Under the pieces are notes generated by a model, which ran no database searches, was not told where the DNA came from, and worked only from the letters and a program-made list of their open reading frames with translations. Below, piece after piece: positions 1-64,000 of a stretch of DNA of 64,000 nt. Origin of the DNA: Sarcocystis neurona (taxonomy: Eukaryota > Apicomplexa > Conoidasida > Eucoccidiorida > Sarcocystidae); the NCBI GenBank assembly GCA_000727475.1, contig KL647312.1, positions 1,116,001-1,180,000 of the forward strand. The letters run 5' to 3'. Position numbers and translations under genes: made by a program. Positions within the stretch are counted from its first letter, which is position 1; each line of letters starts with the position of its first letter.

Positions 1-3000
1 ATCCTTCAAATGGGGAAACGCGACTTACATTTTCCTTCGTTTGGTGCAGTGGGAACCAGTGTTTTGTGCCCGTCCCCAACGTAAAAACGAGGAAGAGCTT
101 CTCTGTGGATGCGGCAAGAGAAGCAAACGGCCTTTGTCTTTGTTCTCGTCCTTTCTTCCCTAGCCTGCGTTCGAATCGGGAGAAGCTCTTTATCTCTGTC
201 TTTCATTGTTCTGAAAGGAGAGGCCCTCGCGGTTTCTGTTTCGTGATACAGAAGGACTGATACATTATGTTGTTTGCATCCGCTTCTGCTTTCAAGAAGA
301 GGAAAGTAGGATGGAAACGTGCCAATAAATGCGACTTGGAAGAAGAGACGAACGGAAAGGAGAACGGCGAAGAGAAGGGAAGGGCCAGGAGGGAGAAGGG
401 AGTGAATAGGGACCAAGGAAAAGCAGAAACGTCGGTAGTTCACACGAGAGTAAAGGGCAATTCCAGGAGACAACGGCGGAGTGGAAGAAAAGGAAGAAGA
501 AACAAACAGGCATTGGGGATTGTAGAGAGATGGGAAAAAAGTATGCAGACGACCAGCGCAGTGGAATAGGAAGAACAGCAAAGTCGTCAGCTGATAAGAT
601 GGAGGATTCATAGCGAGGAATAGAAGGCTGCAAGGGAAAGGCGGAGAGAAACGAAATCACAGAGTCTGGCCAGAAGTCAGAAAAAGGTCAACTGTCAGTG
701 GTAGCGAGACACAGAGAAAAAGAAGAGTAAGGGAAAGGAGAAGGAAAAGTCCAACTGAACGGGCACAGCAGAAGGAGTTGCGTTGCCGCGTGTTTCTCGC
801 AAGGGCCAGTCTCTGCTTCGTAACTGCAGACGCTGTTCTTTGCGTCCGCATAATAAAGATCAGAAGACTACACCAAAGAGGAAGAGGACCAGGAAAAGAA
901 AAAAATATTATCCATATCTCCTCCATACATGTATTGATCTGTAGCATGCACGCGTACACATCTATATGTGTAGCTATGTAGACGGAGTCTCTACAACGCA
1001 TTATATATATATATGTATATCTATACACATTTTTATGCACACGTATACATCTATGTGTAAAGCAAACATACTTGCATTGTACGTACACCGCAGAACCAGG
1101 AAACAGGTCTACTTGTGTAAGGGTGTGTCGGTGACGCGTGGGCGCATACACAGGGGTCTGCGACTTCCCCCAACCGTGCGCCTCTTCGTACGCCACTTTT
1201 CAGTTCCAACAGTTTGCGAATACCAAGAATTCAGTTCGCCCATAAGGGGTCTGTGCAGGGTCCCCCGCGCTCGCGCACATCTCTTGTCCTCCACGTGTTT
1301 GTGGGAATATAGAGGAACGGGGGTAGGCGTGCGTTCAAGAGAGTCACTGAGGGCGTGGTGTCCTCTGTAAATGAATTCCCTGGGAAGAAGCTCTTTTGCA
1401 GCGAACAGCCCCGCAAGTGCTGCACGCGGGACCTGTGTCCGCGTCTGCATCTGTGAGGAAGCTTCACCGACGTAGCTAGCCGCCTCTTCTTACTCGCTCT
1501 CTCTAACCACAGTCGCACAGAATCGCGTCGCCCTGTGTGGCACGGACAGCACGTCCAGCTCTACCTGCGTGCATGTGTGTGAGGCACCGGCGTGTAACAG
1601 GAGCACAAGCGTCATCAGCAAAGAACGCCACAAAAAATCAGATAACAACGCGTATATGTCCATATGTATCCACACACATGTATATATTTGTATATTTGTG
1701 TACGTAGGTAGGTAGAGATTTGCGTACGTATTTGCAAAAATATGTATGTGCATGGATCCCCTCGCCCGTAGGTAGAAGTAAATCTGTCCACGCTTTTGGG
1801 GAAAGGTGTTCTGGGGCCCTACGCAGGAACATAAATTCAAATCTATATATGGAGGGAAAGATGTGCACAGTTACTTGAAGCTGTACAGAAATGCCGATCC
1901 CCCTGCATGTTTGTACTTTGCGAGAGAGACAGATTTGTCCAAACGGTTGCGTGTATACGTACACACGCGCATATGCTTATGCGTCTGTATGTGTGTATCA
2001 AGCGTGCGCATGTGTGTACTACGTACAGAGATTTAAGTACATGTAACGGTTAGACACTGAGAAGTCGCACTCCACGCAGTGAGCACGTACCCCCTCCTTT
2101 AAATGTGCGGCAGATAGACCCCCTAGCCAGCCCCACACGCGGCTACGTACGTACGCCTCTCCGTGCGCACAGCAATATACATATATATATATATATACAT
2201 ACCAAAGTATATACTGTATGCGTATACATATATACGCGCCCACGGTAGACGTGGGTTTTCCGGGTACAGTCGCATACTTAGGAAAGACTGTATATATGGC
2301 TGGATTGTGGTCCTCTTATCAGTATGCGTGCGTGTGGTATCGTTACCGAAATTCTTCCTCGTGCACACACGCCTGGCGTGGATTCTTCTCTCTGTATAGA
2401 TTCATGGCTTGTGTGCACGTGATTCGGGGCATACGCTAGTGCATGTGTCAAAAGGAATTCACTTTACGGGCGTGTGGTCTCGTGCGTACATGCGGAGAGC
2501 AAGCAAGCTGCAGCAATGGGCTCGTGAGCCTCACGCAGCAATAGCACACGAATCCATGCATGCCGACTTCACGAGTCACCGTCTACCTGCGCGACCGCCG
2601 CTGCACCACCTCTCTCCCTCCGAGCTCCTCTGGACAGAGGCACCAGCACCACGTGCGAAAAAGCAAGAGCCAGAACGGCAGCAGCAAGGCTCCGAATAGC
2701 CGCATCAGAAGCAGGGCAGCACTGCACGGCGGGCAACAGCACCAGCGATTGCCGACTTGGCCCCAGCACGAGCCACTAACGCTTAACAGCACGAGTAGCA
2801 GCAGCTATAGCAGGGGTTGCTTGGCATATAGCTTGGCGCCCTGCGTGTAAAAACTCTATACTCACGCTTAAGCTTGACGTCGCCGACACCCTCCCGCTAT
2901 CTCGCTTTGCAATGCCAGATGACGCCCGTATACGTATGTCTACATATGCGTATATATATACCTTTATATATACATAAGTGTGTTGTGTATTTTATGTGGC

Positions 3001-6000
3001 AGGTTGTAGAAAGGTCCGTATTTCTGTAGCTGGGAGTATTGGCGGAGCGCGTCCACACGAAGGCCACATGTCCACAGGTGTCTATGCTTCCTGATCTACA
3101 TACAAAGGCATCTGCAGCCCTTGGAACAATTCGTTCCGCACCGTGTATGTATCTAGGTACACGTTTATACGTTTAAGTGTAGACGGATGTGTACACGCAA
3201 GCAAATCACGTATTCAGCTCCGTCCAGACTTCAGCTGGATAAGAAATACACAAGTAGACTTGCGCTCGCGTGCTTGTGCGTACCACGACATCTAAGGCGG
3301 CAGGAAACGCCGTCCGACGGGCTCGCAGTAAGGGGGACATCCTATACTACTTTACTAAGCAAAAGCCACGCTCCTGCTGTACGAGCGCATACACATGGGG
3401 ATGCTATTTGTTGTAGTGGGCAGCAGCCTTCCTGCTGCTGCAGCCACACACGTGGGCGCCTGCTTCCGTCTTCCAACGCCACCCACATCTAGTCTTCGAA
3501 AAGAGTATCACGCACACCAGTGCTGTCTGTGCACACGCATGCAGAATGCGCACGCGCGCCGGTGCAAACGTTCGCTCTTCTATGTAGAATATACGTGACA
3601 TATATACATGTGTATACGTATGTGCGAGTATTACTACGCGCGGTCTTTTGTACCTGCAGCTGCTACGGTGTACTCGTGTGGGGACCCCCAGGTGCGCGTC
3701 CGCGTACCCGGATTAACTAGCTCTTCTGCAAGGCGGGGAAGGAAAGCTTTGCGACACTTCCGCGACGCGTACTCACGCACGAGCCGTAGCAGCTCGCGCT
3801 TCCACCGCTACCACCAGAGCGGCAGCAAACGCAGGAAGAGCAGGGAGCAAACGGCGTAGCAGACCTGCAGACCCGTGTTGCTCTCAACGGGAAAGGCTGC
3901 TACGTTTTCGCTTCAAAGAAGCATGTCATCGGCAACAACCGCCGGGACAAGAGAGTCACAGCTTCGTTTACAAACTGCAACGCCACACTGTTCTACGCAA
4001 TCACAGGGGGCAACCAAATTTCACAAGGACATCGCTGTGATACACGACGTTCGCACAAATATTCAGTATAGATGGTAAGGTAGATAAGCATCCATATATA
4101 TATACATATTACACATATATCTATATATATAAATGTATAGGTATACAACTAGAGTGAACATGTACAGGAGATGAAGGTGTAGTTAAGTAGAAGCGTGCGA
4201 ATACTTATACATACCTACAGACACTTAGAAGGATCACCAGTATGCCACGCGTACACATAAATATTATGCATGTACATATATATATATATATATCCAAACA
4301 TGCGTGAATACACATCCATGTATATATATATATATATATTGAAGCGCCAGCCGCTACGTGAGTATTCATCTTTCTACGCATACGTATTCACGAGCAAATA
4401 TAATTTTTTTCCCAAGTGTCCTTCGCTGGCCGGAGCACGGGAAATAGCACTTCCAACAGGAAACATAATATGCCTTCGCAAGGCGGCCACGTTGTTGCCT
4501 TGAACGAGTAGAATTCCTGCTGGTACGGCTGTTGCCTCGTACTGCTGTTGCTGCACTGTGTTCTGTGGCTGTCCGAGAGACCGTATCGGACGCGTCGCAC
4601 ACAAAGAGCGCTTCCTTCCTTCCAATCCGCCAGAACATGCACACGCCCAAGATATGCGTAGATCGTACATCTACATATAATCCATCGTATATAAATATGA
4701 TACATGCGGTATGTATACGTACACCACATATATACATATGTCAGTCTCATACACTACAGAATAAAACACTATGTACTATATATTACATACGGCGTGTACA
4801 CGTACTACATATATAATACTGCAGAAAAGAGATCATACACTTTATATCACACATACATATATGCGCTGTGTAAGTGCACGTTTATACGTGTGCCTTCATA
4901 TGTGGTGTATTGCCTGTCCGTGGGTGCACTAGCGGAAACGTCTGCTCCCCGTACAATTATACAATGGCACGAATCCAAACACAAATATCTATACAGAATG
5001 ACATGTATACACAAACGTCAGATAGCGACAGATGTGCAAATACCAAGTCACGCATCCGTACTGAACACCGGCAAACAGGCAGCGATGTGTGAGGACGTGG
5101 GCACACGCCTTGCAGAAGAACAAACGCTTCCACCAGATAAGGATTTATTTTCTATGGGTGCTTGTGTACCTACATACTTACATATATTTAATAGACATAT
5201 ATATATATATCACAGAGAGATACAGGCAGGTAGACACATGTAGACGGACGCGCAACTGTTATTACGAATACGTTCATATCTATACGTGTAAAGGTGTAGG
5301 TGGACAGAGAGACACAGGGACAAACGCAGGAATATACGTGTTGTTATAAGTGGCCAACATTTGTAAGGGGCCAGCGGCACGTAAGAAGAATTTCGCACAG
5401 AGTGCGGCATGTACGCTGCCTATTTTCGGCAGCGCAGACAAGACGCAGCAGGGGCAAGTAGCCGCGCACACGCATGCGTCGCACCACGACGACGAGATGC
5501 AGTAGCAGCGGCAGCAGCAACAGCGGGAGGAGAGGGAAAAGGGGGACGAAGGGCAGACCGGCAGCAACAGCGGAAACAGAGGGGGAGGAGGACAAGAATG
5601 TCGAGCAGCAGGAGCAGCCGCAACAACAATGCAGCAGCAGCAGAGAGAGAGCAGCAGCGGCAGCAGCGCGAAAGCAACAGCAGCAGCACTTACGGTTGAC
5701 GTGCGTACGGTGTAGTCAAGAAGGTAATAAATGAAGGCGAAGGCGTGTACCAGCGGCAAGCGACACGTGAAGCGTTGGTGAGTGTATCATTCCCCGTTGT
5801 AGCTATACACGGTGTCCGTACAGGCTCCCTTTCCTTCTCTCTCGCTCTCTGTCTAGATATATACATATATATATGTGTATATGTATACGTACACACGCGT
5901 GCTACTGTACACGCAGAGCAGAAGATGGATGATACCTAATATTCTGTATGTACGACTCTATGTGCATGGCACATATATGTGTACATATATATATATACAT

Positions 6001-6839
6001 ATATGTATATATACGCACAAGTACATTTGTATATATATATATATATACACATGTTGTGCACAGAGTTACCGACGCACACGTGGTAAAGGTAAGGACACGG
6101 ACTACTGTAAAGCAGAGAACGGCGGACTGATGGATAGATATACAGACAAAGAAGGAGAAGATTGTACAACGGTGCGGGCGGCGCTACTTGCGTCTGCAGC
6201 AGTCTTCTTCACTGCGGTTCATTTTTTCCTTCTCCACACTCATACGCTGTCGATCCACCGCAGCAGCAAGAGCAGCGCAGTGGAAGCACACGGAAGAGCA
6301 GGAGCAGCAGCAGAGACAGGCAGCAGAAGAGGGACGGCGAAGCCAGTAGCAGCAGGCAAAGCCGCAGCATTGCTGGAAGGCGACAGAGAGATGGTCCAGT
6401 AGCAGAAGCAGAAGCAGCAGTCGCAGCGGGACAAGCAGACACAGGAGAAAGTGTAGCAGCTGCTGCAGCAGAGCAGAAGCAGGTGCCGTCGGCAGCCCAG
6501 CAAGGCCAACATAACAGCCGGGGGAACTGCACCACGAGCGATAGCAGCCCCATGAGTGGCTACAGAAGGAAGAGCAGCAGCCCTGCAGACGCGCAGGAGG
6601 AAACAAGTGAGAGCAGCACTCGACGCAGCAGCAGTAGCAGCACTGGGAGGCACAGTAGCAGGAGCCGCAGGAGCAGAAGCAGGAGCAGCACACGCAGCAG
6701 GAGCAGCAGCGGCACGAGAAAGGCGCATCAGCGGCAGACGGCGAGGAGCCACCGCAGCATAAGACACAACAGCAGAATGAAAAGGCGCGCAGCAACAGCA
6801 GGAGAAGAGGAGGTCAAAGGCGAGTATCGAAATCCTTTC
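1..6839. other. Left flank, no gene recognised
   Basis: The first 0.9 kb is purine-rich and non-repetitive on the plus strand; 0.9-5.3 kb is dominated by (TA)n, TGTA/ACAT and similar dinucleotide-rich stretches. Open frames here are short and rich in Tyr, Ile, Thr and Val from these repeats. If the TRAPPC11-like gene ends at 6840, its 3' UTR lies here and would contain the CAG tract. Confidence 0.6.
5410..6780. repeat. CAG/GCA low-complexity tracts interrupted by TA microsatellite
   Basis: CAG/GCA units interspersed with variants fill 5410-5700 and 6250-6780, with a (TA)n and TATG-rich stretch at about 5850-6060 between them. Several frames are open in both strands but the translations are simple Ala, Gln, Ser/Arg or Cys runs, typical of non-coding trinucleotide repeat. 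Confidence 0.7.
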
Positions 6840-7368
6840 TTATTCTCCTCTCTGTGGATTAGGGAAGACAACCACATGCGTCGCATTTGCGTAGAAGAAT
6901 TGCCTGCTGCTGCTGCTGTCAGGAACGTATCCTCCTGTTCCTTCTTCTCCATTGCTGCTACCAGAAAAGGGAGAGCAAGAAGAAGAGGCGGGAGGGAGAG
7001 GCGGAGGTGGAGGAGGACGAGGAAGCGGAGGCGTAACACCACCAGCTGCTGTCGCTTCTTCTTCTGCTGCTGCTGCTCTTCCTCCTTCCCGTTTATCTTC
7101 CCCCAGCCAGTCCTGTTGCTGCTGCTGCTGCACGTGCAGCAGCCGATACAGCTGATCCGACGTCAACAGCAGCTCCGACTCTAAGTTGCCGCTTTCCTCT
7201 GCCGGGTTGCGTGTCTCTGCTGCAGGAGCAGCGGGAGGGGCAAGGGCCGCCGCCCCAGCAGCAGGGAGAGAAGCCGCCGCAGCAGCGGCAGAAACACCGG
7301 CACAAAGAGGAGGTGAAGGAAGAAGAAGAGGCGGAAACCCGGCAGCAAAGCGAGGTAGAAAAGAAGCT
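6840..7368 (-). CDS. TRAPPC11: TRAPPC11-like exon N, terminal exon with stop
   Basis: The acceptor GCTGCCGCAG leaves one base that completes the Arg codon opened by exon M; 175 further codons and a TAA (6840-6842) follow. Ala-rich and Pro-rich tracts surround SDQLYRLLHVQ and the end RQFFYANATHVVVFPNPQRG. The last part resembles the final strand of TRAPPC11 (an xFIPTSIFVKPQG-like end). Alternative acceptors in the same exon give a different phase. Confidence 0.6.
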
Positions 7369-10300
7369 CTGCGGCAGCGCAGACGAACCATGGGAATGCG
7401 AAAGGCACCTGCCCTGCACGCGCATGCACACGGAGATTACTCGAACAAAGAGACACTGAGGAGAAATTCAAGAAGCTCAAGGACTAAACATACTTGCGCC
7501 CAGGTGTAATGCGCCTCACACGTGGTACGGAATGTACACGAATAAACATATATAGGTATGTATGTTTCTATCTCTTCATCCATTTGTATGCATGTATACA
7601 TACATAGAAGCACATCCATCAATATATTTACACACATGCGTATATATAAAAGTGTATACACATATGGGTATATACGATCAGTCTCTCAGTACGTTTGTAT
7701 ACACATTCATACATACGTATACCGATATGCATCAATGTATCATATACACATCTACGTGACGCTCTTGACGCATTCATATATAATATACACGTACACATGT
7801 ATAGACGTATATACATATCATGCTTGTACTATATATATATATGGTGCTCCGTACACATTTGTACAAATGTGCATACACAAAGGCTCGTATTTGTAAATTC
7901 ACGCGTATGTGTGTATGGTGGTGTTGACTTCCCCTCCAAAGACACATCTGCAGGCACGAAGAAAATCCTCAACTCATGCAGCTCTATCTCTACGCACGTA
8001 TATATATGCGTATATATTGATATACAAAGAGATACACAGATAAGCACAAACACACGTACATCGAGCAGTGGAGACGTCTCCCTACATGTGGATATGTGCA
8101 GAGATATATGGAAGCTACACACAAACACACACGAGTTCATTATATATATACATACATATACATATACAAATGCAGGGTATACGGAGAGACCAGTGTACAA
8201 CTCTCTGTACACCCACATACACATTTATAGAGAGAGAGAGTGAGAGAGATGGATATGCAGGGAGAGAGAGACGGATATTTATATATGTATAGATATAGGT
8301 ATACATACAGACAGGTAGATGGATGGATATGTGCATGTATACACATATATATATATAGACAGATTGATAGGTGGACATATAGATAGATAGATAGATAGGC
8401 AGATTTATATGTGTATCCAGAGGTGTATGGTAATGGAAGAGAGAGAGAGACAGAGACAGACAGAGGCAGTTCTTCACTGATATGTACTGGGCTTTCTACA
8501 CATTCCTGCTACTACATACCCCAGCCGCACATGTATATATATATATATAGAGAGAGAGACAGACAGACATATAGAGAGATCAATAGAAAGATAGATAGAT
8601 GGATAGATAGGCAGGCAGGTAGGTAGACAGATAGATACATAGACAGGTAGATAGATAGGTAGACAGGTAGATGAATAGGTAGTCCACTAGACAGATAGAC
8701 AGGAGGACAGATACATAGACAGACAGAATACATAGATTGATAGACAGACAGAGAGACGGATCAATAGATAGAGATATCACTAGGCAGAGAAACAGATAGA
8801 TAGATAGAGAGACAGATACTATGTGCCCGCCGAGGTCGAGGGTGATGCGTATACGTCCAGTGGGGGAGGCGTGCTGCTGCCACGTGGGAGGAGTGATAAC
8901 AGCCAAACGCGCAGAACGGCAATCGCTGCTGACTGATCCAGAGAGCTGCTGCCACGCTGCTGCCACGTGCGACGTGCTGCGGCTTTTTTTTTTCTTCGTA
9001 GGTACCTGCGAGCAACGCAGGTCCACTGCAGTTGCAGGGAACGCCGCGGCAGCAGCAGCACGGTTGCGCGGAGGCCCCCGGCAACGAAGAAGGGGAAGTA
9101 GTCTCTCTCGGATGTTGCTGCTGCTCCTGTTGCGGCTGCTCCTCCACCTCCTGGTCCTGATCCTGTTGGGACTGCTGGAGCACGCTCGCGCGTGCTGCTG
9201 GTGCTGCTGCTGCACATCGCAGACGCCTCCGCGTCGTCCTCCTCCTCCTCCTCTTCGCCGACTCCGGGCCTCGCCGCCGCGCCGCGCTGCTTCTGCTGCT
9301 GCGGCACGAGCTGCTGCCACAGCGACTGCTGTTGCCGCTGCTGCTGTGGCTGCTGCTGAGGAGGAGGAGGCAGCTGCTGAGGAGGCTGCTGAGGAGGTTG
9401 CGGCTGCTGGTGTTGCTGCTGCAGCACAGGCGCGCGCCCACCAGCACCACCAGCTCCCCCACACCCCGCAGGCAGAAGCTCGACAATGCCTTCCTACACG
9501 AGGACACCCCATACACAAGCAGCACCAACAGCAGCAGCCACAAAGCTGCGATACGAGACATATATGTATATATATACGTGTACATATATATATATATATA
9601 TATACGTTCACATATGTCAGCCTCTCTCTCTCTGTACACATATACGTATATTTCTCTCCTGTACACAGTTTCCTCTTGCCCTCTCCCTCTCTCTGCACAT
9701 ATACATATATGTCTGTATACATTTCCCTCTTTAAATATAAATTGTATGTATGCATGCTACCTATACACATGTGCCTCTCCATAGGTATATCTCTGCATAC
9801 ATATATATGTGTATGTATAGATATGTGTATACTTCACTCTCTCGATATATATATATATATATGATATTCTCTTCGGTAATGTGTATATATATATATGTAT
9901 ATGCACACAGGTATGACCTGTCGCTTTGGAGGAATATATGTATAGTTCTGTGTGTATGGTGTATGTGCAGAATTATACGTGTACGTGGATCACACACGAA
10001 GAGGCCGCATGCAGCACGACCTCGTCCAGCTTCTGCTCTGCTGCTGCTTCTGTCCGTCCTACAGTCCCTGTCGTCCCCACGTTGCTGCTGCTAACACTTC
10101 CCCCATGTCCTGCCGCACTTTTCGTCCTTCTCCTGCTTTTCGGCTGCTGATGTTGTTTTTCTCGGCTGCTGCTGCTGTTGCTTTTCTCCAGCTCGCTTTG
10201 TTGCTGCTGCAGCAGTTCATATGCTGCTGCTTCTATCCTGTGCTGTTTCCTCTGTGCGTCAGGTGCTGCTGCCTCTGCTCTCCAACGTCTTCCTCCTGCC

Positions 10301-11673
10301 ATCCCTCGCGACTCCCCCACTCCCCCCCCTTCCTGTGGAATACAGAAGTCCACTTCTGCTGCTGCTGCTACCACCTCTGCTGCTGTTACCACATCTCCTT
10401 GCTGCTACCGCGTCTGCTGATGCTACCGTTTCTCCTGCTGCCACCGCATCTCCTTGCGGCTACCGCGTCTGCTGCTGCTACCGCGTCTGCTGCTGGTCTC
10501 CCCCGCTGCTGCTCCTTTAACTGCTGCTCGTACGAACATTTCTCTTCTGCTGCTGCTGCTGACTATCCTTGTGCAGCGAGTGTTGACTTCGCTGCTCTGC
10601 TGCGTCTGCTGCTTATTGCGAACTTGTTCCTGCTCTTCCTGTGTCTTGCGCCGCTGCTGTTCCTCCTACTGTTGGGGGTCTTCGCAGTCCTGCTGGTGGT
10701 TCTGCTCCTTGGCCTGCTGCGTACCTGAGGAAGGGCAGTGCGATTGAAAATGGTGGCTGTCAGAGAAAACGGCACTCCGACGGTCGGGCAGCAGCAGTGC
10801 GACACCCGCAGCACCACGGGGTCGTCTTCTCCTCCGCACGCACGTCGCACATCCGCAAGGCGGAAAGGAAACTGCAGCCATTTCACGCAGCGGCAGTACG
10901 GAGAAGGAGAACAGCAGGGAGACTTTATCGCAACACGCAGCAGCTCCCGCACCGCATCAGTAGCAGCTGCGGCAGCAGCAGGGGCACCGCCAGCGACAGC
11001 CGCGGCGGCAGCAACAGCAGCAGCGCCAGAAAGAACACTCCCGTATGGACAGCAACAACACAACAGCAGGAGCGGAAGCAGCGCCAGAGACGTGCAGGGA
11101 GCAGGCCCACAACAAGCAGCCGCAGCAGAAGNNNNNNNNNNNNNNNNNNNNNNNNNNNNNNNNNNNNNNNNNNNNNNNNNNNNNNNNNNNNNNNNNNNNN
11201 NNNNNNNNNNNNNNNNNNNNNNNNNNNNNNNNNNNNNNNNNNNNNNNNNNNNNNNNNNNNNNNNNNNNNNNNNNNNNNNNNNNNNNNNNNNNNNNNNNNN
11301 NNNNNNNNNNNNNNNNNNNNNNNNNNNNNNNNNNNNNNNNNNNNNNNNNNNNNNNNNNNNNNNNNNNNNNNNNNNNNNNNNNNNNNNNNNNNNNNNNNNN
11401 NNNNNNNNNNNNNNNNNNNNNNNNNNNNNNNNNNNNNNNNNNNNNNNNNNNNNNNNNNNNNNNNNNNNNNNNNNNNNNNNNNNNNNNNNNNNNNNNNNNN
11501 NNNNNNNNNNNNNNNNNNNNNNNNNNNNNNNNNNNNNNNNNNNNNNNNNNNNNNNNNNNNNNNNNNNNNNNNNNNNNNNNNNNNNNNAAGCAGCAGCAGC
11601 AGGAGCAGCAGAAGAAGCAGCAGGAGCAGGAGCAGCAGCAGAAGCAGCAGGAGCAGGAGCAGCAGCAGAAGCA

Positions 11674-11704
<31 letters not shown>

Positions 11705-11706
11705 AA

Positions 11707-11739
<33 letters not shown>

Positions 11740-14700
11740 TCAGGAGCCGAAGCAGCATCAGCAGCAGAATCGGTAACAGCAGCAGAGGGGGCAGCAGCAG
11801 CAGAGGCGGTAGCAGCAGCAGAAACAGCAACCGCAGCAGCAGAAACAGCAACAGCAGCAGCAGAAACAGCAACAGCAGCAGCAGAAACAGCAACAGCAGC
11901 AGCAGAAACAGCAACAGCAGCAGCAGAAACAGCAGTAGCAGCAGTACAAACACAACAGCGAGCACCAGAAGCAAGAAGAGAAGAAGACAAGCAGACTCGG
12001 AGGGACATCCATCCACAGAAAACAGTCGTCCGAAAGTCACACACATACACACACGCATACATACATAAATAAATACATACATACATACAAATATACACAC
12101 ATACATACATATATACATACATGCATACATACATACATATATACATACATGCATACATACATACATATACATATACACACATACACATACATATATACAT
12201 ACATGCATACATACATACATATACATATACATACATACACATACACATATACATACATGCATACAAACATACACACACATACATTCACCTGCACGCATAT
12301 ATATATATATACGTCCTTCCTGTGAGGAGACAGTGGTTCAAGATTTCTCACTGCGCACGTCGTTGGACGTATAAGAGAATTTGTCTACTTCTCTCTGTTT
12401 GTCTCCGCATTTACAGGGAAACGGAGACAAATAGAATCCTTCGTGTGTGTCTCCCTCTCCGCACACACACAGAGGTTCAGCACTGCGTTGAAGGGGGACA
12501 GGAGGTATTTATCTACGAGCCTGCCGAGACCGAAAATGGAAGGTAAGAGCGGCGCTTCATGTTCCACCACGCAGAGACGGCGTTGAGTACAAACAAATAA
12601 AGAGACGAGACGCACGCTTGCGCGCGGTGCGGCGTCTCGATGGAGAGGCGGCGCGAGCGTCACTCTCAGCACGGGGGGGGGAGGGGAGGCGGAGAGCCTC
12701 GGGCTGAAACTGCTATAAAGAAAAAATGAACAGGGACTTCCAGCTGAGGCGGCGGTGCTCCAGGCATCGGGAGGACGGGCAGGGAAGAGGGGAAGGGAGA
12801 AATTGGCGTCATTTCATACTAACTAGTCGAAGAAGCGAAAAAGGGAGTCCACGGGCATCGCTGTATATCGACCTGTCAAGACACACCTACCTCCCCCTAC
12901 ACATCTCTCATCTATATATGTGCATGTGAACAAGACGCATATATATATGTGTATGTGTACATATATTTACATATGTATATATATATGTATATATATATGT
13001 AAATATATGTACATTTGTATCTGTGAACGTGTGTGTGTGTATATATGTATGTGTGTGTATGTGCGTATACGTTTCTGTGTGTGTGTGTGTGTGTGGTCGT
13101 CTGTGTGTGTGTACGTCTGGGTGTGAGAGAATATATATATGTATATATATACATATATATATATACTTCTATAGGTTTGTACAGAGAGAGACAGACGGAG
13201 AGAAAGAGAGAGAGAGCGGGATAAAAAGCGTCATACATATATATATATATATATATGTGTCAGAAGACAGCTGTGCACGTCTGGAAAAACAGAGGTGTAT
13301 ATACACGTATGTGATACGAATAGCTTGGTGATCCGATGCTCCTGTATAGTGTATATTGATGTAGATAGGATACACGCATATATATGTATATATACATACA
13401 TATATGTATATGTATACACGTGTACATACATATGTACATACAAATATATATATATATATATATACACGTGTATACATATATGCATGTATATATACATATA
13501 TATGCAGTGGTGGAGTGAGACAAACCAATTGTCGGCGTCGAAGAGGCGTCTTCTGCTGCAGGACGTCGAAGGGGTAGGGCACGACAGCATCTGCCTTAGA
13601 AAATTCCACTAGCAGCTGCAGCAACAGCAGTGCAGGGAGCCACAGCCGCACCAGCAGCAGAAACACATCAGGACCGCACCAGCGGCGGCAGCGACACAGC
13701 ATGCCAGCACCACCAGCAGCAGCTGTAACAACAGCAGCAGCAACAGCAGCTGCAATAGCAGCAGCAGCAACAGCAGCAATAGCAATAGCAGCAACAGCAG
13801 CAGCAGCAGCGGCGCGGTCGCCTGCGCTGTGACAGCAGCAGCAGAGGCGAGGGAAGCGGCAAGAGGAGGCAGACGCCGGCCATCGACAGGAACAGCAGTG
13901 TCACGAGCAGCAGCAGCAGTACTTCATCAATGGCAGCAGGAGCTGCAGGACAACTATTGACAGCAGCAGCCAGAAGAATAAGCCAAAGGCCCACGACAGC
14001 TAGTCAGGAACGGCAGCGGCGGGGAAAGCAGTCTTAGCCGCACAGAAGGCGCGCGGCGACAGCATCCGGAGCAACAGCAAGAAGCGCCACAGCACAGCGC
14101 AACAGCTGCAGCAGCAGCAAGAACAACCGGCAGCAGCACGAAGCGCCGCAACAGTAGCAGCACGAAGACTAGCAACAGCAGCAGCATGACGAGCAGCAGC
14201 AGCACCAGCGCAAAGAGCAGAAACAGCTGGTACCGCGATGCAAGGGAAGAAACGGAGAAGGAGAAGAAGCAGCAGTGGCAGCAGCTAAAGAGCACTCGCA
14301 GCGACGGCAGCAGCAACGGCAACGCAGCAGCAGCAGCAGAGACACCGCAGCAGCACCCGCGAGTGCAGCAACCACAGCGACTAAAACGAAAAGCAGCAGG
14401 AAGCCACAGCAGCACCAGCAGGGGAAGTAACAACAAGTCATCGCAGGAACATCGCAGGGGAAGTAACAACAAATCACAGCAGCAGCGCCAGCAGGGAAAG
14501 TAACAGCAAGTCACAGCAGCACCAGCAGCAGGGAAAGTAATAGCAGGTCATATCAGCAGCAGCATAGAGCGTCGCAGCGAGCCGGCAGCAGCAGGACCAT
14601 CTCAGCCGTCGTTTAGGCAGTAGAACGCCCGAACGGCGCTTCTGCCTCTTTTCTCGTATCACCTGCACCACCTCGTGTTAAGCACGGCAGCAGTGCAACA

Positions 14701-17700
14701 AAAAAGTCGTCCAGCCACACCTCAGGACAAGTCTGCATACACACCTTTCCCTACACGAGCATCGAAGCACACATATGTGTATATATATATATATACGTAT
14801 GTGGAGACGCGTCCGCATATCTTCTTAACACACGCCTATATATATATATATATATGCTTACGTAAACCAGCAAGCGAGGCCGCTACACCTCATCTGTACA
14901 TCTGTGCACCCACACATGTTTCTACAGACACAGACTCATGTACACGTATATATATATATAACCGTGCGTATAGTCAATCTGCATACGTATACGGACACGT
15001 ATATATATATATATATTGATTTACGTATATATTGATGTATTTATATGTATAGCCATATAAATGTCTGTGGGTGCACATATCCATCCGAGTGGTCACAGTA
15101 CTGGACACGTGTGTCTGCATGTATCTCCACGGCGAGAGAGAGCGCAGGAAAAAGGACGGGGAAGAGCGACTGCCCGTACCGCATGCGTGTAGATAGCGAG
15201 GGACTGGTGGGAGCTGCTGCTGCTGCTGGGGTGAGACAAGGTCGTTGCTGCGAGCAAGTCATTCTCGTGGTCCTCCTCCTCTGCTGCTGCTGGGGAGCGT
15301 GTCCCTGCAGCTACTGCTGCGGCGTTGTCTCTTGCCGCTGCTTCTGCAGCAGCACCGTCGCTTCGTTGCCCCGCTGCTGCTGCTGTCGCGTGCTGCCTGG
15401 TCAAGGCAGCGCAGGAACGCAGGTCGAGCAAGGCACTCCACACGTCCTGCTGCTGCAGCACCGAAGGAGTCCCTTCACTAATAAGTGCGTCTTCTCTCTC
15501 AATCCACCTGGTGCTGCTCTCCCTGTCCTCTTCTACTCCTGCTGCTCTTCCTTCTCCATCTCCCTGCGCAAGGCGTGCTGCTACACCTCCGCCTCCTTCT
15601 CCCGCTGTTGCTGTCCATGTACCTGCTCCTGCTGCTGTCGATGTTGCTGCTGCTTCAATGGCATGCATGACTTCGTCTCTCTCCTCTGTGAAGAGTGCTT
15701 CTCTCCTGCAGCTTGTTTGAGCAGTACGAAGTTTTCTTCCATTGCAACGCTTGCAGCAGTTCTGTCGCAGTTTCGTTGGCTGCAACGCCTCGTCGCTGCG
15801 CTCCGTCGAGAGAGAGCCAACGGCTCCGCTGCCTTCTTCACTCCTTCCTGCGGCTGCTGTTCCACCGACCACTGCAGCTGTTCCTGCTGCTACAGCTACT
15901 AGCTCGTCAGCGGGTGCTCCTGTGTGTGCAGCTGGAGCAGCAGGAGGATTGCCACCGTCTGCTTCTTCGCCGACCACTTGTCCTACGACACCTGCTGCTG
16001 CGGTTGCTGCAGCGTCTTTGCGTACCGCTGGTGCTGCTGCTGGTCTGCTGGCTCCCTCTGTCTCTCCAGCCGCTGCCGTTGGTGAGCTACAGCGTTTCGT
16101 CGCCGTTTCATGTCGGGTGAGCTGCAGCAGACGTACCCCATGCATGCGAAGAGGCAGCGAGGAGGTGTTTTTGAGGTGTACGTACACCAGAGGAAGGTCG
16201 CCTGCTGCGTGCCCGTCGTCGCCGCCGCCAGCTACCGTCAGCGGCGCTGCTCGCAGCTGTAGCTGGAGCGGTTGCTGCAGATTCAAGCGGCAGCTCGCAT
16301 GCAGAAAATACGCAGTTCTACTCTGTTGCCGCTTCCCCTCTTCTCCTTTCCTTGCAGCAGCTCTGCCTCGCATGCCTTCAGTTATACCGCCGTCGGCGAT
16401 GCCCCCTGCTGCGTCAGCCTCTCCCCCTGCTCTTCCTGCTGCTCCACCTGCTGCCCCTCCTGCTGCCTGTGGAGTCCTGGCTACAGCCTTGTCCTGCTGC
16501 ATGCCATTGCTGCTGCTGATGGGAGAAGGCGCATCAAATTCTAGCAGCGCGTCAATACATACGGCTGTTACTCCATTAGCTGCTGCCCGCAGAAGAAACG
16601 GGATGGCAAAATCCGCTTCTTCGTTCCGCTGCCAACCCGCTACTCCTGCTGCTCGTTTGTCTTCTCTTCGTATCGTAGCACCACGTCGCATGCTTGTAGC
16701 TGCTGCTTCTCCTGCTGCTGCCTCTCTTGCTGGTGCGTCTCCAGCTGCCGCTGCTTCTCCCGCTGCTGTTGTTCCTCCTGCTGTTTCTTCTTCTGCTGCG
16801 TCTCCTGCTGCTGCGTCTCCTGCTGCTGCTTCGCCTGGTGGTGCTTCTCCCGTTGCATTTCCGTCTACTGCATTAGGTGCTGCTGCTGTTGCTGCCCCTG
16901 GGTGGCGTCCTCCGCCTGTTGCTGTTTCTTCTTTTCTGGGTGACAAGTGCTGCAACCGCGCCGCTGCACCAGCAGCCCCAGCAGCAACGGCAGCAGATTC
17001 TGAAGCGCAGCTGCCTCCTGTCACAGGCGTCTGTTGCTGACTGCGGCTGGGCAAGTGGCAGGTACTTTCTTCGTCTACAACAAATGAAAAAACATTTACG
17101 TTTCGTGGCAATGCTGCTGTCTCTGCTTCGCCGCCCTCGTCTCCTGCTCCCGCTGCATGCACGTCTCCCTCTGCTTCCTCGAGTGGCTGCTGTTGCTGCT
17201 GTTCTGTCGGCAGCAGCAGTAGCAGTTCCTGCTGTTCCACTGCCACCTTCTCTTCCCGCTGCTGCTGTTGCTGCCCCACCGTTGCTGCTTTGCTGCTGCT
17301 GCTTGCAGCCCAGGAAGCTTCTGCTGCATGCCGCTGCTGCTGACAATAGCCTCTCGCGCGATAGCGCTGCAGCGCGGCACAGATGCACGGCCCTTCAGCA
17401 GCAGGAGTGGTTCCACTCTTCACAGCCCCAGCAGCAGCACTACTAGCAGCAGCAGCGTCCCATCCACTCCTCACAGCAGCAACGGCCTGGCGACCGGCAG
17501 CAGCAGCGGCAGCATTGTCGTCAGCAGCAGCAAAAGCAGGCTCTCTGCAGGCTTGTGGATGGAAGCAGTATCTGCTGCTGCTGTTGCTGTGCCAGCGGCT
17601 TGTAGGCGGCGCGACATGGACGCCAGCAGCAGTTTCCCCGAACGACACGCGCAGCACAATCTGTTGCTGCTGCTGCCCGTCCTGCTGGTGCTGCTGCTGC

Positions 17701-20700
17701 AGCTGCTGGTGCAGTTGCTGCTGCTGCAGCAGCTGTCGCTGCGTGATCGTACACGTGCTGCTGCTGCTGGCTGGGGGAGAGGCAGCTGCTGTTGCAGGCA
17801 ACTTGAGCGGATACGCCGGGACGTCTAGCAGCCGCAAGCTACGGTATCTCCTTTTCTGTCTGTCCATAGCGACAGCAGCAGCCTTCTCCTTCCTCTGGTG
17901 CTGCGTCTTTCCCCCTTCTTCCGCTCCTTCTTCCTGCTGCTGCTGCTGTCGCGGTCTCGCTGCTGCTGCTGCTTCTGCCTCTTCTACGAAGACTCGGAAG
18001 AGAAACTGAGAAGAGGCAGCAGCAGCGGCACGCTTAGGTCTTCTGCTGCTAGACGTAGAAGAGGAAGAGAAAGATATAGAGGAAGAGAGAGATACCTGTC
18101 GGTGGCCACCGAGGCTCAGTCGTTCTTCCTCCTCTGCTCCTGCTACTGCTGTTGTGCTTCTTCTCTCCTGCTCACCCGCCCACACTCCCCTCCTTTCGCT
18201 CTCTCGCGTTGCTCTCTCTGGTGCAGCTGCTGCTCCTGCTTCCCCTGCGGGTGGCGGTGCAGCACTGCTGCTGCCGCTCCTGGTGCGTGACTGCTGCTGC
18301 TGCGGGAGGCTACAGAAGAGACGCAGGCGACACTGCCGAAGATAAGGCGGCAGCAACGCCAGTTTTCTTACGTGAACCTGCAGCAGCAGCGGCACTTCTT
18401 CTCCCCTCCACCACGCAGATGATTCTTCCGGCTGATGAATTTGGAGCCGGTAGAAATGCTGCGGAAGCCAGACAGTCGATATCTGCATGCATGCGAGGTA
18501 GCAACAGCAGCAGCAGTAACGGCAACAGCAGCAGTAAGAGCGGATACAGCAATAGCAGTAACAGCAGTGGCAGCAACAGCAGCAGCAACGGCAACGGCAG
18601 CAACAGCAACCGCAGTATCAGCAACAGCAGCAGCAGACGCAGCAACAGCAGAACCCGCAACCGCAGACGCAGCAATAGCACCGGAAGCGGCAACAGCGGT
18701 AGCAACAACTGAGACATGAAGGACAAAAAGATGACTGGCGGGGGCATCTCATATTGAAACAGCAGGCGAGGAAGCGGCTCCGCACCAAGAGAGAAACAGC
18801 AGAAGGAGTGGCACCAGCAGCAAGAGCAGCGAAGAAAGCAGCAGCAGCAAAAATAGAGAGCGGAGCAACAAAAGCACAAAGACATGTAGCAGCAGCTGCT
18901 TCAGCAAGTGACGGGCACACTCGCATTGGTAGAGGAGGATGAGAAGCAGTTGCGGCAGCAGTAATAGGAGACAGAACGGAAGCAGCAGCAAGACTCGGGC
19001 AGCAGCAGGACTAGAACAGAAACAGCACGCAGCGACGTAGTCCACAACAACACAGAATCAGCAGCAGAAGCAGCAGCGGGAGCAGCAGCAGAGGCAGCAG
19101 TAGACGCAGCAACGGAAGCAACAGCAGGAGCAGCAGCAGACGCAGCAGCAGGAGCAGTAGCGGGAGCAGCAGCAGAAGCAGCAGCGGGAGCAGCAGCAGA
19201 AGCAGCAGCGGGAGCAGCGGTAAAAGTAGCAGTAGACGCAGCAGCTGAAGCAGCAGCAGGAGCAGCAGCAGAAGCAGCAACAGGAGCAGCAGCAGAGCCA
19301 GCAGCGGGAGCAATAGCAGAAGCGGCAGGCAGATACGCAGCAGCTGCACCACGTATAGCCACCCGCCGCAGGCGCATGCGCAGCAGGGAGAGCAACACCC
19401 CCTGAAGGAAGAAGAGCAAAAGCAGAAGCAGCAGCGGAAAGACCTCGGCATGCACCAGCAGGAGAAAGACTAGTGAAAGAGGAGCAGCAGCCCCACCAGA
19501 GGACACAACAGCAGGAGTGGCAAACGGAAGAGAAGGAGCGGCAGCAGCAGCAAGAGATCTACACGTACTTTCCGTTCCACAGGGGCATGAATCACCGGTT
19601 TCCATAAAAGAAACTCCTTCAAGCGACGATCTGCTGCTGCAGCTGTTCCCCCCCTTTCTGCTGCTCCTCCGCCTCCCCCTGCTGCTCCTGCAGTACCTTC
19701 TGGTGCTGCTACTGCTGCTGAGTCACTGCTATCGGTGTCGCTGCTGCTACCGTCCTCCGTATAACGCGTGGGAGCCGGTGTAGCCGCAGGAGGAAGGAGA
19801 ACCCCGTCCTGCAGCAGCGCGGCAGCGAGCGGACTAGGCCAGCAGCCAGTCCACATTTTAACGGGGCGTAGAGCAGCCACAGCAGCAGGAACAACAGCAG
19901 CGGCAGCACGGGGAGCAGCAGGGGGATGCTTGGTAGCAGCAGCAGCAGCAGTATGAGAAAGAGCTGTAGCAGCATCACCACCTCCTGCAACAACAGCAGG
20001 GATAGCAGCAGGTGTTCCTGGAAAAGAAAGAGAAAAGTAAGCGATTTCTCTTCCATCCTTAGCGGCTGGAAAGCCGCTCACCTTCTCTCCTGCCGTCGCC
20101 TGTGGCTGTTGTCTCTCCTTCTCCTCCTGCTGCTGCTGCGGAGGGCGGAAGGCCGCAACCCCCGGCGGGAGCCAGAACAGCGAGCAGGAGACGGCGGCAG
20201 CAGGACGTGCAACAGCAGGAAGAAGACGAGCAGCAGCAGGAGAGAATAAAGCAGCAGGAGCAGGCGAGAGTTGCAGAGGGAAAAGAGAAGTCAGCTGGAG
20301 CTGTACGGAAGGCGCTTGCTCCCATGTGAACTGCAAGGCCAGCACACGCAATGATTTGTAACAGAGCGCGGCAGCAGCAGCAGCAGCAGGAGAAAGGAGG
20401 GGCGGCACGAAGAGAACCGTCTCTCCACGCGAGTCGCCTGGAGCGTTCGCAGCAGCAGAACAGGAGCCTGCAGCAGCACAAGGAGAAGCAGCTGCTGTGG
20501 TGAACGAATCTAGGTAAACAAGCAGCTGGAAGAAGGACCGAGTATCTGACGCAAATGCAGCAGCACTAGGAGCAGCAGCAGCAGCAGCAGCAGGAACCGT
20601 CGCGGCGGCTGCTGTCTGGCCATCATGCTGCTCGCTGCTGCTGCTGCTTCGCATCGTGGTGTCTTCTCCTCCCCCACGTCGTCCACCAGCTGCTGCTGCT

Positions 20701-23700
20701 TCCTCTCGAGAAAAAGAAGACGTCGCTGTTTCTGCTGCCTTGCTCGGTGACACTGCGGCTGCCTCTGCATCTGCTGCTCCTGCTATTCCCGCTCCGGCTG
20801 CTGTTGCTGCAGCCGTGGCTGCTGTCGTCGCTACTTCAACAGCAGCAGGGAAAGGCAGCAAGCGGCAGACAAGGGGCCCTTCCGTCGTCCGCAGGGAGCA
20901 GCAGGAATTGACCACTAGCGTGCATCCAAGGGAGTGCTCAACACAGAGTAGCCCTTCGACAATATATGAAGCAGAAGTAGGGAGCTCGTGCTGCTCTAGC
21001 GCCAGGTCCTTGCTGCTGTCTCTCTTGTCCTTTAACAAGTCAACACACGAAGTCGTCATTCTCTCATCGCTGCTACTGCTGCTGCTTTTGCTGCTGCTTC
21101 TGCACACGGCCGCAGCGGCAGCTCTTCGCATATCTGCTGCGCGGGGGAACAGGAGCCAGGCTGCTGCTGCTGCCAACGGCACAGTCACTACAGAGCCGCT
21201 GCTGCTGCTGCCCTTTGCTTGCACTACAGGGAGAGAGGCGCCTGCTGGTCCTGCTGTCGCTGCTGCTACATCGCTCTTCGCAACTTTCTTCCGCAGCTCT
21301 GCTGCAGTTTCTCTCTCTTCTTCCTCTCGTACTGCTCCACGTCCAGCATCCTCTGCTGTTGCTTCTGCCTTTGTTGCTGCTGCAGGAGGAGGACTGCAGG
21401 CCGCCGCTGTGAAGCTGGGGGCGCTGCCAGCTCTTTGCTGCTGCTGCTGCCGTTCGAGTTTAGGCACCAGCTGCCGCAGCAGGAAACGGAAGAGCTGCTG
21501 TCGATACACTGCGTCGGGGTCGTGGCTGCTGCTGCACAGAGAGAGGAGATTCAGCAGCTGGAAGGCAGCAGCAATTCCACTTATATTTGTGGGGTGCTCC
21601 CACGCCGCAGCAAGAGGAGCAGCAGCAGCTGAAGCCTCTGCAGCAGCCCGGCCAGCAGCAGCACCAGAAACGCCAGCCCCAGCAGCAGCAGCAGAGTCGG
21701 ACGAACATCCCTGCAGCACACGGACAGCTGCTGCTGCTGCTTCGTCTTCACCTGTGGCGCTCGCAACCATCTCACCTGCTGCAACAGCTGGGGAAGAAAA
21801 TGAAAAAAGGCGAAGGCGACTATCCTCCTCGCTCACACCAGCAGCAGCAACTGCAGAGGACGTGGTTGCCGGTCCTCCTGCTGCTAACCCACTGCTTCCC
21901 TCGTCGCTGCTCCAAGACAGTCCATCCTCCCCTTTCCCTCTCTTGCTGCTGCTGGCGCTGCTGCTGCCGCTGTTGCGCGTGTAGCCGTGGAGAGTGTCGG
22001 TGCTGCAGTGGGCGAGAGAGAAAAGGAAGAGCGGAGGGTCGAGGCGCAGCAGCGCAGCCACACACAGCAGCAGCCGTGCCAGGACGTAGAAGAGCAGCGG
22101 CCACCATCTGCGCGCACGCACACACATGCACAGCCAGCGCCAGCAGCAGGGCAGCAGCAGCACGTGAACTCGCTGCACCAGGGGTGTACATGTCAATCTA
22201 CCTGTCTACCTACGTCCCTACGTAGGAGTCAATACAAGGAGAACGCACGTAGCGTACATATATATATATATGTGGAGCCATGTTTATATATAGACCAAGA
22301 CGGGGTGCACACATCAGTCAACCTGCCTACTTCCCTGCGTAAGAGTCAACCTAAACCTGTGCATCTCTTTGTGTCACACACATACAAACAAATTTATGTG
22401 TAGACCACGAAGAGTCAAAAATATGAAAAAGGCGCCGCTCAGAGTCTGCACGATAATACGTAGAAGTCCCCCTCTCTCTTACAGACACATACAGAGACAG
22501 AGACAGTTACATACACCTATACACATCTGTATATAATGTGTCCTTGTGCCGAACTATCTATCTGTCTATATATATATAAACATATAGACACGTCTCCACT
22601 CATATAAGCACATCGTGATGTACATATATATATATATATGGCTCTGTGCCCACATATATATATATATATGTGTATATATGTGTGTGTGTACATCCTTATG
22701 TGCGTATACCTACATACATTATGTATATGTGTGTGTACACCCTAACATGTATGTATATATTTTCCTCCATGTATGTGTGTCTATATAAATATATAACCAC
22801 TTGGATGTACGTGAAGACGCGCAGACGAAGTGATGAGGAGGAAGAACTTTCAGTCGATGGAAAGAAATTCCTCCGCAGATATGTACAGCCACCTCGACGC
22901 GGGTCTCTCACGAAGAGCAGCAATACGAACAAACGTTCACGCGTACAAACGCTTCCGCGTGGCGACACTCGGGGTAGCTACACACGTAAAGCCATACTGC
23001 AGGAATATCGACACGTAAATGATATATATGTACACATACATGCATTCATGCAAGACTGTATAGGTACCTGTACCGTATACACATATATGTATATATATAT
23101 GTGTGCAAGGACGTGTGGGAATGTGTACGTCTATATACACAAGTAAGGAGCTTCAAAGGTAGACGAGGGCTTGTACATAGAGAAGAAGAGAAAAAGAGAC
23201 ATATATATATATGTGTGCAAGGACGTGTGGGAATGTGTACGTCTATATACACAAGTAAGGAGCTTCAAAGGTAGACGAGGGCTTGTACATAGAGAAGAAG
23301 AGAAAAAGAGACATAGGAGCAGTTGTTTGATTATATGGAGAGGGGCGCACGCAGGTCGAAACAAAAGAGAATTAATGGGGTGGAAAGGGAAGAAGAAGAA
23401 AGAGGAAGCGAAAGAGGGAGGAGAGGAGAGGGAGGCTAACCCTGTGCTGCCACGAGCAGCAGCGGCGCCGGATGGGTGGGGATATAGCGCCCCCCGGTCC
23501 GCCGTCGGTGTTGTTCGTCCACTGCTTTTCACGAAGGTGCTGCTGCTGCTGCTCGGAAGCTGCTGCTGCTGCAGTGGCACGTTCCCTCCGCTTCGGCACT
23601 CGGGTTCGCTACTTCTGCTGCTGCTCCTCACGCCGCCGCCGCGACTCGGTGCTGCTGCTCCTCGCCGACCGCTGCTGCTGCTCGGATCGCCAGCTGCGAG

Positions 23701-26700
23701 GGCAGCAGCAGCAGATACGCCCTTTACATTTACACCAAATGCATGCGCGAGAGTGCCGTACAGGTCGCACGCAGCAGCAAACCGGCCGCCGACGAAAAAC
23801 GCATCTGCCAGTTGACAAGCCACTGCTGGGCAGGCGCGAGACCCCTTCCCAAGCGTCTGCAGCAGGGAAACAGCAGCAGCAGCGAAATAGCAGCAGCAGG
23901 AAAACAGCAACAGCATTTGACAGCAGGATTCATGTACTCACGTCCCAGTGAGTAGCGAACAGCAGTCGCCGCAGGCGCAGCCGCAGTTGCATGGCAGCAG
24001 CGATGCGCGTGACAGCAATAGCAGCAGAGGGTCAGCCGCTGAGCAGCAGAAGTATCCATCTGCAGCAGCAGCAATCTGCAGCAGCAGCACTCTGCAGCAG
24101 CTGCACCTGCCTGAAGCAGTCTGCGAATGGTAGAAGCAAAGGGGAAGTAACCTACGCTGCTGCTGCTGCTGGCTGAACGAGAAGCCTCTGTGGACCTGAG
24201 GCTCGGTTTGCATCAGACCTCCTGCCTCTGTTTTCCTGCTGCCGGTGCTTCTGCCCATCTGCCGCTGCCGCGTATCACTCTTCTCGCACCTGACGCAGAA
24301 GTCGAATCTGTTTGTTGTTAGTACATATCTGCTGGTGTAGGTATCTTCTTCCGCTACACTGCTGATAGCGACGGTCCCATGTGTCTTGCTGCTCCAATTC
24401 CGTTCTGCAGCTCCTCGACACTACGCTACCTGCTGCGTCTGCGGCCGATTTCTTTCCCTGCTGTTCCTCTCCTCCTTCTTTTTCAAACGCTGGTCTGCTG
24501 CTAGCTTCCCGTTCCACTACCGCTACCCTGCTGCTGCTACTGCTGCCTTCCTTTGGCTGCCCGCACTGCAGCTATCCTGCTGCTGTTGCTGCTCTCCTCC
24601 GCCGCGCCACTGCTGTTGCTACTGCTGCTGCAGCTTTTTCTCCCATGCAGCTGGTTTTGCTTCTGCCCCCGCGGCCGCCACTGGTGCTGCGGCTCTTATT
24701 CATATTCGTGTGGCAGGTGCTGCTTACCCGATATATGCCATGTGCCCGCGAGAGGAGATACGCTGCATGAGCAGCTAGCTGCTGCTCGTTTAGAGTAAAG
24801 ACCCAACGCCGCACAATCTCCTGCTGCAACGCAGCTGCGGCAGTTCTTTCGTCCCCGCCTTCCGTGAGGAACGCTTCCACTCCATGCTGCAACAGCAGCA
24901 GCAGTCGCGGCAACAGCAGCCACAGCAGGCGTCGTTGCAGGGCAACAACAACACCAGCAAACACCGCGCAGCAGGAGCAGCAGTAACGCCAAGAGACAGA
25001 GGAGGTGGAAGAGAACGAGGAGGAGGAAGAACAGTAGCAGCAGGAGTCGTCACAGCGACAACAGCACCACCAGCAGCAGTGTTGCGCGCGTGCGCGCTGC
25101 AAGACGCCGAGCGGCACGAGGAAGAAGAAGAACTGGAGGACGAAAGCGACAGGAGCAGTCGCAGCTGCAGCACCAGGAGCAGTCGCAGCACCAGCAGCAA
25201 TCGCAGTAGCAGCAGCAGCGGCGAAGGTGACGAGGCAGTTATTACACAGGCACAGAAGCCGCGGTGCCGAAGGCCTGTAGCGCGTCCACGACGCCCGCTG
25301 CCCGCTGACGGCACTGCGCGACTCGCACCCTTTCAAGTGCAAAAATCTCCTCACGGCAGCTGCAGCTGCCCTTCCGTGCACCACCCATGCCTCTCCTTGT
25401 CGAAAGAGACAAACTGATACAAGCGTGCCGCCGCACCCGCACTTCCGCAGAGCCACTCGACAACAAAACGTTCCCGTCCCCCTTCCCCCGCCTTGCGCAA
25501 ATCTTCGCGATTTCCACACATAGGTAGAAGACTCCGGCAAACTCCCCTCCCCCCCTATACCTGGAGAACAGATACGTAGAAGACTTGGGCAGGCAGATTT
25601 ACGCAACGACGCGGAGTACACAGTACATGCCAAACTCCTCGCACAGTCCGCCACTACACTGCTGGGACTGCCAGTCGTTCGGCTTGTAGATCGAATCTTG
25701 CCTCCCCCGACCACAGAGCCGCGCAGGAGACGCAGGCATATCCCTGCCCTTCCACTCCCTCACGCATACTTCTCATTCTAACTTCCGCCGTGACAGTCGC
25801 AGACACGGCCCCACGCACAGACATACCCCCCAGGCTTCTCCACTGCCGCATGCGAACAAAAGAGCGACCCGTGAGGCGGCGCAGTGGCTGCGCGACGGGT
25901 GCGTGTCTGTCGTTTTATCTCGCCAGCGGCTCTGCTGCTGCTGCCGTCCTCCCCACACACACGCACACCCGCACCGCGTCACTGCATGTGTCTACAAGTG
26001 TAGCCAGCCAGACACGCGTGTCCGCGTCTAGACACGCCCGCAGGTGGTGTTCGTCTCAACGAAGTAGTCCTCCCCCTCCTCTTCACTCCTGAAAGCCCCA
26101 GACAAGCCTCACGGGGGAGTGTACCGATGTCTACATACATGCGATTGCCCCTGGGCACGGGCGGCGACGTCTCCAGGTAGGCGATCGCTGCTGCGTATAT
26201 GTGTGGGTGTGTGTGTGAAAGGCTATGTATGGGCCGCGTAAACATGAACAGGTCATACAGACAGAAAGAGAAGGAGGAAAGACAAAGAGGTGAGTCTCTG
26301 TCTGCGTATTTGTATACGGGCAGAGACGTGAGTAAGCGTGTATATATTGGGATGCCTGTACCTTTAGATATGCAGGGGATGCCTCTGTATATGTGTGTGT
26401 GTGTGTGTGAACGCGGGTGAATTTCACGTGTGCCTCGATGGCCCAAATGTATACGAAGAGAAGACGAGAGAAAAAGAGAAGGAGAGAGGGAAAGACAGAC
26501 AGAGAGAGAAAGAGCGGGAAAGAGAAGCGGGGGGAGAAAAACAGGAGAGAGACAGACAGAGAGACAGGTTGCAGAAAAAGGGAAGCGCAGGAAGGGAAAG
26601 AGGGGAAGGGAGGGAAAGTGAAGGAGAGAGACAGAGAGAGCGGGAAAGGGAAGGGAGGGAAAGGAAGGGGAGAGAGACAGAAAGACGAGTAGAGACAGAG

Positions 26701-29700
26701 GGAAAGAGAGGGAGAGGGGAAGGGAGGGGAAGGGAAGGAGGGAGAGACAGAGAGAGGGAAATAGAGGGGGGGAGAGAGACAGAGGAAAAGCGAAGGAGAG
26801 GGAAGGGGAAGGAGAGGGGAAGGGAAAGAGAGGGAAGGAGAGAGACAGAGAGAGAGAGCGAGAAAGCGAGGGGGAGAGAGAAAGAGAGAGCGGAATAGAG
26901 GGAGAGAGAGAGGGAAGGACGAGTAGAGACAGAGGGGAAGAGAGGGAGAGGGAAAGGGAGGGAGAGGGGAAGGGAAGGAGAGAGACACAGAGAGAGAGAA
27001 GGCGAAGGGGAGAGAGAGAGGGAGAAATAGAAGGGGACACAGAGAGAGAGAGAAGAGGAGAAGGAGGAGAGAGCGGAAGAGCGGGAGGGAGAGATAGAGA
27101 GAGGGCCGCAAAGAGAGAGAGAGAGGGAGAGGCAGAGAGGAAGAAAAGGACGCGATGCCTTCCGAGAGGAGACGCGTGTCTATTCAAAGTGTCGTTCGGT
27201 GGGCGTGCAGGGGGCATGGAGCCCCATGGGCAGACATGTGTAGACATCATAGAGAAGACAGGGGGAGAGAAAGAGAGGAAGAGGTGCACATATATATAGA
27301 GAGAGAGGCCGATGTAGATATACGGAGGTCTATGAACATGGATAGAGGAAGGCGAACATCTATACAGATAGATCGATGTACATAAACAGATACGCACTGG
27401 AAAAGGAGGGGAGACAGATGTAGACGCAGGGAGAGAGACAGAAGAAGAGGGAGAAGACGAGAAAAAACGGCAGGTGTTGGCGGTGAGGTCGGAGAGAGAC
27501 TGGCGGAAACGAAGGGAGCCAACTATAAATCTTCCGGCCGGCGGAGAGAAGTAGGAAGTGCGTTACGAGACAGACACGTGTGAAGACGGAGAAGAAAGAG
27601 AGGCAGCGAGGAAAGTGTAAAGAAGAAGATAGTGGCTCATAACACCCGAAAGCGCGACGTCTGTGTCGGAGGGGAAGTATTCCTGCGGCAGCCTCATGAC
27701 GCCGTCCAGACGCGGTGGCGTCGTCTGCAGCAGCAGCTGCAGCTCCTCCCCACCCCACACCTCTACTTGCAACACCACTGGTACACCATACGTATAGAGA
27801 GACAGAGAGAGGGGAAGACAACCCGGGAGACAGACGAAGAGAGACAGATAAAGAAAAATACGTACACACACATATATGTACATACATATGCGTACGTATA
27901 CATTCACATATATGCAAACATATATATATACATAGACGAGCACAAAGATTTATAAATGTACCTCGTGTTTCATACATGTATATATGCATATGCAAATGGA
28001 TACATATTTTTGTAGAAGGACATATTCACATACAGGTAAAGAATCACATGTGTACAAAGAGACCTCAACTTCATATATATAGATGTGTGTGTCTTCGCAT
28101 AGGTGCATGCACCGCCCCACAACCAGTCATATGCATATATGTATATATATGCGTCTCCATTTGTTCACGCCTAGGAGTGCGACTTGCGTCGGACCGGTAT
28201 TCGAGAGAAAAAGCGAAACAGAGTCAGAGAGAGAGACACTGGGAGAGAGATTGAGATAGGAAAGTATGTCTCGTCGAAACAGAGAAAGAGAGGAAAAAGT
28301 GTTTCGTCGAACAAGACGGAGAAAGGCAGGAAAGTATGTATTACGGAAAGAGAGCAAGAGAGGAAAGTGTGTTCTGTCGAGTAAGAGGAAGAGGGAAACT
28401 CATGTCTTGTACAATACGAGGGAGAGGAAGTGTCTTTTGTAAGAGGAGAGAGAGGCAGGGAAGAGAAGCGTTTGGCAGTGGCACCTGCAGCGCATCCAAG
28501 CGGCCAATCCACTCGGAGGGCCGAAGTCTGCCCCCTTTCATCGACGGTGCCGGCAGCAGCTTCTTGGCCTGCTGGAGCCAACAGCGGAGATCAAGCCAGT
28601 AGCGCGCAGCAGCTTCGAAGTGATGGGCAGGATTTTCCCATGCTCTTTCGACCGAGGAGAGCTGCAACAAAGACGTCAGGCGTTGCGCAGCAGCAGCGGC
28701 AGCCAGCAGGTCTTCTTCCGCTGGGTCCGTCCCCCCACCACGCTTTTCCGCATTCTCCCTCCTCGCTGCGGTGTTGCTGCTGCTGCTGCCGTCGAACGGC
28801 TGCTGGCGCTGCTGCTGCAGCCGCTGCAGCAGACGCTGTCCTCCCCCCTGCACCTGCTGGCCTGGAGCTGCAGCAGCGCTGCAGCCCTCCCCGTCGACGT
28901 CCAATGCCGTTCCTCCTCCTGCTGCTGCCGCAGAACTGAGAGACGCGCTGGCAGCAGTCGGAAAAAAGGGAGGAGGAGGAGGAAAAGCTGTGCGTACACC
29001 CGAAGGAGTCTGCAGGCGGGACGGAGTGCTGCTGCTGCTGCTTCCCGCACTGCCGACAGGCGGCCCTGGACGGGGGAAACGTTCCGCCTGCCCCACCTCG
29101 ACGAGCAAGGTCCCCCAGTCCTCCTCCCGCTGCAGGTGTTGCTGCGCTTCTGCTTTCTCCTCCTGGTGCGACTGCAGCAGCGGGAATGCCGTCTGTTCTT
29201 GATGCTGCTGCACCTCCGACTCACGTTTGAACGGCGAGGGTCCCGTCGCCCTCCCCGCAGGCCCAGCAGCATCAGGCGTCGCAGCACCGCCAGAGATACC
29301 CACAGCAGAACCGGCTCTACGGAGGACAGCAGCAGGACTGGACTGCGTTGCAGCAGTAGAAGAGGAGACCCCAGCAGCAGCAGCAGCGTTAGGCGAGGGG
29401 ACAGGAGGAGCAGGAGGCGCGAAGGAGAGGAAAAAGTAATCTTCGAAGAGGACAGCAAGAGCCTCGTGGAGCTCTGCCATCCACAGCGGCAGCAGAAACT
29501 CCAGAAGCGGATCAATAATATTTTCTCTTATCACAGCGCGATGTTCTCGGAGGTGGTGAGCCGCCTTCTGCGGTTCCTCCGCATGCAAGTACATGCGGTA
29601 CATATGGATCGAAATCATATTGCAGAGGGCCACGCGCTCTGCTGCTGCAGCACCTGACAGCAGCGCCTCGTCCGTCAGCAGCTGCCACGCAGAAATAAAG

Positions 29701-32700
29701 CATTTCATCGCGCCGTGCAGCTGTCCCGCGACCTCCAGCATTACCCCTGCCTTCACAAAGCAGCGCGTCTGCAACACGGCAGCAGCGTCAGGCCAGAGCA
29801 GCAGCGCCAGCCACACAGCAATGAAAGAAAGGCAAAAGAGCAACACCCGCGTCGTGGTGTCGTAGTCGCACCGCAGCAGAAAAGACACGCAGCAACCCCA
29901 CTGCAACAGCAGCAGCAGCAGCTGCAAGAGAGAAGCGTCGACGTGGATTGCAGCAGCGGCAACACCACCAAGTGAGAACGAAAGATAGCGGCGGCAACAC
30001 AGTCGCAGAAGAAGCAGCAGCAGCAAGATATCCACAGCCCAGAAAGGTAACAGCAGCAGCACAAGACTATCACAGCCGCAGCAGCAGTCGCCGCAGCAGC
30101 AGTCGCCGCAGCAGCAGTCGCCACAGCAGCAGTCTCCGCAGCAGCAGTCTCCGCAGCAGCAGTCTCCGCAGCAGCAGTCTCCGCAGCAGCAGTCTCCGCA
30201 GCAGCAGTCTCCGCAGCAGCAGTCGCCGCAGCAGTGAACAACGCAGCTTCGGCAGGAAGATATTATAAAGCGACACGGGAGAAGCGCCGGTCGTGTCTGC
30301 AGGAACGGTAGCGGCGTCAAGCAAGAAGCTTCTCGGGGCGACAAGCACCAGGTGTCCAGCGACAGCCGCCGCAGCAACAGAAGTCTCTTTGTACATACGC
30401 AGGAAAACAGAACTCCGTATGCAAGGCTCTACCGAGGGCCGCACCGAGTAAATGTGCGGGCAAAACTGTCTTTGTACAACCCAGTCAAAAAACGACATAT
30501 ATACACACAGGTAATATATTTCTGTTTCCCTCGGCGATGGACCAAGACCAGCAGGTACACACCAACAGGTAGAAAGCGAGTCATGTGGAAAGACGGCTGA
30601 AGAATATACGGAGAAGTCATACGGTTAACGCATGCAGACGACTGGGTGACTTCCTGCCGAAACAGAGTTGTTCACATCTACCCGCATGTATATATACATA
30701 TATTTACAGGCACAGCGTATGCAGCGACACCTACCCTTATATACGCTTGTACACGCCTACGACGACGGCACATACATACACATACTTATATATATATACA
30801 TGTATGTAGATGCGGTTGTATGTATGGGATACTTGCCACATATAGACAGAGAGAGATAAGAAGAAGAAGACGGAGCGCGACAAATATATATATTAGCTGT
30901 ATGCAGAAGATGCAAGCACATGACACGAATGTCTTTGCAAGGTGAATATTGAGAGAGAACAATTTTTCGCAGTAGAGACTCCTCACCTGATAGGCATGCA
31001 GAAGACTGGCTTGCTCTTTTGCTAGACTACGCGGCACGTGCTGGAGCTGCTTCCGGTAGCGCCGTGCCTCCGCTTCGTAGCGCTCCACGGCCTTCTCATA
31101 TGCGACCTAACCAACAACCACGCGGCAGCAGCACCGACAGCAGCAACAGCAGGAGAAGCAACAGCAACAGCAGCAGCCGTGTTCGCTCTTACAGCACGGG
31201 CACTTCTTGCAGCAGCAACAGCAACACTGAGACCAGCAGATGGTGCAGCAGCAGACGCACGGCAGAAGCAGGAACTGAAAGAGTACTAGCGACAGGAATA
31301 CCCCAGGCCACGAAGACGCAGGAGCAGCGGGTAGGACATGAGTTAGCTACACGGCGGCAAGAGCCGCAGCAGCAGCAAAAGAGAGAGAGGGAAATAGGAA
31401 GAGATGGCAAGACAGAAAGGGGGAAGAGAGACAGAAAGAGAGAGGAAAGAAAAAAGAGCAAGATAGAGGACAACGGCTACATTTGTGGACCCTGCTGTCT
31501 CTGTATATAGAAAAGAGAACGAGCATAGTAGTTATAATACTGACACACACGAACACAGTTTGACCACGCACGTAGATAGATGTAGTATGTAGTGAAACAT
31601 CTACATTTCTGGAGGCAAAAGGAAGGAGAGGGTGACGGCCAAAGAGAGGACGGGGAGGAGAAGAACAGAGAAAACGAATGAAAGACGCGATAGAGGGAGG
31701 AGACGGAGAAGGTAAGGGACTCCAGAAGAGATAAGGATCTTCGGAGAAGAACGCCAGAGAAAGAAGAAGAAGACGAGGAGGACGAGCAAGAAGGACAACG
31801 AAGAAGAAAAGGAGCTGCTGAGCGGAACAGCTCGAAGAAGAAGAGGACGAAGAAGAGGAAGAGGGGGAGAAAGAACCGAAAAAAGAAGAGACCGGAGAGA
31901 AGAAAAGCGGAAAGGAAGCGAGAAGGAAGAAGAGGAGGGGAAAGGAGAAGAAAGAAGCGGGATCGCAATAACCTGCTGAAGGCGCTCGATTTTCGTTGTA
32001 AGACCGTCGAGTCCGCAGGTCAAAAAGAGAGCAGCAACTTCTGCAGGATTCAGAGACCGGAAGCAGCCGGCGCAAGTCTGCGGGTCCGGATGGCCTGCCG
32101 GGAGGATCACGAAAAGGACCTGCAGAAAAAGAGAAAAAGAGACCGGAGATCAAGAGAAAAGAAGACAGTGAGCAGGGGAAAAAAGCGGGAGAAAGCGAGA
32201 GACAGAGACAGGGAGAAAACAGCACGGGCGAGAAGAGACGAACACGGTGGTGAAGATGGGACGTGTCTGAAGGCGAAGAAGCGGAGGACAGCGAGGCAGC
32301 AGAAGCGAAAAAGACAGACGTGGCGACTTTTTGACAGGAAGTGGAGAAGCAAAGAAGAAGAAAAGGCAGGCGCGGGATGCCGCCGGACGAAGACGGGATG
32401 AAGGGAAAGGAAAAAACGGAGAGGGCAGGGAAGACGCACAAGGGAAAACAGAAAAGGCGACGGCAGAAGAAGAAGAAGAAGGGAAGACGCGAAGAGGAAG
32501 AAATGGGCACAAGGAGGACCAAATGTCAGGCAAGACGACAGGCAGGCACCGCGGGCAAAAGGGGACACCACACACAAAACTCCGCCGCACAACCACACTC
32601 CATTACCAGCAAAAGCATTTCTCAAAAACGCGCGGCATACCCACCTTTCTATCTATATCTTCTATCTATATTAATCCGTATCTACTTCGCTACATCTATC

Positions 32701-35700
32701 TATACGTCTGTATCTGTCTACCTGTATCTGTCTCCTTCTTCGGACGTATATCTATCGATATCTGTCTACTGTGTGTATCCACTTATATCTATCTGCCTAC
32801 AACCATCTATTTACATCTGTCTATATCTATCTGTCTACATCTGTCAGCGTAGACCAATCTATATCTATCTGCCTCTATCTAGCCGCATTTGTCTCCCGAA
32901 TTCTATACACGTATATCTACATCTAACTCCCCATATCTATCATATCTATCTATTTACTCACATCTATCCAGATGTGTGTCTATCTTTACATTTATCTAAC
33001 TACCAATATCTGCATCTATCTACCTATTCGTATACAGATGTATGCGTGTGGCTGCATCTGTGTAGGGCGAGACGCGGCGACGGTGCGACGCAGAGAGACA
33101 CGGCAGCAAGACGTCTCTTCTCGTAGGAAGATTCAGCTAACCGAGAGACACACACCGGTCTGCTGGAAGGTAAAAAAGCAGTGACGAGAACTGCCCAAAT
33201 GTCGAACATGACCAGGCAGGGAGGGATAGGCGGTGCTCCGAGGAAAATGATTCACGCCAAGAAACAGTTCAAACGGACAGATGCGGCGGCCTTCCACACG
33301 TACACGTATACACACGAATATGTATATACACATGCATATACATGAATACACGTATATGTGTGCACGTACACGAAAATATATATAACTTTGCACATCAGCG
33401 TGTACACAGATCAATATATACATATACACTTGAAAGTGTCTGCATGTATATATATATATATGTGCGTGTGTGGACAAATGTACAGACACACGGGCATCTG
33501 CCTGTATACACATATATATATATATGTACGCGTACGAATACACAGGTAGAGAGAGACACACACAGAAACATACACCCACACGTGTTCACTTGTAAATACG
33601 TGCATTCAAACATGCGCACGTATATATATATATAAGTACACCCAGAGATATATAGTTCTAGCGTGTGACTCTGTAGGGAGACTCGAGCATAACTCTACAG
33701 GACGCTTGTAAGACGCGCAGGCGTACAAGCTTGGGTTGAATTTTTCTCCGTTGAATGCGGTCGCGAATCTTCCCGACGAGGGCCAGCGCTGCTGCTTCTG
33801 CGTACGCCACAGCAGTAGCCCTGTCCTTCGGAGCAGCTGCCCCTGGAGCAGCTGCAACGGCAGCAGGAAGAGGAGTCGCAGCAACGTCAAGCGCAGCCGT
33901 CTCGACAGCAGCGCCGCCAGGAAGGACCGCATGAGGAGATGCAGCAGCAGCAGCAGCACCGGTAAGACCAGCAGCAGCTGCTGAAGACCACGCAGCCTCA
34001 GGGAGATTCTTTTCGGCTGCTGCTGCGCGCTGTTGGTCGGCTTCTGCAGCCCCCGCCGAGAGCAGCCTCTGCTCTGCCGCCACTGCTGCTGCATCTCTGC
34101 TCCCGCTGCTGCTGTCAAAGACAGTCAGCCCGCCGTCCGCAAAGGTGCTGTCGTGCTGCTTCTGCTCGGAACATACACCGCCGCTGCTACTGCCGCCTGC
34201 GTGCGAAGAAAGCGACAGGGCTCGCCTCTGCGACGGGCAGCCCGAATGTCGCCGGCAGCAGAGAGGGCTGCCGCAGAAGTGCGCTGCTGCATCTTCGCGT
34301 ACGGCAAGACCACCACTCCCCTTCGACACCCCCACAGCACCAGCAGCAACTTCGAAGCTGCTGCTGGACGAGCTTCCCTGCTGCTGTTGCTGCTGTTGGG
34401 GACGACGCTGCTCCGGCGCAGTCTTCCCGCTCTTGCCGGCTGCAGCCGCGTACGGACAGCAACTGCAGCACACCCCTGCTGCTGCTGCGTCCAGTCCAAC
34501 TCCTGCTGCAGCCCTACGACGGCTGCCGTCGCTGCTGCTGCTGCTCGCCGTGCGCGAGGCCGCCACCGCAGCAGAAGTCGCATCAGAAGACAGAGGAGGA
34601 GAACAAAAAGAAGGAACGTGGGCACCGGTAGAATAAGCTTCTCGCCAGTCGAAGCAGAGGATGTACGCAGCAGGTTTCTCCCAGACCTGTCGCTGCAGCC
34701 AGTCTCTACGAAGAATGCCCTGCATGAACAGCAGATCCAGACAAACAGCAGCAGCAACAGTGGCAGCTCACCGCGACAGACGGTCATACAGGCACCGTAT
34801 AGAACTGCATTTGTGTATCTCTGTATATGTGTGTGTGTCTCGATCTTCGCAGAAGTATGTATGCTTGACGTAGGGAAAAATAGGCTGTTATTCAACTGGT
34901 ACAGTCATTCTCTGAACTGTCGCAAGTTTTCTGTTTCTTCGTGTAAAAGGCGCTTCTCCAGAAGGCGTACCTTCTTGACAGGCGAACGTACAATCACTAC
35001 AGAGACAGCGATAGAGGAAAAGACAGCCCTAGGAAGTCTACGAAAGTCTCGCACCAACAAGATGTACAAATGCTTACCTATACACACACATGTACATACA
35101 TACGCATAGATATGGAAACGGAAGCACACGGATATATACGTATTTACAGGTACTTATATACATATCTATATGTGCAAGTACACAGGCAAAGATACAGAGT
35201 TCTTCAAGAAGGAAAGCTCACTTTGTCCGCAGAGCGTTCGGCACGGTCTGGCGTCCTGGCCCTAGCTGAAGCGGCAAGGGGGGAGGCTGCTCCAGCCGTC
35301 ACTTTGCCGCCGCTCCCTGTTGCTGCTGGATGACTGCTGTTGCTGTTGCTGCTGCTGCCAAAGGCAAGCTGCTCCGGCGTTGCCATCTCCGGCAGTTGGA
35401 AGAGGGCACCGGCAGCAGGTACCGCAAAGGCAGGAAGAAGACCGACGCCTGCTGCTGCTGCTGTTGCTTCGGGGCCCGCAGCTGTAGAGACACTCCACGT
35501 CCTCGTCGCCGCGACATTACTCTGCGCCGGTGGATAACGCAGTCCTCCTGCTGCCGATGCTGCTGCGACTCCTGCCCTGGTTGCTTCTGCCGCTGCTGGG
35601 GTTGTTGCCGCTGCGCCTGCTCCTGCAGGCAACAAGGAGTGTGGCCACCCGAATCCTGAGGAGGTGTGCTGCGCTGCCGACGCTTCAAGAGGGGGGCTGC

Positions 35701-35908
35701 CGCTTGCAGCAGCAGCAGCAGCCGCATCGCGACCAGCGGCAGCAGTCCTTGCGCTGGACGCTTCGGCTTCGGAGAAGAGCAGCGTGCTGCTGCTACGGAG
35801 TCCTGCAGCGCTTGCAGCGCCGCGGGAAGAGGCACCGGCTGCTGCCGGACCCCCCTGCGCGGCGATGTCCTCTGGCCAAGCTGCAGGACTACTCGTCGAC
35901 GCCAGTAT
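6840..35908 (-). CDS. TRAPPC11: TRAPPC11-like protein, whole gene span (13 exons placed, 5' end missing)
   Basis: TRAPPC11 is a subunit of the TRAPP III tethering complex that acts in ER-to-Golgi traffic and autophagy. The exons listed separately join to at least 3,538 residues with no stop, and all splice phases agree (phase 0 throughout, except H/I and M/N, which split a codon). Conserved blocks follow the family order: GILRRDWL near residue 230, VLFVILPAGHP near 561, a YEKAVERYEAEARRYRK helix near 610, foie-gras repeats near 650-1130, a TPR-like block near 1131, beta-sandwich patches within 1270-3146, VPFSLTATIFNRT near 3210, and AGGLRATVLLLP near 3335. Animal homologues have about 1,100-1,200 residues; this one is some three times longer because of Ala, Gln, Ser and Glu tracts. 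Introns of 0.5-3.6 kb are filled with microsatellites. The upstream exon(s) and start codon were not found. The family call rests on remembered patterns, not on a search; exon borders are hand-placed. Confidence 0.78.
7440..8220. repeat. TA/CATA-rich microsatellite DNA in intron M-N
   Basis: Repeated tatata, catacata and gtatac units fill this stretch of the intron between the last two TRAPPC11-like exons. No coding signal was seen. Confidence 0.7.
8225..8820. repeat. GATA/GACA tetranucleotide array
   Basis: Imperfect agat, agac and aggt units run for about 600 bases on the plus strand. The array sits in the intron just downstream of exon M. Confidence 0.85.
9006..9418 (-). CDS. TRAPPC11: TRAPPC11-like exon M, C-terminal beta domain
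   Basis: The acceptor TGTGCTGCAG precedes a poly-Gln/Pro start (QQHQQPQPPQQ), an acidic EEEEEEDD run, and then DYFPFFVAGGLRATVLLLPR and RSLQLQWTCVA. The latter fits the family pattern FMFSGxKQxxLxILPGxxxxLxY. The donor CGCAG/GTACCT leaves two bases of an Arg codon, completed by exon N. Confidence 0.72.
10020..10680. repeat. CTG-rich imperfect repeat in intron L-M
   Basis: The plus strand is built of ctgctg units with ctaccgc and ccgtctgctgctac variants (10370-10510). It lies between exons M and L of the TRAPPC11-like gene and is presumed intronic. Confidence 0.7.
10725..10871 (-). CDS. TRAPPC11: TRAPPC11-like exon L, C-terminal beta domain
   Basis: The exon has 49 codons between GGCTGCAG/TTTCCT and CTTCCTCAG/GTACGC, phase 0. 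It encodes FPFRLADVRRACGG, DDPVVLRV and PTVGVPFSLTATIFNRTAL. The last stretch matches the very typical TRAPPC11 strand with a GxPFxxxYxIxNRT pattern. This is one of the clearest family signatures in the gene. Confidence 0.78.
11132..11587. other. Assembly gap (run of N)
   Basis: There are 456 undetermined bases flanked on both sides by CAG repeat, so the gap very likely reflects a repeat the assembler could not span. It falls in the intron between exons K and L. Confidence 0.97.
11588..11945. repeat. CAG array with an 18-bp minisatellite
   Basis: GCA/CAG units follow the gap. From about 11812 to 11935 an 18-base unit (agcagcagaaacagcaac) repeats some six times almost perfectly. Confidence 0.85.
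12045..12300. repeat. ACAT tetranucleotide array with higher-order units
   Basis: Near-continuous catacatacata broken by regular atgcata and atatata interruptions makes irregular larger units of tens of bases that recur several times. Confidence 0.85.
12920..13500. repeat. TA and GT microsatellites in intron K-L
   Basis: Tatata and tgtgtg runs fill the stretch just downstream of exon K (in gene direction). The region 12330-12900 before it is non-repetitive but shows no supported exon. Confidence 0.75.
13526..13615 (-). CDS. TRAPPC11: TRAPPC11-like exon K (30 codons)
   Basis: This short segment lies between CTGCAG/CTGCTA and TTG/GTTTGT, phase 0 at both ends. It encodes LLVEFSKADAVVPYPFDVLQ then QKTPLRRRQL, resembling the family's YIISWKR strand and the following strand before the last beta domain. 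It stands out from surrounding CAG and TA repeats. Support is phase plus position; similarity alone is weak. Confidence 0.5.
13620..14580. repeat. CAG/GCA tract in intron J-K
   Basis: About 950 bases of interrupted gcagcagcaa units. A partial 36-base-scale repeat (gggaagtaacaacaa) recurs at 14420-14540. It lies between exons J and K. Confidence 0.75.
15180..18377 (-). CDS. TRAPPC11: TRAPPC11-like exon J, 1,066 codons, gryzun beta domain
   Basis: The exon is open for 1,066 codons from CTGCTGCAG/GTTCAC to GCG/GTACGG, phase 0 at both ends. Recognisable strands are VHVRKLALLPP at the start, RYRSLRLLDVPAYPLKL, IVLRVSF, AVCIDALLEFDAPSPISSS, and LPLVYVHLKNTSSLPLRMHG, which fits the family strand pair around its DLLSASPWALT motif. 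The rest is Ala/Glu/Gln/Ser low complexity with acidic and basic runs. No stop codon in 3.2 kb of such repeat, only in this frame, supports coding. The largest insertions of the protein lie here. Confidence 0.7.
18490..19480. repeat. CAG/GCA tract in intron I-J
   Basis: Imperfect gcagcagcgggagcagcagcagaa-type units dominate 19050-19330, with looser repeats at 18500-18720 (gcaacagcag). The segment sits between exons I and J. Confidence 0.75.
19569..22002 (-). CDS. TRAPPC11: TRAPPC11-like exon I, 811 codons, gryzun region
   Basis: The acceptor is textbook (TTTTCTCTCTCGCCCACTGCAG) and the donor AAA/GTACGT is strong. The exon starts with one base of a split codon and ends in phase 0. Conserved patches are WEHPTNISGIAAAFQLLNLL (last helices of the foie-gras repeats), YIVEGLLCVEHSLGCTLVV, FFQLLVYLDSF, YKSLRVLALQFTW, REIAYFSLSFPGTPAAI and KPVIHAPVERK, consistent with strands of the gryzun beta domain. 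Alanine tracts dominate between them. On the plus strand the repeat reads CAG/GCA before about 20.64 kb and CTG/GCT after, yet alanine is kept in frame. Confidence 0.72.
23101..23315. repeat. Recent 112-bp tandem duplication
   Basis: Two head-to-tail copies start at 23101 and 23213. The first 100 or more bases are identical by eye. It lies in intron H-I and contains no coding signal. Confidence 0.92.
23441..23856 (-). CDS. TRAPPC11: TRAPPC11-like exon H, TPR-like block plus Ser-rich insert
   Basis: The acceptor is CTGCTGCAG/ACGCTT. The first part encodes CPAVACQLADAFFVGGRFAA and ACDLYGTLAHAF, a helix-turn-helix matching the family's MVQMGEEYYYAKDYTKAL-type repeat. A Ser/Gly/Pro-rich tail follows. 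The end at GG/GTTAGC is chosen because it leaves two bases of a codon, exactly what the strong acceptor of exon I needs; the donor itself is weak, so the 3' border is uncertain. Confidence 0.65.
24728..24886 (-). CDS. TRAPPC11: TRAPPC11-like exon G
   Basis: The exon has 53 codons between CTGTTGCAG/CATGGA and CGG/GTAAGC, phase 0. It encodes HGVEAFLTEGGDER, then EIVRRWVFTLNEQQLAAHAA and YLLSRAHGIYR. The last part matches the family helix written as ITLL.NA..QFKK, and the next exon continues the TPR-like repeat without a gap. Confidence 0.72.
26455..27150. repeat. Long GA-rich polypurine tract (plus strand)
   Basis: About 700 bases are almost entirely A and G on the plus strand (gagagaga, gggaagg, agacaga units). 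For the minus-strand gene this is CU-rich pre-mRNA within intron E-G. Confidence 0.9.
27646..27724 (-). CDS. Possible extra TRAPPC11-like exon
   Basis: An open segment follows CTGCTGCAG and reads TTPPRLDGVMRLPQEYFPSD, then TDVALS, before a possible GTGTTA donor. Base composition and codon mix look coding and differ from the surrounding GA/TA repeats. However, the 79-base length is not phase 0 as exons E and G require (a donor two bases later would be). Treat it as a candidate only. Confidence 0.25.
28485..29768 (-). CDS. TRAPPC11: TRAPPC11-like exon E, foie-gras helical domain
   Basis: The exon has 428 codons, acceptor GTGTTGCAG/ACGCGC and donor CTGCAG/GTGCCA, phase 0. It carries the best-conserved part of the protein: KAGVMLEVAGQLHGAMKCF, then NMISIHMYRMYLHAEEPQKA with HLREHRAVI, then MAELHEALAVLFEDYF, and after a long Ser/Gln/Ala insert ENPAHHFEAAARYWLDLR. 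These match in order the helical hairpins of the foie-gras domain (helix, NYK-like helix, QFRKH-like helix, acidic helix, then YYQQAA-like helix). The insert of about 200 residues between the last two blocks is unusual. Confidence 0.82.
30067..30240. repeat. 15-bp minisatellite, about 11 copies
   Basis: The unit ccgcagcagcagtct (with tcg/tct variants) repeats head to tail with few changes. It lies in intron D-E, upstream of the foie-gras exon. Confidence 0.92.
30987..31106 (-). CDS. TRAPPC11: TRAPPC11-like exon D
   Basis: The exon has exactly 40 codons between TTGGTTAG/GTCGCA and CAG/GTGAGG, in phase 0. The peptide VAYEKAVERYEAEARRYRK continues to EQASLLHAYQ. This matches the helix pair that precedes the foie-gras domain in TRAPPC11 proteins, and runs directly into TRCFVKAGVMLEVAG of exon E. 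Confidence 0.78.
31370..32520. repeat. GA-rich polypurine region around exon C
   Basis: Purine-rich plus-strand DNA fills 31370-31480, 31615-31960 and 32100-32520. Exon C (31973-32119) is an island of mixed composition within it. Confidence 0.8.
31973..32119 (-). CDS. TRAPPC11: TRAPPC11-like exon C
   Basis: The exon has 49 codons. The acceptor is TTTTTCTGCAG/GTCC and the donor CAG/GTTATT; it is in phase 0. The peptide begins VLFVILPAGHPDPQT and ends GLDGLTTKIERLQQ, corresponding to the family's beta-strand followed by a helix that reads on into the tyrosine-rich helix of exon D. It sits inside a purine-rich (plus strand) region, which means a CU-rich pre-mRNA around the exon. Confidence 0.75.
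32640..33060. repeat. TCTA/TCTG tetranucleotide array
   Basis: Imperfect tctatctatatctgtctac units on the plus strand in intron B-C. At 33300-33650 the intron turns to TA/TG microsatellites. Confidence 0.85.
33727..34719 (-). CDS. TRAPPC11: TRAPPC11-like exon B, N-terminal conserved block
   Basis: The exon has 331 codons, phase 0 at both ends, acceptor TTCATGCAG/GGC and donor CTT/GTACGC. It opens with GILRRDWLQRQ followed by KPAAYILCFDW, matching the family block in which GIL, a Trp and then a hydrophobic strand ending in an acidic-Trp pair appear. A 270-residue Ala/Ser/Gln-rich insert follows. The exon ends with VGKIRDRIQRRKIQPKL, which runs into the hydrophobic strand of exon C exactly where the family has its helix-then-strand element. 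Confidence 0.75.
35222..35908 (-). CDS. TRAPPC11: TRAPPC11-like exon A (first well-supported exon)
   Basis: This exon gives 229 codons after a good acceptor (TTTTCTGCAG, then ATACTGGCG) and ends at the donor AAA/GTGAGC. The peptide starts ILASTSSPAAWPED and is otherwise Ala/Ser/Thr-rich low complexity. It ends SADK and joins in phase 0 to GILRRDWL of the next exon, as in the family, where a Lys precedes GIL. No Met suits a start, so at least one exon lies upstream. The frame is chosen from the donor phase; another frame is also open in part. Confidence 0.55.
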
Positions 35909-36006
35909 CTGCAGAAAAGAGCAGCAGCCGTCAACACGTCCTGGAGTCACAAATATGTGTAAAACCTCTGCAGGCTTTCCTCAGCTCTTGTTTTCTTGTA
36001 TTTTAC

Positions 36007-36101
36007 TGATACGAGTATACGGACGGCCACGCAAGTCGTCCTCGGTTGTAGGGCAATCGTGAGGCACGCACGGGGCCAAGCACATGCTTGGTGACCTACA
36101 G
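36007..36101 (-). CDS. Tentative upstream exon of the TRAPPC11-like gene
   Basis: A strong pyrimidine tract with acceptor (CTGTTTCTCCCTGTTAG) precedes a 95-base open segment. It ends at TCA/GTAAAA in phase 0, which fits exon A across a 98-base intron. It would encode VGHQACAWPRACLTIALQ and a further 13 residues. No clear similarity to the family's N-terminus is visible, so this is only a candidate based on splice signals. Confidence 0.2.
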
Positions 36102-37379
36102 CTAACAGGGAGAAACAGAATCAAAGCAGAATATTCTCCACGTTTGCCTGAACGTAGTAAACATACGCGTGTGGCCACATTTCTATAGACGTGCGTGCGT
36201 GTCTTTGTAGAGACGAACTTCCTATATATACATATATATGTGTATTTACATGTGTATATAGCAAACGCATCTCTACAAAGACACGCACCTATGTTTTTTA
36301 CTCACACAGAGCTCCCAACACATTCCACGTGGCCACACATGGCTATCTTCGCAGACATCACTGCACGTCAAATCCTCGTATTGAATCACAGAAAGATAAA
36401 AACACGTGTACGCACAACTCCCGTGGCACACCTCTAAAAGCGTGCGTCACGTCGGCGCAGAAACATATATATATATATATATCTACGGATACGTGGGTAT
36501 ACAACCTCTACGGTGTTACTCTACATGAGGAATACCGATGCGGGGCAGCTAGATCTGAACAACATTATGGGAAAAAGCCGGTGGTTTCTCCGATAGACAA
36601 CGTAGAGTGACAGGAGCAGCGAACCAGTGGCGGCGGTAATTTGAAAAGAAAAAATGAGTGAATCTCTAGAAATTCATCACTTTCCTCGAAAAAAAGAGCG
36701 ACAGGTAAACTCAACAGCATAGAGGACGTGTGCGGTGGAATGTACGGCGGCGTTTTCTAGGCGCCCTTGTGCCTGGACACGGACGTGAAGATACATTCGC
36801 AAGCAGCGTGCATATACACGTCTGAAGTAAAGCTCTGCGTTTTTTATGCGTACTCAAGCAGATACGTATGTGTATACATACATATATGGGAAGAAAATTT
36901 AAGCCGAACGGACGGCGCAACGGGGAAACTACGATTTGGTGGAAGATTTCATCAAAAACGGACACATTAGGTTAGAGCTCTCCCAGAGAGCGCATAAAGC
37001 GAGATTGGCCGCGTGAAAGTAAGACCAAGAGTCATTCGACCCAACTCAGACAAACGAAGCATTCGTGGAACAGTAGAAACTACTTGACGTCTTGAACGAA
37101 GGATTTTGAGGACCTGTTCGTTACTGAAGAAGATAAAATGTGCTCGATTAGAACTGGAGGAACTTTGCAGTCCCGCGTCGAGAAGCCCATGGAGGTATGA
37201 TGGCGCGCACACGCCTATAACGGGGCGAGGAGCAAGACTGCACTCCGGTGGACAGAGCGGCAGCATTTGGGGGAGGAAGAAAGAAGACTACGCAGAAGGA
37301 AGGGGAGGGGATGGGGAGAGGAAGAGAGAGGAGGCCGAAATACGCGAGATGAAGACCTAAGAAGACGGCTTGAACACAC

Positions 37380-38870
37380 GTGTCCTTCGGACACCTACGT
37401 ATCGAACACCTACCACACATGACCGTTTTATGCCAAATGAATGGAAATTTCGATATCATTTCGTATTTTCCTGTAATAGACATGTTATTCAAGATTTTTG
37501 TGGCAGAGGAGGGTGATCGAGATCGGAATGGGAAGCTTGAGTCGCAACAGGCGTCTTGTTGCCCAGCTTGTAACATCGATGAGTTTACGAATTTGACGCC
37601 TTATTTGTGAGAAAAGTGGACAGTCACGAATGGAGAACATTAGTGAACGCCACTGGGCTGGCGAGGCTTACGAGCGTACAAGACAGACCGCGCACACACC
37701 TCCCGCTCCTCCGTCATAGCTGGCGAGGAACTACGATGGCCGCGAAGGACGGAAAGGATCGCAGGTAACGAGGAAATATCGGCAGAAACGGCAAAAAGGC
37801 GCCGAGAAAACGGATCGACAGGAAAAAAGGCAACGCAAAAAGAGAACACTTCGCTTCATTCTGAGAAAAAGAAGACTAATTTTTTACGAGTGACGACATG
37901 GCGTAGATACGATGCTATGCAATCGCATGCTGCGTATAGACACCTCATGCCCGCGCAAGCCATTTGAGAAACACGGAAATATCCGAGAAAGAACATTCGT
38001 CAAACAGCATTCTCCACTGAATGTTACAATATTGCATGCATCACAGAGGTAGTCGCTCTTTTGTCCACAGTGTTGTCTCCTCTCGAGGACAGAGCAAAGA
38101 TTCACTGGGACTAGCGGGCAGGCCCGACCAGCCGCGGAGACACGCGGTTGATCTGGAGAGTTACTTCTATCGTACACATCCTGACTGTCAGATGAGTGTA
38201 ATTGTACAGACGTGTATGCACATAAGTAACCGAGGTATCAATGCTGTTCTCTGCCAATATTCGGCCATGTGGCAGCCCATCAGGGGATCCAGCGAAAGAC
38301 AAGTTAAATATATGCATGTGTGTATATATATATATATGATAGGTATCTGTGTACTAGATTAGGTTGCCCAGGTCGCATGATAAACGACACTCGTAGAACT
38401 GATATACGAGCAGCAATGAAAGAAACTTCTCCTTCTCGAAGCCCTTCGTTTCGAAGAAAGGAAAGGTCCTCCGGCTGCCACGTGGGAGCGTAGATGGTTT
38501 TGACAGGCTCCTGCACGTATAACGAGAAGCAAGAGTGCCTTCTCTTTTTGTTATGTAATGCAAAATGCACTCGCACTTCTTCACCCGCGGCAAGGAAGAC
38601 TGTCAGTAGAGTAACGTGTTTCAGAGCAATGGATTCCTTGGAGATAATGATTCAAAAAAACCAAAGATCACGGTAGTCACACCACAGAAAGGATGCGTGA
38701 GGCCACAACGGCTCGACACATCACAACTTTTACCTCACTACTGTCCTTTGCACTGGCCCTACTATTCTCGCACAACTGCCATTATCGAAGTAGCACACCA
38801 GGGACAACTTCATAGTGGAAAAGATGGGTTTTTACGGTGCTCGGCATGCCGGAAAAGGCTCAAATGTATA
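37380..38870 (+). mobile_element. Possible decayed Ty3/gypsy-type pol remnant
   Basis: Three short patches on the plus strand, in different frames and broken by stops, follow retrotransposon pol order and approximate spacing. Near 37464-37500, SYFPVIDMLFKIF resembles the reverse-transcriptase YPxPxIDxLF block. At 38216-38308, SNRGINAVLCQ and then WQPI resemble the RNase H motif (TDASxxxIGAVLxQ, WQPI). At 38781-38864, IIEVAHQGQLH and then CSACRKRLK resemble the integrase H2C2 zinc finger with part of the spacer missing. No LTRs, intact frame or catalytic YxDD were found. The patches may be chance; together they are suggestive. Confidence 0.35.
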
Positions 38871-41855
38871 CGGATTTACATATACATAGGTGTAAAGATT
38901 TGTAACTACGGTCAGAGCATCAGAGCACTTGCAGAGCGACTGAGGCTGCATCAACAGTGCGCACCTCAAATCGTCAGCAGTCATCAGCGGCTGCATCCTG
39001 TACGTGGACATCTGAAGCAGCAGACGTCCTTTCTTTGCAGCGCCGTTCTACAGTATGCATGTGGTCAAACGTGTATATGTATTACCACGTTAGTGCATGC
39101 ACAGACCTACACATGTTAGGGTGCACGACTTTTTAGACGCGCATACAGCACGCGGCCGCGTCGACCGCCTGCACTGCGACGACACGTATTCATAGACCTT
39201 CGTACAGCACACAGTGTACATTGAAATGTGTGTATACATGTATAGAAATGTGCGTGTGTAAAGGTACAGTTGAGGCATTAGCAGCTGCGTGTATTCACGC
39301 TGCTCTACTTGCCTCCTGCCACGTCCAGGCGCCTTCTGCTTCGTCCTACGTTTCCGTGTTCACCGTTCGTGGGATCCGCTCGCGCGACGGACTGCAGTAG
39401 CAGCCTGTGTCCAGCTAACCTGCCGGCCCACCACTTTTAAAATGTGCGGCAAGACGAAGCTATTCTAGGCTTTACGTACCACTCTACGTGTGAAATTAAT
39501 TGTCTGTAGCTGCAATATTAAGACACAGGGCGCTTCTGGAATGCATCTCTTTCGGCAATTTTAGACGACGCCGTTCCATGAAGTTTGCTAAGATACGTTC
39601 TCCTCTGCATATGTTTCTCACATACGAAAACCAGTTTTCATTTCTAGTGGATAGCGGGGGAAAACATTCGTGTCTCTGTCCAATTTCGTGCCCAATTAAC
39701 CACTTTCTCGCCTCTTAATTACGAGTGGAAGCATCGGTACCTCTCGAAGTGTGTGGTACGCGGAAAAGTATGTTTGCCACATTGGGCGAGTTCGAACGTC
39801 GTCCTGCCGATCGGTGGAAGCCAGAAAAACACTCGTACTCCTCTCTGATTTGTGAGCAATATAGTAGATGCTTCCTTCCGCGGTGGGTGTCTCAAGTCTT
39901 GTTTTCGTGGCCAGCATAAAAAACTCTTCCCGAGTGTTGCATAATACGTTGCGAAGTGTGAGGACCCTCATTCCGGAGTGCAACGAGACTTTACTGTGAG
40001 AGATAAAGAAAATGAAGAGCTACAGGGGATGAAAAGTCAAAAGCCTGTAGGGCACGTGGATATACACTCGTACCCCTATACAAAACCGTAGTTATACGTA
40101 CGCATTTGCTTGCCCGTAGATAGACGCATGTCTACGTGCATCACTGGGGGGTACACACACGCAACAATATGCAGCATGCTGCACAGATTATGGCTGTGTC
40201 AGCGTAGGGGCACTGAGGCAGACACAGAACAGCAATGAGGTATAGGGGAATACAAGTTATATTTTGTAGAGGGACCAGGCAGTGAAACGCGTAGCTACAG
40301 AGAGACGAGACTTCTGCGAGAGTGGCGTCGCAAGAAAAGGAGACACACATCTGGAGCTGCAATACCGCTAAGGTGCAAAACTGCCGGTGGCTTGACTGCG
40401 AGGTGTCTTGCTTTTACGTTGACTGTTTCGTTCAACATGGGAGACCTGCAGATACCGCTACTCTCAGCGTCTCACACGACTAACACATGGTGGCATCTAC
40501 GAGGAAATGTATATAGTTGGTTGTATGCGTATTCGTGTGCTGCAGCTTTTTTGCTAATGGGACTGCATATAGGGATTTGAACGTGTACGCGTGTGTGTTT
40601 ATACGTAAACTTACGCATGTCGATACGGGTCCTGTGAAGAGAATTACGCGTAACTGTACGCATATTTTCACGTGTACACGTCTGTTTACCCACTCGTATT
40701 TCAAAACGTTGTACACGCGTCGAAATGTGGGTGTGTTTAGGTACTCTTACGTGCGGGCCCCTGCACGTTGGTGCAGGTGTTTCACGGCTACGCGCGTCTA
40801 CTCGCAATCATAGACACCTCTATGCAGATACTGCACGCTTTCACCGGCCTTCATGCCATGCTACCTCGTAGGAGCTACAAAAACATTGCACAAGTCGGAA
40901 CAATAGACTCGCTGAGAGGAGAGGCCAACGTTCAGCAGGACCTCTTTACTCCACTTCATACGTCTAGGTAACGTGCTAAAAAGCTTCAGACTCTTTTTCA
41001 CCACCACAACAGATATGTAGCTCGGTTATTCACCTGTAATCTGAATGTAAATGAGAGAAGGTGAGCCAAGTATGTGTGTACAGAGTAGTCAAGGAATATT
41101 TCCGTCCACAAAGCGTACAGGTATCCTCTTGGGGACAACTTTGAACATGTTCAGGGAAAAAAAAGTACAGGGTGAAGGACGGACAGCTTGTCGTTTCTAC
41201 GTAGGTGCACAGTCACAATGTACATCTGCACCTACATGCGCACGTAGATACGCACACCTCCACCTATGCATAAGTATTTGTACCCATGACCTACACACGC
41301 TCCCGCTTATCACGCGTGCAAAATATATGTACGTATACATGCGGACTTGCATTCTAGACAGACACTCAAATTAGCATACTGTGGGGGGTCTCGGTGTGTC
41401 TCCGTACGTCGTGCCTGGTCGCGTTCTATCGCTAGTGCGCCAGGATCAACACAAGAAGATACCACACTCATATATATATATATATGTATGTGCACGCATA
41501 TGTATATGCGTGGCCAGTCTACGTACTTATACGCGTAAGCAGGAAGGGGGAGACAGCATACCATGTAGATGCAGCTAACCTACAACAATCCAAGAAGGCG
41601 TGATATTTCCTCGTTTAGCAGCGGCGTCTGTCATACACGCTGAAAAGGAGCAGCTTTGTTGCTTCACCTTCTTATGCAGTGGAGAAATCGCTTAGGGCAG
41701 CTCAATAAGGAGCTTTGATGAGTGCAGTGATATCACACACGTGCACATAGGCGGGAAGAAGACAGAAGCACTACCTTGAGTTCGAAGATACAGAAGCAAT
41801 TGACGCGTCCACAGAAAGGTGCATGTGAAGGCAACACGCAATATTCCTTTTTGAA

Positions 41856-42066
41856 CTATATGCACGTCTACAGAATACACATCTGCATACACGTATGTGT
41901 ACACGCGTGCATATCCATTACGGGAACGTAACCAAGTCACACGTGTGTCGTAAGCTGCATCTATATGCACGTGCACATAATACACATCTGCATACACGTA
42001 TGTGTACACGCGTGCATATCGATATACGGGGACGTACCAAGTCACACGCGTATTGTGACTTGCATC
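41856..42066. repeat. Diverged 105-bp tandem duplication
   Basis: Two copies begin with ctatatgcacgt at 41856 and 41961 and share the run acacatctgcatacacgtat, then a common end (caagtcacacg). Scattered substitutions separate them, so it is older than the duplication near 23.1 kb. Confidence 0.85.
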
Positions 42067-42599
42067 TAAAAATATTCACTCACGTTTATACAAGGTAGTC
42101 GGCGCAGGTAGAAATACACGCGCGTCGTATATCGCGCCACATAAAACTCTGCGTGTGGATCTGCCGACGGGCGTATAAGTAAAGAGGTCTACCGCGTGAG
42201 AGAACGGCCCGGCTCACACATGCCTGCCTAGAAGCAAAATAGTATAACAGGAGAAAAGCACAAAGAAAATCCTTGTGCTCAAATTTCTGCTCGCGCGTAC
42301 ACAGATTAAGACATCTGTCCCCTCCGTCGGAGTGCGGATGTGTGGTCAGTCGGCTGGATATATACGTAATCATATCAAGTGGATGCTCAGCAGGCGTCGT
42401 AAGTATACATACTTCTTCATAAAGATGCAGGAAACACGCGCTCAGTCAACACGAAGATGCAGATCATTCTAAGGAAAGAGATGCACAAGATGCTGATATC
42501 TTACCGCCGTATCTAAAAGAGAGGCGCTGCCGCTCCTGTGTCGCTGTAACGAGCTGTCGTTGTTCTTGATATTGCACCGCTAATGATAAAAACCAGACC

Positions 42600-43560
42600 C
42601 GCTGCTGCTGTTGCTGCCGCAGAGTAACAGAAGAAAAGCGTTGTGTCCCTGATTTTTGTTGCTTGTGCTCTTGCTGATGAAGCAGACCTATTTCTGCTGG
42701 CTCCGTGCTAGCGCTGGCTTCTGTTTTTCTGTGTGCATTCCTCTAGTGCCTCGAGATCTCTGGTGGTGCCTCACGTGATGACAGGGACCTGAGAGATCGC
42801 TGTCTTCGCCTCGAAGATGTGCTCATTGCTGGTGGTGCTGCTGCTGTTTCCGCCGGTGCTGCTGCTGTCTCTGCAGGTGCTGCTGCTTTCTCTGCACGTG
42901 CTACTGCTGCATCTGCCGGTGCTGCTGCTGTATCCGCTGGTGCTGCTGCTGTATCTGCAGGTGCTGCTGCTGTATCTGCAGGTGCTGCTGGTGTTTCTGC
43001 TGGTGCTATTGCAGTTCTGCTGCGGCTGCTGCTGTTTCGGGGGGTGCGACTGCTGTCTCTGCAGGTGCTGCTGCTGATGGTCCTTCTGCTGCTGGTCACG
43101 CTCCCGCCGGAGACGCATCACGTTGATGATGCCTTCGCTGCTGCTGCAGTAGTTTCGCTGCGGCTAGGACGGCTGCCGCTGACGTGCGTGTGCTGCCAGT
43201 ACGGTTGCAGCTACAGTTCGTCTTGCAGCTGCTCTTGTTAATGCCGTTAACCCTGCTACTTCTCGTCTGCCTGCTGAATCGCTGCTGATGTTTCTACTAC
43301 AGACGTTGTCGCTGTTCTTAGCGTTGGCGACGCGTCGAAGGTGTTGTCCCTACTGCAGCTGCTTCTATTAGTGTAGTCTTGCTTCGTCGCCGGCCGCCCT
43401 CCGCAGCCACACATACCCGTTTCGCTGTTGTAGGATGCTTCCGCTGTTGCGGCTGCTGCATGTGTGTACGATCTTCTATCTTCTACTACTACTAATCCTA
43501 CTACTACTACTGTAACTACTACTACTGCTACTACTATCACTGCCGCTGCTGTTGTCCTGC
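42600..43560. repeat. CTG-rich tract with a CTA trinucleotide run
   Basis: Imperfect ctgctgctgtatctgcaggtg units (about 30 bases) dominate 42825-43075, and ctactactacta runs occur at about 43485-43540. Minus-strand translation of the first part gives a simple Ala/Pro/Thr pattern, but no splice context supports coding. Confidence 0.75.
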
Positions 43561-44269
43561 TGCTGCCGATGATGCGGAATGCTGCTGAACGGTGCCGCTG
43601 GTGCAGAGGAGATTGTCAATTGTGACGGCTACTGCATGCGCTGGTCACCTGTTTCTCCTCCTCAAGTAGCTACCACGTCGATACTGCGGTGTGTAAGTGT
43701 GTGCGTATAAAAATCGTCTTTCCCTCCCCCTTCTGCGCTGCTGTGCGACATTATTTTCCTGCATCACCCGTTTTCACTTGCGTCACACAACGCATGGTCT
43801 CTCTAACTCCGCTTCTTTCTCCCTCTCGCTCGCTTTCTCACCACTCTGGCCGCCGCTACTGGCATGTGTGACCGCTACCCAAAGGCTAGCGTGTCTTTTC
43901 CGTAGACGTCGTAGAATTTACCGTCCCTCAGCACGGCGAATTTTTCTCCATTATCTCTTCGTACGTGTTAGGTCTCCGGCGTCCGTGCTCTCTGCAGTTT
44001 CTCCTCAAACACTTGAGTGTTCCGCTCTCCACAGCGGCGATCCTCACCTTCTTCGTGTGGTGCCGTATCCTCTACTTTCCCATGGGTGCTTTTATGTGTC
44101 AGTCTTCGCTTTGTTTCCACAAGGGGCTCAGCTTGGAGCAGGTACACATTTACATCTACTTGACCATCTTCTTCGGTTCTTTCATTTCTACTATCCTGAG
44201 CGTCTCCGCATCTGGTGGCTCCCCTGCCTTGTGCACACACCGTGATCTTATCTTGTCTTCTGCCCGTCC

Positions 44270-44815
44270 CTGCGACTTCTCTGTTTTACCTGGAGGACAC
44301 TTTTCTCTCATCTCCTCTCTGCACACTCTTCTTTTTTCCCGTCCCGCCTCCTCTCCACACACCTTGTTCTCCGTTCCTCTTTCTCTCGTCTCTTTCCTTC
44401 CTTTCTACCCCTTTTCATTCCGCTTTCCGGCTTATTTTCTCTTTTGCCGTCTCCTGTTCTTGCTGATCCTCCTCTTCCTGTTTTCTTCACCCCTCCCTGT
44501 CTTCGCCCGCGTCTCTCTCACTTTCTTCCCCGTTTCTTCCTCCTTTTCCTCTTCGCTCCTACGCTGTCTCCACATAAGGGGTCTCTTTCCTCCGTACGTC
44601 CACAGACTCGAGCGTCCACGTATAAATGATTTAACCGTGGCACCGTATCTTCACGTACACGCGTTTTTTCTACACCTACACGTTTTCCCTTCCGTCTCTC
44701 TCCTGCTATTTCCCGGCTTACTCCTGATTTCTCTCTCATTTCCTGCATTAGCGTCTGCCTGCCTTCCCGCGGCGTCCCTCTCTCTCTCTCCCTTATTTCT
44801 CCTTCCAATTCCATG
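44270..44815. repeat. CT-rich polypyrimidine region (plus strand)
   Basis: The plus strand is strongly enriched in C and T with few purines. Open frames here read as Ser/Leu/Phe-rich simple sequence and are not supported as genes. Confidence 0.7.
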
Positions 44816-46089
44816 GTAGTACCACCTGCAGTTAGGAGCAGCACTCCCGTCTCTGCTGCTGCAACAAAGCCGACAGCAGACGCAGCAGCTGCGCAGCAGA
44901 TCGATGCGTGCCGTAGCAGTGGCGGAGACAGCAGCAACTGCGGCAGCAGCGGCTCCGGCAGCAGCAGCACCAGAGGCGGCAGTTTAAAAGCTTCCTGTTG
45001 CACGTGCTGAAAACCGCAGCACCCGCTGAACGGGATGCCTACAGCAAGACTGGTGGCTTCCGGCTAGCAGGCCACCGGCCGGAGGGGGACAAGAAGCAGC
45101 AGCAAGAGCTCTGTAGTCGCCATAGCAGGTGTACGTGCAGCGGCACAGGAGCCGGGGACACGTAGTTTGCAACTCGCAGCGAAGAAGGAGCGGCAGCAGG
45201 TGTGTACTCCCCGCAGGGACTCCAGAACCATCGACCTGTCGTTTTCTTCTTTGTCCACTACAGGAGCCGGTGGACCCTTTCTTTATTTCTGCTCTACACT
45301 GCTGCTGCCTCGCTCCCCGTACACCGGCGACTGTCTTTCTGGCCCCCGCTGAAGAACAGAGCAAACACTGGCGCTGCAGAGGCCTGCTGCTCGAGAACGC
45401 TTGCTCCTTGTGCCTTTCTGCTGTGGGTGCTGCTTTCTGAAAGCAGCTGCGGCCGACGTGGTGCTGCTGCCTTCATCCTGGTGCTGTGTGTTTTTTTGCG
45501 CTGCGGCGGCTGCCTGTCTAGTCTGGCTGCTGCTGTTGAGTCTGTTGGTGCCGCTGCTGCTGCCCTCGGCGTGACAGTTGCCATTAACGAACCTCTCTCT
45601 CTTGCTGCTGCTGCTGCCGCCTTCTGCCTGCGGTTGTTGCGCTTCAGCGGGGGCAGTTGCTTCTCCGCGCCGACTGCTGCTGCTCGTGTAGGGTCACGGC
45701 AGCTGCCGCTCGGGTGCCTCGCCTGCCGCTGTTGCTGCCCGTCTGCTGCTGCTCCTCCTCCTCACGCGGATGCTTCTCCGACGAGCCCTGCTCCCGCTGC
45801 TGCGAGAGACGCTCCCGAGCAGGCCCCTCACCTCTGCTCAGCTGCAGCGACCGCGACAGCAGCAGCAGCAAGAGCCGCAGTGGCAATCGCAGCGACAAAA
45901 GTATAGCTGCTACTGTTTTTGAGGGTCCTTGGAAAGCGTGTTGTACACCTGACGCAGAAGCGGCAGCAGCGGCGCTCGGAGCAGCGCCAGCAGCAGCAAC
46001 AACGGCAGCAAGGGCAATAACAGAAACACCAACAGTAGCCTCAGCATCAGCTGCAGCAATAGCAGCAGTACCAGCAGCCTCGGTTACAG

Positions 46090-46320
46090 CCAGCAGCAAC
46101 ACCAGCGGCAACACCAGTAGCAACAACAGTAACAATAGCGGCAACAACACCAGCAGGAGCAACAGCAGCAATAACAGCAGCGACAATAGTAGCGGTAGCA
46201 GCAACAACAACAGCAGCAACAACAGCAGCAACAACAGCAGCAACAACAGTAGCAACAACAGTAGCAACAGCAGCAACAACACCCGTGGCAACAACACGCT
46301 TGCACCACTAGCAGCAGCAG
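46090..46320. repeat. CAACAG hexanucleotide-like tract
   Basis: Units of aacagcagc and agtagcaac repeat with variation. The tract ends about 270 bases before the proposed start of the Rpn7-like coding region. Confidence 0.75.
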
Positions 46321-46593
46321 CAACAAGTGTAGCTGCACCAAGAGCAGCACCGACAGTAGCAGCCAGAGCTGCTGCAACAACAGTAGAAATAGCAGCGTTT
46401 GCGGGGTAGCATCAGAAGGGTGCCTTCTTGCTGAGAAACCGTGTGGAGCCAAAGAGCGAGAAGAGCAGCAGCGCGCCGCATGATGATGACGGCGAGCTAC
46501 TGCGATTGCTGCGGCAGCAGAGACGGCGGAAGGGGGGAAGACGTAGGCAACGAGTTGAAGAGCGCGTGGGAGGAGAGAAGAAGTAGAAAAGAC

Positions 46594-47124
46594 ATGCACG
46601 GCCTTGGAGCATATTTGTCGTGGAAAGGAAGAGTCGAAAAGTACTCTCCTGTGGCTGCAGTGGCTCGCCTCCAGTACCGTCTCCAGGTAGCGCTGGAGCA
46701 GCAGAAAAGCCTGCTGTCTCGTCTGGCAGCGCCAACAGCAGCAGCGCCGGCGCCAGCAGCAGCAGCGGGAGGAGTACGAAAGCCAGGGGGAGGAGAAGGT
46801 GAAGGAGGCGCTGCTGCGGCAACAGGCGCAGGACAAGCAGCAGCAGGAAGAGGAGAAGGAGAAGAAGATGCAGCAGAAAGAGCTGCGGGAGAAGGAGGAG
46901 TAGGAGCAGCAGCAGAGGCAGCGTGGGCGGAGGCGGCAGCAGGTGGAAAAAGTGAAGAAACATCAACAGAGAACTCCAAAGGAGGGGGAGACGCAGAACG
47001 CACAGAGCTGCAGATAGCAGCAGCGGCTGCTGCTCAGCGTGGTGCAGCAGAAGAAGCAGCAGCCGAGCGCCCTGCGTGGAAGGAGACACTTTTTCGACTA
47101 CAGCAGCATGTCATTCCAGAGACT
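46594..47124 (+). CDS. RPN7: Rpn7-like exon 1 (N-terminus)
   Basis: The exon ends at ACT/GTACGC in phase 0. From the Met at 46594 it encodes AYLSWKGRVEKYSPVAAVAR and LQYRLQVALEQQKSLLSRL, which resembles the conserved Rpn7 start where a P, then I/V-A, then L, F/Y and L recur. A 90-residue Ala/Gly/Glu insert follows, then ERPAWKETLFRLQQHVIPET, similar to the short helix before the QIDVDLL block. The same frame is open upstream to Met 46441, so the start is a guess; a 5' exon is possible. Confidence 0.55.
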
Positions 47125-50100
47125 GTACGCTCTCCCTACTATTGCTATTGCTGCTTTGGCTCGTCCTGCTGCTAGTGCTGCTCTGGCTCGTCCTGTTTCT
47201 ATTGCTGCTGCTGCTGTCGACAGAGCTGCTGCCGCTGCCCTTCCCCTGCTGTGACTGCGACGCTGGACTGCCGCTCTCTCTCAGCTGCTGCGGCCCCCCC
47301 ACGGGCCCCTGCTGCTGCCGCGGCTTCCTGCGCTCCTGCTGCTTCTCACCTGCTGTGCTGTAGTCTTCTCATCCCACGTTCATATATATAATATTATAAC
47401 ACATGTGTATAATATATATATTTTTTTTATTGTAATACATATGTATAATACATATATATAATATTGTAATATATATGTGTAAAACATTTATATATGTATA
47501 TAATATTACATATATATACACACACAATAGCACACATATATATGTAATATTAGAATACGTAATATCTAATATTAAAATATATATGTATAGTGTACGTATT
47601 ATACATATGTAATATTATTATACATACATATATATATAATACTATTCCATATGTTTATATATATTATATCATAATAGTTATAACATATACTATATATAAT
47701 ATATAAGGTTTCCTTTCCTGCTTGGTGTGTGTGTGTGTGTGTTGTGCTGGAGGAATCTGGACGTGCTGGTTTGGTAGAACAGGAGGGGGGGATGGGAGGG
47801 GGGCAGGCAGGCACACTGGAAGTGCAGCTAACTGCCGTCTTTCGTCTGCTGCGCTCTGTCTCGCTGGGACGTATTTCTCTGCAGGAGTGTGCGAGTGAAG
47901 TCGCGGGTGGCTGCTGCTGTCTACTGCGCGCCACTTCTCACTTCCTTGCAAGCGTCCTGACGCCTCCATCTGCTGGTGTCTGCGTCTTTATGTTCCCCAC
48001 CTTCTACCAGCACGTTCCCCTCTATACACGTGTGCACCCACGGAGGTGCAGCACACATATATGTCGATACCACCTGGCGTGCTGCCTATCTCTCTCTTTC
48101 TGCGGGTGTCTCTCTCTCTTCTCTCTGTCCCCGTCCTTCTCGCTCGCTCTCCCTCTATACGTGTGTACATATATGTTGTACATATATATACAACGCATAT
48201 GCTTCTCCACGTGCTGGGGAGGCGTGTAGACGCTTCACACACACAGAGAGAGAGAGAGAAACGCATGTATCTCTCTAAACTTGTGTTTGACTATAGAGGT
48301 GGAAGAGGAGAAAGTGGACAGCAGGAGGCCAGAGAGTCCAGGAACGGTTGGTTGCCCCTGCTGCAGGGCGACAGAGAAGGGTGTTGTCTGTGCTGCTGCT
48401 GCTGCTGGAGTAGCTGCAAGCCCACGTATCCACGTGCGTTTGTCGCTAGTGGGGACATGTGTGGACGTGCGTCTGTGTATGGATGTGTGTATGTGTGTGT
48501 GTGTGTCTGTGCCCTTCCTCGGACTGTTGATCTGCTGCTCTTTTTACTTCCCTTTGGCTGCGTGGCAATCTGAACTATTCGGCCTCTCCTCTTCTCTCGC
48601 TTTTTGTCTCCCGCTTGCTCTGTAGATGCGTAGGCTCTCGTTATATGTGTGGCCACGTGGCTGTGTAGAAGGCTTGGAGGCCAGTGAGCAGAAGTGCACG
48701 CGGGCGGCCGCTCGTCGCTTCTGCTGGTGGGGGTGTGTCTGTGTGTATGTGTGTGTGCTTGTGTGTCTCTGTCTCCGTCTCTGTCTGCCTGCGGGTAGGC
48801 GTGGCCTGGCAACGGTCCACCCGTTCACTCCTGTGTCTGTGAATTCACTCACGCACTTTGCCACTGCGTACGCGTCTCTGTGTGTGCGTCTGTGTGTGGG
48901 TGAATACGAGTCATCCGCCGCCTTCCTCTGTCTCCGTCTCCCTGTCTCCCTCTCTCCGTCTCTGGCCGTCTCTCGACGTATTCGAAGACACATGCAGACT
49001 CGCGCGTGTATCTGCACCTGCAGCAAGACATGCCTGGACCTGCATATATGTAGACTTGTGGAGACGGAGCTGGCCGCGCACGCATGCATATATCCATATG
49101 TGTATACATATTTGTAACGTAAGCAGACACAGCCATGCATGCGTGTACAGATATATGGGTAGAAAGACTCTAGCCGCGCGCGTGTGCGTTTTTTCTCGAG
49201 AGTGTCTGTGCACGTGTTAGATCTCTGTAATTTGAATGGAACTGAACACTTCTTTGCGTGCCGAAGCCCAGCGCAAGCTTCTTTGCAGACGAACTTGTAT
49301 ATGCGCGCCAGTCTACACAGCGAGAAGGACGGCGGGCGCGCATGCATTTGCTCCTCGACAAAATGGCGGAGACTGGCAGAGGGGGGGAGAGAGGGTAATC
49401 CCAGAACGCTCTTGCTGGCAGAGAGACCGATGGAGGAGGGTCACATGAAAGTACTCACATGAAGAGAGTTTTCACTTCGTACGAAGGCTCGCTCTACACA
49501 GTCACCAGACAGGAGACACAGAGAAGTACAGGGTCGCTACGAGAAAATCTCCGTCCTCCCAGAGATGTCCACATTCCTGCGTGTGGCGTAGACTTCTTTT
49601 CCAGGAGACAGCCCCAGCTGTCTCGATAGAGAAAGAAAGAGAGGCCCACACAGAGAGAGAAAGGGAGAGACGAATGTTGTACACTTCTCCACATATATGC
49701 GAGACATAAATAGGCGGACAGTCGATAAGAGACGACAGAAGCGTCAGCAAATCTCCTACGTGTAGACGTAGGTACACTCTCACTTCCTCCGGAGCGTATA
49801 GAGACATAGTCGTTGGCACCTGCATATATACGTGTCTCTGTGCGGACGCATCTAGAATAAGAGAGACGAAGATACAAAAGTGCACATATTTGTTTTCTTT
49901 GTCGGCACTTCGTCCAGATAAAACGATACACGTTGGACGAGAGAGAGGCAGATACAAAAATGTACATATTTACTTCTTTTGTCGATATTTCATCCGCAGA
50001 AAGAGACAGCCCTTGGATGGCAGCGAACGGAAACAGTCATTCGTAGTTTACCGTCTCCAGAAGAGCTGGAGGTACCATTTGCATCGGTGCGGCGCATCAC

Positions 50101-53100
50101 CCGTGTAGTAGCGGTCACCGGCGCACGCAGAGAGAGAGAGAGAAGGGGAAAGGGAGGTGGACCGAGGGGGGCCAGTAAATACGGAAGAAGAGCGAGAAGA
50201 CGAAGAGAGATAGAGAGCGAGAGAGAGAAGAGAGAGACAGCAAGGAGACAGAGAGGGAAAGGAGCGAAAGGGAAAGCGTGAGGGAGAGACAGGAGACAGA
50301 GAGACAGCAGGGAGACAGAGAGAGAGAGGGACAGCGAGAAGGCCGAGTGAGAGGGCGAGAAGACAGGGAGACAGAGAGCGAGAAGAGAAGGAGAGACGGA
50401 AGAAGAGAGGGGGAGCGAGCGCAGTTTAGTCGCCTGGTGCGTGTTCACGGGCAAGCGCACTCCTGTGTGGCTGAGAAACTGCGGTGTGTATGTACACCCG
50501 GACAGGGCGTCTTACGAGGGACGGAGAGAAGGAGAGGGACACACAGAGACACACGGAGCCACACACAGAGATGCGTGTTGGCCGCTCCGTTGGGTGGGAC
50601 TGCGTGTGTTCCTGTCTCCCTCTGTTTCACTCTTCATCTTGGCATGGGAAGAGGAAGACGAGGACGAGTGGTTCGTGTACTTCTGTCGCTGTCATCAGTT
50701 GCAGATGGGAGAAGCGGAGACTATGCGTAAGGAGAATGTGTTTTGTGTGCTTCTGAAAGGAAGCCGTGGATTGCTTTCCTCTGAAGCTATTTTGTATTTT
50801 CTCTTGCATCAGCGCGACCGTCCGCGTGAAGGCACATGCAGAAGCTGCTGCTCCTGTTTCTGTTGGTTGTGGTCTTCCTGCTCCTTCTGCTGTTGCGGCT
50901 ATTTTTGCTGTTGCTCCCGCTGCTGCTGCTGTTTTGCTGTTGTTGCCGGTTTGCTGCTGCTGCCGGTTTGCTGATGCTGTAGTGCGTGCTCCTGGCGTCC
51001 GCTAGCCACCGGAGTGGAAACTGGGCCGCATATGAGGTCGCCCACGACGCCTGGTGGCAACACCGGCGACTCCTGCGGCTCCAGCAGCAGCGGCAGGAGC
51101 AGCAGCAGCATCCAGAAGAGCGAGAAGAGGAAGGAGGACAGCAGGTGGAGAAGACATCGTCTCAGCCAGCGGCGCAGCAGCTACCGGGGCCTCGGGGAGA
51201 GACCTTGCGGGAGGACAGACGGCAGCAGGGAGGGTGGCTGCTGCAGCAGCAGCTGCTGGACCGCGACGTCCGCTGCTGCTATGTATCACCCGTCGTTTTT
51301 GGCGAGAACAGGCAGCAGCGCCACCACCACGACGCCGACGAAGAGCAGGAAGAAGACGAGGAAGAGAGTTGGCAGGGGGAACAGCAGCAGCAGGAGCAGC
51401 AGCAGCACAGAAAAAAAGACTAAAAAAGTAGAGGCGCCTGCGCAGTCACGGCAGCCAGATCCGCTGCAAATAGAACAACTGGATGTCAGTTTCCTCGCAA
51501 GATGCCGCCGAGACTACTTACCGACTCGCGAGCGTCTGCTGCAGGTAAACAGCAATGGAGCTGTTTATGTTCCTGTTCCCTCTGCTTCCGTACTTTCCTT
51601 TCCTGTTCTTTCTCGTCCCGTTCTCTCCCTTCTCTCCATCTGTCTCACACTCTTAAGCGTCCGGACGTACGGGTGCGTCTCCGCCTCTTCCTTCTCACAC
51701 TTCTTGCTGCTTTGCTGCTGCTTCTTCCTCTGTCTCGCAATCGTCGTTCTCTCCGTGTTCCTTAATTGACAGGATCACTACTGCTGCTGGCTACAGTGAA
51801 TCTGCATGTGTGCCTGCCTACCTGTCGTCCTGCGACAGTACTGCTACTGGTGTCGCTGCCCTCGCTATCGCTTCTCTTGCTGTCGCTGTTCTTGCTACCG
51901 CTGTTCTTGCTATCGCTGCTCTTGCTATCCCTGCTCCTCCTACGGCTGCTGCTGAGGTTGCTGGTGTCGCTGTTGCCGCTGCTATTGCTGTCGCGACTGT
52001 CGCGAATGCTGCGGTTGCTTCTGCGGCAGCTGCTGTTACGGCCGGTGCTTTCAAAGCGCTGTTGCCCCTGCTGCTGCTGCGGTTGCAGCTGTTGTTGCTA
52101 GCGGCATTGTTGGTGTTGCTGTTGAAGGCCATCCACTTCTTTTAACACGTCCGCTGCAGCTGCGGCGGCCCCAACTGCGCAGTTGCGTAACTGAATCGGC
52201 TGGACCGCGGCTGCTGCTGCTGTAGTGTGGCGGCGCCTACGCTGGTGCTGCTGTTCTGTCTTGCTAATACGGTCTCACTGCTGCTGGTTTGTGTTCACTT
52301 CCTCTGTTGCTGTGGCTGCTGCTGCTGCTCTGCTGCAGCTGCCACTCTGCTGACGTCTGCCGTCTTGCTACTGTCACTGGTGCCACTGCCGCCTTCTCTC
52401 TCTCTCGAGCTGCTCCTGTTTTGGGCTTTGCTGCTGCTCACGCCTGCCCTGGTGCTGCTCCTCCTGCTGTCGATGCTGCTCCTGCTGCTTCTAATGTGGC
52501 CATCGCTGTTGCTGCGGAGACGCTACTCATGCTTTTTTTTGGCAGTGCTGGACAGTCCTCCTACAAAGATATACATATATATATATATATATACACGCGT
52601 GTGGATCTTACCATTTGTGAACACCTACGTATATACATATATAAATATATATATATATATATGTGCATATACGTCGTTACACTTGACGGTGTGTGGTGCA
52701 GTGGGGGGGATGTGCGGCTGCTAGTTCTGCTGTTGCTGTGCCTTTGGTAGCTCCTTCATGCTCTTTTCTTTGTATCTGCTGCTGCTGCAAGTGCTGCTGG
52801 CCTCGTGTGGCTGCTACGCGTGCTGCTGCTGCTGCTCCTGTCGCTCGTGCTGCTGTTGCTGCTGCAGGCATTGGAGGAAGGGAAGACTATCCAGCTGTCG
52901 TCGACACGGCGGCATGCAACGCGGGAGCTGCTGCAATTCCTCGCGACTCACGGCGATTATAAGGTACTACAAGGAGCAGCAGCAAACTAACAGCAGCAAC
53001 ACCAGCAGCTGCTGCAGCATCCCACCGCCGACAGCAGCAGAGGCAGACTTTTCTCTGAAGGTGATAAGCTACAACCCGAAGCAGCAGCAGCAGCAGCACT

Positions 53101-56100
53101 CCCTCAGCAGCAGCAGCAGTCCTTCACATTATATAACAAGCGCAGTTTCTCAACCACTGCAGCAGCAGCACTGCAGGGATGCGGGACCCGCATCCCTCTC
53201 CACACAGCAACAATAGCGGCACTCGCCACAAACAGCAGCAGCAACACTGAACAAGCTGCTGCAGAGCCCTTGCAGCAGTCCGCTACGAGCCAGCTGCGGC
53301 AGCAGTCTCACCCACACACGTACACACAGACGAACTCACTCACACCGGCAGCAGTGCGTGAATACCAGAAGAACAGTGTTTTGGCCGGAAGCAGCAGCAG
53401 CAGCAGTGGCAGCAGTGGGCAGAGCAGCAGCTCCGGGCGGCACAGTCGGTTCACACAGGAGCACCGGCAGCTGCAACAACAACAGCACCACGTCCCTGAA
53501 AAAGAGAGCAGACGCAGCAGCGCACAGGGTGCCGATATCTGCATGCGACGCAGCAGCTGCAACATGTGAACGTCGGCAGATGGTTGCAGAGCAGCGGCAG
53601 CAACAAAATCCTCAGGACGCGCGTCCTAGGAGATAGAGCAGCGCCACTGGCGTGTGCGCGGCAGCAACAGTACAATGGTATCTCTTAGCGTACTATACCA
53701 TATTAAAAGTACTTCCTAGTAAACAGGTGGTCTCCAGCAGCAGGAGCCTGTGTGGCATACGTAGCAGCAGCAGCAACCGCAGCAGCAGTGGTGGCAGTGG
53801 TGGAACAGCAGTAGATGTCAACAGCGGCAGTAGCAGCTGCAGAGGGGGGCCGGTCTCGCGTGCGCGGGAGGTGCAGCGGTACCTGCAGAGAGAGCGGCAG
53901 GAGCGTCTAGACACAGTAGCAGCCGCCGTCTCTTGCTTAACGTCTGGAGAAGGCAGCAGGTGCCTGCGCCGTGCTCCAGGAGCACCAAGGGTCTGTCGGA
54001 GCAGTGCGTTCAGAGTGCGCTGCTCCGCCGGCAGCAGCAGCCTGCTCGGCTGTTCCGCAGCAGCAGCAGTAGGACGATACGTCGCCCGTGCAGCAGTAGC
54101 AGCAGCAGCAGGGGGTGCCTGAGATGAGCTGTAGTGTGGCTGCAGCAATTTCTCTTGACCCAGCAGCACCAGCAGCAGCGACTCTGTCTGCGAAGGTGCC
54201 GCAGCACCAGCTTCCCAGCGTGTTCCTGCTGCAGCAGGAGCAGCAGCAGCAGCATTAGGGCAGCGCAGTGGTGCGGCAGCAAGACAGGTGCTGCTCTTGT
54301 TGGAAATAGATGCAGTTTCCTTGTTTTACCGAAGGAACAAACCTTCTCTTCTTTTCCTGTGTCTGCATTGCTGTCGCTGCTTCTGGCCCTTTACATCCCA
54401 GACGTGCGACACAGCTGAGCGCAAGAACCTTCGTCAGACGCCGCACGCACGTTACTACTGTTGAAGGCACGTGCAACTGCTGGTCCTGGGTCTTGCTGCT
54501 GCTGTTGCTGCATCTTACTGCTGCTGCTGCGTCTTACTGCTGCTGTTGCTGCTTCTCGCTGCTGCTGTTACTGCGTCTTGCTACTGTTGGTGCGTCTTAC
54601 TGCTGCTGATGCTGCCTCTTGGTGCTGCGTCATGCTGCTGCCGGTGAAACGTGGAAGAACCCATGGGAGAAGGAAGAGAAGCTGGTGGGCTTCTTAGGCC
54701 CTTCCGTTTGCTGAGGAAAACAGAAAGGGTAAAGGCAACGTGCTGCTGCATCTGGTGCGCGTGCTGCTATAAGTCGCAGCTGATGTACCCGTGCGGTACA
54801 AGGCGGGAGGCGAGAGGATGGAAGGAAGGACAATTTTAAGGAGAAGGAGCTGCTGCAGTTGATACGGAACCTGCTGCTGCTGCGGCGAGAGTGGGCCCGC
54901 CCCATCGGGCTGTGCTTCTGCTGCTGCGGCTGCTGACGAAAAAGTAGATGAAGAGAAACAAGAAGAAAAAGGAGACAAAGGCGGGGGAGACGAAGTAGAA
55001 GAGAGACAAGAAGTACGTAACTTGTCGTTGCTGTTGCCGCACTGCGTACTGTCGCAGATGAAAAAGCTGCAGCTACTGCCACTGCTGGTCCTGTTGCTGT
55101 TTCTGATACGCGCAGGCTGCATTGGAGGTGCTACGCTCGAGCCGCAGCGAGTTTCTCGATTTCCCCTTCGACCTCGAGGTAACTACAAGCAGCAACAACA
55201 GCAGCAGCAGCAATAGCAGCAGCAGCAACAACAGCTGCTGTCACTGCTGCTGTTGCTGCTGTTGTCGCTGCTGCTGCTGTTGCTGCTGAAGCTGTGGCAG
55301 GAACGAGTTCACGTGCCGCTGCTGCTGCCATTGGCGCTGCTGCTGCTGCGGGTGTTTTTCCTTCGTACCTCTCTCTGCCGCCTTGGCCGTCTCCTCACTT
55401 GTCGCTGCTGCTGTCGCCGGTTTTGTGCCACCGTTTCCCCGCTGCTGCTGCAGGTCCCGCGCCGCCGGTGCTTCTGCTGCTGCTGTGTCTCTCCTCCTGC
55501 TGCCCTAGTTGCTCTAGAGGGTCTCGTCCTACCTGCATCTCAGTGTCACTCTTTCCCTCCTGCTGCCTCTGGGGCTGCTGGATGCAGCTGCTGCCGCGGC
55601 TGGTGCTTCCGTCGTGCTGCTGCAGCATCCGTCCCTGCTCCCAGTAGTGTTCCTGCGAGAGAGCGTCGTCCGGGCGCTCGTACAAGTGGCAACCGGCGTG
55701 GCCGGGCAACGCGTGCTGCCCTTGCTACTGCTTGGACTGTCTTTGCTGCTGTTTCGTCCTCTTTGTGATCCTCTGCGTGGGTTCTCCAGGTGCCGCTTCT
55801 GCGATTTCTGCGACGGCTTCTTGGTCTCTGCTGTGGGTGCGATTTTCCTTTCTCCTCTGCTGCTGGTGTGACTCTCTCTGCCGCTGCTGTTGCTCCCTCT
55901 GGCGCCTCTCTCCTCTCTACTGCTCCGGCTTGCACACTCATTGCTGCTGCTCCTTCTGCACTCTCTGCTCCTGCTGCTGCTGCCTTCTCTTCTCTCCACT
56001 CTGCTGCTCCTACGTCTTCTTTTTCCCCTCTGCTGCTGCTGCTGCTTCATCTCTCCTCTCTCCTGCTGCTGCTGCTGTGTATTCGCGCTGGTGCTGCTGT

Positions 56101-59100
56101 GACTTGTTAATTCAGTACGCGAGCGTGGGGGCATTCCTGGGGCTGCTTTACAGCGCATGCGAGCGAGAGGAAAGTTGGGTTGCAACAGAGCAGCGACGCT
56201 GGAGTGCTGCGTGCGCGGCCTCTCTGATTAGCAGCATCCCTTCGGGCCTCTCCGCCCGGGTACGTCTCGTTTTCTGCTAGAGAAAAAAGAAAAGACGATA
56301 AAAGGAGAAGGACGGAGAAGAAGAAGAACAAGAAGAAGAACAAGAAGACGGCGACAGAGAAGACAAGAAGGAGAAGGAGGAGGAGTACGGAGAAGAAGGG
56401 GAAGACAACAGGAAAGATGAAAAAAATAGTTGTCTTGGAAGGAGTAGCACAGTCGGACGCTTCCACGCTTTTTCTGTTTTCTTCTCTCAGCGGAGAAGCG
56501 CCCGTGCCCGTGCAATATGGCGTCTCCCAGCCGCCTGCAGGACAGCCAAAAACGAACCAACCGCAGACAAACTCATGCATACATGTGTTCCCGTGTATGT
56601 GTATATATGTATACATTATATACATATAATAGACGGCTCGAGAGGTGCACGAGATTGCATGCGGGCGTACGAAAGTCCCCGTGCTAACCAGCCAATTCCA
56701 TTCTTCACACTGCCAAATGTATATATATATATGGTGGTGTGTAGGATAATATCCGCACACGTACATACATATATATATATATATGATTTTGCTGCTACAG
56801 GTTGCGTTGCGAATGGTTTTGTAGCCCTCTCTCTGTCGCTCTCTGTGTGTGTCTCTATCTCTCTGTGTCTCAGTGGCTGTCGTCTGTCTGTCTGGCTGCA
56901 TCAATGTATATGCCTGGGTAAATCTACGGACGCGTTTGCCTCGCTGCTCCCCCACATTGCATGCGAGAGAGAGTCACCAATGCTTTAAAACGGATGGAAA
57001 ACTTCGTGCAGGTGCAGAGACACTCGCATCTCTACAAATTTGTACACACAGTTCCTCCCCGGCCGTGGCCTACGTAGGCGTGCAGCTAGCACTCTGTATC
57101 CCTGTTAATCTCCGTGTCTCTATACGGATGTATAGCCACACAGATATACATGTATATATACATATATATGAGAGAGAGAGGAAGAGAGCCGCCCGCACAT
57201 ATCTGTGATCAACACCCGCGTGTACAAATATGTATGTGTCTATGTATAGATGTGTAGACACGTGCAACGATATATATCTGTGGATCGCATGCATGAAGAG
57301 AGAGCACCTTGTATTGATTTGCTGGGGTGCCTGGGTCGTGGAAGTTCCTTTTTCCGTAGGTACAGGAACAGAGGCATACACGAATAACCTGGAAGCAAAA
57401 CTCTTTTGTCTTCACCACGCGGGGCCCCATTGTCTTTCTCTGCTCCCGCGGTTCCTTCTTCTCTTGTGTGCTTCTCCTTCCGCGCACTCTTGGATAAGGA
57501 GAGGTGCAAAAATCACTGTAGGAGCGCATGGCTGCGTCTCACTTTCGCGCCGGTGTGGCTCTGTTAGATTCTTGCTGCTGTTCGGTGGAAGATGGAGAAG
57601 CGTTTCTGCCAGTTTGGCTCCTCTCCTCGGGGCTTCCGTCCCTGTTGGACTGTCCACACGAAGTTTCAACGATGCGGCTTCTTCGCGGAAGAGAAACTCT
57701 GCATCAGCTGGCCAGCTCGCCTGTGCAGGAACCCCCTTTCTCTCCTTGTCGGCGTTACGGAACGTTAGAAAAGAGGATAGAAGAACTGAAGGACTCTGTG
57801 AAGAGCAGTCAGGCGAGAAGAAATATATATATATATATATATAAGCGTCGTCCTTGAATTTCCGGTCGCAGCAGATGAAGAAGGCAACGCGGAGAAAAGC
57901 TGCACCGCGGCTCCCCCTCTTTTTCAAAGCAGCTGCGTGTGGTGTCTCTGCCTGTCTGGACGACCAGATTTGCTGCGTGATACTGCTTCTGCTGCAGGGC
58001 CTGGGAGGGGGAGGCGGCAGACGCGGGCGGCCTGCTGGTTCCCGTCTCGAAGAAGCTGTAGCTGGTGCATCGCCCCTCGCCATAGGAGGCGGAGGAGGAG
58101 GAGCAGGAGCAACAGTAGGAGTGGCAGGAGAGTCGGCCGGCAGAGGAAGGCGTCCTGCAACAGGACAGCGTCTGCAGCGAGGTTCCGAGCTCTCCCCTGC
58201 CAGAGAGGACGGAAGCGGAGGTACAGCAGCAGGAGCTGCGCCCAGACTGCGAAGAAGAGAGCGTTTTAGTTCTTTGTATGCGTCTCTAGGTGCCTTGTAC
58301 GCGGCCAGCAGCACGTTGAAAGGGTAAGCCAGCACACCCGTCTGCAGCGCACTTCACTCCTACGCGGCTGACTTCTCTCCTACGTGCAACAGCAACAGAA
58401 GCAGCAGCAGCAAGAGTCGTGGTGCTGCATCCGTAATCTACGTCCCCTCTGCCCGCTGCCTGCGACCTTGCGGTTCACACGCTAGAATTGATCTTCTGTG
58501 GCTGCTCTTCTCTCTCGCGTCGTTTCTGCGGTTCCTCCCGCTGTTCCGCTGTTTTTGCTGCTGTCTCTGCTGCTGTTGCTGCTTCTGTTCTTCCAACGCT
58601 GTTGCTGCTCGTAAGCCACTGCTGCTGCTGCGGTTCTGCTACTGTTGCTACGGCTCTGCTAGTGTTGCTGCGATTGTGCTACTGTTGCGCCCTACTGCTG
58701 TTGCTGCGGTCCTGCTGCTGTTGCTGCGGTCCTCCTGCTGCTGCTGCGGTCCTCCTGCTGCTGCTGCGGTCCTCCTGCTGCTGCTGCGGTCCTGCTGCTG
58801 TGTTCGGTCTTGCTGCTGCTGATGTTTTGCTGCAGCACTTTGGAGGCCGTTTTGCTGCTGCTGTCAAGTTTTATCATGCTCTCTGCATGTTGCTGCTGCC
58901 GTTGTTTGGTCGCCCTTTGTGTTGCTGAGACGCTGCTTTTCTGCATGTGAGTTGAACCCTCGCAGACTGGCATGCATGCGAAGCGGCGAGTATTTGAAAG
59001 CTGCGCAGGCGTTCTTGGAAGTCGATCCTGCTGCCTACTCCGGCGCCTACGAAGCTCTCCTTTCTGCTGCTGCTGCTGCTACCACTCCCGCGCCGTGCGT

Positions 59101-62100
59101 GGCTGCTGGCCATGCTGCTGCTGTTGGGGGGAGGGGGCGTTGGTGCGGCTGCTGGTGCAGCGGTGGGCGGGCCTGCTTCAGCAGGAGAAGAGCCGGGAGG
59201 CGCGCACTGGAGCGCCGCAGCAGCCCTGGGACTGCATCCGTTTCCTTCCAGCAGCAGCAGCAGCCGTGAAGAAAGAGTAAGACGAGGAGGAGGAGGAGGA
59301 GGAGAAGGAGGAGGACGAGGAGCAGAGGGTAGCGGCAGCGAGTCAATCACCAAGACGCTTACGTGGCTCACCAGAGACAACTCCGTCTTCGGTGTATGTA
59401 CACCTGAAGATCTTGCCCTGTACACCATCGTGTGCTGCTTCGCTTCTATGCAACGCGAGCAGCTGCTGCCTCATGTACGCTGAACTGCTGACTTTTTTAA
59501 CGAACACACTTTCACGCGCTCATGCGTACTCTTTTGAACTCTAGAACGGCACTTGTATGTGTGCTTGTTCATCCTCCCTTTCTCTTTCTCTGTCTGTCTC
59601 CTCACGCAATTACCCAGACTGACACGTTCAAGGACGGACGTATACCTATCTGTCTGTCTAGCTATCTGTCTATATGTATATATACACATGCATGTATGAG
59701 TGCGGTAATATATATATATTTATAGGATGACATGAATATGTGTATGTGTTCTTACGCAGGTGTATTTGTGTGTGCGAAGGGGAGCCGTTGGAGACACACT
59801 CACTCTATTTGTGTGCATGTGCGCCGTTAGATCTATGATGAAAGGGAGATAGGTACAGGTGAATGTAGGAGAAGGTCACCTGCGGTGTATGGACACCCCA
59901 CGTGGCCGTGCGGCGGCGGTCTTCCTGTCAACGCGGCCCGCTGCTTCCAGCTGGAAGACACACACGTGGGCGTGCGTTGCACCAGTTTCCGCTGATGGAA
60001 GGACTACACCCGTGTGAGATATAACCAAGAGAGAACCTGCGAATCCCTGCAGAAGCAGGGCCGCAGCGCAGACAGGCTCTGCGAGCAGGCGAGGTCGTGC
60101 TGCCATGCGGTCAGAGCTGCGAATGCTGTGCAAGTGCGAATGTGTGGACGCGTTGGCGGGTCGGTGCCGCCCACGTCTCTCTGTAGGGAAGCGTGTGGCC
60201 CTCTCAGTGAAACGCGTCTACGCGTTTCTGTGTCTTTCTGCCCTCCTAATAGAGCTGCACACATTTTCTCGGTCTTCGCGTCGCGGCACGAACACTCAAG
60301 AGGTGTCCTTTTCTTCTCCGTTCCTTTCTCTCTGTGTATTTACGTGTTCGGATCGCCAAGCCAGAGGCCTGAGTTTTTCTCCTTTTTCTCTCTTTCTCGC
60401 TGCATGCACAGATGTGGATCCGAGTGAAGTGCCTGCCTAAATGGGTAGACCTGTGGCTGGTGACCCGGTGTCCGGCCTTGCCAGTGCTCTGCATACAGAT
60501 TCCCACGCGTGCCTCTCAACGGACGTATTTATGTGTATGCATGTGTGCAGGCGCAGCAGAACACGTGTGTGTGCAGTGTCAAGTCGTGCTTCTATTCGTA
60601 TTCGTGAAGAAGGGAGCGGAGCTGCTTCCACACAGCGAAGCCTGTGGCCGCAGGTCTGGCTGACTTCCTTCTTCTTCTTCGGTTCGACGTCGGCCTGCGT
60701 AGTAGCGAGACTGCTATGAAGACACGTCCACAACCTACACAGGCGTGTAAAGACTAAGTACGTGTATATATCGCCAGGGTACATACAAAAATATATCTGC
60801 ACGTATACCTATATGTGCCTCACAGAGCGGATGTAATAGATGTACATGTATACGTATACTTGTACATATATTCCTGGAGACGCACACGTATATGCGTATA
60901 CACATACGTGTGTGTCTCTGTCACTCTATGTAGAGGATGCATACGCATGTATACATATATATATATATGGCTTGCGCTTCTTCTCCGCTTCGGAGAGGCG
61001 CTGCAGATGAGGCTTCTTTGGTGCTGCGCACGCGTGCTGCGTTGTGTTTCTGTGGCCTCTCCTTCTCTGTCTCTCTTTCTCTGTCGTCGCGGGGGATAAA
61101 GAGAGCTTCGAAACATTCGTGCGTGCCCGTCCTCCTCCGACGCAAACACACATACCCTACGTATAATATACGCGTGGGTGCATGCAGAGAGAGAGGCGAG
61201 GAGGTGTATATTTTTGCGGCTTTATCGGCGTGCCAGCTTTATGTGTCTGTGCCACTTTGTCTCGTGCGGACGAGGGCGCGGGCAGCTGCAGGAAACGTCC
61301 CCGCTTCGACGGCTGCTGCACGCGCATCCTCGGGCATCCCAAGCCGCTTTGCTCTTCGCCAACTGCGAATGGGGGAGGAGTGCTGCGCTGCTTTTGGAGC
61401 TGCAGGTATTTTTTCTTCTGCTCCGTCGTGCTGCGATGCTCACGCGTGCTTGCGTGCGGTTCTGCCGCTGGTGGAAGCAGTAGAACGCACAGCCACAAAA
61501 CAAAGAGACCGAGGTAGACTCCTCCAGTGATCTGCCACTTCACTGCGTCGTCGCCTGCGTCTGCGTCCGGCTGCTGTTGCTGCTATCGGTGCTGGTGCAG
61601 GTGTTGCTCCTCCTCCTCCTCCGCTTTCTGCTGTTGCTGCTGTATCTGCGTGTTTCTCGACAACTGCTGCAGCCTCTTCCCCTGCTGCGCGGTCACCCCT
61701 GCCCGTCCGGCTGCGTGTGCAACTGCTTTTCTGGCTCCTCCTGTTGCCGCTGCTGGCACCCCCACTTCGATGTTTGCCACTACTGTTGCTCCTCTGTCTG
61801 CCGATGCTTCTGCTGCTGCTGCCCCTGCAGCTGCTGCCGGCGCTTCTCTTGTTGCTGCTCCTTCTACTCCTGCTTCTGCTCCTGCTCGTGCTGCTGCTGG
61901 TGCTCCGCCTGGTGCTGCGTTGTCGCCAGTGCTTCTTTCCTGGTAGTCCAGGTGTGGGGTGGTTGTAGACGCACGAAGAAGCAAACGCAATGTCTGCTCC
62001 TACAGGAGGCACGCTGCTCTCACTTCCTTTTACCTTGTTTCTCCTTTTTTTTCCCGTTCTCCGAAGCTGCACCCAGAAACGACACTGCTATTGCAGGCGC

Positions 62101-62928
62101 CGCTGCATCTGGGTGTCTGCTCGGGGGTTTCTCTGTTTCTCTTTTGTTGTCTCTCTGCCTGCAGGACGAGCTGGAGAGAGATTTATTAGTGGGCCGCAAT
62201 ACGGCAGCAGACGTGCTGCAAATGGTCCGTCGTAATCTGCTGCTGCAGTCGCTCCAAGTCTTCGAACGCGTCACGCTGAAAACTATTCACACTTTCTTCC
62301 GCACTCAGGCTCCGCACGGTAGGGTCCGCTGCTGCTGCAGCGGAGACAGCAGCAGCAACACCAGCGACAGCGGCACCAGCAACCGTAGCAGCAGCAGAAG
62401 CAACGGCAGTAGCCAGAAAAGGAGGAGGAGAAGAAGCAGGAGCAGCAGAAGGAGTTGTAGCAGCAGCAGCGTCGAGATCACAGCAGTACGGAGGCGCAGA
62501 GCTGCAGAAGCAAGAGGCGCAACAGCAGCAGGAGCAGCAGGGAGAAGACTGCCAGCGTCAGCGTGAGGAGCAGCACAGCATGCGCAGGCGGAGCGTCAGA
62601 AGCCGCAGCACCACAGCAACAGAGCACTGGCAGCCAGCTGCAGCAATAGCAAGTGTAGTAGCAGCCACAGGAGTAGAGCAACAACAGCAGCACCGCCACC
62701 CACAGTAGGAACGCGTCTCCCATCAACGGAATTCAACGTACGTCTGCTGATGTTTACGTATGTCCTCCTTATATAGCATCCCTGCATATAAAGCCGGAAC
62801 CTGCATATATAAAGACACCTACAAGCTTGTTATGTATATGTATATATATGTATACATGAGCTCATACGTGTGCGCGAATCCACTAGCAGCTACCTGTCTA
62901 CACGTGTGTATGCTTGTAGACCTCTCCC

Positions 62929-62959
<31 letters not shown>

Positions 62960-63804
62960 CATATATATATGTATATATATGGATATGTGTATGCGTGTGT
63001 GCACGTATCTAGAGGCACGTGCATATATATGCAGGCGCACCCGGAGATGCCGCAGTGAGATTCTACCAGCAGGCAAAATCTCTTTTACTTCACGCGTATA
63101 CATGCATCCATGCTTCACATATACATATGTGTATGTATATGTATATGTAAATGCATCCACGTATATACAAATATCTACATATGTATACGTACATATATAT
63201 ATATATATATGTCTGTAGATATATATATATATGTGAATACATCCCTATATACGTATGTGCGTAACTCTGCAGGATGTAGGTGTGTAGGACCGTACAGCCG
63301 TATCTCCCTCTGCACTCCGTGATTAGATAGGTATGCGGGTCTTGTGTATTTACGAATGTACGTATATATATGCATGTGTATACTGCGTACACCTTTGTAT
63401 CCGTATTATATCTTTTGACGAGCGATTACGTAGGTGTACATATCTGTATACATATATATATATATATATGTGAACATTCATAAGCAAGTGTTTGCGTCTC
63501 CTCAATATAGGCTTGTGTCTGTCTGTCGGTCTGTTTCTTTCTCTATTTGTCTCTCTTTGTCTATCACCTCTATATATGCATGTATTTATGTGTCTACGTT
63601 TCTATATTCGTGTGCACTGGTGGTTTGTCTACATGCATCTATACGCACCCAGGGGAAATCACACGTAGAATTACGCTCGTGGATCTCGTCAATCTCTGCG
63701 GGCCTGCGTCTGCTTTTGCCGCTACTGTTGCAGTGCTGCGAGAGGACTTGATGGACCTCATCTCCATGGGCGCCCTGCCTTTCCGCTACGACGTCGCAGC
63801 GGGA
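46594..63804 (+). CDS. RPN7: Rpn7/CSN1-family PCI protein, whole span (10 exons placed, 3' end outside the window)
   Basis: Rpn7 (PSMD6) is a lid subunit of the 26S proteasome; its paralogue CSN1 sits in the COP9 signalosome. Ten hand-placed exons join in compatible phases to about 532 residues. Landmarks in order: SPVAAVARLQYRLQ (Rpn7 N-terminal PDLRIAQLRFLL-like block), QLDVSFLARCRRDYL with RERLLQALEEG (QIDVDLL and following coiled helix), ATHGDYKAALEVLRSS (GDKEGALTAFR-like TPR), GEYLKAAQAFLEVDP, CTPEDLALYTIVCCFAS, PLRRLLHAHP, QMVRRNLLLQSLQVFERVTL, and LREDLMDLISMGALPFRYD (PCI winged helix). The aligned blocks run almost gapless along Rpn7. Divergence is high, and CSN1 fits some blocks as well, so paralogue identity is open. 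Excess over the usual 390 residues is mainly an Ala/Glu insert in exon 1. The start codon is uncertain. Confidence 0.68.
47375..47715. repeat. AT-rich block in intron 1 of the Rpn7-like gene
   Basis: About 340 bases are nearly all A and T (tatataatatta, attttttttat) and begin soon after exon 1. The rest of the 4.3-kb intron holds TG, CT and GA stretches and no further supported exon. Confidence 0.85.
50125..50425. repeat. GA-rich polypurine tract in intron 1 of the Rpn7-like gene
   Basis: Gagagaga and agacagag units dominate. Here the sense RNA would be purine-rich, opposite to the tracts inside the TRAPPC11-like gene. Confidence 0.85.
51446..51544 (+). CDS. RPN7: Rpn7-like exon 2
   Basis: The exon has 33 codons between CCTGCGCAG/TCACGG and CTGCAG/GTAAAC, phase 0. 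It encodes DPLQIEQLDVSFLARCRRDY and ends with RERLLQ, fitting the Rpn7 helix that begins QIDVDLL. The reading frame is open further upstream (to 51014), so the acceptor may lie earlier and include part of the Ser/Arg-rich stretch there. Confidence 0.65.
51780..52760. repeat. CTG/GCT tracts and TA run in intron 2 of the Rpn7-like gene
   Basis: Imperfect ctgctg and ttgctatcg units fill 51780-52520; a (TA)n block follows at 52565-52665. Exon 3 lies 200 bases downstream. Confidence 0.7.
52868..52963 (+). CDS. RPN7: Rpn7-like exon 3
   Basis: The exon has exactly 32 codons between GCTGCAG/GCATTG and AAG/GTACTA, phase 0. It encodes ALEEGKTIQL, then TRRHATRELLQFLATHGDYK. This is the first helix of the TPR-like hairpin, ending in the GD turn shared by Rpn7 and CSN1. 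Confidence 0.75.
53000..54650. repeat. CAG/GCA then CTG tracts in intron 3 of the Rpn7-like gene
   Basis: Gcagcagcaac-type units run to about 54260, then ctgctgctg from 54480 to 54640. Both orientations occur within a single intron. Confidence 0.7.
55116..55178 (+). CDS. RPN7: Rpn7-like exon 4 (21 codons)
   Basis: A very good acceptor (TGTTTCTGATACGCGCAG) and donor (CTCGAG/GTAACT) bound 63 bases in phase 0. The peptide AALEVLRSSRSEFLDFPFDL plus E completes the TPR hairpin opened by exon 3 (GDYK-AALEVLR against GD..xALxxxR) and leads into the next helix in exon 5. It is far too short to be noticed as an open frame on its own. Confidence 0.72.
56116..56259 (+). CDS. RPN7: Rpn7-like exon 5
   Basis: The exon has 48 codons between CTTGTTAATTCAG/TACGCG and CGG/GTACGT, phase 0. 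It encodes YASVGAFLGLLYSACEREES, then EQRRWSAACAASLISSIPSG. It fits the helical pair that follows the first TPR in Rpn7 (DIVFYLLRIGLFYMDND-like) and leads to the ARL.. segment completed by exon 6. Confidence 0.74.
56280..56415. repeat. GA-rich tract just after exon 5
   Basis: Agaagaagaacaag units start about 20 bases after the exon 5 donor. Nothing else is supported between here and 57.1 kb except TA and GT microsatellites. Confidence 0.8.
58697..58805. repeat. 20-bp minisatellite in intron 5 of the Rpn7-like gene
   Basis: The unit cggtcctcctgctgctgctg recurs with exact 20-base spacing (cggt at 58707, 58727, 58747, 58767, 58787). The period is not a multiple of three, which fits an intron and not an exon. 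Confidence 0.9.
58952..59094 (+). CDS. RPN7: Rpn7-like exon 6
   Basis: The acceptor is CTTTTCTGCATGTGAG/TTGAAC; the donor CC/GTGCGT leaves two bases of a Pro codon. It encodes LNPRRLACMRSGEYLKAAQA then FLEVDPAAYSGAYEALLS. The GEYLKAAQAFLEVDP part is a clear match to the family helix with YKxAAxxFLDVxP. An acceptor ten bases further on (CGCAG/ACTGG) would break phase with exon 5. Confidence 0.72.
59375..59474 (+). CDS. RPN7: Rpn7-like exon 7
   Basis: The exon begins with one base completing the Pro codon of exon 6 (acceptor GGCTCACCAG) and ends CAT/GTACGC in phase 0. It encodes DNSVFGVCTPEDLALYTIVC, then CFASMQREQLLPH. This matches the conserved segment with PQDIATYGGLCALASFDRxEL in CSN1 and the YKTFVTYTVYVSMIALERxDL segment in Rpn7. 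Confidence 0.74.
60780..60970. repeat. TA/CATA microsatellite in intron 7
   Basis: Gtatac and tatata units. Upstream (59.5-60.7 kb) the intron is non-repetitive with no supported exon. Confidence 0.6.
61292..61405 (+). CDS. RPN7: Rpn7-like exon 8
   Basis: The exon has 38 codons ending CTGCAG/GTATTT, phase 0. The acceptor is CTGCAG/GAAACG; an AG six bases upstream would add Leu-Gln. It encodes ETSPLRRLLHAHPRASQAAL and FANCEWGRSAALLLELQ, matching the family segment with a FLxLxPxVRxLIxxFYxxxY pattern. Confidence 0.72.
62165..62318 (+). CDS. RPN7: Rpn7-like exon 9, start of the PCI domain
   Basis: The acceptor TCTCTGCCTGCAG is strong. The exon encodes DELERDLLVGRNTAADVLQM, then VRRNLLLQSLQVFERVTLKT and IHTFF, and ends CACG/GTAGGG with one base of a Gly codon. 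It aligns almost without gaps to the Rpn7 stretch from EMKKDWLFAPHY to SLTLGYMAEAF. Confidence 0.77.
62325..63490. repeat. CAG tract then TA microsatellites in intron 9
   Basis: CAG-type units span 62330-62700; (TA)n and tacata runs fill 62830-63480. No coding signal between exons 9 and 10. Confidence 0.75.
63653..63804 (+). CDS. RPN7: Rpn7-like exon 10, PCI winged helix
   Basis: The acceptor GCACCCAG supplies two bases that complete the Gly codon. The exon encodes EITRRITLVDLVNLCGPASA, then TVAVLREDLMDLISMGALPF and RYDVAAG, and ends at GGA/GTGAGC in phase 0. The last part is the winged helix of PCI proteins (ExxLxxLIxxGxLxxxID pattern). The C-terminal tail must lie beyond the window. Confidence 0.77.
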
Positions 63805-63808
63805 GTGA

Positions 63809-64000
63809 GCCAGTGCTGCTGCTGCTGCAGCTCGTCCACTCCGCGCTGCCGCTGCTGCTGCTACTCGTCCACGCCCTGCTGCCGCTGCTGGTGCTCGCCC
63901 ATCCCGTGCTGCTGCTGGTGCTGCTTGTCCACATCGGGCTGCTGCTGCTGCCGCCCATTCATTGCGCGCTGCGGCTGCTGCTCGTCCACTCCGCGCGGCT
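63809..64000. repeat. Imperfect 30-33-bp minisatellite at the window edge
   Basis: Repeats of a ctgctgctgct block followed by cgtccac or cgcccat start right after the exon 10 donor and run to the end of the window. The frame stays open but would be almost only Cys and Ser, so an intron is more likely. Confidence 0.7.

Follow-up and report, generated by a model that had tools for sequence, protein, structure and literature searches.

We consider it quite likely that the minus strand of the Sarcocystis neurona window analyzed here (a 64,000-nucleotide stretch of contig KL647312.1) encodes, from 35908 to 6840, a TRAPPC11 homologue with ~2,400 likely translated residues interspersed among ~1,100 conserved ones, the bulk being a tolerated by-product of repeats. 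The order of the conserved blocks, the phase and borders of a 12-exon model, and the lack of stops in the inserts were observed directly. The product would be about threefold enlarged for a TRAPPC11.

A 12-exon gene model

Joining open blocks by GT-AG borders and phase yielded a model of 12 exons and 3,583 residues (Table 1). All 11 introns are GT-AG and the exon phases are compatible. The initial annotation had proposed 13 exons and at least 3,538 residues; its chain of compatible phase across this interval was retained, but the exon number came to 12. Its statement that canonical TRAPPC11 has about a third of this length agrees with our model, which is 2.7–3.2 times as long as the fly (1,320 residues) and human (1,133 residues) proteins.

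The human alignment ran continuously over the E4–E5 and E5–E6 joins with small gaps only, and crossed the phase-2 join between E12 and E13 without a gap (GYQQLPSLNINLL). Splice borders were scored with a general matrix that we made ourselves. On this scale the model introns spanned –2.9 to 10.5, with sums below 2 for 4 of the 11, and the E8 donor was weak (0.8). The 4.3-kb intron between E10 and E11 has poorly scoring borders, and the run of N inside it could conceal an exon. The model lacks a start Met. A tentative first exon upstream resembled the human N-terminus weakly (z 2.8, 35 of 2000 shuffles scoring as high) but did not resemble the fly sequence (z 0.5, 562 of 2000 shuffles). E2 is the exon whose membership in the gene is least certain. 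Its third codon position is the most varied, Ala makes up 0.31 of its residues, and the other two frames hold 1 and 5 stops.

Table 1. Exons, selected inserts and other features of the TRAPPC11 model
Feature	Position	Strand	Content
Tentative first exon	36882..37062	-	MLRLSELGRMTLGLTFTRPISLYALSGRALT, frame change at ~36970, NVSVFDEIFHQIVV...FLPIY; weak; outside the model, unjoined
E2	35222..35908	-	229 aa, Ala/Ser-rich throughout, without conserved block; AG/GT borders, phase 0/0
E3	33727..34719	-	GILRRDW...FDWREAY and KIRDRIQRRKIQPKL; N-terminal alpha/beta domain, by alignment
Insert in E3	34623..33820	-	268 aa; divides the N-terminal alpha/beta blocks
E4	31973..32119	-	VLFVILPAGHPDP...NPAEVAALFLTCGLDGLTTKIERLQQ; human alignment
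E5	30987..31106	-	VAYEKAVERYEAEARRYRKQLQHVPRSLAKEQASLLHAYQ; human alignment
E6	28485..29768	-	First half of foie-gras solenoid; Foie-gras_1 match
Insert in foie-gras region of E6	29420..28683	-	246 aa
E7	24728..24886	-	HGVEAFLTEGG...LNEQQLAAHAAYLLSRAHGIYR; human alignment
E8	23441..23856	-	SRACPAVACQLADAFFVGGRFAAACDLYGTLAHAFG; solenoid helices aligning with the fly TRAPPC2L-binding region; then start of insert 4
E9	19569..22002	-	Remainder of insert 4; AWEHPTNISGIAAAFQLLNLL (solenoid end); beta-type blocks between inserts
E10	15180..18482	-	Beta-sandwich blocks, e.g. FYRLQIHQPEE...LLQVHV, DLPLVYVHLKNTSSLPLRMHGVRLLQL; seven inserts, one at 16106..15495; gryzun-like by position
N run	11132..11587	.	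456 N (gap or withheld), inside the CAG-rich intron E10–E11
E11	10725..10871	-	FPFRLADVRR...SHCCCPTVGVPFSLTATIFNRTALPQ; human alignment
E12	9006..9493	-	EGIVELLPAG; 116-aa Gln/Glu-rich insert; RDYFPFFVAGGLRATVLLLPRRSLQLQWTCVAR
E13	6840..7413	-	GAFRIPMVRLRC; 150-aa insert; FFYANATHVVVFPNPQRGE; stop

Identity of the conserved core

The conserved core comprised 1,097 residues in 24 blocks, the limits of which were placed by eye with the human sequence already known. Against human TRAPPC11, the core reached a local score of 246, compared to 90 for shuffles (sd 16, z 9.5) and 117.5 for permuted blocks (sd 19, maximum of 200: 172, z 6.8). This alignment was collinear along the length of the protein, with the first 78 human residues falling outside it. 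Against fly TRAPPC11 the score was 195 over fly residues 8–612, compared to 95 for shuffles (sd 15, z 6.6) and 115 for permuted blocks (sd 19, maximum of 200: 170). The claim that TRAPPC11-type blocks occur in order was thus upheld. The model shares with human TRAPPC11 and with the Drosophila protein (PDB 7b6h chain A; 7b6r, 7b6z, 7b70) the succession of an alpha/beta domain, a foie-gras solenoid and a C-terminal arm.

Profile searches, which the initial annotation had put forward as a check, gave no match above cut-off. Foie-gras_1 (PF11817) was the sole Pfam family to match the N-terminal core, at positions 7–123 of 257 and below its curated cut-off (18.7 compared to 23.3 bits, E 0.0015); on the raw E6 frame it scored 16.4 bits (E 0.008). 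The gryzun family (PF07919, the C-terminal domain) was unmatched in two C-terminal core pieces, a query that left out the beta blocks of E9, although the C-terminal part of the human protein does align with the core. Across the 10 stop-to-stop frames of the gene, the matches besides the weak Foie-gras_1 on E6 were at chance level, and all were below cut-off. We rejected F_actin_bind, Ribosomal_60s, DUF1614 and Mito_fiss_reg as the gene's identity on these grounds; the last scored highest of them, with 16.7 bits (E 0.009) against a cut-off of 26.3 in the E13 frame, which is rich in Pro. Among 30 other frames of the window, searched at E up to 0.1, none gave a Pfam match above cut-off. PDB sequence searches with the E6 frame and with the N-terminal core did not retrieve a TRAPPC11 chain, and a single-sequence AlphaFold2 model of E6 (mean pLDDT 48) was too poor for a fold search.

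The low similarity of the core raises the question of whether the blocks belong instead to TRAPPC8, 9 or 10, other large arm subunits of TRAPP; the fly paper describes TRAPPC11 as distantly related to TRAPPC10 (PMC8204870). We find such an origin very improbable. Foie-gras_1 is the only Pfam family matched by the core pieces, and the TRAPPC8/Trs85 family matches a different locus, on contig C6, within a stop-free, Ala/Ser-rich frame of at least 785 codons. In addition, human TRAPPC11, the arm subunit used for direct comparison, aligns in order along its length. The best reading is that the product is a genuine TRAPPIII arm subunit, homologous to TRAPPC11.

Size, composition and likely translation of the inserts

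Nineteen inserts of at least 25 residues total 2,432 residues, or ~68% of the model. They are rich in Ala, Ser, Gly and Gln and are spread over all parts of it. One lies inside the foie-gras domain, where an insert of ~200 residues had been noted, and measures 246 residues. In the claimed frame the inserts contain no stop in 2,432 codons, compared to 33 and 48 in the other two frames of the same DNA. The 11 introns hold 343 stops in 17,861 codon slots, a rate at which ~47 stops would be expected in the inserts; the intron poorest in stops would predict 16. Ala codons are mutationally distant from stops, which weakens this argument. We also compared differences among Ala codons. The ratio of synonymous to other one-step differences was 291:354 in the inserts and 84:196 in intronic CAG-rich stretches (Fisher p 1.6e-5), the control being 12 hand-picked stretches, each read in its highest-Ala frame (the first frame in one tie). 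The third codon position was the most varied in 13 of the 19 inserts. The absence of in-frame stops and the excess of synonymous Ala differences over CAG-rich introns indicate that the inserts are likely translated.

It could instead be that the blocks are those of TRAPPC11 but that several inserts, although free of stops, are CAG-rich introns or pieces of exons that splicing removes, leaving a protein of nearer 1,300–2,500 residues. CAG-rich tracts do occur in introns of the model, and since CAG/CTG repeats are stop-free in every frame, open frames are weak proof of coding. In-frame GT-AG pairs in inserts 1, 3 and 11 have sums of 3.7, 4.8 and 6.3, inside the range of the model introns, and these fair-scoring pairs could remove most of insert 1 and parts of the other two in frame. 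The lack of a conserved block in E2 points the same way, as does a likelihood test of codon positions, with the core as training set, in which the claimed frame came out ahead for just 5 of the 19 inserts. Besides the stop counts and the Ala codons, what speaks against such splicing is that 3 of the 18 inserts tested had no in-frame GT-AG pair more than 60 bases apart in the searched edges, that the best sum was at most 1.2 in 12 of the 18, and that the introns have a lower GC content (0.41–0.58 compared to 0.63). We regard removal of several inserts as rather unlikely, and translation of the inserts as the likely case.

Origin and consequences of the added bulk

Profile matches indicate that the genome also encodes TRAPPC8/Trs85-type and TRAPP-domain core subunits. 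In one core subunit, judged TRAPPC6-like by eye, two domain matches share a stop-free frame of 422 codons and are separated by ~100 extra ones. A CCT-type chaperonin carries an insert of ~76 codons, and an adaptin on contig C29 has ~148 codons between two matches in a single stop-free frame. Two tubulin frames had no inserts. Apparent same-frame inserts in a CCT gene on C3 and an adaptin on C1 were discarded, as the open frame ran through stops. The view that such bulk is unusual for a tethering subunit is weakened by these genes. Because some other basic genes carry similar inserts, the bulk is probably a trait of the lineage rather than of TRAPPC11, although its share in TRAPPC11 exceeds that in the other genes examined.

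Two thirds of the model is insert sequence, and no part of it is free of inserts. They might act as a multivalent low-complexity brush, either extending how far the tether reaches or, through phase separation, concentrating TRAPP at the Golgi. A report on Eimeria refractile bodies (PMC10081493) discusses condensate formation by repeat-rich proteins. The inserts in the chaperonin and adaptin of the same genome indicate a genome-wide cause, and we consider a functional brush very unlikely. For a TRAPPC11 of ~366 kDa, as modelled, it is also highly improbable that the 225-residue insert 4 remakes the docking to the TRAPP core and that the others act as a multivalent brush concentrating TRAPP at the Golgi. 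Probably, the bulk is a tolerated by-product of a repeat-rich genome and not a new function.

On this preferred account, exonic CAG/GCA-type triplets likely expanded and subsequently decayed to give the inserts, which are likely translated as loops without a fixed fold. Lying between helices or between strands, they would leave the conserved pieces able to assemble. In Eimeria tenella, CAG-derived Ala/Ser/Gln-rich homopolymeric repeats occur in well-conserved genes, according to PMC9131526. CAG-type Ala/Ser/Gln-rich stretches in a conserved gene are common to our model, but its inserts are mixed and decayed, with only 4 pure runs of at least 7 Ala, Ser, Gln, Leu or Asn (3 Ala, 1 Gln), few for their total length. 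Unlike Eimeria, this genome looks sarcocystid in character, having 20 matches to SAG (PF04092) and none to PF11054, an Eimeria antigen family, a null result that does not prove absence. Four copies of TTTAGGG were also unmatched in the genome, in a search that possibly skips simple repeats. An Eimeria origin of the sequence was rejected in view of these results. Repeat vocabulary was absent from a Sarcocystis kinase paper (PMC5371900), and passages of PMC8785600, PMC11332336 and PMC12659853 held nothing that alters the interpretation.

PMC8204870 gives the length of fly TRAPPC11 cited above and describes the architecture of the fly complex and the TRAPPC2L contacts of TRAPPC11. By analogy, the solenoid would dock on TRAPPC2L and the C-terminal arm would reach the TRAPPC12/13 vertex. 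Insert 4, absent from the fly and human proteins, would form a loop at the second TRAPPC2L contact, where the residues on either side of it align with fly Asp478 and Trp484. The predicted role of the protein is that of one arm in a TRAPPIII-like complex activating Rab1 at the Golgi. The Toxoplasma gondii protein TGGT1_264090, likewise a coccidian TRAPPC11-domain protein, is described in PMC11559087 as essential and mostly cis-medial Golgi, with some signal downstream, and by analogy an essential, Golgi-located role is expected here.

A genome-wide PF11817 search returned zero candidates and missed the present locus too. With genes such as this one barely detected by profile searches, some reported losses of trafficking complexes in coccidia may be misses. 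If transcripts confirm the model, it would constitute an extreme natural insertion test, with 24 conserved TRAPPC11 pieces separated by 19 inserts, and would reveal helix and strand joints that accept up to ~270 extra residues. It would also represent Eimeria-style coding repeat inflation in a sarcocystid-looking genome.

Gene model and identity of the TRAPPC11 homologue

The minus strand of the window was translated in three frames over 38.7-36.0, 33.7-30.3 and 28.5-4.6 kb, with the stretches between read as single frames or with DNA, and a TRAPPC11 gene model was assembled from open blocks and GT-AG borders. Phases fit across the 12 exons of this model (E2 to E13, in transcription order), giving 3,583 residues and a stop; a start Met is absent from the model. 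The initial annotation, which came without its exon list, had proposed 13 exons and at least 3,538 residues, a close but not identical structure. Splice scores decide little here, because four of the 11 model introns sum to less than 2 with our own general matrix. The gene's largest intron carries a run of N between two CAG-rich tracts that could conceal an exon, and the E8-E9 intron contains a direct duplication (see table).

With the low-complexity inserts removed, the sole Pfam family found in the N-terminal core was Foie-gras_1 (18.7 bits, E 0.0015), below its curated cut-off of 23.3, and two C-terminal core pieces, a query lying outside the E9 beta blocks, matched no family. Among ten raw frames, Foie-gras_1 was found for E6 and other families at chance level; the best of these was Mito_fiss_reg, at 16.7 bits vs a cut-off of 26.3 for the Pro-rich frame of E13. 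No TRAPPC11 chain turned up when PDB sequences were searched with the N-terminal core. These weak results indicate low similarity, which was tested by direct alignment.

The human TRAPPC11 sequence used was verified by a 507-bit match to the fly TRAPPC11 chain 7b6h_A. Against the 1,097-residue core, whose block limits were chosen by eye, somewhat favouring a match, it reached a local score of 246, compared to 90 for shuffles (sd 16.4, maximum 158; n = 200), 117.5 for permuted block orders (sd 19.0, maximum 172; n = 200) and 69 for the reversed core. Semi-global alignment yielded z of 6.0 and 4.4, the observed 460.5 standing against 453 for the best of 200 permutations. Fly residues 8-612 scored 195, compared to 95 for shuffles (sd 15.1, maximum 150) and 114.6 for permuted block orders (sd 18.9, maximum 170); the blocks had been delimited from the human sequence with the fly sequence already in view. 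The human alignment continues with little or no gap across several exon joins, among them E4-E5-E6 and, in phase 2, E12-E13.

A possible N-terminal exon upstream of E2 consists of two halves that differ in frame and are not separated by an intron. Joined end to end, they resembled the human N-terminus with z of 2.8, a score reached by 35 of 2,000 shuffles, and showed no resemblance to the fly N-terminus (z 0.5). Taken singly, the pieces were not outstanding against the human N-terminus, ranking 441 and 740 among 1,582 window segments. The frame change is possibly an assembly error, a real frame change or chance; the candidate was left outside the gene model, its frame as assembled.

Features of the window and related loci in the same genome
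Feature	Location	Strand	Description
TRAPPC11 model, E2 to E13	window 35908..6840	minus	
Possible TRAPPC11 N-terminal exon	window ~37062..36882	minus	TFTRPISLYALSG, then frame change, then NVSVFDEIFHQIVV
Run of N	window 11132-11587		456 N
Direct duplication	window 23090-23315		112-bp unit, two copies, 100% match
Weak Ferlin_C match	window 56110-56973 (frame)	minus	19.5 bits, below cut-off 29.4
TRAPP-domain core subunit (TRAPPC6-like by eye)	G000:C25:780047-780790	minus	same contig as window; extra codons inside domain
TRAPPC8/Trs85-type match	G000:C6:1906530-1906757	minus	within an Ala- and Ser-rich stop-free frame, at least 785 codons long

Probable translation of the inserts

Inserts of at least 25 residues between conserved blocks number 19 and total 2,432 residues (Ala 25%, Ser 12%, Gly 11%; Pro, Glu, Gln and Arg 6-7% each), with only four pure amino-acid runs of 7 or more. 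In favour of translation, none of their 2,432 codons is an in-frame stop, and the other two frames of the same DNA contain 33 and 48. Introns carry 343 stops in 17,861 codon slots, so that ~47 stops would be expected in the inserts; the intron with the lowest stop rate would predict 16. The ratio of synonymous to other one-step differences around Ala codons was 291:354 for the inserts, compared to 84:196 for 12 CAG-rich stretches of intron (Fisher p 1.6e-5), and in 13 of 19 inserts variation was greatest at the third codon position. Evidence against translation comes from a codon-position likelihood test with the core as training set, which favoured the claimed frame for just 5 of the 19 inserts, and from the mutational distance of Ala codons from stops. 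Also on this side, in-frame GT-AG pairs of fair score could splice out insert 1 for the most part, and inserts 3 and 11 in part. Weighing the evidence both ways, we consider the inserts likely to be translated.

Inserts and coccidian markers elsewhere in the genome

The initial annotation held such bulk to be unusual for a tethering subunit. It is not special in kind, though its degree may be. Within the same 123-Mb genome, ~100 extra codons separate two domain matches of a TRAPP-domain core subunit, all inside a 422-codon frame free of stops; a CCT-type frame, which by eye and from a motif we take to be CCT1, has ~76 Ala-rich residues ahead of LKWVGLDL; and in an adaptin on contig C29 a stop-free frame of 1,233 codons holds three domain matches, the first two of them ~148 codons apart. 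These frames were picked since the genome search hinted at inserts, and are examples, not a rate; the reading covers selected frames only, from 54 CCT and 22 adaptin matches in all. Two tubulin frames (383 and 395 codons) had no inserts. The TRAPPC8/Trs85-type locus is possibly a second inflated TRAPPIII arm.

Genome profile searches gave 20 matches for SAG (PF04092) and 11 for alveolin (PF12314). PF11054 had no match, in a search without any positive signal, nor did four TTTAGGG units, a query for which simple repeats may be skipped. We take SAG to mark the Toxoplasma-Sarcocystis side, with PF11054 as its Eimeria counterpart. The S. neurona genome is listed at 128 Mb and 51.2% GC, and other coccidia in the same table at 51.9-83.6 Mb (PMC5354109, in part). 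Among the papers listed for Sarcocystis and repeats, in a search mostly outside subscription literature, none is a study of coding repeats in that genus.

Proposed role of TRAPPC11 and placement of the inserts

Comparative work from 2013 found core TRAPP subunits well conserved in Apicomplexa and TRAPPII sparse, and the name TRAPPC11 is absent from its main text (PMC3785458, in part). TRAPPC11 paired with Eimeria returned the Toxoplasma study cited below and a chicken study, in a search mostly outside subscription literature, which leaves absence unproven. In the fly complex, as described in sections of its report, TRAPPC8 and TRAPPC11 clasp the core in a tongs-like grip; the foie-gras solenoid spans residues 181-566 of TRAPPC11, which touches TRAPPC2L at Tyr442-Ile453 and Asp478-Thr486 (PMC8204870). 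Placed on the model by combining the fly-human and human-core alignments, the first contact would map near the start of E8, free of inserts, and insert 4 would sit between residues aligned with fly Asp478 and Trp484, its length uncertain because the E8 donor is weak. A Toxoplasma protein named TRAPPC11 is essential and located at the Golgi, according to parts of one report (PMC11559087). By analogy, S. neurona TRAPPC11 probably has the same role, with the inserts as tolerated loops.
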